Shown here piece by piece: positions 1 through 64,000 of a stretch of DNA of 64,000 nt. The notes under the pieces are model-generated. The model was not told where the DNA came from. It saw only the letters and a list, made by a program, of their open reading frames with translations, and ran no database searches. The stretch is from NCBI RefSeq assembly GCF_003014535.1, contig NZ_PYGD01000005.1, forward strand, positions 62,001-126,000. The letters are read 5' to 3'. A program made the position numbers and the translations under genes. The DNA comes from Taibaiella chishuiensis (GTDB lineage: Bacteria > Bacteroidota > Bacteroidia > Chitinophagales > Chitinophagaceae). Positions within the stretch are counted from its first letter, which is position 1. Each line of letters opens with the position of its first letter.

Positions 1-337
1 CCCGCATCAGGGGCGCCTGCCGGTAATCGAAGGGTTGTTGCCACTGCGCCATGGCCACCTGCATCCAGTCTTCGTTGCCCTGGCGGGGCAATACCTCCAC
101 TGCAGCCTTGGGCGCGGTAGCTGCTATTTCAAAATAAGGCCGTTGCGGCTCATCTTCGCGTATGGCGGCACGCAGCAAAGGATGTTTGACCAGCAAACGG
201 GCAAATGCGGCTTCGATCCGCTCCTGCTGCAGCCGGCCTTCCAGCGTAACCGCGAAAACACAGTTAACGGGCATCGCCCCATTGGCATACATAATGCGTT
301 CTCCGACAATAAGTCTTCTTTTCATAAGGCAATTCAT
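1..337 (-). CDS. Condensation/acyltransferase-like protein (partial, C-terminus outside window)
   Basis: Only about 112 N-terminal residues are visible; the gene continues past the left edge. The visible part parallels the upstream gene almost residue for residue: KRRLIVGERIMYANG against KRKMLFAERMMYNDG, then KHPLLRAAIREDEPQRPYFE against KHPILAAAVQLDDKGMPWFE. It is therefore a second member of the HHxxxDG acyltransferase/NRPS-condensation superfamily, although the catalytic motif lies beyond the window. The stop of the upstream gene and this ATG overlap as TGATG, which implies translational coupling. An in-frame ATG at 325 is an equally good start and aligns better with the paralogue. The role is inferred: ester or amide transfer of an acyl chain made by the synthase encoded upstream in the operon. 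Confidence 0.75.
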   Translation of the reverse strand, partial: MNCLMKRRLIVGERIMYANGAMPVNCVFAVTLEGRLQQERIEAAFARLLVKHPLLRAAIREDEPQRPYFEIAATAPKAAVEVLPRQGNEDWMQVAMAQWQQPFDYRQAPLMR

Positions 338-1620
338 CAGGATTGAGGCTGCAGTTGTAACAGCAGGCCGGTAAGCATATCTTTTATAGCTTCGGCTTCG
401 GTATAGGGTATATACCCTTCGCTGGACACGAAGCTGAAATCCAATTGATTTTTAAACGTAGAAGCAATAAGCGTCGTCGGGTTGCCCAGCGGACCTATTA
501 CCGAAGGACTGAAAATCGTATCTACTTTAAAGTTCCGGTATTCGTGGGGGATATTCAGCAAGCCCATATTGGAAAACATACAGTCGTTGCTCGATTTGCC
601 GTATTTCAGGAAATCGATCATACGTGGCAGTACGGCATGCGCCTGTTCGAACATCATCAGCGAATCGTAAGCATTGAGTTTGGCGGTGCGTTTGGTCGCC
701 AACTCCTGCATGCGTTGTGCCCTGGCTGTAAAATCGAGGCCTGGCGTTTTATCCATAGAGAGTACCAGCATCAGGCCAAAGGCAAACATCGCATCTTCCC
801 GGATAGCCGGTGCATACCGGCGGATCTCCACGGGGCAGGTAATTTTATTAAATGCATTTTTGCCCCGCACTACGTCAAAAGCAGTGAGCACGGCCAGGCT
901 GATGGCCGTGTTGACCGTTACACCGGCGGCTTTACATTGCCGGAGCAGGTTCGTGGTTTCGGCTTCTGATAGCTTCCAGTTCAACAGGTAATCCTGCCCG
1001 CGGTCCCGGGCTTTCTTTTTTAAAGGCAGGGCATGTAACAGCAGGTAACCTGCCTTGCCCAGCACCCGGGCCTTAATCTTCTTAGTCCGGTTACTCAGTA
1101 CGGCAAGCGGCACCACATCTTCCAGCCGGGTAAATACCTGTTCGGTACCGATATCGGCGCCCGGCTCGTCCAGCAACAGGAGCAATTCCCGTACCAGCGC
1201 CACCGCCGAGCCGCCATCGCACATACAATGATGAAAGACCATCAGCAGTTCCGAAACCGAAGCGCCCTGTATCCATACCAGCCTGATCAAAGGGCCGCTG
1301 CCCGTATCGAACGCGGTATTCCATTCCTTTACGGTTTCGGTATGCCAGGTATCTTCCCGGTCGCGCATCACGGTCCTTACCGGTATGGCAGCATGATGCG
1401 CCGCGCTTTCGAACCAGGGCATGCCTTTATCGTCGAGCTGTACCGCAGCGGCCAGTATGGGATGCTTTTGCTGCAACCGTCCAAGCGCATGCTGCAACTG
1501 GCTTTCGGTAAGCGCACCCTGTATCCGCAAGGGAAACAGGCCGTTGAACGGGGTTATACCATCGTTATACATCATGCGTTCAGCGAACAGCATTTTCCTT
1601 TTTATACGGGGTTCAGTCAT
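337..1620 (-). CDS. HHxxxDG acyltransferase (condensation / PapA5-like superfamily)
   Basis: This 427-residue protein carries HHCMCDG at residues 130-136. That matches the HHxxxDG catalytic motif of NRPS condensation domains, PapA-type polyketide acyltransferases and related CoA- or ACP-dependent acyltransferases. The second His is the usual catalytic base. It is a free-standing single domain with no carrier protein or adenylation domain, so an ester-forming transferase is more likely than a peptide synthetase module. The C-terminal region with FSNMGLLNIP is typical of the second chloramphenicol-acetyltransferase-like lobe. The start overlaps the end of the upstream glycosyltransferase by 8 bp. 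The acyl donor is probably the ACP-bound product of the polyketide synthase and the acceptor may be the sugar added by the glycosyltransferases; both are inferences. Confidence 0.85.
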   Translation of the reverse strand: MTEPRIKRKMLFAERMMYNDGITPFNGLFPLRIQGALTESQLQHALGRLQQKHPILAAAVQLDDKGMPWFESAAHHAAIPVRTVMRDREDTWHTETVKEWNTAFDTGSGPLIRLVWIQGASVSELLMVFHHCMCDGGSAVALVRELLLLLDEPGADIGTEQVFTRLEDVVPLAVLSNRTKKIKARVLGKAGYLLLHALPLKKKARDRGQDYLLNWKLSEAETTNLLRQCKAAGVTVNTAISLAVLTAFDVVRGKNAFNKITCPVEIRRYAPAIREDAMFAFGLMLVLSMDKTPGLDFTARAQRMQELATKRTAKLNAYDSLMMFEQAHAVLPRMIDFLKYGKSSNDCMFSNMGLLNIPHEYRNFKVDTIFSPSVIGPLGNPTTLIASTFKNQLDFSFVSSEGYIPYTEAEAIKDMLTGLLLQLQPQS

Positions 1621-2824
1621 GGATCATCGCTGGTTTTGACATGGTTTCGGCAGTAAAATTTTCAAGCAGGGATATGGCTTTGGCACTACCGCCTGCCGCT
1701 ATAAAGGTGTCGCGCACCTGCAATGCGGCTTGCCGGAACTGCGGCTCACGCAGTAAGCGCCATACCGCTTCGCGTACATCAGGCACCCGCATCCGCTTGT
1801 AACGGATCTTTAGCCCGCAGCCCGCCTTTTCGATCAATGCCGCCGTATGAAAATGATCGTAGGCAATAGGTGTGATGAGCATAGGCAGGCCGTTCATAAA
1901 AGTATCGTTCACCGTATTGAAGCCGCCATGGCAGATTACGGCATCCATATGGGGCATCAGTTCCGACTGCGGTACAAAGCCCTGCACGATAAAGTTGTCG
2001 GGCCAGGCATCGATCACCGCCGGATCGGTAGCCGCGATGATCGTAAGTGGTTCATCGCGGAAGGCTTCGACCAGGCGGGTAAAAAATTCTTTACGGATAT
2101 CGACCAGTAAAGTGCCCAGCGATACGAAGACCTTTGGCGTAGTTACCCGCGACAGGCGTTCCCAATCGAAGGGCGCATGGTTAGGACGACCCTGTACGGG
2201 GCCTACAAAATGCATATGCGGCTCCGGATCGGTAAAACCTGCGAAGGCGGCGGAGGTAAAGACGATATTCATTTTATGGGAATGAACAAAAATGCCCTCT
2301 TCTTCGATACCCACCCCATATTGCAGATCGCGGATCAGCTGTTGTTGCCAGGCATATACTTTAGGCGCCTGGTTGGCCGTATCTCCCATTACATCGGGTG
2401 GTACGGGTGTTGTGGTTACACAGGGTATGCCTTTCTTATAAGCAGCCAGTGCACCGGCAAAAGCGATGCAGTCGTTCACGATCACATCCGGTTGCCACTC
2501 GTCGATAACGCGCTCCAGGCCCGGCATCATGATCCGGGCTATGGGTATATACGTTTCTTCGAGCGCCAGTCGCATAACCTCCGGGCCAGACAGGGAAGGG
2601 CCGTCATCCTGTCGTTTTAAAATGGCGGCAACCTGCTCCCGGCAGGGTTCCAGCTCTTTTTCCGGAACTATAAAAACACCGCCATCGGGCAGGTGCTCCT
2701 GTTGTACCGGAACAATGCCCAGCCAGGCTACCTGGTGGCCCCGGGCGATAAGACCCGCGCCCACGCTGAGCGTAGGACTCAGGTGTCCGAAAAAAGGCGG
2801 TACGACAAATAAGTATCTCGACAT
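1613..2824 (-). CDS. GT1-family glycosyltransferase (UGT/MGT, CrtX-like)
   Basis: This 403-residue protein has the two-Rossmann GT-B layout of family GT1. The N-terminal acceptor half opens with PPFFGHLSPTLSVGAGL. The C-terminal donor-binding half has CHGGFNTVNDTFMNGLP, where HGG binds the nucleotide-sugar phosphates. The pattern resembles zeaxanthin glucosyltransferase (CrtX) and macrolide glycosyltransferases, which put glucose or a related hexose on lipophilic hydroxyls. No carotenoid synthesis gene is present here, so the acceptor is more likely the lipid or polyketide made by this operon. The gene sits 8 bp after its paralogue, consistent with an ordered pair of glycosyl additions. The sugar donor cannot be read from the sequence. 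Confidence 0.88.
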   Translation of the reverse strand: MSRYLFVVPPFFGHLSPTLSVGAGLIARGHQVAWLGIVPVQQEHLPDGGVFIVPEKELEPCREQVAAILKRQDDGPSLSGPEVMRLALEETYIPIARIMMPGLERVIDEWQPDVIVNDCIAFAGALAAYKKGIPCVTTTPVPPDVMGDTANQAPKVYAWQQQLIRDLQYGVGIEEEGIFVHSHKMNIVFTSAAFAGFTDPEPHMHFVGPVQGRPNHAPFDWERLSRVTTPKVFVSLGTLLVDIRKEFFTRLVEAFRDEPLTIIAATDPAVIDAWPDNFIVQGFVPQSELMPHMDAVICHGGFNTVNDTFMNGLPMLITPIAYDHFHTAALIEKAGCGLKIRYKRMRVPDVREAVWRLLREPQFRQAALQVRDTFIAAGGSAKAISLLENFTAETMSKPAMIHD

Positions 2825-2832
2825 AGTATCAA

Positions 2833-4053
2833 TTAATATGCAGCGGTTGTTGCAGCAGCAAGGACCGGCGCATTGCGGGTAAATAATGTTTCTAAATGTG
2901 CAGCGGCGGTCTTTACGCCACCCGTGGCTTCAAATGAGGTACGGATAAGGTTTGCAGCGTTACGGAAGTGATCCTCTGCCAGCACCTGCAATACCGCATC
3001 TTTAAGATGATGCGCCTTAAACCGGTTGAAATTGAGCCGCAGTCCCGCTCCTACCCTTACTACCCTGCCCGCTACATGCGACTGGTCGTAGGCAATAGGG
3101 ATCACGACCATAGGCAGACCATGGCTCAGGCTTTCGCATACCGTATTGTGTCCGCCATGACAGACAACAGCCTGCAGCTGCGGCAACAGCTCCAATTGCG
3201 GCACCCGTTGCTGTATCATAAAATTGGAGGGTACGGTATCGAACAGTTCGGGATCGGAGACGACCACAACACTCAGCTCCGTATCGCCAAAGGCTTCTGC
3301 TACTTTAGCAAAGAACTGCCGCTTATGTTCATGATCGAAGGTGGTACCGATGCTGACCAGTATTCGGGGTTGTGGCATCTGCTGAAAAGCTTGCCAATCG
3401 AAGGTTGCAGCCACTTTACGGTTAGCGATTACCGGCCCCACGAACCGGAAGGGATCCGGGAGGGCCATCTCGCCGAAAAAAAGTTGCGAAGTAAACACCA
3501 GCGTTAATGCATCCGAACAATCGAGGCTTTGCTCCCCGGGCCAGCCCAACTCCTTTTGCAAGGCCACGATCTGCTGTTGCTCCCATTCGTGTACCTTGGG
3601 CAGCTCCTGCATGACCTTGATGGCGGCAGGGGCCGTAACCGAAGTGGCATACGGAATATTGAGCTGTCGTGCAGCCACAGCGCCTGCAAACATCTGGTGA
3701 TCGGCAATCGCCACGTTGGGTGCGAACTGCAGCAATTGCTCCCGGATACCGGCGTACATATAGCGGTTCAGGGGTACCAGCACTTCTTCGTAAAGAAATT
3801 TAATACTGTCGATACCATATACGCTTTTGCGGGTAATGATATCTAGATAAGCTTCCGTCTCCTGCTTTTCAGCATCGCTGCTGTCGTAGCGGATCAGCAG
3901 CAATTGCCCGCCCGCAGGCAGTTTGTCCTGCAGGGCCGGGTCCAGGCTGATCCAGCCTACCTCGTGCCCCCGGTCCAGCAATTCGCTGCCCAGGCTTAGT
4001 GTGGGATTGATATGCCCGGTAAGGGGCGGTACTATAATAGCAAATTTTGCCAT
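2833..4053 (-). CDS. GT1-family glycosyltransferase (second copy)
   Basis: This 406-residue protein is a paralogue of the following gene. It opens with IVPPLTGHINPTLSLGSEL, and its C-terminal donor motif is CHGGHNTVCESLSHGLP followed by VIPIAYDQ. The family transfers sugars from UDP- or dTDP-sugars to lipophilic acceptors in the cytoplasm. The two copies are clearly diverged, with different loops between residues 150 and 260, so they may add different sugars or act at different positions. The ATG lies 27 bp after the alpha/beta hydrolase stop, in the same transcription direction. Assignment to the polyketide pathway rests on operon position. Confidence 0.88.
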   Translation of the reverse strand: MAKFAIIVPPLTGHINPTLSLGSELLDRGHEVGWISLDPALQDKLPAGGQLLLIRYDSSDAEKQETEAYLDIITRKSVYGIDSIKFLYEEVLVPLNRYMYAGIREQLLQFAPNVAIADHQMFAGAVAARQLNIPYATSVTAPAAIKVMQELPKVHEWEQQQIVALQKELGWPGEQSLDCSDALTLVFTSQLFFGEMALPDPFRFVGPVIANRKVAATFDWQAFQQMPQPRILVSIGTTFDHEHKRQFFAKVAEAFGDTELSVVVVSDPELFDTVPSNFMIQQRVPQLELLPQLQAVVCHGGHNTVCESLSHGLPMVVIPIAYDQSHVAGRVVRVGAGLRLNFNRFKAHHLKDAVLQVLAEDHFRNAANLIRTSFEATGGVKTAAAHLETLFTRNAPVLAAATTAAY

Positions 4054-4080
4054 GTCCGTTTTTGTAGTAAATCGTTTTAG

Positions 4081-4857
4081 CTATACCATCGCCACCTCGG
4101 CGCAGAGAAACTGCGAAAGGCTGGCGGCTACCTGTTCGGGGGCCTGTACCGGCACGTTATGATCACCTTCAATCTCCTGTAATACAGCGCCGGGTATCCG
4201 TTGCGCCAGGAAGTAGCCGGCCTGCAGGCAATTGGAACGGTTGCCATAGATCAGCAAAGGCTGATGGATTAACGCCCTGATACCGTTATCAGCGAAAAAA
4301 CCGCGCTCCGCCAGCATATCCTGTTTGATGGAGGTCTGGTAAAACAGGTATTCGTACATCCTGTGATTGCGCTCCAGCTGCCGTTTGCCCATCTGCACGC
4401 GGGTAGTATCGGTAAAGTTGCTGATATAATGCTCCAGGAATTCCCTGCTGTAATCATCGATAATACCACGGGTCTTGTCGTCGGCCGGATCGGGCGCTTC
4501 GATCATCGCCAGGCCGTTGATCCGCCCCGGGAAGCGCATCGCCGTTTTCAGACTGATCAGTGCACCGAAGCTGTAGCCGACCAGGTGTACCCTGCCCAGG
4601 CCCAGGCCGTCGATCAATGCCAGCAGGTCGTCGCTCATGGTATCGAGGTCATAACCGCCGGGCGATCTTTCGCTCATGCCATGGCTTTTAAGGTCGTACA
4701 GCACCACATGAAAGTGCGCAGCCAGCACCGGTGCTATATTGAAATAATAAACAGAGAGGTTGCTGAACATGCCATGTACCATCACAACCGTCTCCGCGGC
4801 GCCCTTATTGAGCTCCTGGATATGTACTGCTTTCCCGTTGATCTGTATTAGCGGCAT
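4081..4857 (-). CDS. Alpha/beta hydrolase (possible thioesterase or acyl-releasing enzyme)
   Basis: This 258-residue single-domain alpha/beta hydrolase has an oxyanion HG at 28-29 (MVHGMF), the nucleophile elbow GYSFG with Ser96, and a terminal catalytic His near residue 233 (EGDHNVP). It lacks a signal peptide and is cytoplasmic. The start overlaps the upstream ACP gene by 10 bp, so it is translated together with the carrier protein. No thioesterase domain exists in either megasynthase of the operon. The economical inference is therefore that this enzyme releases or proofreads the finished acyl chain. A role as an ester hydrolase on the glycosylated product is an alternative. Family assignment is secure; the pathway step is a guess from context. 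Confidence 0.8.
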   Translation of the reverse strand: MPLIQINGKAVHIQELNKGAAETVVMVHGMFSNLSVYYFNIAPVLAAHFHVVLYDLKSHGMSERSPGGYDLDTMSDDLLALIDGLGLGRVHLVGYSFGALISLKTAMRFPGRINGLAMIEAPDPADDKTRGIIDDYSREFLEHYISNFTDTTRVQMGKRQLERNHRMYEYLFYQTSIKQDMLAERGFFADNGIRALIHQPLLIYGNRSNCLQAGYFLAQRIPGAVLQEIEGDHNVPVQAPEQVAASLSQFLCAEVAMV

Positions 4858-5147
4858 ACGCTGATATAATTAATAATATCGTTAAGGTTGAGGTTGATCA
4901 GCTGATCGAGGTCCATACCCGATAACCAGCCTGTAAAATCGATATGCTCCCCGAAATGCGCTTTTACCTTTTCGGAAAAAGCAACGATCTCGATGCTGTC
5001 CATTTCGAGGTCGCGGGTAAAGGAGCTGGAAGGCTGGATATCCATCTCTTCCACGAACTCTTCGCCGATCACTTCGGTAATGAACTGTTTTAAAAGATCA
5101 AAAATTGCTGTGGCAGCAGCCTGGTTGCCCGTTGTTACAGTGTCCAT
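4848..5147 (-). CDS. Stand-alone acyl carrier protein
   Basis: This 99-residue ACP has the phosphopantetheine attachment site DSIE at Ser51 (RDLEMDSIEIVAFSEKV). The start chosen (MDTVTTGNQ) overlaps the end of the synthase gene by 13 bp. A longer reading frame begins at 5201, but it would bury 67 bp inside the phosphopantetheinyl transferase domain and adds a low-complexity N-terminus. It is the third carrier site of the operon after the tandem pair in the large synthase. The sequence differs from those two (LSIDSIKRMEI), so it probably serves a different step, for example holding the finished chain for transfer to the acyltransferases. The fused transferase encoded just upstream could activate it. 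Confidence 0.85.
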   Translation of the reverse strand: MDTVTTGNQAAATAIFDLLKQFITEVIGEEFVEEMDIQPSSSFTRDLEMDSIEIVAFSEKVKAHFGEHIDFTGWLSGMDLDQLINLNLNDIINYISVCR

Positions 5148-8100
5148 CCTATGATATAGTTTTTGTATTGAATTGTTTGAATTTGTGTATCGTTGATCCA
5201 TAACCGGTCTTCTGTTATCCGGGTCACTTCGTATGCCCTGGGATTACCGCGGAGTCCCTGTCCCAGCATTTTGCCATAAGCTTCTTTAGCCACCCACAGG
5301 CGTGTGCTCCATTCGGCTGCCTCTCTATCCGCCACCAGCCGGCGTTCGGCATCGGTAAAGGAGAGCCGCATAAAACCTTCGGTGCGCGCTGCGATCAGCT
5401 CGATATCGATGCCCACCGGGCGGCCGTTTGCCGCAATGGCTACGGCATCGGTACCCTTATGCGCCAGCGATACCTGTATGCCCGCCACAGCATCGCCGCT
5501 TACAAAGGGTTGCCCGGTATCCTGCCTGCCGGTAGGGAAGGTGATGGGAAAACAGGAATACGCTTTTTCCTTTTGCAACAAGGCCCGTACCGCATCTTTC
5601 AGGGCTACCCTGCTGATCATCCATTCTTTTTTCTTAGCCGGTGTCAGCGACTGGTAATATTGTTTTTCCTCCTGGTTAAAATAACGTTTCAGGATAAAGT
5701 CCCAGCTTACCATACGGGTATAGGCATTGCGGAACATAAATACACCGGGAGCGATCTCTTCGGATAAAAGATTATGCAATGGCGACATGGATACTTTCCA
5801 TAATGCTTCATCGATCTCCAGCCTTCGGTTTTGCCAGCCGGTAATAATGGCCCAGGTCTTGCCGTTGCGTTTCATGATGATATTGGCCGTAGCAAATTCA
5901 TCGTTCAGGGCCGTCAGCACACAGGTACAGTCAAACAGGCCTTGCTGGTCCTGCATATCGCCATAGAAGGCGATTTCCTGGATCTTAACCGGGAATGCGA
6001 TACGGTCTTTGGTAAGCGTTAACTGTAACCATAAGCCGAACAACTGCCCCGCATTATCCAGCAGCGAGCCTTTACCGCCTGCACCCCGTATGTTGCCTGT
6101 TATGCCTTTGTCGCCTACCCTCGTAACGGAAACGATACCCTGATAAGCCGGTCCGTGGAACATGTGCTCCTCATAGATCTTAGCGGGGCTGGTGCTTATG
6201 CCCAGATCGGTACCGGTATCTTCATCGATTTGCGGCGCGGCCGGCAATACACCGGCCAGGAGCACTTCTGCAGCGGCATAACGCTCCAGGTCCAGCATAG
6301 CCCGTCCGGGTGCTTTCCAGCTGCCTTGAATGGTCTCCCGGAACGGTTGCGCCACATTCATCCATTGCAGTACTTTTGTATTTAAGATCTTATGCACCTT
6401 GCTGCCCGGGACCTGTGCCGCGGCTGCCTCGCCGAACAGCTCAAAGATCATCGTCATCGGGATTACAGGGTCCATGTCCTGCACACAGGGCCAGTCTTTA
6501 GGTTGCCGCAGTAAAGCATGGTCTATGAGATAGGCATGATTGGTAAGATTTATATCGAGTTGTTGCGTAAAAGGTTGGTTCTCCGGTTCCGGTTGTATCG
6601 CCTGCATCACCACAGCAGGTAAAGGCTGTTCGCCGGAGGGGATAGTCCGGTTGCGGAATAAAACCATCATATCTTCCTGCATACGGATCAGTTCGTCCAC
6701 ATTATCCTGCATGGCCTGCATTACCGGGTGCGCCACATCGGCCATCGACAGCTCGGGCCTTGTTGCAACCGGCCTGGTATGCTGTGCCAGTTCCCGTAGC
6801 GCGGGCCAGTTCTTTACCAGGGGCAGTCCTAATGCCAGCTGTATGCCTTTTGCCGGAGGTTGTTGCTGTTGCTCATCGATTCCGAGAAAAGCCAGGTCCA
6901 CCGCGCGGCCTTCGGCAAACAAGGCGGCTAATACGCGTTGTAACTGCGCTATACCGCCACGGATGGGCACACTGGAGGCAATGGCACTATAGCTTTTGCC
7001 CTTGAGCGTATCGTCGATAAAGCCGGTAAGTCCACCCGATCCGACCTGGATAAATACCCGGGCCCCTTCGTCATACAGTTTAAGGATCAGCTCGCGGAAG
7101 CGTACCGGTTGTACCAGGTGCTCCACGCTTAGTTTTTTTATAGCCTCGAAATCGTCAGGATAGGTTTCCAGGGTAGTTGCGGACCAGAGCGGGATCCTGG
7201 TTTTCTGGAAACGCATCGTATCCATACCCTTGAGCAGCACATCCAGTTTGCCGGCTACGAAGGGCGAGTGAAACCCGGACTGGAAGGGCAATACCTGGTG
7301 AAAGACCTGGCGGGCTTTCAGTATCGTTGTCAATTGTGCGATAGCCGCAGGGCTGCCGCAAAGGATGACCTGGCTGGGACAGTTATCGTTGGAAAGATAA
7401 AGCTCCGGTATGCCGGCGATAATAGGCGCCATTACATCCAGGCCACAACCAACGGCAACAAACCGCGAATCTTTCAGGTCAAAGGTTTCGGGGTCCAGCA
7501 TATCCAGCAACTGCATCACCGACTCTTCTGCCGCCAGTTCCGACGACCTGGCAGCCAGCCATTCGCCTAGACTGTGCCCGGCATTCATATCCGATATAAT
7601 ACCCAGGCGTTTTACGGCGGTATCCAGTATGCTGCTTCGCTCCAGCACCAGTAAGGCCTGGTTCAGCAAACCCTCTCCCATGGCGGATTGCAGCGGTAGG
7701 CCAAAATGAGCGGCAACGCTTTCTATTTCGCCACCGGCCAGGCCGTCGAGACCCGGGAACACAAAAGCAAGCTGCGCATCGTTGCGTAACAGGGGCTCGT
7801 TGGTAAACCAGATATCCTGTTTGTTGCGCCAGGCTTTGTCTTTACTTACGATCTTTATGGCTTTAGCCAGGCGCTCGGGTGTAGGATCAAACAGTGCAAT
7901 CCGGTAATCGCCGGCGCCTATATGGGTTTCGCCATCGGTAAGCGCCTGGAGCAACCCGGCTTGCGTAGTGCGTGCCAGTAACAACAGTTTATCGGCGTGT
8001 GTTACTACGCTCTTTATTTCGTTTTGTCGCGTATAACCTTCCAGTACCACATGGGCATTAATACCGCCGAAGCCGAATGCATTCACACCGGCATAATGTT

Positions 8101-9409
8101 TTAGCCCGCTATCGCTCCAGGACACAGGCTCAGACACGGGACTAAAGCGGGTTTCGACCATCAGGCCGAGGGGTTGCCGGCAATGCAGGGTCGGTGGTAA
8201 AGTATCGTGGTATAAGGCCAGCGCTGTTTTGATGAGCCCGGCAATACCCGCTGCCGGCATAGCATGACCAATATTGGATTTAACACTGCCGATGCCCGCT
8301 TTGGGCTGTCCATCCTCTTGCCGCCCAAAAACCTGTTGCAGGGTTTCCAGTTCCGTTTTATCGCCGAGCGGCGTACCGGTGCCATGCGCTTCGATATACC
8401 CGACCTCTGCCACATCGATGCCAGCCTGGTTCCAGGCCTGTTGTATCGCTTTTACCTGGCCTTTTACCGCCGGGCTCATCACGCTGGCCCCGCTGCCATC
8501 GCTACTTACGCCTACGCCCCTGATCACCGCATAGATCTTATTTTGGTCCTTTATCGCTTCATCGAGCTTTTTAAGGATCACAAAACCGCAGCCTTCGCCG
8601 ATCAGCAGACCATCGGCTTCCTGGTCGAAGGGCCGTATCTCCTGTTTACGGGAGAGGGCGCCTAATTGGTTAAAGATGCTCCAGAAGGCAGCGTTCTGCG
8701 CCACATGTACGCCACCGGCAATCATCATATCGCAGCGGCCGCTGTTAATTTCCTGTATGGCCTGGTCTACGGCCAACAGCGAGCTGGCACAGGCTGCATC
8801 TACGGTGTAGGCCGCGCCACCCAGGTTCAACCGGTTGGCCACAAGCGAGGCCACCAGGTTAGGGATCAGGCCCATGGCCGTATCCGGGCCAAAGCGGCCT
8901 TTACGTTCCTGGTATTCCCTTTTTACTTTTTCTATCTCGCTTTCGGCCAGTGCCGGCAATGCATGACGTAGCACCTCCGCGATCTGTTCGCCGGTGCGTA
9001 CGATCTCGATTGCCCGGGTAGCGCCGGGACCGGCATAGTTGCCTTTCCCGATAATGATACCGGTACGTTCCAACTGCTCTTTGTGTTGCAGTACACCCGC
9101 ATCTTCAAGCGCCTTACAGGTAAGATCGAGGGAGAGCAACTGGTCGGGCTCCATACCCGCAACAGCCAAAGGCAATATACCGAACCGTACAGGGTCGAAG
9201 GTAACCGCGGGTATAAAACCGCCCCGGTTACAATAAAAACGGTCGGCGGCAGTAGTAGTATTATCAAAATACAAAGCATCCAGGCGCTCGTCCGGAACCG
9301 CTTGTATGGCGTCTTTTTTTGTGACTATGTTTTTCCAGAACGCGGCAAGGTCTGCTGCGCCCGGGAAAATGCAGGACATCCCGATTATGGCAATATCTGT
9401 CTGGCTCAT
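5135..9409 (-). CDS. PUFA/secondary-lipid synthase subunit: KS-AT-DH-PPTase
   Basis: This 1424-residue protein starts with a complete ketosynthase (about 1-460; Cys207 in DAACASS, His342 in EAHGTGT, His382 in SNIGHA). An acyltransferase-like domain follows (about 545-830) with GHSLGEW (Ser613) and GFHSP (His714), but its first motif reads FPGLDG where GQGSQ is usual. A double-hotdog dehydratase-like region (about 945-1195) has FHGPAYQG and LLDNAGQ (Asp1118); its first-half motif is DHALLRQP, lacking the glycine of HxxxGxxxxP. The C-terminus (about 1285-1424) is a Sfp/AcpS-type 4'-phosphopantetheinyl transferase with GIDIE (Asp1335, Glu1337) and WVAKEAYGK (Glu1376). There is no carrier domain, so it must act on the ACPs of its neighbours. 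The gene begins 80 bp after its partner. Confidence 0.93.
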   Translation of the reverse strand: MSQTDIAIIGMSCIFPGAADLAAFWKNIVTKKDAIQAVPDERLDALYFDNTTTAADRFYCNRGGFIPAVTFDPVRFGILPLAVAGMEPDQLLSLDLTCKALEDAGVLQHKEQLERTGIIIGKGNYAGPGATRAIEIVRTGEQIAEVLRHALPALAESEIEKVKREYQERKGRFGPDTAMGLIPNLVASLVANRLNLGGAAYTVDAACASSLLAVDQAIQEINSGRCDMMIAGGVHVAQNAAFWSIFNQLGALSRKQEIRPFDQEADGLLIGEGCGFVILKKLDEAIKDQNKIYAVIRGVGVSSDGSGASVMSPAVKGQVKAIQQAWNQAGIDVAEVGYIEAHGTGTPLGDKTELETLQQVFGRQEDGQPKAGIGSVKSNIGHAMPAAGIAGLIKTALALYHDTLPPTLHCRQPLGLMVETRFSPVSEPVSWSDSGLKHYAGVNAFGFGGINAHVVLEGYTRQNEIKSVVTHADKLLLLARTTQAGLLQALTDGETHIGAGDYRIALFDPTPERLAKAIKIVSKDKAWRNKQDIWFTNEPLLRNDAQLAFVFPGLDGLAGGEIESVAAHFGLPLQSAMGEGLLNQALLVLERSSILDTAVKRLGIISDMNAGHSLGEWLAARSSELAAEESVMQLLDMLDPETFDLKDSRFVAVGCGLDVMAPIIAGIPELYLSNDNCPSQVILCGSPAAIAQLTTILKARQVFHQVLPFQSGFHSPFVAGKLDVLLKGMDTMRFQKTRIPLWSATTLETYPDDFEAIKKLSVEHLVQPVRFRELILKLYDEGARVFIQVGSGGLTGFIDDTLKGKSYSAIASSVPIRGGIAQLQRVLAALFAEGRAVDLAFLGIDEQQQQPPAKGIQLALGLPLVKNWPALRELAQHTRPVATRPELSMADVAHPVMQAMQDNVDELIRMQEDMMVLFRNRTIPSGEQPLPAVVMQAIQPEPENQPFTQQLDINLTNHAYLIDHALLRQPKDWPCVQDMDPVIPMTMIFELFGEAAAAQVPGSKVHKILNTKVLQWMNVAQPFRETIQGSWKAPGRAMLDLERYAAAEVLLAGVLPAAPQIDEDTGTDLGISTSPAKIYEEHMFHGPAYQGIVSVTRVGDKGITGNIRGAGGKGSLLDNAGQLFGLWLQLTLTKDRIAFPVKIQEIAFYGDMQDQQGLFDCTCVLTALNDEFATANIIMKRNGKTWAIITGWQNRRLEIDEALWKVSMSPLHNLLSEEIAPGVFMFRNAYTRMVSWDFILKRYFNQEEKQYYQSLTPAKKKEWMISRVALKDAVRALLQKEKAYSCFPITFPTGRQDTGQPFVSGDAVAGIQVSLAHKGTDAVAIAANGRPVGIDIELIAARTEGFMRLSFTDAERRLVADREAAEWSTRLWVAKEAYGKMLGQGLRGNPRAYEVTRITEDRLWINDTQIQTIQYKNYIIGWTL

Positions 9410-9489
9410 GTAAACATTCTGGCTTTGGACAACAGCAATGGAACAACCTTGCTGCGCCCGGGTAATTATGATTGGGAACGGATGCGGGC

Positions 9490-12400
9490 TTACCAGGTAT
9501 CACCAGCCATGATCAATACCTGGCTTTCGTTACCGTATTTCAATTCTTCTACAAAACGCTCCAGTCCATCTTCCAGCGGGATCATTGCGATACCCCTCCG
9601 GTCATATTCTTTTTCCAGCGAGGCCGAAACCATACCGGCGCCTTTCCAGGGGCCCCAGTTGATCGCGGTTACCCGGCCTTTGATTTTTTCCTTCAGGGCC
9701 CAGGTATAACGGTCCATAACACTGTTGGCCGCCGCATAGTCGGTCTGGCCCCGGTTACCGTATACCGATGCGATACTGCTGAACAGGACCACGAACTGTA
9801 CATCTGCTCTCAACTCTTCGATCAGCACGCGCAGAGGCGTTACCTTGGTGGTAAATACGCGTTCGAAAGATGCTGCGGTTTTATGTTGAAAAAGTTTGTC
9901 TTCCAGCAAACCGGCACCATGTATTACACCGTCGATACGGCCATGATCTCGGTATACCTCGTGTATAAAATCGCGCAGGGCCGGCTCGTCCCTCAGGTCA
10001 AGCGAGCGGTAGGTAACCCGGGCGCCGTTGCGTTGCAATGCCTGTATCGTTTGCAGGATCTGGTTATGCTTAAACAGCTCCTGTGCTTTCTTTTCGATCC
10101 CGGCAGGCGATTTCAATACCCCTTCCGCAATCAGCTGTTTCCTGATCTCTTCCTTCGTATTGCAGGCTGTATACCGGCCATCGTTGTGCTGCTGCGGATC
10201 GGGCGAACGACCCACCAGGATATAATGACAGGGATAGTCTTTTGCGAACCGGTTGGTCAACTCCGCAGTAATGCCCTGCGCACCGCCAAACACCAGTACT
10301 ACGGCCTCTTTGTCCAGGTCGGGCATTGCCGCACCGGCACTACGGACCAGGTCTGCAGGCACCAGGTTATAATAATGTCTTTCCGTACCCCGGTACACTA
10401 TTTCTGCAGGAGCATCGGTATACAACAATTCCTGTAATACGATCCGGGCAAAGGCTTCGGGCTCCAGCACCGACTGCAGGCTGATCATGCGGCATCGGGT
10501 CTGCTCCAGCTCGCGGTCGAGGCTCTTCATCAGACCGGGGTAGCCCTGGTAACGACGCAGCATTTTAAGATCGCCCTGCTGGTTCATATGCCCTGTAAGA
10601 TCGCTGAAGGTAAAGATCCAGGATGCCTTTTCGGGGTTGAGTTTTTTTATAAGGGAAAAACCCTCCATAATGTTATAAAGCCGGGCAGAGGCGTGCGCGT
10701 TGATAATGATCAGCCCATCGTATTGCTCCAGGTTATCGTCCATGGTTACTAAACTGGCAATTGCTCCCTGTGCTTCGAGCACCTGTTTTACGGCGATCGA
10801 AATCAGCCCCTCATCGTCGGTGATGGCCAGGCGCCGCCCCTGCAGTAATCCGGGGTCGGCCGTCGCCGTTTGTGCGGCGGTTATTTCAAAACGCATTCTC
10901 GATATCCTGCTTGCTGCATGTTTATATTCCGGTTTAATACCGTCGTCGATAATCTGTTGCGCCTCTTCGACCGGGCTGGGGTTACGGCCCTCGTTCAACC
11001 AGCCCAGCAAACCGCTCAGGGTTTTAATGGCTGCCAGTTGCTCCATCATATCCTCTTCGTTACCGTCGCTGCCGCTCCAACCTATTGCCAGTTGCAGGGC
11101 GCCGATAATCTCCATGCGTTTAATGGAGTCGATGCTCAGGTCGGCTTCCAGGTCGAGCTCGAGCCCCAGCATATCGACCGGGTATCCCGTCTTGTCGCTT
11201 ACCGTCTGTAATAGTATAGAACGCAGGTCGAATGCAGGTTGCGCTGCAGGCTGCACTGTGGCCGGTTCCGCCTGTGCCGTATTTGTTTTGATCCAGCCGA
11301 TCAGGCTATTTAAGGTTTTGATAGCAGCCAGTTGTTCCATCATCTGCTCTTCTGCCGCTCCCGAGGTATTAAAACCACCCAGGCGATCCCGCAACTCCCC
11401 GATAATCTCCATGCGTTTAATAGAATCGATGCTCAGGTCGGCTTCCAGGTCCATTTCCAGTCCCAGCATCTCGTTGGGATAACCGGTTTTATCGCTGACT
11501 ACATCGAGCAGCAGCGCCTTTACATCGGTAACTGCCACGGGTAAGGAAGCCGCCGGTGCCGCCATCATCGTTTGTGCCGGGGCAACGGGAATTACCGGTT
11601 GCGGTTGGACAACTGGCATTGTATTCAGGTGCATAGGGGCAGTCGTCACCGGCTGTCCCAGGTAGCTCATCATGACGTCCCGCTGGGCCTGGATCATCAT
11701 TTTCATACCATTCAGGTATTCCAGCATCATTTGATCGGCAGCAGCAGTATGCCCTTGTGTCATAGTAACGGTTTGATGATTGAGTTGAAGAGGTTGTACG
11801 ATAGGTAACGCGCCATGCGCCGGTAGTTTGCCGGAGGCGGGCAAGGCCTTATGCCCATCCACATGCCAGAGTGCAGGGCTTTTACGGTAGCGCTCCGGTT
11901 CGTCGATCATTACCTGGCGGGTATTCCGGTCTTTAAACAACTGTTGCAACTGAACGGTACGGCCCGTAGCCTGGTAAGCCGCGATCGTGCCCAGCAGGAA
12001 GCTTATACCGCCCTGGTCCTTTTCTTCGGTATGCAATACCAACTCGTCCTTACCCAGGATCGAACGGGTAAGACCGGCCAATACTTTACCAGGGCCGGTT
12101 TCTATAAATACCCTGGCGCCGGCTGCATACATCAGTTCTATTTCTTCGGTAAACCTTACCGGTTGTACCAGGTGCTCCGCCAGTCTTTCTTTGATCGCTT
12201 GCGGTGCTGCCGGGTATACACCGGCGGTAGTATTCGACCATACCATCAGCTTCGGCGTATGGAAAGGTACCTGCTCCAGGGCTGTTGCAAACAAGGCTTT
12301 GGAACCCGACAGCAGCGGACTGTGGAAGGCGCAGGCTACCGGCAATTGTTTGAACGATATCTTTTCTGCCTTCATGCGTTCCATCAACTGTTGCATAGCG

Positions 12401-15400
12401 GCTGTAGTACCGGCCAGCACCGCTTGTTTGGGTGCATTAAAGTTAACGGCCCATACCTCAGGTTCGTTTTCGATAAGTTGGGCCAGCGCATCGGCAGGCA
12501 GGCTTACCGCCGCCATAATACCCTTATCGTCGCCCACGGCGTCGAGAATGGACTGCGCCCGCGCCGCGCTCAGGCCCACCAGCTCCGCGGCGTCGAAAGC
12601 ACCGGCAAAACACAGGGCCGGCAACTCTCCGTAACTATGACCGGCCACCATGTCAGGCACAATACCTAATGATTTGAGGTATTCGGCAATGGCCAGGTCT
12701 ACAATGCCCAATAAAGGCTGGGCATTACGGGTATCTTTTATCCGTGCTGACTGCGCTTCGCGTGCTGCATCGCTAAAGACCGCATCGGGAAACAGGACTT
12801 GCCCGTAGTGCTTATGCGTGGCCAGCAGGCGCCGCATAACCGGGAAGGCCACGAACAGCTCCCGGGCCATATCGATACGCTGGCTGCCTTGTCCTGAAAA
12901 AAGGAAAGCAAGCTTGCCTTCTTTCTTTTGTGTACGATATACACCGGCGGGCGCAAGTCCCTGTGCGGCTGCCGACATGCGGTCGAGCAGTACAGCAGCA
13001 CTGCCGGCTACAATGCTCAACTGTACGGGCATTTCGTTGTATACCGCCAGGCTGTAGGCAATATCTCTTAAACTTATGGTATCGTTGCTCTGCAACAACG
13101 CCGTTACTTTGTCCATTACCTGCAGCGCTTCCTCCATGGTGGTGCCGCGGAACACGAAAAGCTCGGCCGGCCAGGCTTCCAGCGCTGTAGCATCCGGTGT
13201 GGCCTTGTGGCTTTCGAGCACGGCATGGAAATTGGTACCACCAAAACCGAAGGCACTGATGCCCGCCCGGCGCAGGCTATCGGTCCAGATGCCGGCAGCG
13301 GCGTTAAAGGCAAAAGGACTGGTGGCGGCATTGAAATAGGCATTGGGTTGTTGCAGGTGTATGGTAGCGGGTTTTACTCCGTGGTATACCGCCAGGCTGG
13401 CTTTAATAAGCCCGGCAAGCCCTGCAGCGCATTTAGTATGACCAATCTGGGTCTTTACCGATCCCAGGTGGGTTTGTGCCGGCAAGGCGCCGGCATGCAA
13501 CAGCATATCCGTAAGTGCACTAAGCTCGGTTTTGTCGCCTACTACGGTACCGGTACCATGCGCCTCCAACAGGCCCAGGCTGGCCGGCGATATGCCCGCC
13601 TGTTCGTAGGCGCGCTCCAGGGCGCTGATCTGGCCTTTCTTACGGGGTGCGGTCAGTCCAAGGCTTTTGCCATCGCTGCTACCGCCCACCCCCTTTATAA
13701 CGGCATATACCCGGTCGCCATCGCGTGTGGCATCTTCCAGTCTTTTCAAGACCACTATGGCCACACCTTCGCCCAGGGCAATACCGTCGGCCGCTGCGTC
13801 GAATGTAGCGCAGCGCCCTTTGCGGGACAGCGCATGGGTGCTGGAAAACATCAGGTAGTCGTTGATACCGTTGTGGAGATCTACACCACCGGCCAGCACC
13901 ATATCCGACTTTTCGAGTATCAGCTCCTGGCAGGCCAGGTCTATAGCCGCAAGCGACGAAGCGCAGGCGGCGTCTACCGTATAGTTGCGGCCGCCCAGGT
14001 CAAGCCGGTTGGTAATCCTGCCGGAGATCACATTGGCCAGTACACCGGGGAAGGAGTCCTCGGTAAGCTTAGGCAGTGCACGATCCAGCTCAGCGGGCAT
14101 TTCGCCGAATACCTGTTTAAAATAATTCCGGAATCCATAACTGTTGGCCAGGTCGTTGCCGCCTTCGGCGCCCAGGATCACGGATACGTTTTCTGCGTTG
14201 AAGTTGCCGTCTTTATAACCTGCGTTTTCAAGCGCCTGTTTGGCTACCAGCAAACTCAACAGCTGGCTGGGTTCGATAGCAGCAAGCGATTGCGGCGGTA
14301 TACCAAATTCGAGCGGATCGAAATCGATACGCGGGATAAAGCCGCCCCATTTGGAATGCGACATATCTTCCGCATCGGACCTGGGGTTAAAATACAGGGT
14401 TTTGTTCCAACGGTCGTTGGGTACTTCGGTTACGCTGTCGGCGCCCGTAATAATATTACGCCAATAGGTTTCGATATCTTTTGCCCCGGGGTAAATACAG
14501 GCCATGCCCACAATAGCGATGTCCAGCGCTTTACCACGCTTTTCAGGCAGGGCAGGCAATACAGCCTGTTCTATAAACCGGTAAGTAGCTGTTGTTACGG
14601 ATTCGTGCAGTTCGTGCAGGCTCAGGGTATCCTGGTGCATAGCCGTTACCTGCCCGATCATATACATACCGTTGTTCAGTTGTGCGGCAGCATCCAGGTT
14701 TACCAAACCGCTTTGCTGCCGTTCTATACCTTTGGCTGCGATACGCAGGCGGCCTACATTCAGCTCCTCAAGTTGCTTCCAGATCTCTTTCTTATCCAGG
14801 CCTTCGCGGTTAAGGCGTTCTTTTTCTTTATTAAAAAAATCGGCAAAGGGAGAATACAGGCAACGGGTTTCGTGACCCGGCGCCGTTTCCAGCAATACAG
14901 TTTCCTGCTGCCGGATAGCTTGCTGCTGGAATTGTTCCAGCACCGCACCGGTTTGTACCGCCTCATGGGTAAAGATATAAGCCGTGCCCATGAGCACCCC
15001 TACCTTGGCGCCCCTTGCGGTAAGCGGGGCAGACATGACGGCCACAAAGGCCGCGGATAAAGCATCGTGGATGCCACCGGCAAAAAACATACTGGTACCG
15101 GTAAGATCGTCTTCCTGCAACAGGCGTTCGATCTGTTTTTCCCAAAGCACGGTACTGGTAAGCGGACCTACGTGGCCGCCGCATTCCCGGCCTTCGAATA
15201 CAAAATGCCGGGCTCCTTCGCGCAGGAACATATCAAGCAATACCACGGAGGGTACATGCAGGAATACTTTTATGCCGAGCTTTTCCAGCGGCTTGGCCTG
15301 CGAGGGCCTTCCCCCGGCAATAAGCACTACAGGCGGGCATTCTTCCCGTATCAACGCCAATTGTTCCTCGCGCAGTTCGGGCGGCGCAAAACCCAATATG

Positions 15401-16479
15401 CCTACTCCCCAGGTATTGCCGGCCGCCAGGGTCTTGGTTTGGCGTACCAGTTCCTGCGCCTGTGGTCCCTTAAGCAGGCTGAGCGCTACGAAGGGCAAAG
15501 CACCGGCATTGGCTACTGCTGCTGCAAACCCGGGCACATCGCTTACACGGGTCATGGGCCCCTGAGCAATAGGATAAGTAATGCCAAGGTCCTGCGCCAG
15601 CGTATTGCCGGGCCGCAGGGCGTCCTGGGCGCGGGCCTGTTGCAGGTGCCCGTGCATCGCTTCGCGCAGGGCGAATACCAGGTGTTCTATTTTTTTATAA
15701 CGGTTAGCCAGGCTGGCCGCAAAAGCCACGTCCTGTCCCAATGGCAACAGGTTAGTGGTAATATCCCATCCACCGAGCAATGGCCGGATGGACTCAAAAT
15801 CCGCTCCGGCGGGTAATACCGGCGAGTCGGGACGTAACAATACCCTGTAGTTATCGATGATGCGCGTTTCGCTGCCATGCAGTTTTTCCGCTATCTTTTT
15901 AATGGCTTCGGGCGCAGCGCATTCGCGAAACAGCACCAGTTGGCTATCCAGCACCACGCCTTTGGCGCCCAGTGCTTTGGCAGCCGCAGCAGTATGTATA
16001 CCCATACCGCCCTGCAGGTAAATATCGATGTTGTTTACCCGGGCAATAACGCGTTGAAAAAGGATAAAAGCCGACTCTTCGCCTACTTTACCCCCGCTTT
16101 CGTTACCCTTAACGATCAATGCAGCGGCCCCGGCAGCAGCGGCATCTATGGCTTCCTGCAGCGTTGTAACCTGGTATACCCGGCTGATATGCCCCTCCAT
16201 GGGTACAACCGTATGCAGGGACCAGGGTGCAATGACCAGCACTACGTTTTGCGGTAGCAGTACGGGCTCCGGTAAGGCGGTAACCATTTGGATACCGAAA
16301 AGATCACGGTCCTGTTTCGCGATCGTTTCCAACGCCTTAAGAGTTTCATCCGTATTCCAACCCAGGTGTATTACGGGGAAGGCGCCGGCCTTCGATGCGG
16401 CTAAAGCCAGGTGCACATCCGGCTTTTCAAACGGGGAAATAATCAGTATATCGGATTCGGAAAATTTATTGCGCTGCAT
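9490..16479 (-). CDS. PUFA/secondary-lipid synthase subunit: NMO-NMO-KS-AT-ACP-ACP-KR
   Basis: This 2329-residue protein begins with two FMN-type TIM-barrel regions. The first (1-about 270) keeps QGGMGIHTAAAAKALGAKGV but has SGGK (Lys131) where the family has GGH. The second (about 285-620) has ECGGHVG (His436) and FAGGIHDALSA, like PfaD enoyl reductases and nitronate monooxygenases. Next come a full KS (about 650-1095; Cys839, His974, His1014), an AT (about 1190-1490; GQGSQ, GHSYGE with Ser1282, AFHSP), and tandem ACPs with Ser1686 and Ser1785 in LEADLSIDSIKRMEI, the PUFA-synthase carrier signature. A KR ends the protein (about 2055-2329; GGAQGIT, Ser2235, Tyr2248, Asn2252). All domains appear usable except the first barrel. 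It should make iteratively elongated chains, with enoyl reduction supplied in cis. Confidence 0.95.
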   Translation of the reverse strand: MQRNKFSESDILIISPFEKPDVHLALAASKAGAFPVIHLGWNTDETLKALETIAKQDRDLFGIQMVTALPEPVLLPQNVVLVIAPWSLHTVVPMEGHISRVYQVTTLQEAIDAAAAGAAALIVKGNESGGKVGEESAFILFQRVIARVNNIDIYLQGGMGIHTAAAAKALGAKGVVLDSQLVLFRECAAPEAIKKIAEKLHGSETRIIDNYRVLLRPDSPVLPAGADFESIRPLLGGWDITTNLLPLGQDVAFAASLANRYKKIEHLVFALREAMHGHLQQARAQDALRPGNTLAQDLGITYPIAQGPMTRVSDVPGFAAAVANAGALPFVALSLLKGPQAQELVRQTKTLAAGNTWGVGILGFAPPELREEQLALIREECPPVVLIAGGRPSQAKPLEKLGIKVFLHVPSVVLLDMFLREGARHFVFEGRECGGHVGPLTSTVLWEKQIERLLQEDDLTGTSMFFAGGIHDALSAAFVAVMSAPLTARGAKVGVLMGTAYIFTHEAVQTGAVLEQFQQQAIRQQETVLLETAPGHETRCLYSPFADFFNKEKERLNREGLDKKEIWKQLEELNVGRLRIAAKGIERQQSGLVNLDAAAQLNNGMYMIGQVTAMHQDTLSLHELHESVTTATYRFIEQAVLPALPEKRGKALDIAIVGMACIYPGAKDIETYWRNIITGADSVTEVPNDRWNKTLYFNPRSDAEDMSHSKWGGFIPRIDFDPLEFGIPPQSLAAIEPSQLLSLLVAKQALENAGYKDGNFNAENVSVILGAEGGNDLANSYGFRNYFKQVFGEMPAELDRALPKLTEDSFPGVLANVISGRITNRLDLGGRNYTVDAACASSLAAIDLACQELILEKSDMVLAGGVDLHNGINDYLMFSSTHALSRKGRCATFDAAADGIALGEGVAIVVLKRLEDATRDGDRVYAVIKGVGGSSDGKSLGLTAPRKKGQISALERAYEQAGISPASLGLLEAHGTGTVVGDKTELSALTDMLLHAGALPAQTHLGSVKTQIGHTKCAAGLAGLIKASLAVYHGVKPATIHLQQPNAYFNAATSPFAFNAAAGIWTDSLRRAGISAFGFGGTNFHAVLESHKATPDATALEAWPAELFVFRGTTMEEALQVMDKVTALLQSNDTISLRDIAYSLAVYNEMPVQLSIVAGSAAVLLDRMSAAAQGLAPAGVYRTQKKEGKLAFLFSGQGSQRIDMARELFVAFPVMRRLLATHKHYGQVLFPDAVFSDAAREAQSARIKDTRNAQPLLGIVDLAIAEYLKSLGIVPDMVAGHSYGELPALCFAGAFDAAELVGLSAARAQSILDAVGDDKGIMAAVSLPADALAQLIENEPEVWAVNFNAPKQAVLAGTTAAMQQLMERMKAEKISFKQLPVACAFHSPLLSGSKALFATALEQVPFHTPKLMVWSNTTAGVYPAAPQAIKERLAEHLVQPVRFTEEIELMYAAGARVFIETGPGKVLAGLTRSILGKDELVLHTEEKDQGGISFLLGTIAAYQATGRTVQLQQLFKDRNTRQVMIDEPERYRKSPALWHVDGHKALPASGKLPAHGALPIVQPLQLNHQTVTMTQGHTAAADQMMLEYLNGMKMMIQAQRDVMMSYLGQPVTTAPMHLNTMPVVQPQPVIPVAPAQTMMAAPAASLPVAVTDVKALLLDVVSDKTGYPNEMLGLEMDLEADLSIDSIKRMEIIGELRDRLGGFNTSGAAEEQMMEQLAAIKTLNSLIGWIKTNTAQAEPATVQPAAQPAFDLRSILLQTVSDKTGYPVDMLGLELDLEADLSIDSIKRMEIIGALQLAIGWSGSDGNEEDMMEQLAAIKTLSGLLGWLNEGRNPSPVEEAQQIIDDGIKPEYKHAASRISRMRFEITAAQTATADPGLLQGRRLAITDDEGLISIAVKQVLEAQGAIASLVTMDDNLEQYDGLIIINAHASARLYNIMEGFSLIKKLNPEKASWIFTFSDLTGHMNQQGDLKMLRRYQGYPGLMKSLDRELEQTRCRMISLQSVLEPEAFARIVLQELLYTDAPAEIVYRGTERHYYNLVPADLVRSAGAAMPDLDKEAVVLVFGGAQGITAELTNRFAKDYPCHYILVGRSPDPQQHNDGRYTACNTKEEIRKQLIAEGVLKSPAGIEKKAQELFKHNQILQTIQALQRNGARVTYRSLDLRDEPALRDFIHEVYRDHGRIDGVIHGAGLLEDKLFQHKTAASFERVFTTKVTPLRVLIEELRADVQFVVLFSSIASVYGNRGQTDYAAANSVMDRYTWALKEKIKGRVTAINWGPWKGAGMVSASLEKEYDRRGIAMIPLEDGLERFVEELKYGNESQVLIMAGDTW

Positions 16480-17351
16480 AGGTAAAAATTGGAGATAAAA
16501 TATTATCCTATTTGGTTAATGATAATATTACTTTGGTGCAATATAATATTATGTGTTTTTTTCAATATATATAAACTAAGCCGCGGGCAAAAATACTTCG
16601 AATTATCGTTATTCTGTTCATCTAAAGATGTATTATCTAAATTATTTTTTTGAAAAGCATAATTTATTAACGAAATAATAAATTATAAATAAATTATCCT
16701 AATAACCTTAAAACCAACATTTTAAATAGAAATAACTGTTTTTAAAATTCTCCTTTACGTATTAAAATATAGAATTTGAAACATACTTAAATTTCCTATT
16801 CAATCGGTATTGCAACGGCTGCTGCTACCGTTCGTTATGACGCTTTTTTGCACCAGGGAAATACAGCATCCACCGTTAAAAAACTGAAATATGTTCAAGT
16901 TTATTATTGTAATTAATTATAATAAAAAAGCCAGTAGCGGTTTTTCATAACACATTATTTAGATTGATATGCCAATACTTTATACGAATACAAAACATAA
17001 ATGAAATCATAATACATATAGACTTTGTGGGTATATTTCAGAATCCCAAAATCTGAACTGATGTACTATAGATATGGCAAGCTAATTATAGATTATATTG
17101 ATACCATAAAGGGTATACAAGAAAGGTAACGCCATCAACCAAACACGCATAAAATATAATTACAAGACTATATTACCAGCGATAAAATGCAGCAAAATAC
17201 ATGCCACAGACCACGGGCCGCAGGGACATATACAGGTGGGCAAAGACCTTTAATCAAATGCTTTCGGGGAATGTTGTAGTGTACAACGATGCGGAAGGGA
17301 ACAGCGTATGCCTTAGTAGATAAGCATGCGGGTAAATCAGGCACAGATTTT
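16480..17351. other. AT-rich intergenic region upstream of the synthase operon
   Basis: About 870 bp have no supported gene. The first 700 bp are strongly AT-rich compared with the GC-balanced genes on both sides; the last 160 bp return to normal composition. Apart from the candidate promoter near 16540-16595, no repeat family or RNA structure was recognised. Its length and composition suggest a large regulatory region or a remnant of horizontal insertion at the operon boundary. Confidence 0.5.
16538..16567 (-). promoter_or_regulatory. Candidate promoter of the synthase operon
   Basis: On the minus strand TATTG (16567-16563) lies 17 bp before TATATTGC (16545-16538), a one-mismatch fit to the Bacteroidota -33 TTTG / -7 TAnnTTTG promoter, about 60 bp upstream of the synthase ATG. 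A perfect TATTTTTG at 16595-16588 is an alternative -7 element but lacks a good -33 partner. Three copies of ATAATATT or AATATTAT fall between the promoter and the start codon and could be regulator sites. The region is very AT-rich, so chance matches are likely. Confidence 0.3.
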
Positions 17352-18461
17352 TTACTGACCCGAGGCGATCATAGAGGCCGGCGCTTCTTCGGGCAGGGGA
17401 ATGCCTTTGCTCACGGCGTGCTCACAAACGAAATGTTCGTCCAGCAGGCCGGCTATGGTGGCAGCAACCTGCTTCTGGTACAGCACCTGTGCTGTTTTAA
17501 TCTCGCCCAGGGGTTGAATACCCGGGCCCAGCATGGCAATCCAGATCTCGCGGCTGCCACCAACCAGGAAGAGGTGATCGGTCCAGGTATTGGGTTTACG
17601 CCCGCGGCCATGATCGGTAGTAATAATAAAGGTGGTATTGTCTTTATATACCGGGTCGGCCTGGACCATATACCAGAGTTCGGCGATCATCCGGTCGACC
17701 TTGGCAATAGACTGGAGGTAACGGTCGTATTGCCCGTGGTGGGCAAACTCGTCGGACTCGCCAAAGGCAAGCAACATAACTTTGGGATGTTGCTGCTTGA
17801 CATATGCTTTAGCCCCCAGGAAAGTAAGCTCGTCGTAGCGGGTATGACATTTATCGGCAACACTGTCCTGCAGCTTATTGATCGCCGCGAACACGGCATT
17901 GCTGTCCGCACCTTCGAGCGCCTCATAACCGCTGTTGACCGGGAAGCCGCTGCGTTTTTCATTAAGGATATAGGGAAAAATATTCCAGGAAGTAAAGGCA
18001 GCTACCTTGCCCTGGAAACGCGGGCGCTTGTTGAGAAATTCGAAGATATTGGTATTGCGGTTGCTTACCGGGGTATTAGGCACAAAACGCCTTGAAGCAA
18101 AACCGGTAAACATTTCGCAGTAACCGGGGTAGGAAAATTTGTAAAAATTGGAGACATTCATTTTGTTGCCCAGGCGGCGGTTGCCATACAACTGGCCTTT
18201 ACCGGCAACAATGTTCCAGAGAAAAGGCATGAGCTTTTTGCGACGCTCCGTGGTATTATCGTCCCAATACATTTGCTTCAGCAAAACGGGATCGGTTACA
18301 TACTCCCGGTTGCCGACAATCGCTTTATCGGCGCCACCGAATACTTCCTGCCACCGCAGGCCATCGATAGTGATTATGAAGACATGCTGTGTTTTTGGGC
18401 TGGTCTGTGCACGGACAGCAAAGGCGCCACACAACAACAGGAAAAGGACAGGCAGTTTCAT
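17352..18461 (-). CDS. Secreted alkaline-phosphatase-superfamily hydrolase
   Basis: This 369-residue protein has a type I signal peptide (MKLPVLFLLLCGAFAVRAQ). It has metal-binding signatures of the alkaline phosphatase / nucleotide pyrophosphatase / sulfatase superfamily: an N-terminal ITIDGLRWQEVFGG, a nucleophile region SYPGYCEMFTG around residue 110, GESDEFAHHGQYD, and ITTDHGRG near the C-terminus. It should be a two-metal phosphoesterase or phosphodiesterase acting in the periplasm or at the surface; the substrate is not evident. A second secreted phosphoester-type enzyme follows the same direction just upstream, so the pair may scavenge or remodel phosphoesters. Confidence 0.82.
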   Translation of the reverse strand: MKLPVLFLLLCGAFAVRAQTSPKTQHVFIITIDGLRWQEVFGGADKAIVGNREYVTDPVLLKQMYWDDNTTERRKKLMPFLWNIVAGKGQLYGNRRLGNKMNVSNFYKFSYPGYCEMFTGFASRRFVPNTPVSNRNTNIFEFLNKRPRFQGKVAAFTSWNIFPYILNEKRSGFPVNSGYEALEGADSNAVFAAINKLQDSVADKCHTRYDELTFLGAKAYVKQQHPKVMLLAFGESDEFAHHGQYDRYLQSIAKVDRMIAELWYMVQADPVYKDNTTFIITTDHGRGRKPNTWTDHLFLVGGSREIWIAMLGPGIQPLGEIKTAQVLYQKQVAATIAGLLDEHFVCEHAVSKGIPLPEEAPASMIASGQ

Positions 18462-18542
18462 CGGGGAAAGTTTTACAAAATAAAGCAGGTTATGTAACCA
18501 AACCGTAAGGAAAATGTTATGCTATTACTATGTACGCAATCA

Positions 18543-19397
18543 TCAGTTCGTATGCGTCAGGACAGTCGTTTCCGGGTTCCGGCTTAACAGGAACATCTTA
18601 AGTTTTTCCAGTTTATTCGTATTGATCAGGTCTACCCCGCAGTCGAGCAGTGCACGCCATACCGTTTCTTTTTCGGGCGATGCCCACAGTCTTACCTTCT
18701 TACCCTGCCGGTGTGCAAACTGTACGAAAGCGCAAAGCCGCTTCTTCTGGGCCTGGGGCATACTGCCTGTACCATCCCAGTCGAGCAGCCGGGTATAACG
18801 GCAGCTGGCAATGGGAAATACATCACTTACCGAGGTATCATTAACTGTCTTACGCAGGTCCTCATCGATAAAGGCCAGCCGGTTGCGCGCTGCGAGCAGG
18901 CCGGAAGGTTTGCGGCCGGTAAGCACTACGGTAACCTGCCGTTGTATGATCTGTCCGTCGTTATACTCGGTAAGCATGTGCCGGTAGCGTTCCAGTAGCG
19001 GCGCCAGCACTTTATAGGTTTTGGAGGAATTGGTTTTAATATCGATCATAAGGATCAGCGGGCGGTTGTCGCCTGCATAGACCGAGCCGCCATGGCTGCG
19101 TACCCGCTCCTCGATAGGTTGCAGGTACAGGCGTTCGAGCGTGCGCCTGCGGTTGTAAAACACCGGGTGCAGTACATGCGTTACGATCAATGCGCCGCGT
19201 TGCAGGTAAATATCGGCCTCGACATGGGTAAAGCCGTTGTCCAGCGCATCGTGCAGGGGGCGCTTATGCCAGTAATCGTTATGGGCAAAAGCATTCGGCA
19301 ATACGACACATTGTGCATGCAACTCCTTATATCTTGCCGGTATCAAAAACAGGAACAGGTACAACAGGCTGATCCTTACAGGAGCGGCAGGCGTCAT
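18543..19397 (-). CDS. Secreted GDPD/PI-PLC-like phosphodiesterase
   Basis: This 284-residue protein has a signal peptide (LLYLFLFLIPARYKELHAQ). The mature start AFAHNDYWHKRPLHDAL, followed by GFTHVEADIYLQRGALIVTH, has the HxD/E layout of glycerophosphodiester phosphodiesterase and PI-PLC TIM barrels: His, Glu-Ala-Asp and a following His. The C-terminal DLINTNKLEKLKMFL matches the GVD-x-INTD ending of the GDPD fold. This branch resembles the AIM6/PLC-like group rather than classical GlpQ, so the substrate is uncertain. A perfect TACTTTTG (minus strand, 19422-19415) sits 18 bp before the ATG and may be its -7 promoter element. Confidence 0.8.
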   Translation of the reverse strand: MTPAAPVRISLLYLFLFLIPARYKELHAQCVVLPNAFAHNDYWHKRPLHDALDNGFTHVEADIYLQRGALIVTHVLHPVFYNRRRTLERLYLQPIEERVRSHGGSVYAGDNRPLILMIDIKTNSSKTYKVLAPLLERYRHMLTEYNDGQIIQRQVTVVLTGRKPSGLLAARNRLAFIDEDLRKTVNDTSVSDVFPIASCRYTRLLDWDGTGSMPQAQKKRLCAFVQFAHRQGKKVRLWASPEKETVWRALLDCGVDLINTNKLEKLKMFLLSRNPETTVLTHTN

Positions 19398-19666
19398 GGA
19401 ATATTCTTTTGTCGCAAAAGTACCCGCGCTCTGTCATCGGAATATTAATTCGGTATCAACTAATTTTTAAATGTTGCTACCATCAACTATCCTGTAATGC
19501 CCGTTCAGCAAGCCATACAGGTATAGATATAAAGTTTGTATTATCACAATATTAATTATATAATATTTCCGGGTTAGTAAAATATCATCTGTATGTTATG
19601 TTTACTTTCCGGTGATTTTACGGTGCAGGTCCTGCTATAAGTTTGCGCTCATATTACGATTACCTG

Positions 19667-20728
19667 ATGGGCATACACAGGAAAATACTGTTCCTAACCG
19701 GCTCCCCCAACCAGACTTCCCAGATGATGCAGATTGCTGCAGCGTTGCCGGAATATGATTGCAGGTTCAGCCAGGTTTTTACCGACGCACCGCTACTCCG
19801 TTTTCTGACCGAACATACCAACCTGGTCGACAAAACAATAATCGCTAAACCTTTCCGGCAGAAGGCAGAAGCTTTGCTCCGGCAGGAAGGCAAGCGCATC
19901 GATTACCGCGCACTCGACGGCATCTACGACCTGGTTGTATTTTGCAGCGACCTTATTGTACCGCACCGCATGCGCAAAACCCGGACCCTGTGGGTACAGG
20001 AAGGCATGATCGATAAATACACCGTACTCAGCCGCCTGGTGCAAAAGCTCAACCTGCCGCCGCACCTTTGTTTCAATACTTCGCTCAACGGCTCAACCAA
20101 TGCCTGCGACGTGTATTGCGCGGCTTCCGAAGGATATAAAAATTACATCTCCGGGCTGGGCACCGAGCGCGACAAGATCCTGGTGACCGGTATTCCCAAT
20201 TATGATCATGTAGCCCAATACCGCGACAATGATTTCCCCTACCGCGACTACGTCATGGTGGCCACTACCGACATGCGGGAGACGGCAAGGGTGGAGAACC
20301 GTCCGCGCTTTATCCGGGAGACGGTCGCTATTGCCCAGGGCAGGCCCATGTTGTTTAAGCTGCATCCCAATGAGAAGAAAGAGCGTGCTATCAAAGAGAT
20401 CCGGAAATATGCACCCGCCGATGCGCTGATCTTCCAGGAAGGCAATACACACCATATGATCGCCAATTGCAGCGAACTGATCACCCAGTACTCGACTGTG
20501 GTTTATACCGGTATCGCACTGGGTAAAAAAGTACATTCCTGGTTCGACCTGGATACGCTGAAACGCCAGGTGCCGATACAAAACCAGGGTACCTCGGCGC
20601 TCAATATCGCACAGGTATGCCGCGACTTCCTGTTATTCAAAGGACCGAAATCCGATTTTAAAACGCAGTACTCCTATCATCCTGTGGCGCTGCCGCAGTA
20701 TGAACTGGCTGCCGCAGGTAATTTATAA
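19667..20728 (+). CDS. GT-B-fold protein, epimerase/CDP-glycerol-transferase-like
   Basis: This 353-residue cytoplasmic protein heads the plus-strand sugar operon. It has two Rossmann-like halves: an N-terminal ILFLTGSPNQTSQMMQIAAALP, and a C-terminal segment with LFKLHPNEKKERAI and SELITQYSTVVYTGIALGKKV. That is the phosphate-binding pattern shared by UDP-GlcNAc 2-epimerases and CDP-glycerol-type transferases. Which of these it is cannot be settled by eye. As an epimerase it would make the sugar for NeuB condensation; as a transferase it would move the activated sugar. The ATG at 19667 is preferred to an in-frame TTG at 19643. It ends 4 bp before the next gene. Confidence 0.7.
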   Translation: MGIHRKILFLTGSPNQTSQMMQIAAALPEYDCRFSQVFTDAPLLRFLTEHTNLVDKTIIAKPFRQKAEALLRQEGKRIDYRALDGIYDLVVFCSDLIVPHRMRKTRTLWVQEGMIDKYTVLSRLVQKLNLPPHLCFNTSLNGSTNACDVYCAASEGYKNYISGLGTERDKILVTGIPNYDHVAQYRDNDFPYRDYVMVATTDMRETARVENRPRFIRETVAIAQGRPMLFKLHPNEKKERAIKEIRKYAPADALIFQEGNTHHMIANCSELITQYSTVVYTGIALGKKVHSWFDLDTLKRQVPIQNQGTSALNIAQVCRDFLLFKGPKSDFKTQYSYHPVALPQYELAAAGNL

Positions 20729-20732
20729 ATAC

Positions 20733-21545
20733 ATGTCGTTACAGGACCATATCGTTATCATCGTACAGGCGCGTATGTCGTCGAGCCGGCTGCCGGGTAA
20801 GGCCATGATGCCCATACTGGGCAAATCGTTGCTGGCCCGTATGGTAGAACGGCTGCAGATGAGCTATTACAAGGCCACCATCGTGATTGCGACCTCTACC
20901 GATACCGGCGACGACCTGATCGAACAGGAAGCGGCAACCATAGGCGTGCCCTGCTACCGCGGCAGTATGGACAACCTGCTGGACCGGCATTACCAGGCAG
21001 CGGTACAACACCATGCGGATGTAGTATTGAAGATCCCTTCCGACTGCCCGCTGATCGACCCGAGGATCATCGACCAGGTGCTGGACTTCTTCTTCGACCA
21101 CCGCTACAGCTACGATTATGTAGGTAACCTGCACCCCGCTACCCTGCCCGATGGCAACGATGTGGAGCTTATGACCATGGCATGCCTGGAACGTACCTGG
21201 CAAGAGGCTTCGCGCCCCCTGGAGCTGGAGCATACCACACCCTATATCTGGGAAAACCCGGAGCAGTTCCGCATTGCCAATGTACCCTGGGGTACGGGGC
21301 TGAATTTTTCCATGTCGCACCGCTTTACGATCGACTATCCCGAAGACTATGCATTTATATGTAGCGTATACCAGAAACTTTACCCGCGCAGGAAAAATTT
21401 TTCGTGTAACGATATCCTGCAATTGCTGGAAAACGATCCCGCTATCTACGAGATCAATGCCCGGTATGCCGGCGTAAACTGGTACCGCAACCACCTGCAG
21501 GAACTTAAAACCATCACACCGGACCAGACACGTATTCTGTCCTGA
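20733..21545 (+). CDS. spsF: SpsF-family cytidylyltransferase
   Basis: This 270-residue nucleotidyltransferase begins IVIIVQARMSSSRLPGKAMMPILGK, the nucleotide-binding loop of CMP-sugar and SpsF-type cytidylyltransferases. Later motifs are KIPSDCPLIDPRIIDQVL and YDYVGNLHPATLPDGNDVEL. These enzymes couple CTP to a 3-deoxy-ulosonic acid such as sialic acid, Kdo or related sugars. With a NeuB-type synthase in the same operon, the natural reading is formation of the CMP-activated end product. The ATG at 20733 follows the preceding stop by 4 bp; an upstream in-frame ATG at 20700 would lie inside that gene. Confidence 0.85.
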   Translation: MSLQDHIVIIVQARMSSSRLPGKAMMPILGKSLLARMVERLQMSYYKATIVIATSTDTGDDLIEQEAATIGVPCYRGSMDNLLDRHYQAAVQHHADVVLKIPSDCPLIDPRIIDQVLDFFFDHRYSYDYVGNLHPATLPDGNDVELMTMACLERTWQEASRPLELEHTTPYIWENPEQFRIANVPWGTGLNFSMSHRFTIDYPEDYAFICSVYQKLYPRRKNFSCNDILQLLENDPAIYEINARYAGVNWYRNHLQELKTITPDQTRILS

Positions 21546-21566
21546 ACCGGCCCCAATACGACGAAC

Positions 21567-22427
21567 ATGCTATTCTCCACAGAACAACACCGGCTGCTTG
21601 AAGAAAAAGCCTTTACGGTAAGACAACACATTATCCGCATGGCCACAGGCGGCGGTTGCTTTATAGGCGCCTCGCTCTCTGCGGCCGACCTGCTCGTTTA
21701 CCTGTACTCCGGCTTCCTCCATATCGACAAGAGCAGCCTGGACCACGAAGACCGCGACTACCTCTTCCTGTCCAAGGGGCACGATGTACCGGCTTTATAC
21801 GGCACACTGGCCGAAGCCGGCATCATTAACCGCGAGCGGTTACAGAACCACCTTTCGATCGACGATCATATTTACTGGCATCCCAATACGCGGGTATCCG
21901 GCATCGAATTCCATTCGGGGTCGCTGGGGCACCTGCCTTCGGTAGCTATTGGTGTAGCCATGGACATTAAGATCAGGCAGGGCAACAACCGCGTGATCTG
22001 TATCCTGGGCGACGGCGAACTGAACGAAGGCACCTGCTGGGAAGCCATGCTGGTGGCCCAGGCCTATAAACTCGACAACCTGGTATTTGTCGTGGACCGC
22101 AACCAGTTCCAGGCCAATGTAGCCACCGAGGAACTGATCCCCCTGGAACCGCTTACCGATAAGTTTGCCGCTTTTGGCGCAGCGGTACAGCGCATCAACG
22201 GGCATGACTTTGCCGCTATAGACAAGGCTTTCAGCGCCTGTACACCACAAGGAAAACCCCATGTGATCATAGCCGATACGGTAAGAGGCAAAGGATTGCC
22301 CAGTATCGAAAGCCGCGCAGACCGCTGGTTCTGCAATTTTTCCGGCGAAGAAATCGACCAATTGCTGGCGGAGCTCGATGGTAGCCGACCGGCCCTTTTA
22401 ACTTCAGAAACCTTAGTCGTACGTTAA
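21567..22427 (+). CDS. Transketolase-like protein, N-terminal subunit
   Basis: This 286-residue protein is the thiamine-diphosphate-binding half of a split transketolase. It has ILGDGELNEGTCWEAMLVAQ, the GDG...N TPP/Mg2+ motif, preceded by GSLGHLPSVAIGVAMDIK. The partner subunit is encoded 1 bp downstream. Split transketolases transfer two-carbon ketol units and are often recruited into pathways for unusual sugars. Placement between a cytidylyltransferase and an aminotransferase argues for a dedicated biosynthetic role rather than the pentose phosphate pathway. Donor and acceptor are unknown; a C2 extension or shortening that builds the sugar skeleton later used by NeuB is an inference. Confidence 0.9.
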   Translation: MLFSTEQHRLLEEKAFTVRQHIIRMATGGGCFIGASLSAADLLVYLYSGFLHIDKSSLDHEDRDYLFLSKGHDVPALYGTLAEAGIINRERLQNHLSIDDHIYWHPNTRVSGIEFHSGSLGHLPSVAIGVAMDIKIRQGNNRVICILGDGELNEGTCWEAMLVAQAYKLDNLVFVVDRNQFQANVATEELIPLEPLTDKFAAFGAAVQRINGHDFAAIDKAFSACTPQGKPHVIIADTVRGKGLPSIESRADRWFCNFSGEEIDQLLAELDGSRPALLTSETLVVR

Positions 22428-22428
22428 T

Positions 22429-23364
22429 ATGCCCTACGAACAACTACTCTCCGAAACCGCCCTTGCCGACGAACGCTATGTGGTGATGACCGCGGAAAAC
22501 CGCGCCCTGGTAAGGAATATGCCGCGTATACTCGGCAACCGTTTTATCGATACCGGCATTACCGAGCAAACCATGATCGGCGCTGCTGCAGGCCTGGCTT
22601 TAAGAGGCCGCATACCCGTGGTACACGCCCTTACCGCTTTTCTTACCATGCGGGCCTTTGAATTTATCCGCACCGATATCGGGATTGCCAACCTGCCGGT
22701 AAAACTCAGCGGTTTTATACCCGGCTTCCTCTCTGATGCCAACGGGCCTACCCACCAGGCTATCGAAGATATTTCGCTGATGCGCGGCATACCGCATATG
22801 GAAGTTTATGCCCCGGCCGACGAAGACGACCTGGAGCAGATGCTGCCCGCTATATGGGCTTCGCCGCATCCTGCTTATGTACGGATCAATACGCGGCCCG
22901 GAAGTTTTAAACATGAACCTTTTGAACCCGGTAAAGCTGAGCTGATAGCCACGGGCGACGACATAACCCTGCTGACCTATGGCCTGATGCTGGAACAAAC
23001 CCTGCTGGCCGCCGACATCCTGCGTGGCGAAGGCAAATCGGTAGGCATCGTAAACATGCGCAGCCTGAAGCCCGTAGATGAGAAAGCTATACTGCAAGCA
23101 GCCGACAGCCGGCTGATGGTAACCATCGAAGATCACTTCCTGACCGGCGGTCTGTACAGCATCGTGGCAGAAACCCTGCTCAAACACCGCGTTACCGCCA
23201 ATGTATTGCCCTTTGCCCTTAAGGATAAATGGTTTAAACCCGCACTGCTGCCCGATGTGCTGCAGTTCGAAGGTTTTACCGGCAAACAGATCGCCGAGGA
23301 GATACTCGGTTATGAAGTAGGCCGCGAAAGCGTGCGGACCCAGCCCAATGAATTTGCAGAATAA
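22429..23364 (+). CDS. Transketolase-like protein, C-terminal subunit
   Basis: This 311-residue protein contains the pyrimidine-binding and C-terminal domains of transketolase. FIDTGITEQTMIGAAAGLALRG holds the conserved Glu that activates thiamine. GPTHQAIEDISLMRGIPHMEVYAPAD and the transketolase_C segment VGIVNMRSLKPVDEKAIL follow. It starts 1 bp after the N-terminal subunit, as expected for an obligate heteromer. The same split layout is used by DXS-like and C7-sugar enzymes, so the name transketolase describes the fold and chemistry, not the substrate. Confidence 0.9.
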   Translation: MPYEQLLSETALADERYVVMTAENRALVRNMPRILGNRFIDTGITEQTMIGAAAGLALRGRIPVVHALTAFLTMRAFEFIRTDIGIANLPVKLSGFIPGFLSDANGPTHQAIEDISLMRGIPHMEVYAPADEDDLEQMLPAIWASPHPAYVRINTRPGSFKHEPFEPGKAELIATGDDITLLTYGLMLEQTLLAADILRGEGKSVGIVNMRSLKPVDEKAILQAADSRLMVTIEDHFLTGGLYSIVAETLLKHRVTANVLPFALKDKWFKPALLPDVLQFEGFTGKQIAEEILGYEVGRESVRTQPNEFAE

Positions 23365-23390
23365 CCCCGATAACTTTTACAATTTTTCCC

Positions 23391-24737
23391 ATGGCCAATA
23401 CTGTTCAGTTTAACACCAATTACCCCGACATCAGCGCATCCAATGCCCTGTACGAACGCGCACTCCAGGTGCAGCATCCCGTTACCCAAACCCTCGCCAA
23501 AGGCCCCGGCCAGTTTACGAAAGGCGTAGCGCCCATTTACCTGCAAAAAGGCAAAGGCGCCCGGGTATGGGATGTAGACGGCAACGAGTATATCGACTAC
23601 AACGCAGCCATAGGCCCTATATCGTTGGGATATGCTTATCCTGCGGTAGACGAAGCCATTAAAAAACAACTGGAGGACGGCATTACCTTCTCGCTGATGT
23701 CGCCGCTGGAAGTGGAACTGTCGGAGCTGATCCGTGAAGTGATCCCGAATGCGGAAGCGGTGAAGATCACCAAAACCGGCGCCGATGCCTGTTCGGCCGC
23801 CATCCGCGTGGCCCGTGCCTTTACCGGGCGCGACAAAGTGTTCTGCTGTGGCTACCATGGCTGGCACGATTGGTATATCGGCATTACCAGCAGGCATGCC
23901 GGCATTCCCGACAGCGTACGCGACATGACCTTTACTTTTGAATACAACGATATAGAATCGGTAAAAGCTGCGCTGGACGAGGATGTGGCCGCACTGATAC
24001 TCGAACCCTTCATCTTCGAAGCCCCCAAACTCGGTTATTTACAGGAGCTGGCGGCCTTATGCAAAGCCAATGGCACCCTGCTTATTTTCGACGAAATGTG
24101 GACGGGCTTCCGTATTGCCCTGGGCGGCGCCCAGGAGTACTTCGGCGTAACGCCTGACCTGGCTGTGTATTCCAAAGCCTGTGCCAATGGTATGCCCATA
24201 GCCTTGCTTACCGGCCGTACCGATGTGATGTCGCTCTTTAACAGCGAAGTATTCAGCTATACCACCTTTGGCGGCGAAGCCCTCTCGCTCGCGGCCTGCA
24301 TTGCTACCATACAGGAGCTGCGAGATAAGAATGTACCGGCTTATCTCGATGAGCAGGGCGCATTGCTGAAAGACGGCTATAACCGTATCGCCACAGAGGC
24401 GGGCCTGGACAACTATACCCATTGCATTGGCTACAACTGCCGCAGCATGGTGACCTTCGCACCGGCAGCAGGCAATGCACTGGAGCTGAAAACCCTGATG
24501 CAGCAGGAAATGATCAAACGCGGTATCCTGTGGGCCGGTTTCCATAACATGTGCTACAGTCATACCAGCGCCGATATCCAATATACCCTCGACGCCTACC
24601 GTGACATAATGCCGGTGATGAAAGAAGCCATCGAAAGCGGCAACATAGCCGCCTACCTGCGCGGCGCCGTACTGGAAGCCGTATTCCGCAAAGTAAGCAA
24701 CCATAACATCAAACCTAAACCGGCCGGCGCACTGTAA
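23391..24737 (+). CDS. GSA-aminomutase-like class III aminotransferase
   Basis: This 448-residue PLP enzyme of fold type I, class III resembles glutamate-1-semialdehyde 2,1-aminomutase. It has [38 protein letters not shown], and the Schiff-base Lys in [17 protein letters not shown] housekeeping heme-pathway HemL would not be expected inside a sugar operon, and the N-terminus ([24 protein letters not shown]) is that of the polysaccharide-locus subfamily. The likely reaction is amination of a keto sugar or an amino shift on the sugar precursor. The SDR encoded 1 bp downstream could create the required ketone. Confidence 0.85.
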
Positions 24738-24738
24738 T

Positions 24739-25542
24739 ATGGAACTATTCTCATTAACAGGAAAAACAGCCGTGGTAACCGGCGCACTGGGTCTGCTGGG
24801 TAAAAAACATTGCGAAGCCCTGGCGGCAGCCGGCGCCCATGTAGTAGTGGCCGACCTGGACGGCGAATCGGCCGGTACTTTTGCCGACCGGTTGGGCGAG
24901 CAGCACCTGGGCATCGGGCTCGATGTTACCGATAAAAATTCGGTGCAGGAAGCCGCTCAACAGGTTACTGCCCGTTTCGGCAGGATCGATGTATTGGTCA
25001 ATAACGCAGCCATCAACGACCGCTTCGAGCATCCGGCCATGGCCAAAGAGCTCTCGGCTTTCGAAAACTACCCGCTCGATGCCTTCCGGCTTTCGATCGA
25101 TGTAAATATTACCGGCGTATTTCTTTGCTCCCAGGTAATCGGTACCCTGATGGCGCAGCAGGGCTCGGGCAGCATTATCAATATTGCCTCTACCTATGGC
25201 ATGGTAGGTCCGGACCAGAACATCTACCGCAACGATGCCGGCGAACAGACCTTTTATAAATCGGCGGCCTATCCCATAACCAAAGGCGCCGTGCTCAATT
25301 TTACGCGTTTCCTGGCGGCCTACTGGGGCCACAGGGGCGTAAGGGTCAATACCCTGTCGCCCGGTGGTGTAGAGCACCAGCAACAGGAGTTCTTTATCCG
25401 TAATTATTCTGCTAAAACCTTATTGGGGAGAATGGCTACCGCCTCCGATTACCAGGGAGCCCTGGTATTCCTGGCCAGCGAAGCTTCGACATACATGACC
25501 GGCGCTAACCTTGTGGTAGACGGCGGTTGGACTGCAATCTAA
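24739..25542 (+). CDS. SDR-family oxidoreductase of the sugar operon
   Basis: This 267-residue classical short-chain dehydrogenase has the cofactor loop [11 protein letters not shown], Asp37-like VVADLDG (favouring NAD), NNAA, Ser in IASTYG, and a YPITK active site (Tyr, Lys). It ends [10 protein letters not shown], typical of the family. The insertion [15 protein letters not shown] resembles the PtmA-like SDRs of Campylobacter and other surface-sugar loci. It is probably cytoplasmic and oxidises or reduces a sugar hydroxyl that the adjacent aminotransferase then uses. The start is 1 bp after the upstream stop. Confidence 0.85.
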
Positions 25543-25560
25543 ACTATTAAAATCAATCGT

Positions 25561-27012
25561 ATGAACAGTATCATCTTAAACGAAAAAGCGAAACAGATTC
25601 AACTGCTGCTCACAGACTGCGACGGCGTACTGACCGATGCAGGCGTATATTACAATGAATTTGGTGAAAGTCTGAAAAAATTCAACCTGCGCGACGGTAT
25701 GGGTGTGGAACGGCTCCGCAAATTTGCAGGTACAGAAACCGGGATCATATCCGGGGAGAACTCTGCAGCCCTGCACCTGCGTGCCGAAAAACTGAAGATC
25801 ACAGAAGTACATGCAGGTATTAAAGATAAAGCAGCGTTATTGGCCGGTATTATGCAGAAACACAACCTGCAACCGGAGCAGATAGCCTTTATTGGTGATG
25901 ACCATAACGATCTCGGTATCATGCAGCTGGTAGGGTTCAGTGCCTGCCCGGCCGATGCGCTGCCCGCCGTACAACAACAAGTAGACTATATCTGCAAAAG
26001 CAAAGGCGGCGAAGGCTGCTTCCGCGAATTTGCCGAACTGATCATTACCGCACGCAACCATAACAGCGACGCCTACCAGGCCCGCAAAGGCGTAACCCTG
26101 CAAACCGGCCGCAACATCGACAAAGGACAGCCCTGTTACATTATTGCCGAGATCGGCATTAACCACAACGGTTCGCTCGAAACCGCCAAAAAGCTGATCG
26201 ACGAAGCCGTGGCCGCCAAAGCCTGCGCCGTAAAGTTCCAGAAGCGTACCCCCGAAGTATGCGTACCCAAAGACCAGTGGGAAGTGATGCGTGATACGCC
26301 CTGGGGCCGCATGAGCTATATCGATTACAAAAGGAAAACCGAATTCGGTATCGAAGAGTATGCCGCCATCGACCGGTATTGTAAAGAGCTCGGTATAGAC
26401 TGGTTTGTATCGCCCTGGGATACCGGCTCGGTAGACTTTATGGAGCAGTTCGATACCGTGATGTATAAACTGGCATCTGCCTGTCTTACCGACTTCGACC
26501 TGATCAAACGCATCCTGTTTACGGGCAAACCACTGATGCTGTCTACCGGCATGAGCACCATGAAGGAGATCGAAGCGGCTGTAGCCCTGATCAGGAGCTA
26601 CGATGAGGCTTATCCCTTCTTTATCGCACATTCTACCTCGGCCTACCCTTGTAAACTGGAAGAGCTGAACCTGAATATGATCCCTACGCTGATGAAGAAA
26701 TTCCCCGGCGTGCCTATCGGTTACTCCGGTCATGAAACCGGCCTGTCTACCACGGTAGCTGCCGTAACCCTTGGCGCCACCTTCGTAGAAAGGCACTTTA
26801 CCCTGGACCGCGCCATGTGGGGTTCCGACCATGCCGCATCGGTAGAGCCCCAGGGCTTCCAGCGCCTGGTACGCGATATCCGCGATATCGAGACCGCGCT
26901 TGGAGACGGTATCAAACAGGTATACGAATCGGAAATAGGCCCGATGAAAAGGCTGCGGGTACACATCAACCCGGTTGAAGTACAGGTACAAAAAGACAAA
27001 GTGCTGGCATGA
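25561..27012 (+). CDS. KdsC-like phosphatase fused to NeuB-like synthase
   Basis: This 483-residue protein has two enzymes. Residues 1-about 165 are a C0-type HAD phosphatase like KdsC: TDCDGVLTDAG with the nucleophile Asp, GIISGENSAAL, and GDDHNDLGIM. Residues about 175-470 are a NeuB-type sialic acid synthase barrel: IIAEIGINHNGSLETAKKLI, AVKFQKRTP, STGMSTMKEIEAA, GYSGHETG, and VERHFTLDRAMWGSDHAASVEP. It condenses PEP with an aldose to give a 3-deoxy-2-ulosonic acid, and the fused phosphatase probably removes phosphate before or after. The antifreeze-like SAF domain that closes normal NeuB proteins is missing, because only about 30 residues follow the barrel. The stop overlaps the next ATG. 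Confidence 0.9.
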   Translation: MNSIILNEKAKQIQLLLTDCDGVLTDAGVYYNEFGESLKKFNLRDGMGVERLRKFAGTETGIISGENSAALHLRAEKLKITEVHAGIKDKAALLAGIMQKHNLQPEQIAFIGDDHNDLGIMQLVGFSACPADALPAVQQQVDYICKSKGGEGCFREFAELIITARNHNSDAYQARKGVTLQTGRNIDKGQPCYIIAEIGINHNGSLETAKKLIDEAVAAKACAVKFQKRTPEVCVPKDQWEVMRDTPWGRMSYIDYKRKTEFGIEEYAAIDRYCKELGIDWFVSPWDTGSVDFMEQFDTVMYKLASACLTDFDLIKRILFTGKPLMLSTGMSTMKEIEAAVALIRSYDEAYPFFIAHSTSAYPCKLEELNLNMIPTLMKKFPGVPIGYSGHETGLSTTVAAVTLGATFVERHFTLDRAMWGSDHAASVEPQGFQRLVRDIRDIETALGDGIKQVYESEIGPMKRLRVHINPVEVQVQKDKVLA

Positions 27013-27986
27013 GTCAGGAAAAACTATTAATGCTGACCTCGGCGATCCTGCTGCTCTGGGCCGTAGTGATCATCGCCTGGGAACGTATTGCCCCCTACCG
27101 CAAAGGCCTTTCCTTATTCAGGGAAGGCTTTTGGGTAGACCTGGTATGGTATACCATCATCCAGAGTTTCGTACTGAAGATCGTGATCTTCGATTTTATC
27201 ATCGCGCCGCTGCAGCAACATATCGATTGGTCGGACTGGCAGTTTGTAAGCAAATGGCCCATATGGGTCCAGGTTGTATTTTTCCTCGTTACCCACGACC
27301 TCTATATCTACCTGTTTCACCGCTTCCAGCACAGTAACAAGATCTTCTGGCGCATACACGAGGCGCATCATTCCGGCAAGGAGGTCGATTTCCTGGCTGG
27401 TTCGCGTTCGCATGCCCTGGAGATCATTATTAACCAGACCATCGAGTTTGCCCCGATCATCCTGTTGGGCGCCTCGCCCGAAGTTATCCCGATCAAAGCG
27501 CTTATCGATTCGATGTACGGTATGTTTATCCATGCCAATATCAATGTACGCATGGGCAGACTTAAATACTTCTTCAATTCGCCTGAGCTGCATCTCTGGC
27601 ACCATGCCAATTATAAAGAAGTATTTCATGCCAACTTTGCCACCAAATTTTCCATCTGGGATCACCTGTTCGGCACGGTATACGACCCGGGGCACAAACC
27701 CGGCGACAAGCCCGAAAACTGGGGCCTCTACTACGATTACCCCAAAGACTATTTCCTGCAGCATGCTTTTTCCGTAAAACGTTTCGACGAGCAGCAACTG
27801 CTCCGCTACCCCTGGTTTAAAAAGTACTACGGGTTACGCCCGGCACTGATGCACCGGTTGGACAAATTGCTGGGCTTGTCTGCAAAACGCCATGCCCGCC
27901 AGGATACGGGCCTCCAACCGGAAACCGTAACAGAAGCCGCCACCGAAACCTCCCACACGCAAACCCCGACGCCTTGTCCAGAATAA
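27009..27986 (+). CDS. Fatty acid hydroxylase / sterol desaturase family membrane protein
   Basis: This 325-residue protein has several N-terminal membrane segments (for example LLMLTSAILLLWAVVIIAW and WPIWVQVVFFLVTHDLYIYLF) and the histidine clusters of the di-iron fatty acid hydroxylase superfamily: HDLYIYLFHRFQH, HEAHH, and HLWHH. Such enzymes hydroxylate or desaturate lipids in the membrane. The ATG overlaps the NeuB stop (ATGA), so the gene is translationally coupled to sugar synthesis, an unusual pairing. It may modify the lipid part of a glycolipid built in this region. The substrate is not known. The C-terminus after about residue 300 is low-complexity, rich in Thr, Glu and Pro. Confidence 0.85.
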   Translation: MSQEKLLMLTSAILLLWAVVIIAWERIAPYRKGLSLFREGFWVDLVWYTIIQSFVLKIVIFDFIIAPLQQHIDWSDWQFVSKWPIWVQVVFFLVTHDLYIYLFHRFQHSNKIFWRIHEAHHSGKEVDFLAGSRSHALEIIINQTIEFAPIILLGASPEVIPIKALIDSMYGMFIHANINVRMGRLKYFFNSPELHLWHHANYKEVFHANFATKFSIWDHLFGTVYDPGHKPGDKPENWGLYYDYPKDYFLQHAFSVKRFDEQQLLRYPWFKKYYGLRPALMHRLDKLLGLSAKRHARQDTGLQPETVTEAATETSHTQTPTPCPE

Positions 27987-28399
27987 GTACACACAGTAAC
28001 CTTTACTATTGGTTGTTTTTACTGATCGCCGCACTGCTGGAAGCAGCCTGGGCTTTCTCTCTGAAATTCATGCAGGTATCGGCCCTGAAACAATTGACCT
28101 GGCAGAATTTTTACCTGCCCGGGAGCGGGCTCAAGATCCTGCTGCCTTTTGTGGGTTATGTCTTGTTTGGCGTGGGCAATGTGTATTGTTTCTCCATCGC
28201 CACCAAACAGATCCCCCTGGCCATAGCCTTTGCCGCCTGGACCGGTATCAGCCTGGCTATGATCAAACTATCGGAAGTTTTGTTTTTCCGGCAGAAAATG
28301 GCCTTGGCCGAACTTTTCTTTATGCTGCTGATCATGGTAGGTATTGTTGGATTAAGGGCATATAACCTGCGTACCAGCGGCGCTCCCGAACAGCCTTGA
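27974..28399 (+). CDS. SMR-family small membrane transporter
   Basis: This 141-residue, four-helix protein of the small multidrug resistance family has the EmrE-type membrane Glu in helix 1 (LIAALLEAAWAFSLKFM). Helices follow at about 48-70 (ILLPFVGYVLFGVGNVYCF), 78-100 and 108-130. The start is a TTG that overlaps the hydroxylase gene by 13 bp; no ATG gives a complete first helix. Some SMR members export toxic cations or guanidinium, and others move lipid-linked sugars (ArnE/F-like). In this operon a flippase-like role for a lipid-linked intermediate is possible but unproven. A terminator follows closely. Confidence 0.8.
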   Translation: MSRISTHSNLYYWLFLLIAALLEAAWAFSLKFMQVSALKQLTWQNFYLPGSGLKILLPFVGYVLFGVGNVYCFSIATKQIPLAIAFAAWTGISLAMIKLSEVLFFRQKMALAELFFMLLIMVGIVGLRAYNLRTSGAPEQP

Positions 28400-28720
28400 T
28401 TTTATACCGCGATATCCGATACGATTTACGTCCGGCAGGATCTCCTGCCGGATTCTTTTTTGCCGTGCTATTGTAAAAAAATATTTATTTCGCTGCTAAG
28501 AACCGCATTATATCCTGCGTCTCTTAATTAGAACGGTGTAACCACAGCGCAGATGCGTGGCGCAATTTTGCTCCATATCATTTAAAAACAACCAAAAACA
28601 AACCGAAAAATAAAACATTAAAAAAATAGCTTACCCCAAAAGATAAAAACAAGGTACCAGGGCGGATAATTATTTCCCATCGCAAAAATCTGCAATACTA
28701 TAGACGGGCACAGGTTACAT
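28400..28720. other. Intergenic region before the ECF sigma gene
   Basis: About 320 bp. The first 60 bp hold the operon terminator. The rest is A-rich (28560-28640 especially) and presumably carries the sigma factor promoter, but no convincing -33/-7 pair could be chosen. No gene or repeat was seen. Confidence 0.5.
28431..28461 (+). terminator. Rho-independent terminator of the sugar operon
   Basis: A near-perfect hairpin with arms TCCGGCAGG and CCTGCCGGA and a 4-nt loop is followed by a run ending in TTTTTT. It lies 31 bp after the SMR transporter stop, marking the end of the 19.7-28.4 kb operon. Confidence 0.88.
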
Positions 28721-29275
28721 ATGATCATAGATGGCTGTATCAGGGGTAAGACCACGATGCAGAAGGAGTTCTATTATGCATTCTATAGCATGCTTATGAA
28801 AATTGCCATCCGTTATGCCCCCTCCCGGGAGGATGCGGAACAATGGGTACACGACGGGTTTCTGAAAGTATTTGCCCACCTCGGCCAGTTCAAGAACGAA
28901 GGCTCTTTTGAAGGCTGGATCAAGAAGGTGATGACCCGTACCTGTATCGACAACCTGCGATCGCGCAATGCCCTTAAATTCGAGGTAGACAATAAAACGG
29001 TATATAGCAATTACGAGATACCCGCACACGATCAGCCCGTCAGCAATGCCATCATCCAGAAGTTTTCGGCCGACGAGGTGCTGCGGCTCCTGAAAATACT
29101 ACCGGATAAACAGCGGACTGTTTTTAACCTCCATGTTTTTGAAGAATACGGGCATAAGGAAATAGCCGAGATACTGGGTATTACAGAAAATCATTCTTAC
29201 TGGCTGTTGTACCAGGCCCGCAAGAAACTGAAGGAGCGGCTTACCACCACCCCGGAAAAGAAAACAACGTTATGA
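28721..29275 (+). CDS. ECF RNA polymerase sigma factor
   Basis: This 184-residue group IV sigma-70 protein has region 2 at about 18-85 (EDAEQWVHDGFLKVF, FEGWIKKVMTRTCIDNLR) for core and -10 recognition. Region 4 at about 120-175 (LLKILPDKQRTVFNLHVFEEYGHKEIAEIL) has the helix-turn-helix GITENHSYWLLYQARKKLK. Bacteroidota encode many such factors, usually next to a membrane anti-sigma protein. The stop overlaps the next ATG (ATGA), and that protein has a transmembrane segment, so the pair probably forms a sigma/anti-sigma unit. The regulon cannot be inferred. Confidence 0.93.
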   Translation: MIIDGCIRGKTTMQKEFYYAFYSMLMKIAIRYAPSREDAEQWVHDGFLKVFAHLGQFKNEGSFEGWIKKVMTRTCIDNLRSRNALKFEVDNKTVYSNYEIPAHDQPVSNAIIQKFSADEVLRLLKILPDKQRTVFNLHVFEEYGHKEIAEILGITENHSYWLLYQARKKLKERLTTTPEKKTTL

Positions 29276-30444
29276 AATTAACTGAATTAGAACAACGGAT
29301 GAAAGCAGACTTCGACGAAAACGAATTTTCGCCGAAGGAAGGAGATTGGGAGCGAATGCAACAGGCATTGCAACCCAAACGCTCTTCTGTATTGCTGTTG
29401 CTGCCTTTCTCCAAAGCAGTGGCAGCCGCTGCCGTCCTGGTAGCACTGGGCACATCAGGCTTGTACCTGTTCTTTTCACATACGGGTAAAACGGGCAGCA
29501 TAGCTCAATCGGCGCCGGCGCCGGTTAAACCCGCGGCACCATCAAAATCCCTGGCCGCGCATAAACCAGATGCTGCAGAAGAGGCGCCCTACCCCGGTTT
29601 CAGCGGGCTCGACCAGGCGAGGATAAAACCTGGCAAGACTAACGAAAACATTTCCCCCGCACCACAAGACAAAACAGATAATAAAACCAGTAACGAAACC
29701 TATACGGCACTGGCCGACCAGGACCAGGCCCAAACCACGCAGCCCCTTAAACCTGTTTCACCGGCAGACCTGCGCAACAGCGAACCCTCACCTACTTCCA
29801 CAGGCCCCGCTTATACCCCCTACCAGGTGGCACAGGCCAATCCCCTCCGACTGGGCCTGGCAGCCGGTGTGGGCAAACCCAGTCTCGGTAATGTACAGTA
29901 TAATGTAAGCGTCGTAGCCAGGACCCAGATTACCAACCGCCTGTTTGCCGAGGCCAATGTATCCCTGTCTTCAGGTAATATCAACTATTCGGAAAAAGGC
30001 GCTTTGCCTCCATCCGGCGGTAACGGTGGTAACGGCGGTATCCCTAGCGATGGTCTCAATAATATTGCAGAGCCGCCAAGCCTGAATTACGCCAGCAATA
30101 TCATATCAGTAGGGGTAGCGCCATCGCTGGGTTATAAGATCAGCTCCAACCTCTCGGTTTCGGGCGGAGCAGATATTTATAAGGCATTGAACCGCGATCT
30201 GAAATACCAGTCTGCCGGCAATCTGCCCCCCGATAAATCGTACAGCCTGCCCATACCGCAACGCAGCATCACCGACTGGGATTTCGGTCTGAAGGCCCAG
30301 GCTGAGTTCCGCTTAAATAAAAACTTCTCGTTCAGTACCCAGTACCGCCAGGGTTTAACGCAGTATATACTCATAGATGGCCGGTCGCTCAAGAACTCAA
30401 ACTTTACCGTTGGATTCCGGTATTACCTGCTTAAAGTGAAGTAG
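29272..30444 (+). CDS. Membrane-anchored protein with beta-barrel-like C-terminus, probable anti-sigma partner
   Basis: This 390-residue protein has a short cytoplasmic N-terminus (KLTELEQRMKADFDENEFSPKEGDWERM), like the sigma-binding part of Bacteroidota anti-sigma factors. One transmembrane helix follows at about 47-67 (AVAAAAVLVALGTSGLYLFF). A Pro/Ala/Thr-rich linker spans about 75-180. The C-terminal region (about 190-390) has alternating strands and ends NFTVGFRYYLLKVK, an aromatic-rich final strand as in outer membrane barrels (PorT/OmpA-like). A glycine stretch (GGNGGNGG) lies in the middle. A protein spanning from cytoplasm to barrel-like domain could pass an envelope signal to the sigma factor. 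Family placement is approximate. Confidence 0.7.
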   Translation: MKLTELEQRMKADFDENEFSPKEGDWERMQQALQPKRSSVLLLLPFSKAVAAAAVLVALGTSGLYLFFSHTGKTGSIAQSAPAPVKPAAPSKSLAAHKPDAAEEAPYPGFSGLDQARIKPGKTNENISPAPQDKTDNKTSNETYTALADQDQAQTTQPLKPVSPADLRNSEPSPTSTGPAYTPYQVAQANPLRLGLAAGVGKPSLGNVQYNVSVVARTQITNRLFAEANVSLSSGNINYSEKGALPPSGGNGGNGGIPSDGLNNIAEPPSLNYASNIISVGVAPSLGYKISSNLSVSGGADIYKALNRDLKYQSAGNLPPDKSYSLPIPQRSITDWDFGLKAQAEFRLNKNFSFSTQYRQGLTQYILIDGRSLKNSNFTVGFRYYLLKVK

Positions 30445-30469
30445 GCAAAAGTAGCGGACAACCCGGAAG

Positions 30470-30500
30470 AATGTACTCCTGGGCACAACAGGAGTACATT
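30470..30500 (+). terminator. Hairpin after the barrel-protein gene
   Basis: A perfect 12-bp inverted repeat (AATGTACTCCTG / CAGGAGTACATT, 7-nt loop) starts 25 bp after the stop. There is no strong T-run, so termination may be weak, or the hairpin may act to protect the RNA 3' end. Converging transcription comes from the KSbeta gene on the other side. Confidence 0.5.
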
Positions 30501-30623
30501 ACCTATTAGATTAGAGCCAGAACCCGTTTACATCGGCGCAAGCTACGCATCAGTAAGATCCTTCGCTACGCCGAGGAGGGCAGCGGGAGCACCGGTAACA
30601 GGCCGTAACCGGTACATTATTCA

Positions 30624-31895
30624 TTAACCGGTCCCCTTCTTCAATAGCACACAGGCATTAGCGCCGCCATAACCGGTGCTTAATTTAGCAGCGATACGCA
30701 GGGGCGCCTGTATAGCCGCCTGGCTAACGACCTTGCTTTCATCGATCAGGCTTGCTACTTCGGGATGCAAGGGCATAACATTACAGGTAGGATGCACAAA
30801 ACCATGATAAAGCTGCAATACCGAAGCGATCGTTTCAATAGCGCCGGCCGCGCTCAGGCAAGTACCGATCATGGACTTGGTAGCATTCACATACGGGAAG
30901 TGCAGGCCCCTGCGGTCCAGTGCCTGCACCCAGGCCCGTATCTCATCACTATCGCGCCCGTTGGAAGCAAAGCTGCCTGATACCAGGTCTATATCGCCGG
31001 GCGCGACACCACAAGCGTCCAGGGCTTTGCTGATACAGGCCGTCATACCCGGCACCGAGTGCGCGGTAACCGGGTCGCCGGGCAGATCATGCCCCGAGGC
31101 AATATGACCACCCAGCACCTCAGCATATATCCTGGCGCCACGGCTTAACGCCGATTCCCTGCTTTCCAGTACGAGTGCGCCTGCGCCCGCACCCGGCACA
31201 GCGCCGGCAGCACGTTCGCTCAACGGCGCCAATGCATGTTGCGGTGCTGTGTTACTACCGGCATTCAGACGTTCGATCTTATCGAGGGCCGCCCATATAT
31301 AAGGGCTATTGCTTTCCGAACTCCCCGCTACCATACGCGTTGCATAACCAAAACGGATACGGTCGTAGGCCATAAGCAACGCCTCTACCCCGGTAACATG
31401 ATCGGATGCATTGGTCGTAACCTGGTTGCCGAGACCCAGTACACCACTCAGGTAGGCGCTTACGCCACTATTCATCGCTTGTTGGGCAGTACGGCCGCCG
31501 AGTTTTTTGACCATACCGGCATCAATATCCACGATACCGTTCCGAATAGCCTCGATACCATTACATACCGCTCCGAATATCGTGCCGCTATCCCAGTCCG
31601 GATCGGCTAAGGCAAACGGCAAACCCGCATCCCGCCAGGCTTCTACACCGGCCATACAGCCGTACAGGATGCCCGAACTCTTTAGTTTAACCAGGTTAAA
31701 GGTTTCGCAAAATGCCTGGACTTCCGCTTCCGAAAGTTCGGGAACACCGCCCAGAAGGCATTTGAAGCCGATGCTTTCCAGTTCGGGAAAGAAACGGATA
31801 CCCGAACGGCCTTCCCATAAGGCCTTCCTGAAATTATCGATGCCCACACCATTGGGGCTCACTACACCAAGCCCGGTAATCACCACTCTATTCAT
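30624..31895 (-). CDS. KSbeta / chain-length-factor-like ketosynthase, triad lost
   Basis: This 423-residue thiolase-fold protein of the FabF family is clearly homologous to the next gene along its whole length. All three catalytic positions are changed: His166 replaces Cys (TNASDHVTGVEA), Ser308 replaces the first His (VSGSFASNG), and Thr345 replaces the second (KSMIGTCLSAAG). It cannot condense on its own. Pairing of an active and an inactive ketosynthase is the hallmark of KSalpha/KSbeta in type II polyketide and aryl-polyene systems, where the inactive partner sets chain length. It starts 3 bp after the KSalpha stop, as expected for an obligate heterodimer. The usual decarboxylating Gln of KSbeta is not present. 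Confidence 0.9.
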   Translation of the reverse strand: MNRVVITGLGVVSPNGVGIDNFRKALWEGRSGIRFFPELESIGFKCLLGGVPELSEAEVQAFCETFNLVKLKSSGILYGCMAGVEAWRDAGLPFALADPDWDSGTIFGAVCNGIEAIRNGIVDIDAGMVKKLGGRTAQQAMNSGVSAYLSGVLGLGNQVTTNASDHVTGVEALLMAYDRIRFGYATRMVAGSSESNSPYIWAALDKIERLNAGSNTAPQHALAPLSERAAGAVPGAGAGALVLESRESALSRGARIYAEVLGGHIASGHDLPGDPVTAHSVPGMTACISKALDACGVAPGDIDLVSGSFASNGRDSDEIRAWVQALDRRGLHFPYVNATKSMIGTCLSAAGAIETIASVLQLYHGFVHPTCNVMPLHPEVASLIDESKVVSQAAIQAPLRIAAKLSTGYGGANACVLLKKGTG

Positions 31896-31898
31896 GAT

Positions 31899-33188
31899 CT
31901 ACTCCTTGTTTTGCCATTTTTTAAAAAGTACACAGGCGTTGACATCACCAAAACCGAGACTGATCTTCGCAACGACATTCAGATCGGCCTCCAGGGTTTG
32001 CCGCGGTATTTTATCCCGGCTTACTATTTTTGCGATGTCGGGATGCACTTTCCGTACATTGAGCGATGGATGCACAAACCCCTGGTGCAGCTGTAATACT
32101 GCGGCTACCGATTCGATAGACCCTGAAGCGCTCAGGCAGTGACCGATCATGGACTTCATGGCATTTACAAAAGGGAAAGCCCTGCGCGAAAGCCCCAATG
32201 CCTGCTGCCAGGCTTGCATCTCGTTGGTATCGCCAATAGTAGAAGAGAGGTGTCCTGAAATAAGGTCGATATCGCCGGGCTTAATGCCACAGCTTTTCAG
32301 CGCCTGTTCGATACAACGTACCATACCGGCAACATTGCCTATCGTCATGGTACCATTACCGCGCTGGCCGCCTGCATTGATATGTCCGCCCAGGAGCTCA
32401 GCATAAATAAGCGCGCCCCGTTGCCGGGCCGACTCCAGCGTTTCGATAACCAGTGCACCTGCTCCCGAGCTGGGCACAAACCCGTCGGCATAAGCGCTCA
32501 ATGGCCTGGATGCCTGCTGCGGGGTAGCATTGCCCGAACGGGTAAGGGCAAACAGGGAGTCGAAGGGTCCCCAGGCGTAGGGGCTGTAACTCTCACAACT
32601 GCCTACCAGCATCCGTTCGGCCTTGCCCATCCTGATGCGGGTATACCCGTCCAGCAAAGCTTCTGTGCCCGTATTACAAGCGGAGGAATTGGTCGATACC
32701 TGGTTACCCAGCCGCAGCACTTTCCCGATATAGGTACTTACACAACTGTTCAGCGATTGGATGGCGGTATACGCGTCGATACGCCCGGGCTCCCGGTTAT
32801 CGACATACTGTATCGTTTTACGGGTAACATCGATACCGCTGCTGCCCGTACCAAAAATACAGCCGCTGCTTTCGTCACGCGGCGCTGCCGGATCCGGTAC
32901 AGATGGCATCAAACCAGCGTCGGCCCAGGCCTCCGCAGCCGCGATGCACCCATACAATACACCGGTACTATCGATCACCTGCAGACCCGAAGTCCGGAGG
33001 AAGTCCTGTACCTGTACCGTGTCCAACCGGGGTATACCGCCTACCTGGCATTTAAAATTAAGCCGGTTCAGCTCCTCGACAAACCGGATCCCGGAGCGGC
33101 CTTCCCGGATGGCGGCTTCAAAAGCCTTTGTACCCGTGGCATTGGGGCTTATTACACCCAATCCCGTTATTACTACTCTTGACGCCAT
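31899..33188 (-). CDS. FabF-like ketosynthase, catalytically intact (KSalpha)
   Basis: This 429-residue beta-ketoacyl-ACP synthase of the FabF type has its full Cys-His-His triad: Cys171 (NSSACNTGTEA), His313 (SGHLSSTIGD), and His350 (KSMIGHCLSASG). It elongates ACP-bound chains with malonyl-ACP in the cytoplasm. The start overlaps the dehydratase gene by 16 bp, and the triad-less paralogue follows after 3 bp. The four genes from Lnt-like to KSbeta therefore form one minus-strand operon. The sequence around the active site (SSAC) differs from housekeeping FabF (TAC), which fits a specialised fatty acid or polyene pathway. Confidence 0.92.
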   Translation of the reverse strand: MASRVVITGLGVISPNATGTKAFEAAIREGRSGIRFVEELNRLNFKCQVGGIPRLDTVQVQDFLRTSGLQVIDSTGVLYGCIAAAEAWADAGLMPSVPDPAAPRDESSGCIFGTGSSGIDVTRKTIQYVDNREPGRIDAYTAIQSLNSCVSTYIGKVLRLGNQVSTNSSACNTGTEALLDGYTRIRMGKAERMLVGSCESYSPYAWGPFDSLFALTRSGNATPQQASRPLSAYADGFVPSSGAGALVIETLESARQRGALIYAELLGGHINAGGQRGNGTMTIGNVAGMVRCIEQALKSCGIKPGDIDLISGHLSSTIGDTNEMQAWQQALGLSRRAFPFVNAMKSMIGHCLSASGSIESVAAVLQLHQGFVHPSLNVRKVHPDIAKIVSRDKIPRQTLEADLNVVAKISLGFGDVNACVLFKKWQNKE

Positions 33189-33688
33189 ATATCCTGTTTC
33201 AAAATATTTTCTATATTGACGATGCCCGCCATGATACCTGAAGCAACAGGCTGGCCCGCGGCTGTTTCTATGCGTACATTACATTTGAGCTTATACAGTT
33301 TAAAAAAAATCTTTTCTGCATAAACCATAACACGTTCGCCGGGCCGGACGACACTTTTAAAAGCGAGGTCGGAAGAGACGAGATAAAACAAGTCGTCCAT
33401 TTTAGAAGCCAGCAATTGTTCCTTATCAAAAGCGACTGCTGTTTTATGGTATTGAAGAAGACATTGTAATCCCAGGGGAATAAGCCCGATCTGCGCAGCA
33501 GTCTCCTGCAGGATAGAGCCCGGTACAACCGGGTTGCCCGGGAAATGCCCTTTAAAGAAAAAAGCATCGGGCGGGTAGGTGTAAGCGCCGGTAACCCTGC
33601 CTTCTTCCAGGGATATGATCTCGTCGACAAACTTAAAGGGTTCGGTTATCGGGAAGTGGGTAAGGATATCATCAGGTGTAAGCATCAT
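33173..33688 (-). CDS. FabA/FabZ-like 3-hydroxyacyl-ACP dehydratase
   Basis: This 171-residue hotdog-fold protein has the catalytic segment FFKGHFPGNPVVPGSILQETAAQIG, where the His in GHFPG and the Glu in LQETAAQ are the active-site pair of FabZ. It dehydrates 3-hydroxyacyl-ACP to the trans-2-enoyl form. It lies between the Lnt-like gene (11 bp away) and KSalpha (16 bp overlap). No ketoreductase is encoded in this operon, so the 3-hydroxy substrate must come from the housekeeping FabG or another locus. Adjacent ATG codons at 33688 and 33685 give nearly the same protein. Confidence 0.9.
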   Translation of the reverse strand: MMLTPDDILTHFPITEPFKFVDEIISLEEGRVTGAYTYPPDAFFFKGHFPGNPVVPGSILQETAAQIGLIPLGLQCLLQYHKTAVAFDKEQLLASKMDDLFYLVSSDLAFKSVVRPGERVMVYAEKIFFKLYKLKCNVRIETAAGQPVASGIMAGIVNIENILKQDIWRQE

Positions 33689-33699
33689 AAAAATTCGGG

Positions 33700-35220
33700 T
33701 TATGTATTAAGGGTTCTGTAGCGATACACTAAAACGGTGGTAAAGGCAAGGGCCGCTATAACCAGCATCAGGTAAGGATATGCGACGGCCGGCGTCAGCC
33801 CTTCGTGGTTACGGACCAATAGCGTCTCCACATAAGGCTGATCGGTCTTTTCCCGGAAGACGATCCTGCCGCTGGCCTGCACCAGGCCGGAGTAGCCCAG
33901 GTTACTGTTCAGAATGATATCACGGCGCGTTTCGATGGCCCTTAAGCGGGCATGAAAAAAGTGTTGTTTGGGAATATACGAATCGGTGAACCAGCCATCG
34001 TTGCCCGGGTTGACCAGGAAGGTAGCGCCGGCCCTTACAGAAGCATACGCAGGCTCCGGTACCGACGATTCGTTACACAACACAATACCGGCCTTGCCAT
34101 AACCGGTTATCAGCGGCTGGTCCGTAATGCCTTCTTTTACCCGGAAACCGGTACTGTTGAAGAAGGGCAGCAACATGCCGCAAAAAGGCTTTTCGATAAG
34201 GCTTAGGGCCAATCGCTTGTCGTACCTGCCGGCCACGGTATTGCCGGGCTTGATGCAGTAAACAGAGTTATAAAAGGTACTGCCCCGGTAATCGGTATTG
34301 ATACCCGTGAGGTGCGTAACCCCGGATGGCCCGGTAATCTTATCGATCTCGTTGAGGAAATCATCGCCCGGCGCATAGTTCCAGGGAATAGCCGATTCCG
34401 ACCATACCGCCAGGTTGGCTTTAGCTTTAGCCACCTGTACATTCAGCAGGAACATGCGTTCTGCAAAACTATTGGTATTGCCATAAGCCCATTTGAATTC
34501 AGGATTTATGTTTTCGGCAATGATTGCCGCCCTGAAGGGGGGCGGACTTCCGGTGGGTTGCCGCTGCTCGAAACGGGCAAGCAACAGCCAGCCCCAGCCC
34601 AGGTAAACCGCGATGAACAAAGGGGGGAAAAAGACGAACCGCCAAAGCCGGTAGTACAGGATATGCGCCAGGGCCGCATTGACAAATACGATAACGAAGG
34701 TAATCACCAGGGGGCCGAGTACGGTAGCGGGCTGCAGGGCAAAGATATTATCCCCGACTGCTACATAAGTTACAAACAGGGCCAGCGCGAAGCTCTTGGC
34801 CACATAGATCATAAAACCGTCGAGAAATACCCATAGTGAAGCGATAAGTGTTGCATTGACCAGGCCGGTCCGGATCGATGAGCCCCGGCATTTTAAACGG
34901 GCATACAACCAGGCGATGCCACCACAATACAGCGCGAAGAATAGAGCCAGCCCGCCAATGGCAAGTAAACCAAACAACAGGCCGGTACCCGTAAAGCGGC
35001 CGGCACTCGAAAAGAGCCAGGAGAAATTAATAACAGCCGTAACGCTACCGATCATTACACCCCGCAGGAAAGCCGTGCGGGGCGTGGCTTCTATAAAAGT
35101 AAAAAAGACGGCCACATACAACAACCACGTAAGCGGTGTATCGGCCATTTGAATACTGAGGCTTACCGGTATACAGCCCAGTATAGCGACCAGGTTAAGC
35201 TGCCTGCCGGATCGTATCAT
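33700..35220 (-). CDS. Apolipoprotein N-acyltransferase-like (Lnt/nitrilase superfamily) membrane protein
   Basis: This 506-residue protein has about six hydrophobic segments in the first 210 residues, a nitrilase-superfamily domain (about 230-470), and a final transmembrane helix (about 478-498). The Glu-Lys-Cys triad of Lnt is visible as VWSESAIPW, GRYDKRLALS, and GIVLCNESSV, and NPGNDGWFTDS matches the Lnt signature. Lnt transfers a fatty acyl group from phospholipid to the N-terminal Cys of lipoproteins at the inner membrane. Its position as first gene of a fatty-acid-synthesis operon suggests a dedicated acyl donor or a different acceptor amine. Whether it is the cell's only Lnt cannot be judged here. 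Confidence 0.85.
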   Translation of the reverse strand: MIRSGRQLNLVAILGCIPVSLSIQMADTPLTWLLYVAVFFTFIEATPRTAFLRGVMIGSVTAVINFSWLFSSAGRFTGTGLLFGLLAIGGLALFFALYCGGIAWLYARLKCRGSSIRTGLVNATLIASLWVFLDGFMIYVAKSFALALFVTYVAVGDNIFALQPATVLGPLVITFVIVFVNAALAHILYYRLWRFVFFPPLFIAVYLGWGWLLLARFEQRQPTGSPPPFRAAIIAENINPEFKWAYGNTNSFAERMFLLNVQVAKAKANLAVWSESAIPWNYAPGDDFLNEIDKITGPSGVTHLTGINTDYRGSTFYNSVYCIKPGNTVAGRYDKRLALSLIEKPFCGMLLPFFNSTGFRVKEGITDQPLITGYGKAGIVLCNESSVPEPAYASVRAGATFLVNPGNDGWFTDSYIPKQHFFHARLRAIETRRDIILNSNLGYSGLVQASGRIVFREKTDQPYVETLLVRNHEGLTPAVAYPYLMLVIAALAFTTVLVYRYRTLNT

Positions 35221-35248
35221 AAATTGCGGTTTTATTGCTTATGGTAAA

Positions 35249-35279
35249 GAGGCTGCCCCAGGTTTTCCAAGACAGCCTC
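35249..35279 (-). terminator. Hairpin between the cohesin-like gene and the Lnt operon
   Basis: Inverted arms GAGGCTG (35249-35255) and CAGCCTC (35273-35279) are separated by 17 nt that can partly pair further. On the minus strand a short TTTA follows; on the plus strand a long T-run follows. It lies 26 bp beyond the cohesin-like gene stop and may work in both directions. Confidence 0.5.
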
Positions 35280-35304
35280 CCTTTTTTACACTGAACTTAT
35301 TGCA

Positions 35305-36882
35305 CTAATATTTCACGATCTTAATCGTCTGAATAGTATTGTTGTTGTCGGTTACCGAGATCAGGTAATTACCTTTACCCAGCGCCGTTGTATTCAGCGT
35401 TTCGTTTTCAGCGCTAACCACCTGGGTCAGTACCAGCCTTCCGCTTATATCGCTCAGGCGGATCACCTGGCCGGGTTTCAGGCCATTAATCTGTACTTTG
35501 TCGTGGCAAGGGTTGGGGAAAACGTTTACAGCAGCCACCTGGCCGAAGATTACTTCGCGGATCACGGTATAACTGGATTTGCCATTCTGGCCGAGCTGTT
35601 TTAAACGATAGTAATTCACGCCCTGCAGCGGTGCTGCATCTACATAGCTGTACTTAAGGGTTTCGTTGCTGTTGCCGCCTGCAGCCAATGAAGGCGCAAA
35701 AGCGATCTTGCGGAAAGACTTACCATCGCTGCTGCGCTCGATGTCAAAGCCGGCATTTTTGCTTTCGCTGGCCGTAGCCCATTCGAGGTTTGCCTGTGTA
35801 CCGGCTTTCGATGCATTGAAGTACAGCAGTTCAACTGGAAGTACAACATTGTTCTGTGCAGTAACCAGACCATCGCTACCGCTACCGTAGCTAAAGCCGG
35901 AGCCACCGGCTGAGGAGGAATTGCTGCCTGCAGTTGAAGGCCTCATAGTCATAATAGCCGTAGTGGGCACGGGGCCGGGAAAGGTTACTGACATATGGCA
36001 GATCTTAACCGGTGTGGTCGTGGTAAGGAAAGGATCTGTACCGCCGGGTACGATATTTACCGCGAACTTGGCCGATCCATTAACGCTACCACCAGCAAAA
36101 TTGGTCAGGCCGCTGCAGGCGTAGTTTGGATAGAAATCAGAAGCGACCACGGTAGATTGAGCGCCGCCACTGGGCTGGCCAACATCGGTCATATTGAAAC
36201 GCAGGGAAATAGCACCGCCATTTACACTGGAGGCTGCATTATAACCGGCACCGCGTTCCAGCATTACGTCGAACGTCATTACATTACCGGCTACAGATAC
36301 ATTCATAAAAGAAGCTTTCAGTTCCGGGGCCGAAAACCCGACGGTGTTCTGTGCAGTAACCTTACCATCGGAGCCGCCAGTATAGCTAAAGCCCGAACCG
36401 CCATTGGCAGAGGTATTGGTTCCTGCTGTCGACGCCCTCATCGTCATCACCGCTGAGTTGGGGATCGTACCGGGGAAGGTAACGGTCAGACGGCAGATCT
36501 TAACTGGCGTAGTTGCGGTAAGAAAAGGATCGGTGCCGCCGGGTATGATATTTACGGCAAACTTTGCAGCGCCTGCAACATCGCCGCCCGAAAAAGTAGT
36601 GAGACCGCTACAGGTGTAGTTGGTGTAAAAATCGGAAGCAACTACCGTAGATTGGGCGCCACCCGCAGGCTGACCTACATCCGTCATATTAAAGCGCAGG
36701 GAGATAGCGCCACCGTTTACGCTGGTGGCTGCAGTATAATTGGCTCCCGGCGCCAGCATCACATCAAATGCCAGTACACTGCCGGAAATCGATACATTGG
36801 TAAAAGAGGCCAGTAGTTCCTGGGCCGGGGCAGCGGAGAAGATTCCGCAAACAGTTGCCAGTAATAAAAGGATTCGTTTCAT
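35305..36882 (-). CDS. T9SS cargo with two cohesin-like repeats
   Basis: This 525-residue secreted protein has a signal peptide at 1-20. Two about 160-residue repeats follow (about 22-185 and 188-345), roughly 80 percent identical, each running from ASFxNVSxxGxVxxFDVML through GGAISLRFNMTDVGQP and DPFLT to a Gly/Ser-rich FSY segment. Their beta-rich pattern and placement resemble cohesin-type domains. Next come the PVELLYF linker region (about 346-440) common in type IX cargo, and a C-terminal sorting domain (about 455-525; VFPNPCHDKVQINGL, ending IQTIKIVKY). It should be exported by the T9SS and anchored or released at the surface. The cohesin reading is tentative. A dockerin-bearing gene lies 88 bp upstream on the same strand. 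Confidence 0.78.
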   Translation of the reverse strand: MKRILLLLATVCGIFSAAPAQELLASFTNVSISGSVLAFDVMLAPGANYTAATSVNGGAISLRFNMTDVGQPAGGAQSTVVASDFYTNYTCSGLTTFSGGDVAGAAKFAVNIIPGGTDPFLTATTPVKICRLTVTFPGTIPNSAVMTMRASTAGTNTSANGGSGFSYTGGSDGKVTAQNTVGFSAPELKASFMNVSVAGNVMTFDVMLERGAGYNAASSVNGGAISLRFNMTDVGQPSGGAQSTVVASDFYPNYACSGLTNFAGGSVNGSAKFAVNIVPGGTDPFLTTTTPVKICHMSVTFPGPVPTTAIMTMRPSTAGSNSSSAGGSGFSYGSGSDGLVTAQNNVVLPVELLYFNASKAGTQANLEWATASESKNAGFDIERSSDGKSFRKIAFAPSLAAGGNSNETLKYSYVDAAPLQGVNYYRLKQLGQNGKSSYTVIREVIFGQVAAVNVFPNPCHDKVQINGLKPGQVIRLSDISGRLVLTQVVSAENETLNTTALGKGNYLISVTDNNNTIQTIKIVKY

Positions 36883-36970
36883 TGATTTTTTGTTTTTTGA
36901 GGAGGAGTGGAGCGCACTCCTTATTGAGTTTGATTAAAATAGTGGCTGAATGGCTTCAATTTATACCGGT

Positions 36971-38281
36971 CTAAAGATCGCCGTAGTCCATAAAAGCACC
37001 GTTCAGGAAGCTGTTTTTTACATGGCCTACGTCAGAGGCGCCGGTCTCCGCATCCATGTCCAGGTCTGCGTTATTATAGGTTCCGGCATCTCCGTTCAGG
37101 AAAGAAGCGGTAACCGGCGAGATGTCCGATGCACCCACTTCCCCGTCCTGGTTGATATCGCCGGGCCACATTACTTTGAGGGCGCCTGCTGCCTTCTGCG
37201 AGGTGGTGGTGCCGGTACTGAGGTTAACCGTAGTGGTGGTCATGGTATTATCCAGGGTTACCGCCTTTGCTGCGGCAAGGTGGTTGCGGTGTTTTACCGT
37301 AATCACAAAGTTGCCGTTTACATGCGGCAGCACCAGGTTGTTATAAGGCGACACAGGACTTACTACCGATCCGTTACTCAAAAGCAATGCAGGATAGCTA
37401 TTGGTCGGTGTTCCGGGCGTTGCGGCATTGCTCAGCTGAACGGTTACCCAATCGGTTACACGTTTGCCACCTACGGTAAGTGCATTGATATTGGATACCG
37501 TAGCGCCGCCGAAGGTTGTGGGTAACAAGCCGCTATTAGCCAGCAGGGTTGTCATGGTAGAGGTTGCGGTAACAAAGGGGCCGCCCAGGAAAACGGTGAG
37601 CGCCGCGCCGGTATTGGTAACCTTGATATTAGCCCCGGTTTTGAGATTGGGCACACCACTTAAATAATTGTATGCCTGGGGTACCTGGGCTGCTCCGCCC
37701 GAAACGCCCTTATACCGGAAATAATAAACTTTGTTGTTGTCGATATTCGACGTCGGTTTAATGGTAAACTCCACTTCATAACGTTTACTGGTTTGTACCG
37801 TACTCGTAGCATAAGCAGAGGTGGTTACCGCACCGCCGGAGAAAGGATCGTTAGGCGAGGAAGCATTGCTATTCGTTCCCAACTGGTTCGTTGTCGGGCT
37901 AAAGGTACCTGTGATAAAAGCACTGGACGAAAGGGTGAACGCGGCCGTTGTTGCAGTACCCTGCGCCGGTATATCGATCCAGTTATTATCATAAACGTTG
38001 CCAAGACCGAAACCCGAAGGTGAAGCAGCATCGGCATTGGTGGTATACTGTAACATAAGCGAACCGTTATCGGATTGGTAATTGGAGTAGATACTGATCC
38101 TCAGGCGCACGGGAGCAAAAGGATCGTTGATGGTAACCTGGTTATTGGCCGCAGCTTTCCAGGTTGCCGCAGCTTCTCCGCCATCATCATTTCGCCAGCG
38201 CCAGTGGCCCACCTGCGTCGCGGTGGCAAAGGCGGTATGACTAAGCACTACCGCCAACAGCGCAAATAAAGTTTTTTTCAT
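36971..38281 (-). CDS. Secreted protein with C-terminal dockerin-like module
   Basis: This 436-residue protein is read from ATG 38281 (MKKTLFALLAVVLSHTAFA, a clean signal peptide); an upstream in-frame extension of 20 residues has no signal character. The body (about 20-370) is beta-rich and unrecognised. The last 65 residues hold two calcium-loop repeats, DINQDGEVGASD and DLDMDAETGASD, each followed by a helix ending in FLNG, which is the duplicated F-hand plan of type I dockerins. No T9SS sorting domain is present, so the protein may reach the surface by docking to a partner. The next gene on the same strand encodes cohesin-like repeats with a sorting domain, making a plausible receptor. 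Confidence 0.75.
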   Translation of the reverse strand: MKKTLFALLAVVLSHTAFATATQVGHWRWRNDDGGEAAATWKAAANNQVTINDPFAPVRLRISIYSNYQSDNGSLMLQYTTNADAASPSGFGLGNVYDNNWIDIPAQGTATTAAFTLSSSAFITGTFSPTTNQLGTNSNASSPNDPFSGGAVTTSAYATSTVQTSKRYEVEFTIKPTSNIDNNKVYYFRYKGVSGGAAQVPQAYNYLSGVPNLKTGANIKVTNTGAALTVFLGGPFVTATSTMTTLLANSGLLPTTFGGATVSNINALTVGGKRVTDWVTVQLSNAATPGTPTNSYPALLLSNGSVVSPVSPYNNLVLPHVNGNFVITVKHRNHLAAAKAVTLDNTMTTTTVNLSTGTTTSQKAAGALKVMWPGDINQDGEVGASDISPVTASFLNGDAGTYNNADLDMDAETGASDVGHVKNSFLNGAFMDYGDL

Positions 38282-38536
38282 TTTTTGATAATTTTTAGGT
38301 TTAAATAAAGGAATCATAAAGCACAAGCGTTTAATGCACACCCGGCAACAGGACCAACAAGCCTGCCGGGTAAAAGTGTGTTGGGTAATTATAAATCGAA
38401 GCCACTCGAATGACTGTTGGCAAATGTTATTCCATTATTCGCGGCCTCCTTCGGGAATTAGTTTATAAAAACTACGGCTATCTTATTCTATGATAGAGTA
38501 CAAAAAAGGCCGATAACACCGCATATGCTTCAATGC

Positions 38537-39334
38537 TCAAACCGGGAAAATTGCAGTCACTTCCGTTCCTTCTTTCCCGGATCTGATCTCCAATACCCCA
38601 TTCATTTCCTGCATACGGCGCTTCAGCCCCTGCAGGCCTATTCCCTTTTTCCCGGGCTCCGTGCCGGTATCGAATCCTACACCATCGTCTTTAATAGTCA
38701 GTACCAGGCCCTCGATATCTTCATAGAAAAGAATGCTGACATGTTTAGCAGATGCATGTTTGCCAATATTGACCAGAACCTCCCTGATCACCAGCAGCAG
38801 GTTGAAGCGTTGGTCCAGGGGTAAGCGTTTCAGCGCAGTGGCATCAATCGAACAGGCCAGCTGGTAAAGCGGGGCAGGCAATAAGGTGTATATCATGTCG
38901 ACGGCTTTGTCGGCAAATACCTGCTCTGCCCGGTCGGCTTGCCGGTAGTACAACTCGTGGCTCTCGCTCCTGGCAATGTCGTATACTTCTTTTACGGATT
39001 GCGACAACCCCGAGAGCCATTCTTGCTGGTCACTATTCTCCGTCATCAGCAGGCGCAGCTCTACCCTTCTGTGCAATACGGCAATAGCGCCTGCCAGGTG
39101 TTCATGTATCTGTGTACCCACCTCTTGCATCTCCTCGCGCAAGGCAAGCAGGTATTGCTGCTCCTGTACAATACGCTCCAGTCGCGATCCGGTAGTAATC
39201 GTTTCTATCGTTATCGATAGCCGCCTGTTTTGCCGCCATAGTACAAGTATCGTAACCAGGGCAACCATCAACAGGAAGGCCAGGCAATACAGTACAGGGG
39301 TGTTGCATATCATAGCAGCATAAAATCTTCGCAT
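38537..39334 (-). CDS. Sensor histidine kinase (NarX/LiaS type)
   Basis: This 265-residue kinase has one transmembrane helix (about 14-33) and no sensor domain. A HisKA_3-type dimerisation region follows with His77 (GTQIHEHLAG), then a GHKL ATPase: N-box REVLVNIGKHA, G1 DDGVGFD, and G2 GIGLQGLKRRM. It ends at EGTEVTAIFPV. It is encoded 69 bp after a LuxR-type response regulator on the same strand, which is its likely partner. With almost nothing outside the membrane, it may sense through another protein or within the membrane. The target genes are unknown; nearby lipid genes are candidates only by proximity. Confidence 0.87.
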   Translation of the reverse strand: MRRFYAAMICNTPVLYCLAFLLMVALVTILVLWRQNRRLSITIETITTGSRLERIVQEQQYLLALREEMQEVGTQIHEHLAGAIAVLHRRVELRLLMTENSDQQEWLSGLSQSVKEVYDIARSESHELYYRQADRAEQVFADKAVDMIYTLLPAPLYQLACSIDATALKRLPLDQRFNLLLVIREVLVNIGKHASAKHVSILFYEDIEGLVLTIKDDGVGFDTGTEPGKKGIGLQGLKRRMQEMNGVLEIRSGKEGTEVTAIFPV

Positions 39335-39403
39335 TTACGGGGCCGACCTATAGGAAGCACATCCATACCGTACTTTTCTATAAACCCATATCCCCCTTAC
39401 GCT

Positions 39404-40033
39404 TTAGTTCAGGTTATTCTCAAACGCATACTTTACCAATTCGGCAGCGCTATGCAGGTCGAGTTTGCTCATAATATTTCTCCTGTGCGCCAGTATCGTA
39501 TAGGTGCTCAGGTAGAGCATGGCAGCACTTTGTTTTACAGAATGGCCTGCTGCTATGGATTGCAGCACTTCCAGCTCTTTTTTTGTAAGTATGGATTGTT
39601 CGAGCAGCCGGGCCTCTTCGAGGAAAAGCCGGCAAATATCTGCGCTCAGCAACGGCTTCTGATCATGCCTGCTTTCAACAGCGCCACGCAACTCGTCGCA
39701 GCTGGTGCATTTACTTAAAAAACCATTCACCCCCAGCTTAAGACAATGCCTGATCTGGGACAAAGCCAATACGCTGCTCAGCATAATAATGACCAGATTC
39801 GGGTTATTATTCCTGCAATCGGCCAGGAAACTTTCCGTCAGGTAAGCCGGTTCTGCAGGAAAAAGCAGGTCGAGAAAAAGAAAATCATAACTCCTGGTCT
39901 TCAAGGCAACGAGCGCCTCCGAAGGTGTTCTGAGGGTATGCACCACGCAACCCGACCACATAGACTTAAAGACCGCTACCATACCCTCAGCAAACAAAAC
40001 ATGATCATCGACAACCAGTATATTGCACAACAT
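39404..40033 (-). CDS. LuxR/NarL-family response regulator
   Basis: This 209-residue protein has a receiver domain with the acidic pair Asp9-Asp10, phospho-acceptor Asp55 (FLFLDLLFP), and conserved Lys in GFLSKCTS. A LuxR-type DNA-binding domain covers about 145-209 (LTKKELEVLQSIAAGHSVKQSA, with recognition helix STYTILAHRRNIMSKL). It precedes the histidine kinase gene in transcription order, a usual two-component layout. The usual KP of the receiver is replaced by KC, a small deviation that often still functions. Confidence 0.9.
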   Translation of the reverse strand: MLCNILVVDDHVLFAEGMVAVFKSMWSGCVVHTLRTPSEALVALKTRSYDFLFLDLLFPAEPAYLTESFLADCRNNNPNLVIIMLSSVLALSQIRHCLKLGVNGFLSKCTSCDELRGAVESRHDQKPLLSADICRLFLEEARLLEQSILTKKELEVLQSIAAGHSVKQSAAMLYLSTYTILAHRRNIMSKLDLHSAAELVKYAFENNLN

Positions 40034-40353
40034 AAAGTAGTTTTTGAAATACCTTGACCGCTAAAAGACACATACACAATGCAATAAAAGCATATAGTAT
40101 GCATAAACAATGGCGGCAAAGATATTGCATGCTTAATCTATAAACATACTCTCGATAAGCTATTTTAAACGAAACAGATTAAATTGATATGAAGTCAAGA
40201 AAAGGACATTTGTATTAATTTACATTATTTAGACCTGTTTTAGGTAGCTGCAAAAAAATACATCAGCAGTCGGGTCATAACCAGGCCCGCAGTTAATCCA
40301 TAAACATAATAGATAAGTCTAGTTTGTAAAAACTATTTATAACCCACAAGCTG
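40034..40353. other. Intergenic region between the response regulator and acyltransferase genes
   Basis: About 320 bp of AT-rich sequence contain no supported gene. It should hold the response regulator promoter (minus strand, near 40034-40130) and the 3' end of the acyltransferase transcript. No repeat or clear terminator was seen. Confidence 0.5.
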
Positions 40354-41076
40354 TTATGGCTGTGCTAAAGACCATGCTTTTTCCATTACATTTATCGCAT
40401 CGTTTTTTAATTGCGCCGTTTGTCCGTTATCGTACCTGCTTATGAGTATCCTGTCGGAGAAGATAACACGGACACGGCCCGGATTGAGGGAAAAGATGCT
40501 CCGGTAATGCATACGGTCGCGGTTGTCGGGAAAGAGCATGGGTTGCAGGTCGATTTTGCGGGCAAGGGCCAGCTTGAATGCCCCGTTATAAAAGGTCTTT
40601 AACACCGCGCCGGACTCGTTAAAGGTACCCTCCGGAAAAATGAGCACAGCATAACCTTTAGCCAGCGCCTTATTGAGCATGCGCACACTCATTGCCCGGT
40701 CGCTGCTATCCTGGCGATCCACACCGATCACAAGCCGCCGGTAAAAGAAGCCCAGCAGCGGGATGCGCCCCATACCGCTTTTACCCAATATGCGGTATCG
40801 CCCCCGGATCGAAGCCATAGCCGTAAGGATATCGAGATAGCTGCTGTGATTAGCAATAAGGATACGCTGCTCCCGGTTATAACGGGCTTGCCCGGTAATC
40901 CGTAACCTCAAAAAAGTGAGTCCTAACCAAAGCCGGGCTATATACCGGAGCAGCACATAGGCCAGGTTAATCGCAGCGTCGGTATTGATAAACACACAGG
41001 CAATAAACAAGGGGCCTGTAAGCAGGAAAAGCAGTACCAGGCACAACACACCATAAATAAAAAAGACGATACGCAT
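40354..41076 (-). CDS. 1-acyl-glycerol-3-phosphate acyltransferase-like (PlsC family)
   Basis: This 240-residue membrane acyltransferase has the NHSSYLDI block (HX4D catalytic motif) and IFPEGTFNESG (the glycerol-phosphate binding EGT block). Two hydrophobic segments lie near the N-terminus (IVFFIYGVLCLVLLFLL and FIACVFI). The family transfers acyl groups from ACP or CoA to lysophospholipids or other lipid alcohols or amines. The start at 41076 is preferred because the longer frame (to 41193) would overlap the divergent FabI-like gene and adds a Cys/His-rich, non-membrane leader. It may use the chains made by the FabI/ACP genes encoded opposite. Confidence 0.85.
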   Translation of the reverse strand: MRIVFFIYGVLCLVLLFLLTGPLFIACVFINTDAAINLAYVLLRYIARLWLGLTFLRLRITGQARYNREQRILIANHSSYLDILTAMASIRGRYRILGKSGMGRIPLLGFFYRRLVIGVDRQDSSDRAMSVRMLNKALAKGYAVLIFPEGTFNESGAVLKTFYNGAFKLALARKIDLQPMLFPDNRDRMHYRSIFSLNPGRVRVIFSDRILISRYDNGQTAQLKNDAINVMEKAWSLAQP

Positions 41077-41180
41077 CGCCTGCAAACATAACCAAACGAC
41101 AACTTGAAAATATAGTTTCCTAAGGGTATAATTGATTGCAACATGCCCGGTGGCATGATGTTTGAAACAGATTCGACAAT

Positions 41181-42008
41181 ATGAGCAAAGCAAAATCCGG
41201 CCAGTTATTAAAAGGCAAAACGGGCATTATCCTGGGGGCGCTCAACGAACAGTCCCTGGCCTGGCATATAGCCCTGCAATGCAAGCAGGAAGGGGCACGC
41301 ATCCTGCTAAGCAATAACAGGGTAGCCCTGCGGCTGGGTTGGATACATGAACTGGCAGCGCTTACCGCTGCGCCAGTAGTCTGTACCGATATGGCCGACA
41401 TGGCCCAGGTAGAGCAGCTTATCGATGACGCTATGGAGCACTTCGGCGGCAAGATCGATTTTATACTGCATGGCGCTGCCATGAGTTACAACATCAGGAA
41501 ACAGAATCCCTATACGGATCTCGATCATATACTGCAGCAAAAAACCATGAATGTGTCGGCGCTGAGCCTGCACAAGCTATTGCAGGCCGCCTTTCAGAAA
41601 AATGCCATTAACGAATGGGGCAGCGTGGTAGCGCTCACCTTTGCCGCGGCCCAACGCGTGTTTCCAGGCTATAACGAGATGGGCGATGCCAAGGCCCTGC
41701 TCGAAAGTATAGCCCGCAGCTTCGGTTACTATTATGGCAAAACGCATAAGGTAAGGATCAACACCATATCGCAGTCGCCTGTAAAAACCATAGCCGGCGA
41801 TGTGATCGATAATTTCGACCGCTTCTTCCATTATACCGACCAGGTAAGTCCGCTGGGAAATGCGCCTGCAGCAGCTTTGGCCAAATTTTGCGTCACCCTG
41901 TTCAGCGACTATACCCGTTATCTTACCATGCAAAACATCTTTCACGACGGGGGCTTTAGCATGACCGGCATCAGCGACGATATCGAAGCATTAAACACCA
42001 TAAAATAA
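41181..42008 (+). CDS. FabI-like enoyl-ACP reductase (SDR)
   Basis: This 275-residue divergent SDR of the FabI branch has the atypical cofactor loop GIILGALNEQSLAWHIA, like the GxxxxxSIA motif of FabI, and a YNEMGDAK active site (Tyr164, Lys171, Y-x6-K spacing). It ends FHDGGFSMTGI. The enzyme would reduce trans-2-enoyl-ACP with NAD(P)H. It lies 9 bp before a dedicated ACP gene and diverges from the acyltransferase. The sequence is too divergent in the middle (substrate loop SYNIRKQNPYTDLDH) to be an obvious housekeeping FabI, so a role in a special lipid pathway, perhaps with the KSalpha/KSbeta operon 6 kb away, is likely. Confidence 0.87.
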   Translation: MSKAKSGQLLKGKTGIILGALNEQSLAWHIALQCKQEGARILLSNNRVALRLGWIHELAALTAAPVVCTDMADMAQVEQLIDDAMEHFGGKIDFILHGAAMSYNIRKQNPYTDLDHILQQKTMNVSALSLHKLLQAAFQKNAINEWGSVVALTFAAAQRVFPGYNEMGDAKALLESIARSFGYYYGKTHKVRINTISQSPVKTIAGDVIDNFDRFFHYTDQVSPLGNAPAAALAKFCVTLFSDYTRYLTMQNIFHDGGFSMTGISDDIEALNTIK

Positions 42009-42017
42009 TATTGACCG

Positions 42018-42503
42018 ATGACAGTACAGGCAACAAAAAGTCCGAAGAAAAAAACAGCGACCAAAAGCGTAACAGCCGATAAGCCGGCACGGCCGGCAAA
42101 AGCCGGGATAAGCACCGGCGACGAGAAACCCGAATCTAAAAAACCGGCTGCCGCGCCTAAAAAGGCCGCGACCAAAAGCAAGCCCAAAGCGGCAGACGTA
42201 CCGGCCGTCGTTATGCCCGATGCCACACAGGACGTTGTGTTCGATCCGGAGCTGGTCGCTAAAATGAAAAAGATCATTGCCGCTTATACCGACCAGCACG
42301 CGGCCCTGGACCAGATTACAGAGGATACCGACAATAACTTTATACAGGTATTGCATATCGATTCGGTAGATGTGGTGGAGATCATTATCGATACCGAGAA
42401 AGAGTTTTCCATCACCATCGAAGATGAAGAGATCAAACATCTGAAGACCTTTAAGCTACTGTACCTGCTGGTGGAGCAGAAGATAAAGGCTGTTGCTTCA
42501 TAA
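42018..42503 (+). CDS. Acyl carrier protein with Lys/Ala/Pro-rich N-terminal tail
   Basis: This 161-residue protein has a C-terminal ACP domain (about 78-158) with the prosthetic-group site HIDSVDVVEI (Ser116). Before it lies a highly basic, low-complexity tail of about 65 residues built from KKPAAAPKKAATKSKP-type sequence, like histone H1 or bacterial Hc1/AlgP tails. ACPs are normally about 80 residues and acidic, so the tail is unusual. It could bind membranes, nucleic acid or a partner enzyme, or tether the ACP. The gene follows the FabI-like gene by 9 bp and ends at a hairpin. Confidence 0.88.
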   Translation: MTVQATKSPKKKTATKSVTADKPARPAKAGISTGDEKPESKKPAAAPKKAATKSKPKAADVPAVVMPDATQDVVFDPELVAKMKKIIAAYTDQHAALDQITEDTDNNFIQVLHIDSVDVVEIIIDTEKEFSITIEDEEIKHLKTFKLLYLLVEQKIKAVAS

Positions 42504-42536
42504 GCCGTCATGCTCTGCTGCATTCAGCATGACGGC
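42504..42536 (+). terminator. Hairpin directly after the ACP stop codon
   Basis: A perfect 11-bp inverted repeat GCCGTCATGCT / AGCATGACGGC with an 11-nt loop begins on the base after the TAA. It lacks a T-run; a stronger terminator with TTTTATT lies about 85 bp further on, so this may be an RNA-stabilising structure or a repeat remnant. Confidence 0.5.
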
Positions 42537-42621
42537 CGGGAGTGATGGGATACATAACATATAAACTGAAGACGGTCGTTCTGAGCGAAGCGCAGAATCT
42601 CAGCCCCAAGCCGGCTTTGCC

Positions 42622-42659
42622 AACATATCCTGCCCTGTACAGGGCAGGATATGTTTTAT
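42622..42659. terminator. Bidirectional terminator between the ACP and LamG genes
   Basis: A perfect 16-bp inverted repeat AACATATCCTGCCCTG / CAGGGCAGGATATGTT has a 2-nt centre (a real loop of at least 4 nt). It is followed on the plus strand by TTATT, and touches the stop codon of the converging lipoprotein gene. It can end both transcripts. Confidence 0.8.
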
Positions 42660-43459
42660 TCCGTCAGGCAACAGGGTTCCATATCACGCAACGCGATAAC
42701 CTCAGCCTGGCTAAGCGTTTTACTCAATAGCACTACATCATCCATTTTACCCTGGTATCTTCTTCCTAGTAAAAGATAACCCAAATCCTGTACTGTAGCG
42801 TTATTTACCGGGATGGTTTCTGTGTTTTGCAACACGCCATCGCGGTATATTTTAATTTGTTTTGCAGCATAGTCGTAGGTAGCTGCAAGGTGATGCCAGC
42901 TGCCTGTTCTTACCTTTACCTCATCCATGCAGGATGCTGTAGTGCCTATGGGCAGAATATTCTGGTCCCATACCGAAGTGGTATACTCAAATACGGCTTT
43001 CCGGCAATCGAACAGCGCAACTGCCCAGGAGTATTGCATAGGCGCATAACTATTAGGGGCTTGCGTACGGCAGACTAAGGTCTCTAGTGGCAGACGAGAA
43101 ATACTATCAAAAGGTTTATACCAAAGGGAAATGGAAAATTGAGTAAGGCCATCTAAAAACGTGGCATCCGTCAACCCGACGTATTGGTTAAAGTTTTCCA
43201 GGCTATCGGCAAAGTTGAAAGCACAATTTGGATTGCCATTGCGGTCGGCGATGGGTCCATTATATGAGGTATTGGTAAGATGATGGCCGTTGCCCGAAAA
43301 GTCGTTAAGGCTTCCTTTATCAAAGGGGTAAAAAGCAAGCACAGAGGACTGCAGGCTGGCAGGAATACAAGGTACCGTTGTACGGCTTTTACTTTTGTTA
43401 CAGGCGTTCAGCGACAGCAAAGCAAGGGCAGCCGCCAGGAAGGGGAGTTTTTTTTTCAT
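42656..43459 (-). CDS. LamG-domain lipoprotein
   Basis: This 267-residue lipoprotein is read from ATG 43459 (MKKKLPFLAAALALLSLNAC). The lipobox LNAC predicts lipid attachment at Cys20; an upstream extension of 23 residues is not supported. The body is a concanavalin-like LamG/laminin-G-3 fold: LAFYPFDKGSLNDFSGNGHHL, FSISLWYKP, SWHHLAATYDYAAKQIKIYRDGVL, and MDDVVLLSKTLSQAEVIAL are its classical strands. Such proteins bind glycans or act as surface adhesins. It stands alone between a terminator and the repeat block, with no evident functional partner. Confidence 0.88.
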   Translation of the reverse strand: MKKKLPFLAAALALLSLNACNKSKSRTTVPCIPASLQSSVLAFYPFDKGSLNDFSGNGHHLTNTSYNGPIADRNGNPNCAFNFADSLENFNQYVGLTDATFLDGLTQFSISLWYKPFDSISRLPLETLVCRTQAPNSYAPMQYSWAVALFDCRKAVFEYTTSVWDQNILPIGTTASCMDEVKVRTGSWHHLAATYDYAAKQIKIYRDGVLQNTETIPVNNATVQDLGYLLLGRRYQGKMDDVVLLSKTLSQAEVIALRDMEPCCLTE

Positions 43460-44585
43460 GTCATTTTTTTTAGTGCTAACTAAGAACATAGAAAAAAAAC
43501 GCAGCAATGCATTGGTTATTATAAACATTCAAATTATTTTTTGGCACACAACCTTGCCCAGGCTCTTTGTATTTATCGCATATGCCACCATGGTTACCCA
43601 CAGGATATTCAAACACGCTACATTTCAGCAGTAGTACGGGCAACCGGCAAAAAAGGCGTGACACCTAAAAAGTGAGACTGTCATCCTGAGCCCCGCGAAG
43701 GATCTCATCGATTAGCTGGCTTTATTAAAGTGGCCCTATTGGAGTGTTCCTATCCTGCCGGTTAATGTACGTTTCACCTGTAATAAATGGGAACAACTTA
43801 AACCTGTATCGCATCGGAGACTCCCGACGTTAATATCCTTCGCGGGGCTCAGGATGACATAGGACTAACCTAAAATGGACAAGCTACACGTACTTCCTCC
43901 GGTAGCTGGCTTTATTGGAGCGATTGTATTAGAGGGTTGTCGTCATCGGGAGCCCCGCGAAGGATCTCGTCCGTAAGCTGGCTTTATCAGCGTGATTGTA
44001 TTGGAGTGTTCCTGTCCTGTTGCGTAATGCATGTTTGGTCTGTAATAAATGTGAACAACTTAAACCTGTGTCGCATCGGTGACTCCCGACGTTAAGATCC
44101 TTCGCGGGGCTCAGGATGACATAGGACTAACCTAAAATGGACAAGCTACACGTACTTCCTCCGGTAGCTGGCTTTATTGGAGCGATTGTATTAGAGGGTT
44201 GTCGTCATCGGGAGCCCCGCGAAGGATCTCGTCCGTAAGCTGGCTTTATCAGCGTGATTGTATTGGAGTGTTCCTGTCCTGTTGCGTAATGCATGTTTGG
44301 TCTGTAATAAATGGGAACAACTTAAACCTGTGTCGCATCGGTGACTCCCGACGTTAAGATCCTTCGCGGGGCTCAGGATGACATAGGACTAAATAAAATG
44401 GACAAGCTGCGCGTACTCCCTCCAGTAGCCGGCTTTATTAACATGATTGTACCCGAGGGTTGCTGTCATCGGGAGCCCCGCGAAGGAGCTCATCGATTAG
44501 CTGCCTTTGCCAGGCAGAGGAATCCCTCTTCCGCCCTTGTTGGTGTTGTCACCAACAAGCTCCTTTACCAGGTCAGCATCCCCCC
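43460..44585. repeat. Repeat-rich intergenic block A with a 262-bp tandem duplication
   Basis: After about 200 bp of unremarkable sequence, the block from 43677 is built from short elements in alternating orientation: TCATCCTGAGCCCCGCGAAG with its reverse complement, separated by AGCTGGCTTTAT and GGACAAGCT segments. At least seven copies of the core occur. Positions 43839-44100 and 44101-44362 are a direct tandem repeat of 262 bp with a single difference (AAATGTGAAC against AAATGGGAAC). No reading frame or transposase is present. The block lies just downstream of the pol IV gene. Confidence 0.85.
43725..43843 (+). repeat. Left arm of 119-bp inverted repeat flanking the repair module
   Basis: This 119-bp segment matches the reverse complement of 48699-48817 at about 113 of 119 positions. 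The shared core includes TAATAAATGGGAACAACTTA. The two arms enclose polymerase IV, YccF, the XRE-S24 regulator and the exonuclease gene. Confidence 0.85.
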
Positions 44586-45686
44586 TCAAAACAACCGCAA
44601 CTGTTCCCCGTCTTTGGCATCATGATGATCGGGCTCTTCGAAGTTAGAGAGGGAAATACCCAGCAGGCGCACCTTACGATCGCCAAGACCTGCACGGTCC
44701 AGCAGTTGACGGGCTGTAAGCCGTATGGTGTCCAGGTCGGCAAAGGGTATAGAAAAAGAATGATTACGGGTTATCTGCTTAAAATCGCTGAACTTGACCT
44801 TGAGCGTCAGCGTACGGCCTTTCAGGTTTCTTTTTTCCAGGCGATCCGCCACCAGCGCGGCGATGCGGTCCAGCTGCGCATAGAGCTCGTTAGATAATTC
44901 GATATCGTAGGCAAAAGTATCTTCGGCGCCCATCGATTTGATCTCGCGGTGCGGCTGTACGGCCCGGTTGTCGATACCGCGGATAATGCGGTAATAAAAA
45001 CGGCCGGGCTTACCGAAGTGTTGCAGCATTTCGGCTTCGGACAATTGCTTCAGATCGGCGCCGGTAAAGAGCTGCATGCGTTTCATCTTTTCGGCGGTAA
45101 CCCGGCCCACGCCAAAAAACTTCTCGACTGGTAACTGCTCCATAAATGTTTCGATCTGCGAGGGACCAATAAAGGTAAGACCATCGGGCTTGTTCATATC
45201 GCTGGCGATCTTGGCCACAAACTTACTGACCGATATCCCGGCTGAAGCCGTAAGGTTGAGTTCAGCTTTAATAGCGGCACGGATTTCTTCGGCAATGGTA
45301 ATGGCCGAACCTATGCCCAGCTTATCTTCCGTAACATCTAGAAAGGCTTCGTCGAGCGAAAGCGGCTCGATAAGATCAGTATACCGCTGAAAAATTTCGC
45401 GGATATGGCGGGATACCGCTTTATATACATCGAAACGCGGATAGACAAAGATCAGTTGTGGACAAAGCTGCAAAGCCCTGCTGGAAGCCATTGCCGACCG
45501 TACGCCAAACTTACGGGCCTCGTAGCTTGCCGTAGCCACCACGCCCCTGCCCTGCGGCGAACCGCCCACAGCAATGGCTTTACCCTGCAGCTCGGGGTTA
45601 TCGCGTTGTTCGATCGAAGCATAAAAAGCATCCATATCGATATGGATGATCTTACGTTGCCGGTATGGATGCACATCGTCCTCCAT
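44586..45686 (-). CDS. dinB: DNA polymerase IV (Y family)
   Basis: This 366-residue Y-family translesion polymerase has the N-terminal catalytic motif IIHIDMDAFYASIEQRDNP, the palm SLDEAFLDVTEDK with the metal-binding Asp-Glu, the HhH thumb (LPVEKFFGVGRVTAEKM), and the little-finger domain to about 345. The C-terminal QLRLF is a good beta-clamp-binding peptide (QLxLF). Pol IV copies past damaged bases at the cost of mutations and is usually damage-inducible. Here it lies in one block with a LexA-like S24 regulator and a nuclease. Confidence 0.95.
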   Translation of the reverse strand: MEDDVHPYRQRKIIHIDMDAFYASIEQRDNPELQGKAIAVGGSPQGRGVVATASYEARKFGVRSAMASSRALQLCPQLIFVYPRFDVYKAVSRHIREIFQRYTDLIEPLSLDEAFLDVTEDKLGIGSAITIAEEIRAAIKAELNLTASAGISVSKFVAKIASDMNKPDGLTFIGPSQIETFMEQLPVEKFFGVGRVTAEKMKRMQLFTGADLKQLSEAEMLQHFGKPGRFYYRIIRGIDNRAVQPHREIKSMGAEDTFAYDIELSNELYAQLDRIAALVADRLEKRNLKGRTLTLKVKFSDFKQITRNHSFSIPFADLDTIRLTARQLLDRAGLGDRKVRLLGISLSNFEEPDHHDAKDGEQLRLF

Positions 45687-45695
45687 AATGATTAC

Positions 45696-46064
45696 TTACA
45701 CCAGTTGTTTACCAAAGGGCATCATCGAAAGCTCGAGCAGCTTCAGGTGCTGTTTGGCAAAAGGTATACCCACTACGGTAAGCGTAAGCACTACCGCCCA
45801 AAATAAATGATTAAGCGCCGTAAACAATCCGCCGGACACCAGCCAAAGCAGGTTGGCAAACAACGAAAGGCAACCGCCCGAATAAGGATGGCTTTCGATA
45901 CGCAGGCCAAAAGGCGCCAGGGAAGCGGCCGCCAGCTTGAAGCATTGAAAACCGAAAGGCATGCCTACAATGGTGATACAAAGCAGGATACCGCCAAACA
46001 CATAACCCAGCGCAGTAAACAGGCCACCGCAGATAAGCCAGATGAGGTTACCAATCAGGTTCAT
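45696..46064 (-). CDS. yccF: YccF-family inner membrane protein
   Basis: This 122-residue protein is made of two YccF repeats. Each has a hydrophobic helix pair and the signature GNLIWLICGGLFTALGY / ANLLWLVSGGLFTALNH, followed by TIVGMPFGFQCFKLA / TVVGIPFAKQHLKLL. Three to four membrane segments are expected. The family is widespread but of unknown function. It lies 9 bp upstream of the pol IV gene in the same direction and could share its transcript. Confidence 0.9.
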   Translation of the reverse strand: MNLIGNLIWLICGGLFTALGYVFGGILLCITIVGMPFGFQCFKLAAASLAPFGLRIESHPYSGGCLSLFANLLWLVSGGLFTALNHLFWAVVLTLTVVGIPFAKQHLKLLELSMMPFGKQLV

Positions 46065-46087
46065 AATGATTAATAAGGTTGAGGGAA

Positions 46088-46891
46088 TTAGTTCTTTTTC
46101 ATCTTCCGTAAATCTTCCTGGATTTCCTTAATGGCCTTGGCCATTACCTGCATATCGGTTTCAGGCTCGGGCACCTCGCGGGTCTGGTAACTATAAAAGG
46201 CCCATACCTCCAGCACTTCGGCCACAGGCACCCGGTAAGGTTCGTAAATTTTATTCAACGAGGCCAGCAATACCTGCCCGTCCTTTTCAAAAGTTACCTG
46301 TTTAAATACAAAATCCTGCTCGCCTTTCAGCACCACGATGCATAAGGTAGCGGGCTTTACATCGTGCCAGTCCTGTACGAATTTGCAAATCACATCGCTG
46401 CCTTCGGGTATGGGCAGCATAGAATCTCCAGTGGTCGGAAACATACGGAAGGTGCCCGACCGGGGCAGGTTGGGCAGGGAAAATTTAGGCAAGGCGGCAA
46501 TAAACTCAGGATCGTTGAACGCGGCCCGGTAACCGGCTTTGGCCTTTACGGGCACGTATTCCATATTCTCCCGGTCGTCCTTATCGACCGATACGGCCAG
46601 CACGCGCAACTGGTTGCCCGAGCGATAGCCATCGCCACCCGCTTCGAGTTCGCGCAGTTTAAAGGCGCTCAACGCCGACAGGTCGAGCCGCAACAGGTTG
46701 TCGATACTGATACGGAAGTAGTCGGAAATGCGGATCAGGTCGTCGACCGGCGGGTTTTGCGTTTGCCCGTTTTCGTGGGCATTGTACTTCGACCGGCTCA
46801 TACCCAGCTGTTCCGACAAGGTATCCTGGCTTAATTTTTTCCTGGTTCTCAGAAACTTAAGATTGGTAGCCCAAAATTTTTCTACACCCAT
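46088..46891 (-). CDS. XRE-family regulator with S24 (LexA/CI-like) peptidase domain
   Basis: This 267-residue protein has a helix-turn-helix at about 10-65 (LRTRKKLSQDTLSEQLGMSRSKYNAHENG). A linker and an S24 autoprotease domain follow (about 150-245) with Ser in TTGDSMLPIPEGSDV and the general-base Lys in DFVFKQVTF. The C-terminus is coiled and Lys-rich. This is the CI/phage-repressor architecture, in which damage-activated RecA triggers self-cleavage. It diverges from the exonuclease gene across 126 bp and precedes yccF and pol IV on its own strand. The start at 46891 is chosen because the longer frame upstream is antisense to the exonuclease gene. Confidence 0.9.
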   Translation of the reverse strand: MGVEKFWATNLKFLRTRKKLSQDTLSEQLGMSRSKYNAHENGQTQNPPVDDLIRISDYFRISIDNLLRLDLSALSAFKLRELEAGGDGYRSGNQLRVLAVSVDKDDRENMEYVPVKAKAGYRAAFNDPEFIAALPKFSLPNLPRSGTFRMFPTTGDSMLPIPEGSDVICKFVQDWHDVKPATLCIVVLKGEQDFVFKQVTFEKDGQVLLASLNKIYEPYRVPVAEVLEVWAFYSYQTREVPEPETDMQVMAKAIKEIQEDLRKMKKN

Positions 46892-47017
46892 GAAGCGTGA
46901 TATTATTAAAGTCGTATTTTTGTCATTGTAGGTGCCAAAAATAAATAATTTTTCGCACATTGCGGAATAAAGATATACCCTATCCCGTTTTATACAAACC
47001 AATGCGGTAATACAGGA

Positions 47018-48481
47018 ATGCAACCTATGAAAAACAAGACGCAATATGCGATCGTGGATATCGAAACAACAGGCGGTTATGCAGCGGGCAGCGGCATTAC
47101 AGAGATCGCCATATTGATACACGATGGCGAACAGGTGCTGGAACGTTTCGAAACCCTGGTCGATCCACAGCGTTATATACCACCCGCTATCGAAATGCTG
47201 ACGGGTATCAGCGAAGACATGGTAAGCGGCGCCCCGGTATTCGAAGATATTGCCGAACAGGTATACTACCTGCTGGCGGGACGGGTATTTGTAGCCCATA
47301 ATGTCAACTTCGATTATTCCTTTATCAAACATCATCTCGAAGCCGCGGGGTACCAGTACGCCGCCCCCAAACTGTGTACTGTAAGGCTGAGCCGTAAGAT
47401 AAAACCCGGCCTGCCCTCCTACAGCCTGGGCAACCTTTGCGATGCATTGGGCATACCCATCAGCAACAGGCACCGGGCCGGCGGCGATGCCGATGCAACG
47501 GCGATCCTCTTTACCCAACTGCATGCCTGGGACGAACAGGGACACATCGGCGACATGCTGAAGAAGACCTCGAAAGAACAGGCCCTGCCGCCCAACCTGC
47601 CCCGCGAAGATTTTGAAGCGCTGCCCTCCTGCCCCGGCGTGTATTACTTCCGCAATAAAGCCGGAAAAGTGATCTATGTAGGCAAAGCGACCAACCTGCG
47701 CAAACGGGTATCCTCGCACTTTACAGGGCATAACCCCAACCCGCAACGGCAAAACTTCCTGCGTAATATTTATTCGATCGACTTTGAACGCTGTGGTACC
47801 GAGCTGATGGCCCTGCTGCTGGAGACCACCGAGATAAAACGCCTGTGGCCCGAATACAACCGGGCCATGAAGCGCCAGGAGCCTAAATTTGCGCTCTATG
47901 CCTACGAAGACCTTAACGGTTATATGCGGTTGGCCGTGGGCAAATACAACAGCAGTATGCAGGGCATCCATGTGTTTAACCGCGAAAGCGATGCCCGCGA
48001 TGTACTGCACCGGCTGGTACGCAATTTCGGTCTTTGCCCGGCGCTCAGTATGCTGGGACCCTGTACAGGCAACTGTTATACCCACGAGGACCAGGAATCG
48101 GAGAACACCTGTATGTCAGTACAACATCCTGATATATACAATACCCTGGTACAGGATGCGCTGCGGCATTATGAAAACAACCTACCCTCTTTTGCCCTGT
48201 TCGACAAAGGCCGCAAAGAGGAGGAGCAAAGCTGCATCTGGGTGGAGCAAGGACGGTTTTACGGAATGGGTTATATAGACCTTTATACCGATATACAAAA
48301 CCCGGCAGACCTGAAGTCGCTGTTAACGCCTTACAGCGGCAATGCCTATATGCTGCAGCTGATCCATACTTATGCCGATAAGTATCCGGCAAAAGTAAAA
48401 CGCTTCGATCAACTGCAACAGCCCCCTCTTCCGGAACAAGAAGCGCCTTTGCTGGGTGCTGCGTATGGAGCAATCGGATAG
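47018..48481 (+). CDS. Exonuclease (epsilon-like) fused to GIY-YIG nuclease (Cho/UvrC-like)
   Basis: This 487-residue protein has an N-terminal DEDDh 3'-5' exonuclease (about 8-175): VDIETTGG, HNVNFDYSFIKHH, and HRAGGDADAT. A GIY-YIG endonuclease domain follows at about 205-290: PGVYYFRNKAGKVIYVGKAT, LRKRVSSHF, and ELMALLLETTEIKRLWPEYN, like the N-terminal half of UvrC and the E. coli Cho protein. The rest (about 290-487) resembles the Cho/UvrC central region, with a Cys cluster around residues 340-365. It probably incises and trims damaged DNA. It is transcribed away from the S24 regulator, which could repress it through the shared 126-bp region. Confidence 0.93.
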   Translation: MQPMKNKTQYAIVDIETTGGYAAGSGITEIAILIHDGEQVLERFETLVDPQRYIPPAIEMLTGISEDMVSGAPVFEDIAEQVYYLLAGRVFVAHNVNFDYSFIKHHLEAAGYQYAAPKLCTVRLSRKIKPGLPSYSLGNLCDALGIPISNRHRAGGDADATAILFTQLHAWDEQGHIGDMLKKTSKEQALPPNLPREDFEALPSCPGVYYFRNKAGKVIYVGKATNLRKRVSSHFTGHNPNPQRQNFLRNIYSIDFERCGTELMALLLETTEIKRLWPEYNRAMKRQEPKFALYAYEDLNGYMRLAVGKYNSSMQGIHVFNRESDARDVLHRLVRNFGLCPALSMLGPCTGNCYTHEDQESENTCMSVQHPDIYNTLVQDALRHYENNLPSFALFDKGRKEEEQSCIWVEQGRFYGMGYIDLYTDIQNPADLKSLLTPYSGNAYMLQLIHTYADKYPAKVKRFDQLQQPPLPEQEAPLLGAAYGAIG

Positions 48482-48698
48482 CCAGCTATTGAGAGAGTAC
48501 GCGCAGCTTGTCCTTTTTACTTAGTCCTATGTCATCCTCCAATACGACCACGCTGACAAAGCCAGCTAATCGATGAGATCCTTCGCGAGGCTCAGGATGA
48601 CGACAATCCTCTAATACAATCACCCCAATAAAGCCGGCTACTGAGGGAGTACGCGCAGCTTGTCCATTTTAGGTTAGTCCTATGTTATCCTGAGCCTA

Positions 48699-48817
48699 GC
48701 GAAGGATCTTAACAGCGGGAGTCGCCGATGCGATACAGGTTTAAGTTGTTCCCATTTATTACAGGCGAAACGTACATTAACCGGCAGGATAGGAATACTC
48801 CAATAGGGCCACTTTAA
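48699..48817 (-). repeat. Right arm of 119-bp inverted repeat flanking the repair module
   Basis: This is the reverse complement of 43725-43843 with about six differences. The arms are 4.9 kb apart and in an orientation that would allow inversion of the intervening repair genes by homologous recombination. Confidence 0.85.
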
Positions 48818-49680
48818 TAAAGCCAGCTAATCGATGAGATCCTTCACTACGCACAGGACTACAGCGTTCGCTTTGATACCTGATACTTGATACTAAAAAA
48901 ATGAGATCCTTCGCGGGGCTCAGGATGACAGCAATCCTCTAATACAATTACGCTAATAAAGCCAGCTTGTTGATGAGATCCTTCGCTAGGCTCAGGATGA
49001 CGACAACCCTTTAATACAATTACATTAATAAAACCAGCTACTGAAGGAGTAGGCGCAGCTTGTCCATTCTAATTAGCTCTATGTCATCCTGAGCCTAGCG
49101 AAGGATCTTAACAGCGGGAGTCGCCGATGAAATGTAGGTTTAACTTTTCTCCTATTTATCGCAGGCCGGGTATGCTGCGCTCCCGATGACAGCAACCCTT
49201 CAATACAATTACGCTAATAAAGCCAGCTACTAAGGGAGTAGGCGCAGCTTATCTTTTTTAGGTTAGTCCTATGTCATCCTGAGCCCCGCGAAGGATCTTA
49301 ACAGCGGGAGTCACCGACGCGACACTGGTTTAACTTCCCCCTATTTCTCGCAAGCGAAGCATACCTTACACAATAGGACAGCAACCCTCCAGTACAATCA
49401 CTCCGACAAAGCCAGCTAATCGATGAGACCCTTCGCGCGGCTCCCGATGACAGCAATCCTTTAGTACAATTACATTAATAAAGCCAGATTGGGGGGATGA
49501 GATCCTTCGCTGTGCTCAGGATGACAACAATCCCCGGATACAATCACGTTAATAAAGCCAGCTTATCGATTAGACCCTTAGCTACGCCCAGGATGACAGC
49601 ATTCGCTTTAATACTTGATACCTGATACTTGATACTAAAAATGAGATCCTTCGCTAGGCTCCCGATGACAGCACCCCCTT

Positions 49681-49738
49681 CACATCCCACATCTCACATC
49701 TCACATCTCACATCTCACATCTCACATCTCACATCTCA
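49681..49738 (+). repeat. 7-bp tandem repeat (CATCTCA)n
   Basis: About eight copies of CATCTCA lie in direct tandem array between repeat block B and the macroglobulin promoter region. The array is about 183 bp upstream of that gene's ATG. It is a simple-sequence tract prone to slippage; there is no spacer structure as in CRISPR. Confidence 0.9.
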
Positions 49739-49839
49739 ATACTCATATCCAATCTATAAAATTATTACTACACCCGGTACGAAATGGCAACAGAGTTGTC
49801 CGTATAGTAGAAGGGCTTTAACATTTTATTGCACAACCG

Positions 49840-49868
49840 GGATTTTGTTATTATTATTACCAAAATCC
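49840..49868. promoter_or_regulatory. Inverted repeat upstream of the macroglobulin gene
   Basis: GGATTTTG (49840-49847) and CAAAATCC (49861-49868) form a perfect 8-bp inverted repeat with a 13-nt AT-rich spacer, 53-81 bp before the ATG. Position and symmetry suit a regulator site near the promoter, but no regulator is encoded nearby. Confidence 0.35.
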
Positions 49869-49920
49869 TGTATGGATGCAGGTTACAGCTATAGCCAGGA
49901 CATTCTAAACCGACCGTTCT

Positions 49921-52900
49921 ATGAAATTACGACTACTCCTGTTCGTACTTGTCTTTGTAAACATAATTACCGGAGCACAGGCGCAACACCCCACACTCGA
50001 CAACAGCTACAAGTCCGCTTACTATTATCGCATCAATGACCAACAGGCCCTGCAACTCTTCAGGGAGACACCCGGCATCCCGGACAGCACTTTTTTCACC
50101 AACCTGGCCTATATAAAGCCCTACCTTAGCGATAGTTTACCGCTTGCTCCCGGCAATTACCTGAGTGTGGCATTCGATGGGAGCCACCTGATCTACGCTT
50201 ATCAATGCATTACGCCCTGGCGGCTTTACCTGCTCCAAAACGGCAAAGACCTGGTGGTACAGCTATTGGACCAGCACAGCCATCAAGCGATAAGCGTAAA
50301 TAAAGTGAGCCTGGATAAACAGCCTATTCCCTACGACCCGGTAACACAGAGTTATACCCTGCGCGGACGAAAAAAAGGAGGCACGCTCTTTGTAACCGAT
50401 GGCAACCATACCTATTACTTCAGTACCCGCAACACAGGCCCGCAAAAGATTCCGGTACTCCGGCGGCTTGCAACGCGCCGGCCCTTCCGGTATTTCCATA
50501 CCCTATTCCAGCTCTATAACCAAGGCCTCTGCGATGTATTCCATTCCATAAAATACGGATATCCTTATGGCGCCGTTGCCGCCACCCGTTACGATGCCAG
50601 GTATATTGCCAACAAGATAAGTTCCCCCAGGGCGCCCCGGCAATACAAAAGTTATTTTTACTTCAGCAAACCCAAGTACCGAGAGGGCGATACCATAAAA
50701 TTCAAAGCCCACCTGCTGGACGTTGCGAGCCAGAAGTGGTACGACCAGCCGCTAAAAGTCTTTATCGGCGATACATACGGACCGGATAAAGAGGACGACA
50801 CCTATCTCGGTACAGCTTATTCCAGGGGGAAAGGCGCCGGGTATAGCTTCCGGTTTGTGTTACACGACAGCATGGATATATCGCTTGACGATGATTACAA
50901 CATCTACCTGGAACAACCTAAGGACTCTACCGTAATCGGCAAAGGCAAATTTACTTACGAAGATTATGAATTAAAAAAAGCGATGTTTGCACTCGACCTG
51001 AAAGAAGACGAGCAGATCAAGGGCAAACCCTTTTACGTAAACCTGACCGCTAAAGATGAGAATGGCCTGCCCATGCCGGATACCCGCGTGTCGGTAACCG
51101 TAAAAGCCCAACAGGTAAACCGCGTTAAACCCGACCGGCTTTTTGTGCCCGATACCCTGTGGACCTACAGCACGACCATTACCAAAGGCGAAGACAAGTT
51201 ACAAATACCCGATTCCATTTTTCCTGATGCCGCAGTACGTTACCGGTTGATCGTAGTGATGCAGAACAGCGAAAACGAACGGACCGACCTGGACCGGAGC
51301 ATAGACTTCAGCCGCCGCACCGACAACCTGAGCATCAAATTACAAACAGACAGCATCCTGGTGGACCAACCGGAAAAAACGGGCGAAAAAATACAGGTAT
51401 ATGCCGAAGACCGGTTTGGCTTCCGTATACTCGACACCTTCGTTAAAGCACCCTGTACCCTGCCCCTGAACAACAATGCCGCTAAATATACGGGTGAAAC
51501 CAAAGACGACGACCAGGAGCTGGACCTTGGAAATGCGGAGGACCTGGTAGCTGTCTATTGCAGCAAAACCATTGATTCTACTTTTATATCGATAGCCAAC
51601 CCAAGGCGATTGCCAGCTATCTATCATATATACAAAAACGCTAAAGAAGTGCAACGGGGCACCTGGAAAGACTTTCCGCTGCAGTTTGCATCGCGGGAGG
51701 ACGTGCTCTACAGCGTAGTGCTGGAATACGTATGGGCAGGCGAAACAAAACGGCAGCGCTACCGGCCCTTATATCCGAAAGGGAAGGTGAAATTCGACAT
51801 CAAACAACCGGCAGTAATAACACCCGGCAAAGAGACCGACATACAGGTAACCGCTACCGACCAGGAAAACAGGCCCATAGCGGGTTTGAACCTGCTGGCC
51901 TACAGTTATACCCGTAAGTTTGAAAACCAGGACGAAGACCGGGACAATTCTGTGAACGACGCTCCCAACCTGCCTTTGATCGGGCTAAAAAATCCGGCCT
52001 GGAAGTTGAACCAAACTTTTGAAGTAGACGAAAAAGACAAAGTTGTACAGCAACCTTTGGATTACGCGTTCTGGAATGAGCGGATGTTATTCGATACCAA
52101 TTGGGCCTATCGTTTCCGCTACCCCGCCGCCGACTCCTTCGAGTATACGACCATGGTCATGCCCGATAGCATTACGCAGGTGGCGCCCGTGGTGGTGGAA
52201 GAAGGTAATATCCAGGAAGTATACTATGTGCTGATGGATGATGTACCCGTATATTTCGGTTTTACCGATTACAAAATGCCCTATAGTTTCCAGGTCGATA
52301 CCAATTTCCACAATTTCAGGATCCGTACCCGTAACCGCCTGGTGATAATCGAGCACATTAAAGTAAAGCCCGGGCACAAAACCCTGTTTTCGGTAGACCA
52401 GGGCCAGCAAAACGGTTTGTTCCGCTCCATAAACTACCCCGATAGCCTCGACATTTATGAACGGTCGCGATTACTGCCCTATATCATGGCGCTGCAAATG
52501 GAGCCGGAACAATTAAAATATGCTTATATGGAAAGCGACAGGGTAATAGACCTGAGTACCATAGGCTGGCGTGACCAAAAGACCATAGGCCCGGTAACCC
52601 AGCGCTACTGGCGCTTCCGGGCCTACGGCAAGTTTGACCGGCTCTTTGAATACGAACCGCAGTACACCTATACCTTATCGGCCAGCCTGGTAAAAATGAA
52701 GAGCAACAGCCCCAATCAGCTGTTGCCCATAAGGCCGCAATCCGGCCTGCCCGGTATCAATGATGAAGTGCTGAGCCGCGACAAACTGGTTGCCCGTTTT
52801 GAATATGACCTGCTCCAGGCCCGCAAAAGCACCTCCATCGACATGCTGAACAAGACGGTAACCGGCCCTGCCAGCCTGGATCTCGACTTTGCCACAGATC

Positions 52901-55869
52901 TGAAATACAGGCCGGCCAATATCATATTGGGCAAACCCAACGATTTTAATTTTCTCCGCATCTATGGCGGCAACATAAGAGATTTAGATAAAATACCAGC
53001 CGGCCAGTATCAGTTGCTATTGGTCGACGAAAACAACCAGTATAAAAAAACGGGCCTTATCGAGGTCAAAGCCAACGGCAGGAACTTCTACAGGATTACG
53101 GAAAAAGACCTGGAAACATTGCCTGCCAACGATATCAGGGATCTTAATAAAGTGCTGAGCCGCTTGTACCGTAAATCCGCGGACGAACGCGACACGTTTA
53201 TCAACCTGGTTATGAAAGCCTATACCAGCGCGACCTACAAGGGGGCCTCAGCCGCCTACTCCGGTACGGTATATGATGAACGCAAAGAGCCCGTACCGGG
53301 CGCTGCCATTAAAATAGCCGGTACTTCGATAGGAACGGTATCGGATGCAGATGGGGTTTTCGAGATTGATATCCCCGGTAATATAGAGCCCCTGTTGATC
53401 ATTTCAGCTACCGGTTATGGCGGGCAGAAGGTAACAGCAAAACGCAATATGGCCATCTATTTGGAAGTGAGCAGTACCATGCTCAACGAGGTCGAGATCT
53501 CCGAGCCTTACGGGCCAGCGGTAACCAAAGAAAGATATGTGGGGGCAGCGGACATCATTACCTCTAAAGAAATTTCGCTGATGCCCGTTTCGGATATTAC
53601 ACGGGCGGTAGAAGGCCATGCAGCCGGCATACAGGTTACCAATGGCAGCAATGGCCAACAGATCGTCAGTATAAGAGGAACCGGATCGCTTGTCGGCGAT
53701 ACCCTGCCCCTGATCGTGATCAACGGTATGCCCTACAATGGCGCCCTGGCCACCTTAAACACTTCGAAGATCGCCTCGATCCAGGTACTCAAAGATGCAA
53801 CAGCGACAAGCCTCTATGGTTCGCGGGGGGCAAATGGCGTAATCCTGATCCTTACCCGGGAAGGCGCCGAACTGCCCGAAGAGATCAGGGCCGGCCTGCA
53901 GGAACCCGCGCCACCCATGCCCGAAGAGCTGATGGTGAGCGGCATGCGCAACAATTTCAGGGACGATGCCTACTGGCTACCCGACCTGGTAACCGATAAA
54001 GAAGGTAAAGTCAATTTCCCGGTAAAATTCCCTGACGATATCACCAACTGGAAGACCATAATCGTAGGCACCGATGATAAAAATCATACCGGCATGGATT
54101 TCGGTAATATCAAATCGTACAAGCCCCTGGGTGCATCGCTTTACCTGCCGCGCTTCCTGCTCGATGGCGATACCGCAATGCTTATCGGCAAATCGGTAAA
54201 TTATACCACCGATACCCTGCCCGTTACCACCAGCTTTTACCATAATGGTATACTTAACACCGAAAGCAAAACACAACTCGCAAAGTATTACAACGACACC
54301 CTCCCGGTAAGCGCTTCGGGCATGGATTCGCTTACGCTCAAATACCTGCTGACTAAAGCCGACGGATATTTCGACGGAGAAGAAAGAACGATACCGGTAC
54401 AACGTATCGGCACCAGGATCGCCAGGGGCAGCTTTATGGCATTAGACATGCCCGATACCACGTTCTCCATCCCCGCAGGCAATGCCAAAGACACGCTGCA
54501 CCTGGCCGCAACGGCTTCGCTTACCGATATCGTACTGCGGGAAATTACGGTATTGCGCGACTATGGCTACCTCTGCAACGAGCAAATGGCCTCGAAAGTT
54601 ATCGCCATGCTCGACAAAGAAAAGATCAGCAATATCCTGCAACAGCCTATTGACGAGAAAGACCGGACATACGTACAGGGCCTGATCGATAAAATAATTA
54701 AAAATAAAAACCAGGAAGGGCTCTGGGGCTGGTGGGGCAATGCCTATACCAGTTCCTGGATATCGGCCCATGCGCTGGAAGCCCTGCTCAGGGCAAAACA
54801 GGCGGGCTACCGGGCTTACTTCAAAGAAGACCTGTTCGTAAGCCGCTACCTCAGCAATCTCGAAAGAGATACCACCCTGGTGGATATACCCGCCCTGAAG
54901 CTGCTGGCGATGAGCTCGGCCAAACCCGACTTTGAAAAATACATCGGCCGTATGGAACGCAATAAAAACCTGTCGCTGCAGGACCGTTTCGAACTGATCG
55001 CGCTGCGCCAGAAGCTGCACCTGCCCTATAACCTGGATCGCCTGACAAAAACAATGGACAGCGATATTTTTGGTAATATCTATTGGAAAGATACCAGCGC
55101 CCTGGTGTACCGGAATGAAGTATTGACTACGCTCAGTGCTTTAAAAGTACTGCGTAACGATACCACAGCCACGATCAACAAACAAAAGGTCGTGAACTGG
55201 ATGCTGCAGCAACGCAGGCCCGGGGGATGGCGCAATACCTATGAAAGCGCACAGATCATCGACGAGCTGATCCACTTCCTGCCCCTGAACAACAAAGTGG
55301 CCATGAAGCCCAGGATGCAGTTCAGCGGGGGGATAGCACAACAGGTGGATACCTTTCCCTACCACCGGTCTCTGCCGCTTACTATAGCAACTACGGTACA
55401 TAAAACAGGGGCAACACCGGTTTACTTTACCTGGTACTACAGCAAGTGGGATACCTCGGCGGCCGCTTCGGGCAATAACTTCAGGCTGCAATCCTGGTTC
55501 GAGAACCGGGGTAAACACACCGGTTATTTGCCCGCGGGCGAACCGGTAACGATGAAAGTAAGGGTAGAAGTCGTAAAAAATGCAGAGTATGTGATGCTGG
55601 AATTGCCCATACCCGCCGGCTGTTCTTATAAAGACAAAAAACAACCCGGTACCAATCACGAATTACACCGGGAATATTTTGAAGACAAAGTTTCTGTTTT
55701 CTGCGAAAGACTGCCCAAAGGCACCTATGAATTTGAGGTAACGCTGTTGCCCCGGTATGCAGGACATTATACCCTCAACCCGGCCAAGGCGGAACTGATG
55801 TATTTCCCGGTATTTTATGGCAGAGAGGGTCTTAAAAAAATAAATATCCGAAACAATGAAAATCCTTAG
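49921..55869 (+). CDS. Alpha-2-macroglobulin-like protein with inserted TonB-plug module
   Basis: This 1982-residue secreted protein has a type I signal peptide (to about residue 21, AQAQ) without a lipobox. The MG2-type segment FYFSKPKYREGDTIKFKAH lies near residue 240, with further macroglobulin domains to about 1100. At about 1114-1195 sits a carboxypeptidase-D regulatory domain (SGTVYDERKEPVPGAAI), and at about 1195-1315 a SusC-type TonB-plug segment (SIRGTGSLVGD, NGMPYNG, LYGSRGANGVI). The A2M domain resumes at about 1340 (YWLPDLVTDKEGKVNF). A thioester-type motif CNEQ lies at Cys1552, then the TED helices and a receptor-binding-like C-terminus. No transmembrane barrel follows the plug. 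It should trap proteases or bind covalently to targets outside the cell; the role of the plug is unknown. Confidence 0.9.
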   Translation: MKLRLLLFVLVFVNIITGAQAQHPTLDNSYKSAYYYRINDQQALQLFRETPGIPDSTFFTNLAYIKPYLSDSLPLAPGNYLSVAFDGSHLIYAYQCITPWRLYLLQNGKDLVVQLLDQHSHQAISVNKVSLDKQPIPYDPVTQSYTLRGRKKGGTLFVTDGNHTYYFSTRNTGPQKIPVLRRLATRRPFRYFHTLFQLYNQGLCDVFHSIKYGYPYGAVAATRYDARYIANKISSPRAPRQYKSYFYFSKPKYREGDTIKFKAHLLDVASQKWYDQPLKVFIGDTYGPDKEDDTYLGTAYSRGKGAGYSFRFVLHDSMDISLDDDYNIYLEQPKDSTVIGKGKFTYEDYELKKAMFALDLKEDEQIKGKPFYVNLTAKDENGLPMPDTRVSVTVKAQQVNRVKPDRLFVPDTLWTYSTTITKGEDKLQIPDSIFPDAAVRYRLIVVMQNSENERTDLDRSIDFSRRTDNLSIKLQTDSILVDQPEKTGEKIQVYAEDRFGFRILDTFVKAPCTLPLNNNAAKYTGETKDDDQELDLGNAEDLVAVYCSKTIDSTFISIANPRRLPAIYHIYKNAKEVQRGTWKDFPLQFASREDVLYSVVLEYVWAGETKRQRYRPLYPKGKVKFDIKQPAVITPGKETDIQVTATDQENRPIAGLNLLAYSYTRKFENQDEDRDNSVNDAPNLPLIGLKNPAWKLNQTFEVDEKDKVVQQPLDYAFWNERMLFDTNWAYRFRYPAADSFEYTTMVMPDSITQVAPVVVEEGNIQEVYYVLMDDVPVYFGFTDYKMPYSFQVDTNFHNFRIRTRNRLVIIEHIKVKPGHKTLFSVDQGQQNGLFRSINYPDSLDIYERSRLLPYIMALQMEPEQLKYAYMESDRVIDLSTIGWRDQKTIGPVTQRYWRFRAYGKFDRLFEYEPQYTYTLSASLVKMKSNSPNQLLPIRPQSGLPGINDEVLSRDKLVARFEYDLLQARKSTSIDMLNKTVTGPASLDLDFATDLKYRPANIILGKPNDFNFLRIYGGNIRDLDKIPAGQYQLLLVDENNQYKKTGLIEVKANGRNFYRITEKDLETLPANDIRDLNKVLSRLYRKSADERDTFINLVMKAYTSATYKGASAAYSGTVYDERKEPVPGAAIKIAGTSIGTVSDADGVFEIDIPGNIEPLLIISATGYGGQKVTAKRNMAIYLEVSSTMLNEVEISEPYGPAVTKERYVGAADIITSKEISLMPVSDITRAVEGHAAGIQVTNGSNGQQIVSIRGTGSLVGDTLPLIVINGMPYNGALATLNTSKIASIQVLKDATATSLYGSRGANGVILILTREGAELPEEIRAGLQEPAPPMPEELMVSGMRNNFRDDAYWLPDLVTDKEGKVNFPVKFPDDITNWKTIIVGTDDKNHTGMDFGNIKSYKPLGASLYLPRFLLDGDTAMLIGKSVNYTTDTLPVTTSFYHNGILNTESKTQLAKYYNDTLPVSASGMDSLTLKYLLTKADGYFDGEERTIPVQRIGTRIARGSFMALDMPDTTFSIPAGNAKDTLHLAATASLTDIVLREITVLRDYGYLCNEQMASKVIAMLDKEKISNILQQPIDEKDRTYVQGLIDKIIKNKNQEGLWGWWGNAYTSSWISAHALEALLRAKQAGYRAYFKEDLFVSRYLSNLERDTTLVDIPALKLLAMSSAKPDFEKYIGRMERNKNLSLQDRFELIALRQKLHLPYNLDRLTKTMDSDIFGNIYWKDTSALVYRNEVLTTLSALKVLRNDTTATINKQKVVNWMLQQRRPGGWRNTYESAQIIDELIHFLPLNNKVAMKPRMQFSGGIAQQVDTFPYHRSLPLTIATTVHKTGATPVYFTWYYSKWDTSAAASGNNFRLQSWFENRGKHTGYLPAGEPVTMKVRVEVVKNAEYVMLELPIPAGCSYKDKKQPGTNHELHREYFEDKVSVFCERLPKGTYEFEVTLLPRYAGHYTLNPAKAELMYFPVFYGREGLKKINIRNNENP

Positions 55870-56510
55870 TCCGTTATAAACCCGAGCCGGGCATTTTGGT
55901 AAACAGGACGTTTAAGCATTTCCTTCATTTTGATAAAACTATCGATAGGCCCCTGCGACGAGAGCGCATTGACCGCCCAGGCCGGAATCATGCCGCCCGG
56001 GTCGACCTGGAGGCTATAGCTAACGCTTACCCTGTTCTTGTCCAGGATGCGGATCGTCCACAAACCGATCGAATGATTGACCCGTACAATACCTTTTTTG
56101 TCGGCCACCCAGCCGGGAATAGCCGGTGCATGAACGGTTACGGTGCCGGATTCCTTGTCCTGCGATACTTTTACATGCGCCACAAAATCGCGGTTTTCGA
56201 GCGGCCAGGGCAGGTTTACCTCTGAATAGTAGTACAATTCGGCCGGCGACACCTGTTTGAGGAGCACACAGGATTTGGTATGCGACACCCAGTCTTCAGC
56301 GGCAGGCACATCGAGCAGCAAGGTCACCAGGGCCGAGGCGGTTGTATTGAGTTCACATTCGACCCTCAGGGCCTTGACCTTGGAGCCGGTAACAGGCTGG
56401 GAATAAACCTTAATACCTTGTTTTTCAGTAAGAAATTTCCAGCCCGATTGGGCCAACGCCCCGGAAACAGGGCCGAATAACAGGAGCAGACAGAGGAGGG
56501 AGCGGTACAT
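55866..56510 (-). CDS. Secreted START-domain protein
   Basis: This 214-residue protein has a signal peptide (SLLCLLLLFGPVSGALAQ) and then a START-type lipid-binding fold: GWKFLTEKQGIKVYSQPV, LLLDVPAAEDWVSHTKSCVLL, YYYSEVNLPWPLENRDFV, and VSYSLQVDPGGMIPAWAVN, a close match to the PCTP-like bacterial subgroup. It would bind a lipid or hydrophobic ligand in the periplasm. The stop codon overlaps that of the converging macroglobulin gene by 4 bp, so the two transcripts overlap at their 3' ends. Confidence 0.87.
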   Translation of the reverse strand: MYRSLLCLLLLFGPVSGALAQSGWKFLTEKQGIKVYSQPVTGSKVKALRVECELNTTASALVTLLLDVPAAEDWVSHTKSCVLLKQVSPAELYYYSEVNLPWPLENRDFVAHVKVSQDKESGTVTVHAPAIPGWVADKKGIVRVNHSIGLWTIRILDKNRVSVSYSLQVDPGGMIPAWAVNALSSQGPIDSFIKMKEMLKRPVYQNARLGFITD

Positions 56511-56635
56511 TTGCGCGACCGAAGTTAAGGCCCCGGCCCTAAATTACCATAGTATTATCTTTGATACCGCTATCAGCAGGTTTTATGAAAGGTTAACGCC
56601 CCGTTGCCGCAGATATGTCCTAATTTTAGGTGTTT

Positions 56636-57757
56636 ATGGAACAAGCACACAGGAAAGGTTTCCTATTCAGCAAGTATACCGCCCCCGACATAGCCCCCTT
56701 CGACAAGCTTTTCGAGATCTTTACAGAACTGATCACCCATACCTCCGGCGACCTCGACGAAGCCCTGTCCTGGCTGCGCGAACTGGACCAGGAGTATGAA
56801 CTGACCGACGAAAACTATACGATCGACGACTTTATCGAGGATCTGAAAAAGAAAGGATACATCCGCCAGGAAGTGAGCAACGATGGCTCCGACGGCGGTT
56901 TAAAAATTACAGCCAAAACCGAAAGGACGATCAGGCAGCAAGCCCTAAAACAGATCTTCGGCAACCTGGGCAAAAAAGGCGCAGGCAATCACAAAACCAA
57001 ATACTCCGGCAGCGGTGATGAACATACCGGCGAATTCCGCGAGTACCGCTTCGGCGACGGGCTCGACCGCATCTCGCTTACCGAAAGCCTGAAGAATGCC
57101 CAGGTCAACAACGGCTCCGACGAATTCCGGCTCACCGAAAACGACCTGGTGGTGGAAGATGCACAGTTCAAAGCCCAGATGAGCACCGTACTGATGATCG
57201 ATATCAGCCACAGCATGATCCTCTATGGCGAAGACCGCATTACACCGGCAAAAAAGGTAGCCATGGCCCTGGCCGAACTCATCACGACCCGTTATCCCAA
57301 GGACACGCTCGACATACTCGTGTTTGGCGACGACGCCTGGACCATCGCTATTAAAGACCTGCCCTACCTGCAAGTGGGCCCTTACCATACCAATACGGTA
57401 GCCGGTCTGCAACTGGCCATGGACCTGCTCCGCAGGAAACGCAATACCAACAAGCAGATCTTTATGATTACCGACGGCAAGCCCAGTTGTGTACGCGAAC
57501 GCGACGGCAGTTATTATATGAACAGCGTGGGACTCGACCAGTATATCGTAGAGCAATGTTATACCATGGCGCAGCAGGCGCGGAAATTGCATATCCCGAT
57601 CACTACCTTTATGATTGCCAACGACCCTTACCTGCAACGTTTCGTAAACCAGTTTACCGAAGCCAACCAGGGCAAAGCATTTTATACCGGGCTTAAAGGG
57701 CTCGGCGAAATGATCTTTGAAGATTATGAAACCAACAGAAAAAAACGAATCAAATAA
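56636..57757 (+). CDS. VWA-domain protein, ChlD-like partner of the AAA ATPase
   Basis: This 373-residue cytoplasmic protein has a helical N-terminal part (about 1-180), acidic and basic by turns. A von Willebrand A domain follows with a complete MIDAS: DISHS (Asp189, Ser191, Ser193), a Thr in NTVAG, and Asp in TDGKPS. Together with the next gene it forms the VWA plus AAA+ pair seen in magnesium chelatase ChlD/ChlI and MoxR systems, which remodel or metallate protein targets. The ATG at 56636 is preferred to a GTG at 56630. The next gene begins 13 bp after its stop. Confidence 0.88.
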   Translation: MEQAHRKGFLFSKYTAPDIAPFDKLFEIFTELITHTSGDLDEALSWLRELDQEYELTDENYTIDDFIEDLKKKGYIRQEVSNDGSDGGLKITAKTERTIRQQALKQIFGNLGKKGAGNHKTKYSGSGDEHTGEFREYRFGDGLDRISLTESLKNAQVNNGSDEFRLTENDLVVEDAQFKAQMSTVLMIDISHSMILYGEDRITPAKKVAMALAELITTRYPKDTLDILVFGDDAWTIAIKDLPYLQVGPYHTNTVAGLQLAMDLLRRKRNTNKQIFMITDGKPSCVRERDGSYYMNSVGLDQYIVEQCYTMAQQARKLHIPITTFMIANDPYLQRFVNQFTEANQGKAFYTGLKGLGEMIFEDYETNRKKRIK

Positions 57758-57770
57758 GCAAAACAACCCG

Positions 57771-59231
57771 ATGGATACTACGCAGATCAAAACTTTAGGC
57801 GCCTTAAAAAAGGCCGGATATAACAGTAAAAGCATTAAAGATGAACTCCGGGATAACCTCCGGCAAAGGATCAGCAAGGGAGAAACCGTGTTTGAAGGGA
57901 TATGGGGGTTTGAAAATACCGTTATACCCGAACTCGAACGCGCCATCCTCTCCCGTCACAACATAAACCTGCTGGGGCTGCGCGGCCAGGCCAAAACCAG
58001 GCTTGCGCGCCTGATGGTGAACCTGCTGGACGAATGGATTCCCTGTATTGCCGGCTCCGAGATCAATGATGATCCTTTAAAGCCCATATCCCGCTTTGCC
58101 CGCGACCTGATTGCCGAGCAGGGCGACGATACGCCCATTAGCTGGCTGCACCGCGACGAGCGCTTTTACGAAAAGCTGGCCACGCCCGATGTTACCGTAG
58201 CCGACCTGATCGGCGATATCGACCCCATCAAGGCCGCCAATTTGAAACTCTCTTACGCCGACGACCGGGTAATCCACTTCGGTATGATACCCAGGGCCAA
58301 TCGCTGCATCTTCGTGATCAACGAACTGCCCGACCTGCAGGCCCGCATACAGGTGGCCCTGTTCAACATCCTGCAGGAAGGCGACATCCAGATCCGTGGT
58401 TTTAAAGTACGTATGCCGCTGGACCTGCAGTTTATTTTTACCGCCAACCCCGAAGATTATACCAACCGCGGTAGTATCGTTACACCGCTTAAGGATCGTA
58501 TCGGGTCGCAGATCCTGACCCACTACCCCGAAAATATACGTATTGCCCGTACCATTACCGAACAGGAAGCCCGCCTGGACGGCCGCCAGACCGAAGGCAT
58601 CCATGTACCCTCGCTGGCCCAGGACCTGCTCGAACAGATCGGTTTCGAGGCGCGCAAAAGCGAGTTTGTAGACTACAAAAGCGGTGTGAGTGCCAGGATG
58701 AGCATTACCGCTTTTGAAAACCTGCTGAGCACCGCGGAAAGAAGGGCACTGCTGGCCGGTGATAAAACCACCACAGTAAGACTTTCAGACTTTATGGGCG
58801 TGATCCCGGCTATTACCGGTAAGATAGAATTGGTATATGAAGGCGAACAGGAAGGTGCCGCCGCAGTAGCCGAACACCTGCTGGGCAATGCCATCCGTAC
58901 GCTGTTTGCCGAATATTTCCCCCGGATCGAAAAGCTGGAACGCCAGCGCGAAGTAAGCCCTTACCAGGAGCTTACCGACTGGTTTACCGAAAACGAGCTC
59001 GAACTGCTGGATGAAGCCACCGATAAGGCGTACCGCAAACAACTGGATAGCGTAGCACCCTTAAAAACCTTGCAGGGCCGCTACCAGCCGCAAGTTCCGG
59101 CTGCAGACAAGTACTTCCTGCTCGAGTTCCTACTCTGGGGCCTCTCCGAACACCAGAAGCTGGGCAAGAACCGCTTTACAGAAGGCTACCAGTTCCGCGA
59201 CCCGCTGGGCGCTTATATCAGCAAACTCTAA
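57771..59231 (+). CDS. AAA+ ATPase of the ChlI/MoxR group
   Basis: This 486-residue ATPase has Walker A GLRGQAKTRL, a Walker B-like segment CIFVINELPDL in which Asn-Glu replaces the usual Asp-Glu, and the ChlI/BchI signature FTANPEDYTNRGSIVTPLKDRIGSQ with sensor 1 and the arginine finger region. A helical lid extends to about 370. The protein is longer than ChlI (about 350), with a C-terminal helical extension. No chelatase H subunit or porphyrin gene is near, so a chaperone-like role with the VWA partner is more likely. The ATG at 57771 is preferred to an upstream TTG at 57717 inside the VWA gene. Confidence 0.88.
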   Translation: MDTTQIKTLGALKKAGYNSKSIKDELRDNLRQRISKGETVFEGIWGFENTVIPELERAILSRHNINLLGLRGQAKTRLARLMVNLLDEWIPCIAGSEINDDPLKPISRFARDLIAEQGDDTPISWLHRDERFYEKLATPDVTVADLIGDIDPIKAANLKLSYADDRVIHFGMIPRANRCIFVINELPDLQARIQVALFNILQEGDIQIRGFKVRMPLDLQFIFTANPEDYTNRGSIVTPLKDRIGSQILTHYPENIRIARTITEQEARLDGRQTEGIHVPSLAQDLLEQIGFEARKSEFVDYKSGVSARMSITAFENLLSTAERRALLAGDKTTTVRLSDFMGVIPAITGKIELVYEGEQEGAAAVAEHLLGNAIRTLFAEYFPRIEKLERQREVSPYQELTDWFTENELELLDEATDKAYRKQLDSVAPLKTLQGRYQPQVPAADKYFLLEFLLWGLSEHQKLGKNRFTEGYQFRDPLGAYISKL

Positions 59232-59822
59232 GCAATTTTTCATATCCTATACAAAAGCCTGCCTCCTATACGGGGCAGGCTTTTGTCTGTCATCATATTA
59301 AGTATCAAGTAGCAAGTATCAAGTAGCAAGTAGCAAAAGGGCGATTGTCATCCTGAGCACAGCGAAGGATCTCATTGGTTAGCTGGCTTTAATAAAGGAA
59401 CGTGCATCAAAGGGAGTCTGTCATCGGGAGCCCCGCGAAGGAGCTCATTTTTTTAGTATCAAGTATCAGGTATCAAGTATTAAAGTGAACGCTGTCATCC
59501 TGAGCCTAGCGAAGGAGCTCATCAACAAGCTGGCTTTGTCGGAGTGATTGTACTGGAGGGTTACTGTCCTGCTGAGCGTAGCATACCCAGCCGGTAATAA
59601 ATAGGGGAAAGTTAACCAGTGTCGCATCGGCGACTCCCGCTGTTAAGATCCTTCGCGAGGCTCAGGATGACATAGGACTAATTAAAATGGACAAGCTGCA
59701 CCTACTCCCTCAGTAGCTGGCTTTATCAGCGTGTGTTATAGAGAGCATAGCGAAGGAGCTTACCGGTTAGCTGGCTTCATCAGCGTATGTTATAGAGCGC
59801 ACAGCGAAGAAGCTTACCGGGC
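59232..59822. repeat. Repeat-rich intergenic block C
   Basis: After the terminator, 59290-59820 hold six further copies of the GCGAAGGATCT core in the same orientation as block A, with AGCTGGCTTTAT and TAAAATGGACAAGCTGC segments. AGTATCAAGTAGCAAGTATC occurs near 59300 and again in variant form near 59455. No gene is supported in this block. Confidence 0.85.
59251..59286 (+). terminator. Terminator of the VWA-AAA operon
   Basis: A perfect 13-bp inverted repeat ACAAAAGCCTGCC / GGCAGGCTTTTGT with a 10-nt loop lies 19 bp after the ATPase stop. The descending arm carries the TTTT run, as in many Bacteroidota terminators. Confidence 0.85.
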
Positions 59823-60599
59823 TTACATCTTCTCGAAGTACTTACCGGTGAACTTATAACGGATGGTGTTTTTCGTAACCTGGCCGTCTTCATACACTAC
59901 CGGCAAGGTAATGATCTGCTGCACGGGATCATAACGGATCAGCGCATCATAAAAATGTCCTGTGTCCTCTATGGTAAAAAAGTCATACTCAAAACCGATA
60001 TCATGCTGTAAGCCGGTTTTGGTTTTAATCAGCCTGGCCTTATCATCCAGGCGATCTGTAGTGATCGCAAACACCTCCAGGTTCTGGGTGCGATCCTTAT
60101 TGGAAAGCCGGCTATTGCTCAATGCAAGATAATAGGTCTGTTGCGCCGCTTTAACGGTAAACAAATGAGCATAATAACCACCGGGATCCTCATCGCCGAA
60201 GTCCTGTACAAAGGTCCGGATGCCTTTTGCCGTTTTGTACTGGAATACATTTTTATAGAAATGCATGGAGCCCCCGGTCCAGGTATCCCAGCTGTAAATA
60301 CGCAAGCGGCCGTCCGCCGATGTTAAGACCCAGCAGACCTGGCTATCCACAAGGGTTTTAAAAGGATATCGAAAACTTTCCGGGTGTTTGGTAAACATCG
60401 CTTTCATCCGGTTGTTAAAAGCGGCCCGGTAGTAGTCCGCGGTATCCGTATTTTCATAAGCGCCATTCACGATCGACATAAAGATCTGCGTCAGCTCTTT
60501 TTCCTCTTTGGCCAGGGAATACCCTTTCTGCGCGCAGGAAGTACCTGGCAGGGCTTGTAGCAGCAGGAAGGCAAACAGGGGTAACAGGATACGGCGCAT
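59823..60599 (-). CDS. Secreted protein of unknown function
   Basis: This 258-residue protein has a signal peptide (LLPLFAFLLLQALPGTSCAQ); the Cys before the cleavage region could also make it a lipoprotein (GTSC), but the Ala-Gln cleavage site is typical of Bacteroidota type I signals. The body is a mix of beta strands, with repeated aromatic-rich phrases (RIYSWDTWTGGSMHFYKNVFQY, GYYAHLFTVK, IGFEYDFFTIED). No known domain was recognised. It looks like a periplasmic or surface protein that compares or binds a ligand. It ends right beside repeat block C and has no operon partner. Confidence 0.7.
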   Translation of the reverse strand: MRRILLPLFAFLLLQALPGTSCAQKGYSLAKEEKELTQIFMSIVNGAYENTDTADYYRAAFNNRMKAMFTKHPESFRYPFKTLVDSQVCWVLTSADGRLRIYSWDTWTGGSMHFYKNVFQYKTAKGIRTFVQDFGDEDPGGYYAHLFTVKAAQQTYYLALSNSRLSNKDRTQNLEVFAITTDRLDDKARLIKTKTGLQHDIGFEYDFFTIEDTGHFYDALIRYDPVQQIITLPVVYEDGQVTKNTIRYKFTGKYFEKM

Positions 60600-60644
60600 G
60601 GTCGGCGAATTAAAAAGGAAAGGTACGCAGTACTACCGGCTATA

Positions 60645-60680
60645 AATACAAACAGCCGGTATTCGCCGGCTGTTTGTATT
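60645..60680 (-). terminator. Terminator of the pseudouridine synthase gene
   Basis: A perfect 15-bp inverted repeat AATACAAACAGCCGG / CCGGCTGTTTGTATT with a 6-nt loop overlaps the rluF-like stop codon. The T-run on the minus strand is short (TATTTATA), so efficiency is uncertain. Confidence 0.75.
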
Positions 60681-61422
60681 AAAACGTTTCATTATCGCGC
60701 AGGTACCGCCATTTACCAGGCGGCAATTGTCCCAGCTGTACTTTGCCCATGCGAATCCTTTTCAGGCCTACCACGTGCAGGCCAACCAGTTCGCACATCC
60801 GCCTGATCTGGCGCTTCTTGCCCTGTTTCAGGATAAACCGCAACTGGTCTTCGTTCTGCCAGCTTACCCTGGCCGGTAATAACTTTTGCCCGTCCAGGCT
60901 GAGGCCATGGTTCAGCAGTTTCAGCCCGTTGTCGCTCAGGCGGCCGGTAACCCGCACCAGGTACTCCTTTTCGGTACTACTGGTTTCGCCGATCAGTTGT
61001 TTGGCAATACGTCCATCCTGTGTCAGTACCAGCAGGCCTACAGAGTCGATATCCAACCGGCCCGCAGGCGCCAGCCCATAGCGGTGTTGCTCCCGGAACC
61101 GTATATTACTTTTATCTTCCGACCACTGGTTAGCTGCTGTAATCAGCTCCACAGCCGCTTTATAGCCTTTTTCGGGCTGTGCGCTCACGTAACCCACCGG
61201 TTTGTGCAGCAGTATCGTTACCCGGTTGGATTGTTGTTGCTGTGCCTGGTTATTCAGGGTTATCTTATCGCTCTCCGTTACCTGCATGCCTTTCTCCCGC
61301 GTTACTTCCCCGTTTACCTTTACCCAGCCTTTCAAAATATAATCATCCGCCTCCCTTCGCGAGCAAAACCCGAGATGGGCCATACGTTTGGCCAGGCGCA
61401 TACTGTCTTTCTCCATATTCAT
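60679..61422 (-). CDS. rluF: Pseudouridine synthase, RluF-like
   Basis: This 247-residue protein has an N-terminal S4 RNA-binding domain (RLAKRMAHLGFCSRREADDYILKGWVKVNG) and the RsuA/RluF-family catalytic core with the Asp motif GRLDIDSVGLLVLTQDG, followed by KEYLVRV and GKKRQIRRMCELVG. RluF modifies uridine in the peptidyl transferase region of 23S rRNA; RsuA and RluE are alternatives, but HKPVGYVSAQPEKG and RRMCELVGLHV fit RluF/RluB best. ATG 61422 is preferred to an in-frame TTG at 61452; the next ATG at 61416 is also possible. Confidence 0.87.
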   Translation of the reverse strand: MNMEKDSMRLAKRMAHLGFCSRREADDYILKGWVKVNGEVTREKGMQVTESDKITLNNQAQQQQSNRVTILLHKPVGYVSAQPEKGYKAAVELITAANQWSEDKSNIRFREQHRYGLAPAGRLDIDSVGLLVLTQDGRIAKQLIGETSSTEKEYLVRVTGRLSDNGLKLLNHGLSLDGQKLLPARVSWQNEDQLRFILKQGKKRQIRRMCELVGLHVVGLKRIRMGKVQLGQLPPGKWRYLRDNETF

Positions 61423-61515
61423 AAGCAACCGGTATAAGTAAGCCGGCTTCAAAGTTTAGCCGGTAAAATTACTGCAAAAAGCCGGAACTGTATGACAGTA
61501 CACAGTAGTAGGGAA

Positions 61516-61548
61516 ATAAAACGGCCGCTTCCACGCGGGAAACAGCCG
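61516..61548 (-). terminator. Terminator after the TetR-controlled SDR gene
   Basis: On the minus strand CGGCTGTTTCC / GGAAGCGGCCG form an 11-bp stem (two G-U pairs) with a CGCGT loop, followed by TTTTATTT. It lies about 77 bp after the SDR stop. The stretch between them (61549-61624) has no supported gene. Confidence 0.8.
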
Positions 61549-61624
61549 CTATCTTATAGCTCTACCCGTTAAAAGTCGGGCACAGCACCGGAATCGCACC
61601 AGAGGTCGACCCGGACCGGTATAC

Positions 61625-62473
61625 CTACCCCTGCACGTGATCAGTAGCTTTAATAACGGGTTCCCATGCCTTTGCTTCCTCCAGGATAGCAGCGGTCTTA
61701 GCCTGCAGCATGTTCCAGGCATCGGTTCCGACCGGCAGGTGTAGAGGCGGCTGCTCCATAGCGGCAAGCCGGATCAATACCGCGGCGAGTTTAACAGGAT
61801 CGCCGGGCTGGTTACCGTGCAGACCGGCAACGGCTCCGCGGGTCTTGCCCACCGTAGCCCCGTAAGCCTCCAGCGCTGTTGCAGAAAAGCGGAAAGAATC
61901 GGCGGTTACGAAGTCTGTGCTGAACAGGCCAGGGGCAACGGCGGTAACCTTTATGCCCAATGGCGCCAGTTCCTGGGCCAGGCCTTCGGTAATACCTTCA
62001 ACCGCATACTTGGTTGCGCCATACAGGCCAAGACCCGGCACTGTAGCGCCGTAGCCAAACAAAGAAGAGATATTGATAATATGGCCACCCTGTTGCGCCC
62101 GCATTACCGGCAATATCGCGCGGGTAAGGTTCAGCAGGCCAAACACATTGGTATCAAATTGCTGCCGCGCCTCCGCATCGGTAACCTCTTCGGTAGCGCC
62201 CAGTAGTCCGTAACCCGCATTATTGACCAATACATCGATGTGGCCAAAATGAGCCACAGCGGCCGCTACCCCTTGTTTTACCTCGTCTTCCCGGGTTACA
62301 TCCAGGGTTACCACCATCAGGTCAGCCGGGTTGCCCAACTGCTCCTGCAGCCCGGTAGCATTGCTGCGTACGGTAGCCACTACGCGGTCGCCGGCTTCCA
62401 GGGCTGCTTTTACGATCTCTTTGCCGAATCCCCGGGATGCACCGGTAACCAGCCATACTTTTTGTTTTTTCAT
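61625..62473 (-). CDS. SDR-family oxidoreductase under TetR control
   Basis: This 282-residue classical SDR has the NAD(P) loop TGASRGFGKEIV, Arg-containing ATVRSNATG (favouring NADP), NNAGYGLLG, catalytic Ser in ISSLFG, and YGATK (Tyr, Lys). Proteins of this type are often stress-induced carbonyl reductases of broad substrate range. Its promoter carries a 16-bp palindrome identical to the one before the TetR gene. The repressor gene lies 67 bp upstream in the same direction, so the two form a ligand-controlled unit. The inducing compound is unknown. Confidence 0.88.
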   Translation of the reverse strand: MKKQKVWLVTGASRGFGKEIVKAALEAGDRVVATVRSNATGLQEQLGNPADLMVVTLDVTREDEVKQGVAAAVAHFGHIDVLVNNAGYGLLGATEEVTDAEARQQFDTNVFGLLNLTRAILPVMRAQQGGHIINISSLFGYGATVPGLGLYGATKYAVEGITEGLAQELAPLGIKVTAVAPGLFSTDFVTADSFRFSATALEAYGATVGKTRGAVAGLHGNQPGDPVKLAAVLIRLAAMEQPPLHLPVGTDAWNMLQAKTAAILEEAKAWEPVIKATDHVQG

Positions 62474-62495
62474 TTTAATTGTGTTGAGACGATTT

Positions 62496-62516
62496 CAAAA
62501 ATGACCGATCGGTCAT
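62496..62516 (-). promoter_or_regulatory. TetR operator and -7 element of the SDR promoter
   Basis: The perfect palindrome ATGACCGATCGGTCAT (62501-62516) overlaps CATTTTTG on the minus strand (62503-62496), a one-mismatch -7 element. Repressor bound here would block the SDR promoter. The same 16 bases stand before the TetR gene. Confidence 0.85.
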
Positions 62517-62540
62517 TTTAATTATAAAAAAAACCGGGAC

Positions 62541-63140
62541 TCAGACCAGGTGGTTCCCGATCTCTTGTTTAATGATCTTACAAACAGTCTTCATTTTAGC
62601 ATTATGTCCCGCCACACGGCTCATCATTACCCCACCCTCTATAAGGGCAAACATTTTGGTGGCAAACTCTGCCGGCTGCCACCGGCTGTCGAACGAACCC
62701 GCAGCAATGCCCTTGCGTACAATACCCGCAATACGGTTCTGCGCGGCATGCAGCGCCTTATCCACCTCAGCGCGGATCGCAGGGTACAGATCGTCGGCTT
62801 CCATCCCAAAATTGAGCAGGGGACAACCGCCCGCCACCGGCGGATGCATCGGATCGGCAAATACCTCCAGAAAGGCCAATAACCGTGCAGGGGCATCGGC
62901 TACATCACGTAAAGCACGTTCTACGCTGTCATTCAACAGTTGTATATTATATTTCACTACGGCCAGGGCCAGGTCCTCTTTATCTTTAAAATGGACATAC
63001 AGGCTGCCCTTGGAAAGACCCGTAACGGCCATAACATCACTCATGGCTGTAGCGGCTATGCCCTTGGTATTGAATACCGGGGCGGCCTGTGTAATGATCA
63101 GCTGGCGCGTGCGTTCTGCCTTGTCTGTAGCGGGTATCAT
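62541..63140 (-). CDS. TetR/AcrR-family transcriptional repressor
   Basis: This 199-residue protein has an N-terminal helix-turn-helix (about 10-55: RQLIITQAAPVFNTKGIAATAM, then SKGSLYVHFKDKEDLAL), the standard TetR recognition region. An all-helical ligand and dimer domain follows, with a C-terminal part of the TetR_C-type (FEVFADPMHPPVAGGCPLLNFGMEADD) common in YcdC/AcrR-like repressors. Its own promoter contains the operator palindrome exactly between -33 and -7, so it should repress itself and the SDR gene. The ligand is unknown. Confidence 0.92.
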   Translation of the reverse strand: MIPATDKAERTRQLIITQAAPVFNTKGIAATAMSDVMAVTGLSKGSLYVHFKDKEDLALAVVKYNIQLLNDSVERALRDVADAPARLLAFLEVFADPMHPPVAGGCPLLNFGMEADDLYPAIRAEVDKALHAAQNRIAGIVRKGIAAGSFDSRWQPAEFATKMFALIEGGVMMSRVAGHNAKMKTVCKIIKQEIGNHLV

Positions 63141-63147
63141 AATAATG

Positions 63148-63178
63148 CAAAGATAATGACCGATCGGTCATTGCCAAA
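63148..63178 (-). promoter_or_regulatory. TetR promoter with operator in the spacer
   Basis: On the minus strand TTTG (63178-63175), a 19-bp spacer and TATCTTTG (63155-63148) form a perfect Bacteroidota promoter. The palindrome ATGACCGATCGGTCAT (63156-63171) fills the spacer next to the -7 element. This is strong evidence for autorepression. The site is also upstream of the divergent DinB-fold gene. Confidence 0.88.
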
Positions 63179-63210
63179 AGTTTTTACCATAGTTTTATCT
63201 TATTAAGCTA

Positions 63211-63218
63211 TACATTTG
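63211..63218 (+). promoter_or_regulatory. -7 element of the DinB-fold gene promoter
   Basis: TACATTTG matches TAnnTTTG exactly and lies 22 bp before ATG 63240. A -33 match is weak (T-rich 63181-63196). The placement rules out the in-frame TTG at 63216 as start, because it would lie within the promoter. The TetR operator ends 39 bp upstream and might influence this promoter too. Confidence 0.55.
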
Positions 63219-63239
63219 TCATTATCACAATACGGCAAT

Positions 63240-63725
63240 ATGGACAGGATATTCAGGAAAGGCGCCTGTGGCGCATTACTGGACGAGTATGAACAGGTAA
63301 TCGATACCCTGAAAAAAGTGATCCGGCCCATCCCGGACAGCGAACTGGCAACTATAATCGACCCGCATACCGCAGACGATAATTGCAGGTCCCTGCAGGC
63401 TATCCTTAGTCATGTAGTACATGCCGGCTACGGCTATGCCACCAGTATCCACAACCTTAGCGGGCCGGCGCAAACACGACCCGGTAAAGCACTGCACCCG
63501 CAGACCGCTGCCTATCTCGACGATCTCGACCATATGTTCCTGTTCACCCAACAGGTATTCCGCGCTATCGAAGATGCCGACCTGGAACAAACAGATAACC
63601 AGCGCAAAATAATGTCGGGCTGGGGACAGGTATATGATATCGAACAGATGATGGAACACGCCATCGTACATATCATGCGCCACCGGCGTCAGATCGAGCG
63701 GCTCCGGCAGCAAAAGAGCGGGTAA
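63240..63725 (+). CDS. DinB/YfiT-fold putative metal-dependent protein
   Basis: This 161-residue four-helix protein has the DinB-fold histidine pattern: HVVHAGYGYA in helix 2 and MMEHAIVHIMRHRRQIERL in the last long helix, which supply three metal-binding His residues. Family members include thiol-dependent transferases and damage-inducible proteins of unknown reaction (unrelated to DNA polymerase IV despite the name). It diverges from the TetR gene with the operator between them, so it may be part of the same stress response. ATG 63240 is chosen over TTG 63216. Confidence 0.82.
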   Translation: MDRIFRKGACGALLDEYEQVIDTLKKVIRPIPDSELATIIDPHTADDNCRSLQAILSHVVHAGYGYATSIHNLSGPAQTRPGKALHPQTAAYLDDLDHMFLFTQQVFRAIEDADLEQTDNQRKIMSGWGQVYDIEQMMEHAIVHIMRHRRQIERLRQQKSG

Positions 63726-63850
63726 AAGTATCTAGCCTTGGCCTCGCTTTTCATTAAATAAAAATTACATTAAAATTTATAAACCTTTTAAAGCAAAAAT
63801 GTGTTACCTCATTTTGTTGCCTCTCTTTAACGATATAAAAATGCACCATT

Positions 63851-64000
63851 ATGAAAGCACTTTATACCCTGCTTATCCTCCTGTTGCCTTTTTCGCAAAG
63901 CCATGCACAGGAGTTCGTTTTACCCCCTTTCAGCACCGATGTGCCCTGTTATGACGGTAGCGCCTACACGCTGAACGTACGTCTTAAAGTTACCGGCGTC
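63851..64000 (+). CDS. Secreted protein, start of gene (partial)
   Basis: The first 50 codons of a gene run off the right edge. MKALYTLLILLLPFSQSHAQ is a typical type I signal peptide with Ala-Gln cleavage, followed by FVLPPFSTDVPCYDGSAYTL. The function cannot be judged from this piece. The 125 bp before it are AT-rich, without a clear promoter. Confidence 0.75.
   Translation, partial: MKALYTLLILLLPFSQSHAQEFVLPPFSTDVPCYDGSAYTLNVRLKVTGV

Follow-up and report, generated by a model that had tools for sequence, protein, structure and literature searches.

In the sections of Shulse & Allen drawn on here (PMC3098273), 14 types of secondary lipid synthase are given without a product. Type P (phenolic-lipid), under which Beijerinckia indica is named, has chains of C22-C26; Type F, the heterocyst glycolipid synthase (hgl), has the KS-CLF-AT protein HglC; and Type N, catalogued in 2011 from, e.g., Chitinophaga pinensis and Chryseobacterium gleum, is listed with an uncharacterised product (same sections, PMC3098273). 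One relative of the locus described below was labelled hglE-KS/T1PKS by antiSMASH in 2023, with no known match, in the relevant part of PMC10459008.

The locus was found in a 64-kb window (the whole stretch of Taibaiella DNA analysed here), where the ORF list placed the gene set entirely on the minus strand at 1-16479. Subunit A is followed by subunit B, a free ACP, a hydrolase, two glycosyltransferases (GT_a and GT_b) and two acyltransferases (AT_a and AT_b), with gaps of 80, -67, -10, 27, 8, -8 and -1 bp from A down to AT_b (window coordinates; the -67 bp gap counts the ACP from its first ATG, a start that is possibly too early). An earlier note on this DNA had described such a set, on one strand and tightly packed, and the ORFs, Pfam matches and gaps of -67 to 80 bp confirmed it. 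Reading of the contig showed that the operon extends beyond the window with the remainder of AT_b (contig G000:C5:60856-62337) and a small membrane protein (C5:60291-60869) after it. The proposed search for the same gene order in other Bacteroidota revealed conserved synteny: among 80 loci retained from 116 confirmed relatives, 71 had the complete order A-B-ACP-hydrolase-GT-GT-AT-AT-membrane protein (including L049 and L069, in which one acyltransferase frame is in two pieces), and the core genes share one strand. With the whole order in 71/80 loci, the arrangement is beyond chance. The operon promoter presumably lies in the upstream non-coding stretch (16480..17351, minus strand; 872 bp, 30% GC), where two regular expressions for the Bacteroidota promoter consensus gave zero matches. 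No Rfam match at gathering score and no tRNA were found in the window. A capsule-type locus lies just downstream of the operon.

Subunit A (2329 aa; 9490..16479, minus strand) has the order NMO1-NMO2-KS-AT-ACP-ACP-KR by Pfam and alignment, the Pfam matches covering NMO (three stretches), KS, AT, ACP (two stretches) and KR. Subunit B (1424 aa; 5135..9409, minus strand) is KS-AT-DH-PPTase, with Pfam matches to KS, AT and PPTase. Both were aligned for the window and 78 of the 80 loci (L102, truncated, and L111, fragmented, were left out). The KS Cys-His-His and AT Ser-His of A and of B, the DSIKR motifs of both ACPs and the KR Tyr in A, and the PPTase Asp/Glu/Lys and DH His964 and Asp1118 in B were identical in 79/79 rows. 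The malonyl-type Arg, a feature of malonyl-specific ATs, is present in the AT of A; the AT of B has Leu in its place, with Ser and His present. The GGH histidine, which has a role in FabK/NMO enzymes, is gone from NMO1 in 79/79 rows and retained by NMO2 in 79/79, and NMO1 is degenerate. In a structure search the tandem NMO matched FabK structures, and NMO2 is a FabK-like ER built into subunit A. The DH had no Pfam match in scans up to E 10; its predicted fold matched PKS dehydratases (best 5.9e-13; mean pLDDT of the model 73.6, falling below 50 at the two termini and in three internal stretches), and it is modelled as a PKS-type double hotdog (structure predictions used 29 rows each). We take the invariant His964 to be the catalytic DH His; an earlier His (958), at a possible PKS-motif position, is His in only 36/79 rows.

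The earlier note had called this synthase PUFA-like, which holds at the family level. Subunit A passed the PfaA model TIGR02813 (1038.8 bits vs a cut-off of 1010.1); in a genome search none of four relatives' genomes exceeded the cut-off, the best reaching 700 bits with matches covering part of the model. The KS-AT-ACPn-KR core and PPTase are shared with canonical PUFA synthases (PfaA-E), and the tandem ACPs with DSIKR that the note had pointed to were both seen in subunit A. Resemblance ends there: neither NMO matched the PfaD-type ER model TIGR02814 at E <= 10 (an Azospirillum control protein scored 607.7 bits vs a cut-off of 449.25), no CLF was found, each protein having one KS stretch with Cys-His-His kept in 79/79 rows, and Pfam scans of the operon proteins gave no PF07977 match for a FabA-like DH/isomerase. 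With a FabK-like reductase rather than PfaD, and CLF and FabA-type dehydratase not found, identity with a canonical PUFA synthase was rejected. A polyunsaturated or polyene chain, subsequently glycosylated and esterified, is nevertheless conceivable from the PfaA match and tandem DSIKR ACPs, and the DH may work without the ER in some cycles; since no PfaD, CLF or FabA-like dehydratase/isomerase was found, the sole DH folds like PKS DHs and a FabK-like ER with invariant GGH is built in, we regard such a product as quite unlikely.

The closest architecture found was instead that of a Type P operon, the type to which the phenolic-lipid synthase ArsA/ArsD of Azotobacter/Beijerinckia belongs. A Beijerinckia indica plasmid protein aligned with A over the tandem NMO-KS-AT (40.5%, A11-1547) and the ACP-KR (A1654-2324). 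The next genes are two type III PKS-like genes (one of the chalcone/stilbene family by scan, the other by annotation), followed by a DH-PPTase protein (Bi_D) matching B948-1422 (28%, E 8e-42); we take these Beijerinckia genes to be ArsA/ArsD-like. Both systems have a tandem NMO-KS-AT-ACP-KR subunit and a partner with PKS-type DH and PPTase, and a long acyl chain is expected of both. However, the Beijerinckia partner is 629 aa and without KS-AT, whereas subunit B has an additional KS-AT, and the two type III PKS-like genes stand where the operon has ACP, hydrolase, GT1s and acyltransferases; no type III PKS was among the scanned genes of the Taibaiella operon. Because the closest architecture found is a Type P operon, the chain is more probably reduced than polyenic, and the polyene proposed in the earlier note is unsupported.

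The KS tree comprised 32 rows, of which five were ungrouped and six were of unusual composition; seven A and seven B Bacteroidota rows represented the window and 6 of the 80 loci. Bacteroidota A grouped with Streptomyces A (100/98) and Bacteroidota B with Streptomyces B (100/99), and the Ars-like pair joined A one grouping further out (94/92, a support under the star threshold). PfaA-like KSs stood on a separate branch (100/99), which the operon KSs do not join; among the rows labelled pfaA, TIGR02813 was run on Persicobacter only, whose PfaA scored 2170.4 bits as a control.

The synthase is probably Type N of the PMC3098273 catalogue, as judged from the shared phylum and genera and the C. pinensis YS-16 locus; in that genome both PfaA-model matches at E <= 1e-100 fall inside this operon. 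The catalogue's Type N text, in the sections drawn on, names no GT, acyltransferase, free ACP or hydrolase, and one productless type, probably Type N, is now tied to a fixed nine-gene operon. The claim that the pathway is undescribed holds only in part: the synthase type probably entered the catalogue in 2011 (PMC3098273), and a relative appeared in an antiSMASH listing in 2023 (PMC10459008), neither with a product. Open-licence literature, among the best matches listed, gave no characterised product of this operon, and we know of none for the Streptomyces plasmid operon described below. As for hgl, it too is PUFA-related and its lipid is glycosylated, and the hglE-KS label was given to a relative; the operon is set apart by description, being without CLF and with a built-in ER.

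The free ACP (4848..5201, minus strand; motif DSIEI) scored 20.2 bits against Pfam PP-binding, just below the cut-off of 20.8. From its first ATG it is 117 aa, and since 72 of 79 homologues (alignment of the window and 79 loci) are 98-102 aa (51 of 99, 12 of 98, 9 of 102), that start may be too early and the true one further in. The hydrolase (4081..4857, minus strand) is an alpha/beta hydrolase by Pfam with nucleophile Ser and His invariant in 78/78 rows (window and 77 loci, length filter 240-300 aa), and may be the chain-releasing thioesterase. GT_a (2833..4053) and GT_b (1613..2824), both on the minus strand, are GT1 glycosyltransferases with UDPGT-type Pfam matches. They were aligned for the window and 78 loci (L071 and L102 lack GTs), and are fused into a single protein of ~800 aa in 32 of the 78 loci having GTs. 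The donor box ends in DQ in GT_a (79/79 rows) and in DH in GT_b (79/79 rows), the positions at which plant UGTs follow a Gln/His donor rule.

AT_a (337..1620) and AT_b (2..337; truncated by the window edge to 112 aa), both on the minus strand, are PapA5/condensation-like acyltransferases that carry HxxxDG, the PapA5 motif, and did not reach the NCBIfam PapA5 cut-off of 396 bits (36.2 and 23.2, respectively). Of the two HHxxxDG acyltransferases reported earlier, only the first has that motif: AT_a has HHCMCDG, whereas the motif of AT_b lies beyond the window edge, and in the contig, where the whole gene could be read, it is PHCICDG. In two-AT loci the first enzyme is HHxxxDG in 65/65 and the last PHxxxDG in 59/65 or AHxxxDG in 6/65. 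Twelve loci have three AT frames (split frames in two), with HH in the first and PH in the last of all 12, and a middle frame that is HH in six and motif-less in six. The window's own AT_b carries an internal 186-bp tandem duplication, which could impair it. In Filimonas, one acyltransferase has predicted C-terminal membrane segments.

On balance we lean towards a glycolipid operon whose iterative type I fatty-acid/polyketide synthase has closer ties to Ars/Type P than to the canonical PUFA lineage. From gene content and order, conserved active sites, relationships and the predicted DH and NMO folds we infer a route for it, and with it how long and how saturated the chain is, in which order release and glycosylation take place, which sugars and acyl groups are used and where the product resides. 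The PPTase of B would activate the ACPs, the malonyl-type AT of A would charge the tandem ACPs, and the KS would condense; reduction would involve the KR of A, the DH of B (in trans) and NMO2 of A (FabK-like, FMN), and the outcome would be a long acyl or hydroxyacyl chain, saturated for the most part. The ER may not act in each cycle, in which case some double bonds could persist. The extra KS-AT of B, whose AT is without the malonyl-binding Arg, may contribute to priming, to late elongation or to hand-over. The chain would then be moved to the free ACP and released by the hydrolase, two different sugars would be added by GT_a and then GT_b, acylation would fall to AT_a and AT_b, and the product may be retained or moved at the membrane with help from the small membrane protein. 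As product class we predict, instead of a PUFA, an acylated and twice glycosylated lipid with a long reduced chain. The glycolipid idea of the earlier note fits in that GTs and acyltransferases accompany the synthase across loci that carry ten genus or family labels.

A homologous set was present on a plasmid of Streptomyces sp. NBC_01243 in the same order, with A (46%, A1-1771) and B (37%, full length) followed by ACP (28%), hydrolase (32%) and a GT (36.7% to GT_a). Unlike the operon, it has a single GT of DQ type and then a methyltransferase, and an acyltransferase homologue was not found in the stretch read (best tblastn E 2.3). A plasmid of Streptomyces NBC_00984 also matched A and B (sequence matches only). 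The Streptomyces stretch bears on a route without a free acid, in which the two GTs build a sugar or glycoside and the acyltransferases move the chain onto it directly from the ACP, much as in mycobacterial acyltrehaloses, the hydrolase being a proof-reading thioesterase. PapA-type enzymes take acyl chains from PKSs and the acyltransferases here are PapA5-like, and the capsule-type locus downstream also speaks for direct transfer. Yet with ACP, hydrolase and GT in Streptomyces and no acyltransferase homologue found there, release and glycosylation appear to be the core, and we consider direct transfer rather unlikely. A tentative extension, to which we give somewhat less than even chances, is that A-B-ACP-hydrolase-GT would be a mobile Bacteroidota/Actinomycetota core for an unseen class of very-long-chain glycolipid, to which Bacteroidota added paired acyltransferases and a second GT with another sugar preference, so that the product becomes a diglycosyl lipid that is acylated and belongs to the outer envelope.

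The distribution of the operon was patchy, with 4/395 sampled genomes of the phylum (its own included) and 7/294 genomes in a second sample. Such patchiness resembles that of secondary-metabolite clusters and would suit a secreted glycosylated polyketide antibiotic, a diffusible compound decorated by MGT-like GTs and acyltransferases. Antibiotics are also glycosylated by GT1 enzymes of this type, and GT_a and GT_b match the macrolide GT model MGT (TIGR01426) at 192.5 and 166.4 bits, short of its cut-off of 260. However, no family outside the core recurred beyond 11 of the 80 loci in the flanking DNA that was read, whose median length was ~2.9 kb ahead of the core and ~3.4 kb behind it (zero in some loci), and there is hence no transporter, regulator or resistance gene as a fixed neighbour (families unannotated). 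The characterised kin, moreover, produce lipids, and an antibiotic seems improbable to us. Carriers of the operon include common, culturable Pedobacter, Chitinophaga, Chryseobacterium and Flavobacterium.

Leftwards from position 16479 of the window (G000:C5:62001-126000, from a source assembly of 5.84 Mb), eight closely packed genes are encoded on the minus strand. The first two specify the synthase subunits A (NMO1-NMO2-KS-AT-ACP-ACP-KR; 9490..16479; 2329 aa) and B (KS-AT-DH-PPTase; 5135..9409; 1424 aa), followed by a free ACP (first ATG taken as start, 117 aa), an alpha/beta hydrolase (258 aa), the GT1 glycosyltransferases GT_a (406 aa) and GT_b (403 aa), and two PapA5/condensation-like acyltransferases, AT_a (427 aa) and AT_b, of which the first 112 aa fall inside the window. 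Outside the window, a membrane protein (192 aa) and then capsule-type genes (CpsB, sugar transferase, export) come next, and 872 bp of AT-rich DNA (30% GC) lies upstream of A.

Genome contigs were searched with B for relatives; 116 were found and 80 loci kept, all of them (80/80) titled with Bacteroidota names. When mechanically called ORFs were assigned by their best BLAST matches, the full gene order on one strand was present in 71/80 loci, including two (L049, L069) with one acyltransferase frame in two pieces. Among the nine exceptions, L071 and L102 are cut at contig ends, L111 has broken frames, and Filimonas L099 has a lone acyltransferase frame of 643 aa. The membrane protein was not detected by ORF BLAST matches in Mucilaginibacter L037 or Dyadobacter L085, L086, L088 and L095; in L086 the hydrolase and ACP frames overlap, so that their listed order is swapped. 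Within the flanks covered (medians ∼2.9 and 3.4 kb), no non-core gene family recurred in more than 11 of the 80 loci. The operon is real and conserved, and probably functional. Its distribution is patchy (4/395 phylum, 7/294 family and 1/4 genus genomes at E ≤ 1e-20, in overlapping samples that each count Taibaiella chishuiensis), most naturally read as acquisition or transfer of the whole block, or as frequent loss.

Domains and active sites were read from Pfam and NCBIfam scans and from 79-row alignments, each made up of the window protein and its counterparts in 78 of the 80 loci. The two NMO domains of A differ: the GGH histidine is absent from NMO1 in every row (Leu in 32, Lys in 21, Arg in 14, others in 12), and EGRECGGHVG is invariant in NMO2 (79/79). 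In a structure model of the tandem NMO (mean pLDDT 87.1), FabK structures ranked first (4.6e-17), with PfaD structures far lower, from 1.8e-7 among the matches listed. Both subunits have Cys-His-His KS and Ser-His AT domains; A also has a KR and two ACPs, each with invariant DSIKR, and B a PPTase. The DH of B had no match in the Pfam scan; His964 and Asp1118 are invariant, and His958 occurs in only 36/79 rows. Its model (mean pLDDT 73.6) matched PKS dehydratases, best a MAS-like synthase (5.9e-13); the 50 structure matches listed also include the DHs of PpsC and curacin. The AT of A carries the malonyl-type Arg in all 79 rows; the aligned position in B is Leu throughout, with an adjacent Arg in four rows, and Streptomyces B likewise lacks this Arg. 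Its absence suggests that B's AT does not load malonyl units but acts in priming or transfer.

GT_a and GT_b share 35.6% identity, and each has the N-terminal His14 and Asp118 in 79/79 rows. Their donor boxes end without exception in DQ (GT_a) and DH (GT_b). In plants, DQ versus DH separates glucose-type from galactose-type donors; by analogy, this would mean a glucose-type donor for GT_a and a galactose-type donor for GT_b. The two are fused into a single protein in 32/78 loci, comprising 22/22 Chryseobacterium, 4/4 Flavobacterium and 6/8 Sphingobacterium, the remaining two Sphingobacterium loci being cut at contig ends.

The earlier note had described two HHxxxDG acyltransferases, which is true of one only, since in the 65 two-acyltransferase loci the first carries HHxxxDG (65/65) and the last PHxxxDG (59) or AHxxxDG (6). 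The small membrane protein has 2–4 hydropathy segments among 72 matched homologues (two in T. chishuiensis), and the 643-aa acyltransferase of Filimonas zeae (L099:17714-19645) has two predicted C-terminal membrane segments, a form which suggests that the membrane protein may act together with the acyltransferases. AT_b of T. chishuiensis (G000:C5:60856-62337; L115:16856-18337), the larger part of which lies beyond the left edge of the window, has 493 aa in full. With first and last copies pooled, most acyltransferase frames in the 80 loci measure 414–439 aa, and AT_b of the nearest relative is 423 aa; the excess is due to a perfect tandem repeat (period 186 bp, 194 bp of identity), either a real duplication or an assembly artefact, which may affect function.

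With the tandem NMO as query, 15 plasmid records were found, of which three (two Streptomyces and Beijerinckia indica) reached at least 80% query coverage; Methylosinus reached 79%. The Streptomyces sp. NBC_01243 plasmid carries A, B, ACP, hydrolase and GT arranged as in the operon, followed by a methyltransferase. This GT is of the DQ kind (36.7% identity to GT_a versus 32.9% to GT_b), and no acyltransferase homologue was found in the stretch (best E 2.3). In Beijerinckia the synthase gene precedes two type III PKS-like genes (one assigned to the chalcone/stilbene family by a scan, the other named from annotation) and a DH-PPTase protein. The portion consulted of PMC3098273 places this species in Type P (phenolic lipids). 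The other genus of that type is Azotobacter, in which the ArsA ACP hands acyl chains to type III PKSs, according to the part seen of PMC6274091.

In a tree of 32 KS domains, the A sequences of Bacteroidota grouped with that of Streptomyces (100/98), and the B sequences of the two did likewise (100/99). The A group was joined by a Rhodobacteraceae row (93/85) and by an Ars-like pair (94/92), and PfaA-like KSs formed a separate branch (100/99). The Bacteroidota and Streptomyces versions thus have the A and B pair in common as one unit, through shared descent or block transfer. On a Rhodobacteraceae SC52 plasmid (L134), a more distant synthase aligns with the NMO2-KS-AT-ACP-KR part of A. Its neighbours include a TauD-type dioxygenase, a methyltransferase and a protein that matches the AT-DH-PPTase part of B. 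A simple KS active-site pattern gave no match there; L134 is another secondary-lipid-like locus.

In the model we propose, a synthase working iteratively through its KR, DH and ER would make a long, reduced chain, which the free ACP and hydrolase would pass on or release, GT_a would act as core and GT_b as second glycosyltransferase, and the acyltransferases would act last. What the analysis itself shows is composition, conservation, predicted folds and kinship. The Streptomyces stretch, with hydrolase and GT and without an acyltransferase homologue, argues for glycosylation of a released chain as the putative core step. We judge it likely that the chain is reduced rather than polyunsaturated, and lean slightly towards the mechanism as a whole.

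The synthase class is probably already catalogued. Type N secondary lipid synthases, from Chitinophaga pinensis DSM 2588 and Chryseobacterium gleum, are listed with product unknown and a guessed role in resting bodies in the portion consulted of PMC3098273. Type N is probably the operon's synthase, because both PfaA-model matches at E ≤ 1e-100 in C. pinensis YS-16 fall inside the operon. In the part seen of PMC10459008, C. herbae antiSMASH region 2.2 (hglE-KS/T1PKS/terpene, 495,527-554,653) has no similar known cluster; L065, from the same strain (NZ_JAOAMU010000002.1, 512,548-536,777), lies inside it if contig numbering is identical. An hglE-KS/T1PKS region without known match in Sphingobacterium thalpophilum appears in the excerpt of PMC11446778. 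Among the literature matches listed (open-licence papers), none gave a characterised product for the operon, and its context, Ars-type kinship, Streptomyces counterpart and invariant DQ/DH pair are absent from the consulted portions of the earlier descriptions examined.

Elsewhere in the window, two adjoining ketoacyl-synthase genes, a FabA-like hotdog protein and an LNT/nitrilase-type membrane protein (30624-35220, minus strand) form a distinct small type II lipid-type locus. At 20700-27986 (plus strand), an apparent sugar cytidylyltransferase, split transketolase halves, an SDR and a HAD-type phosphatase, recognised by eye from their first residues, mark a possible acidic-sugar locus.
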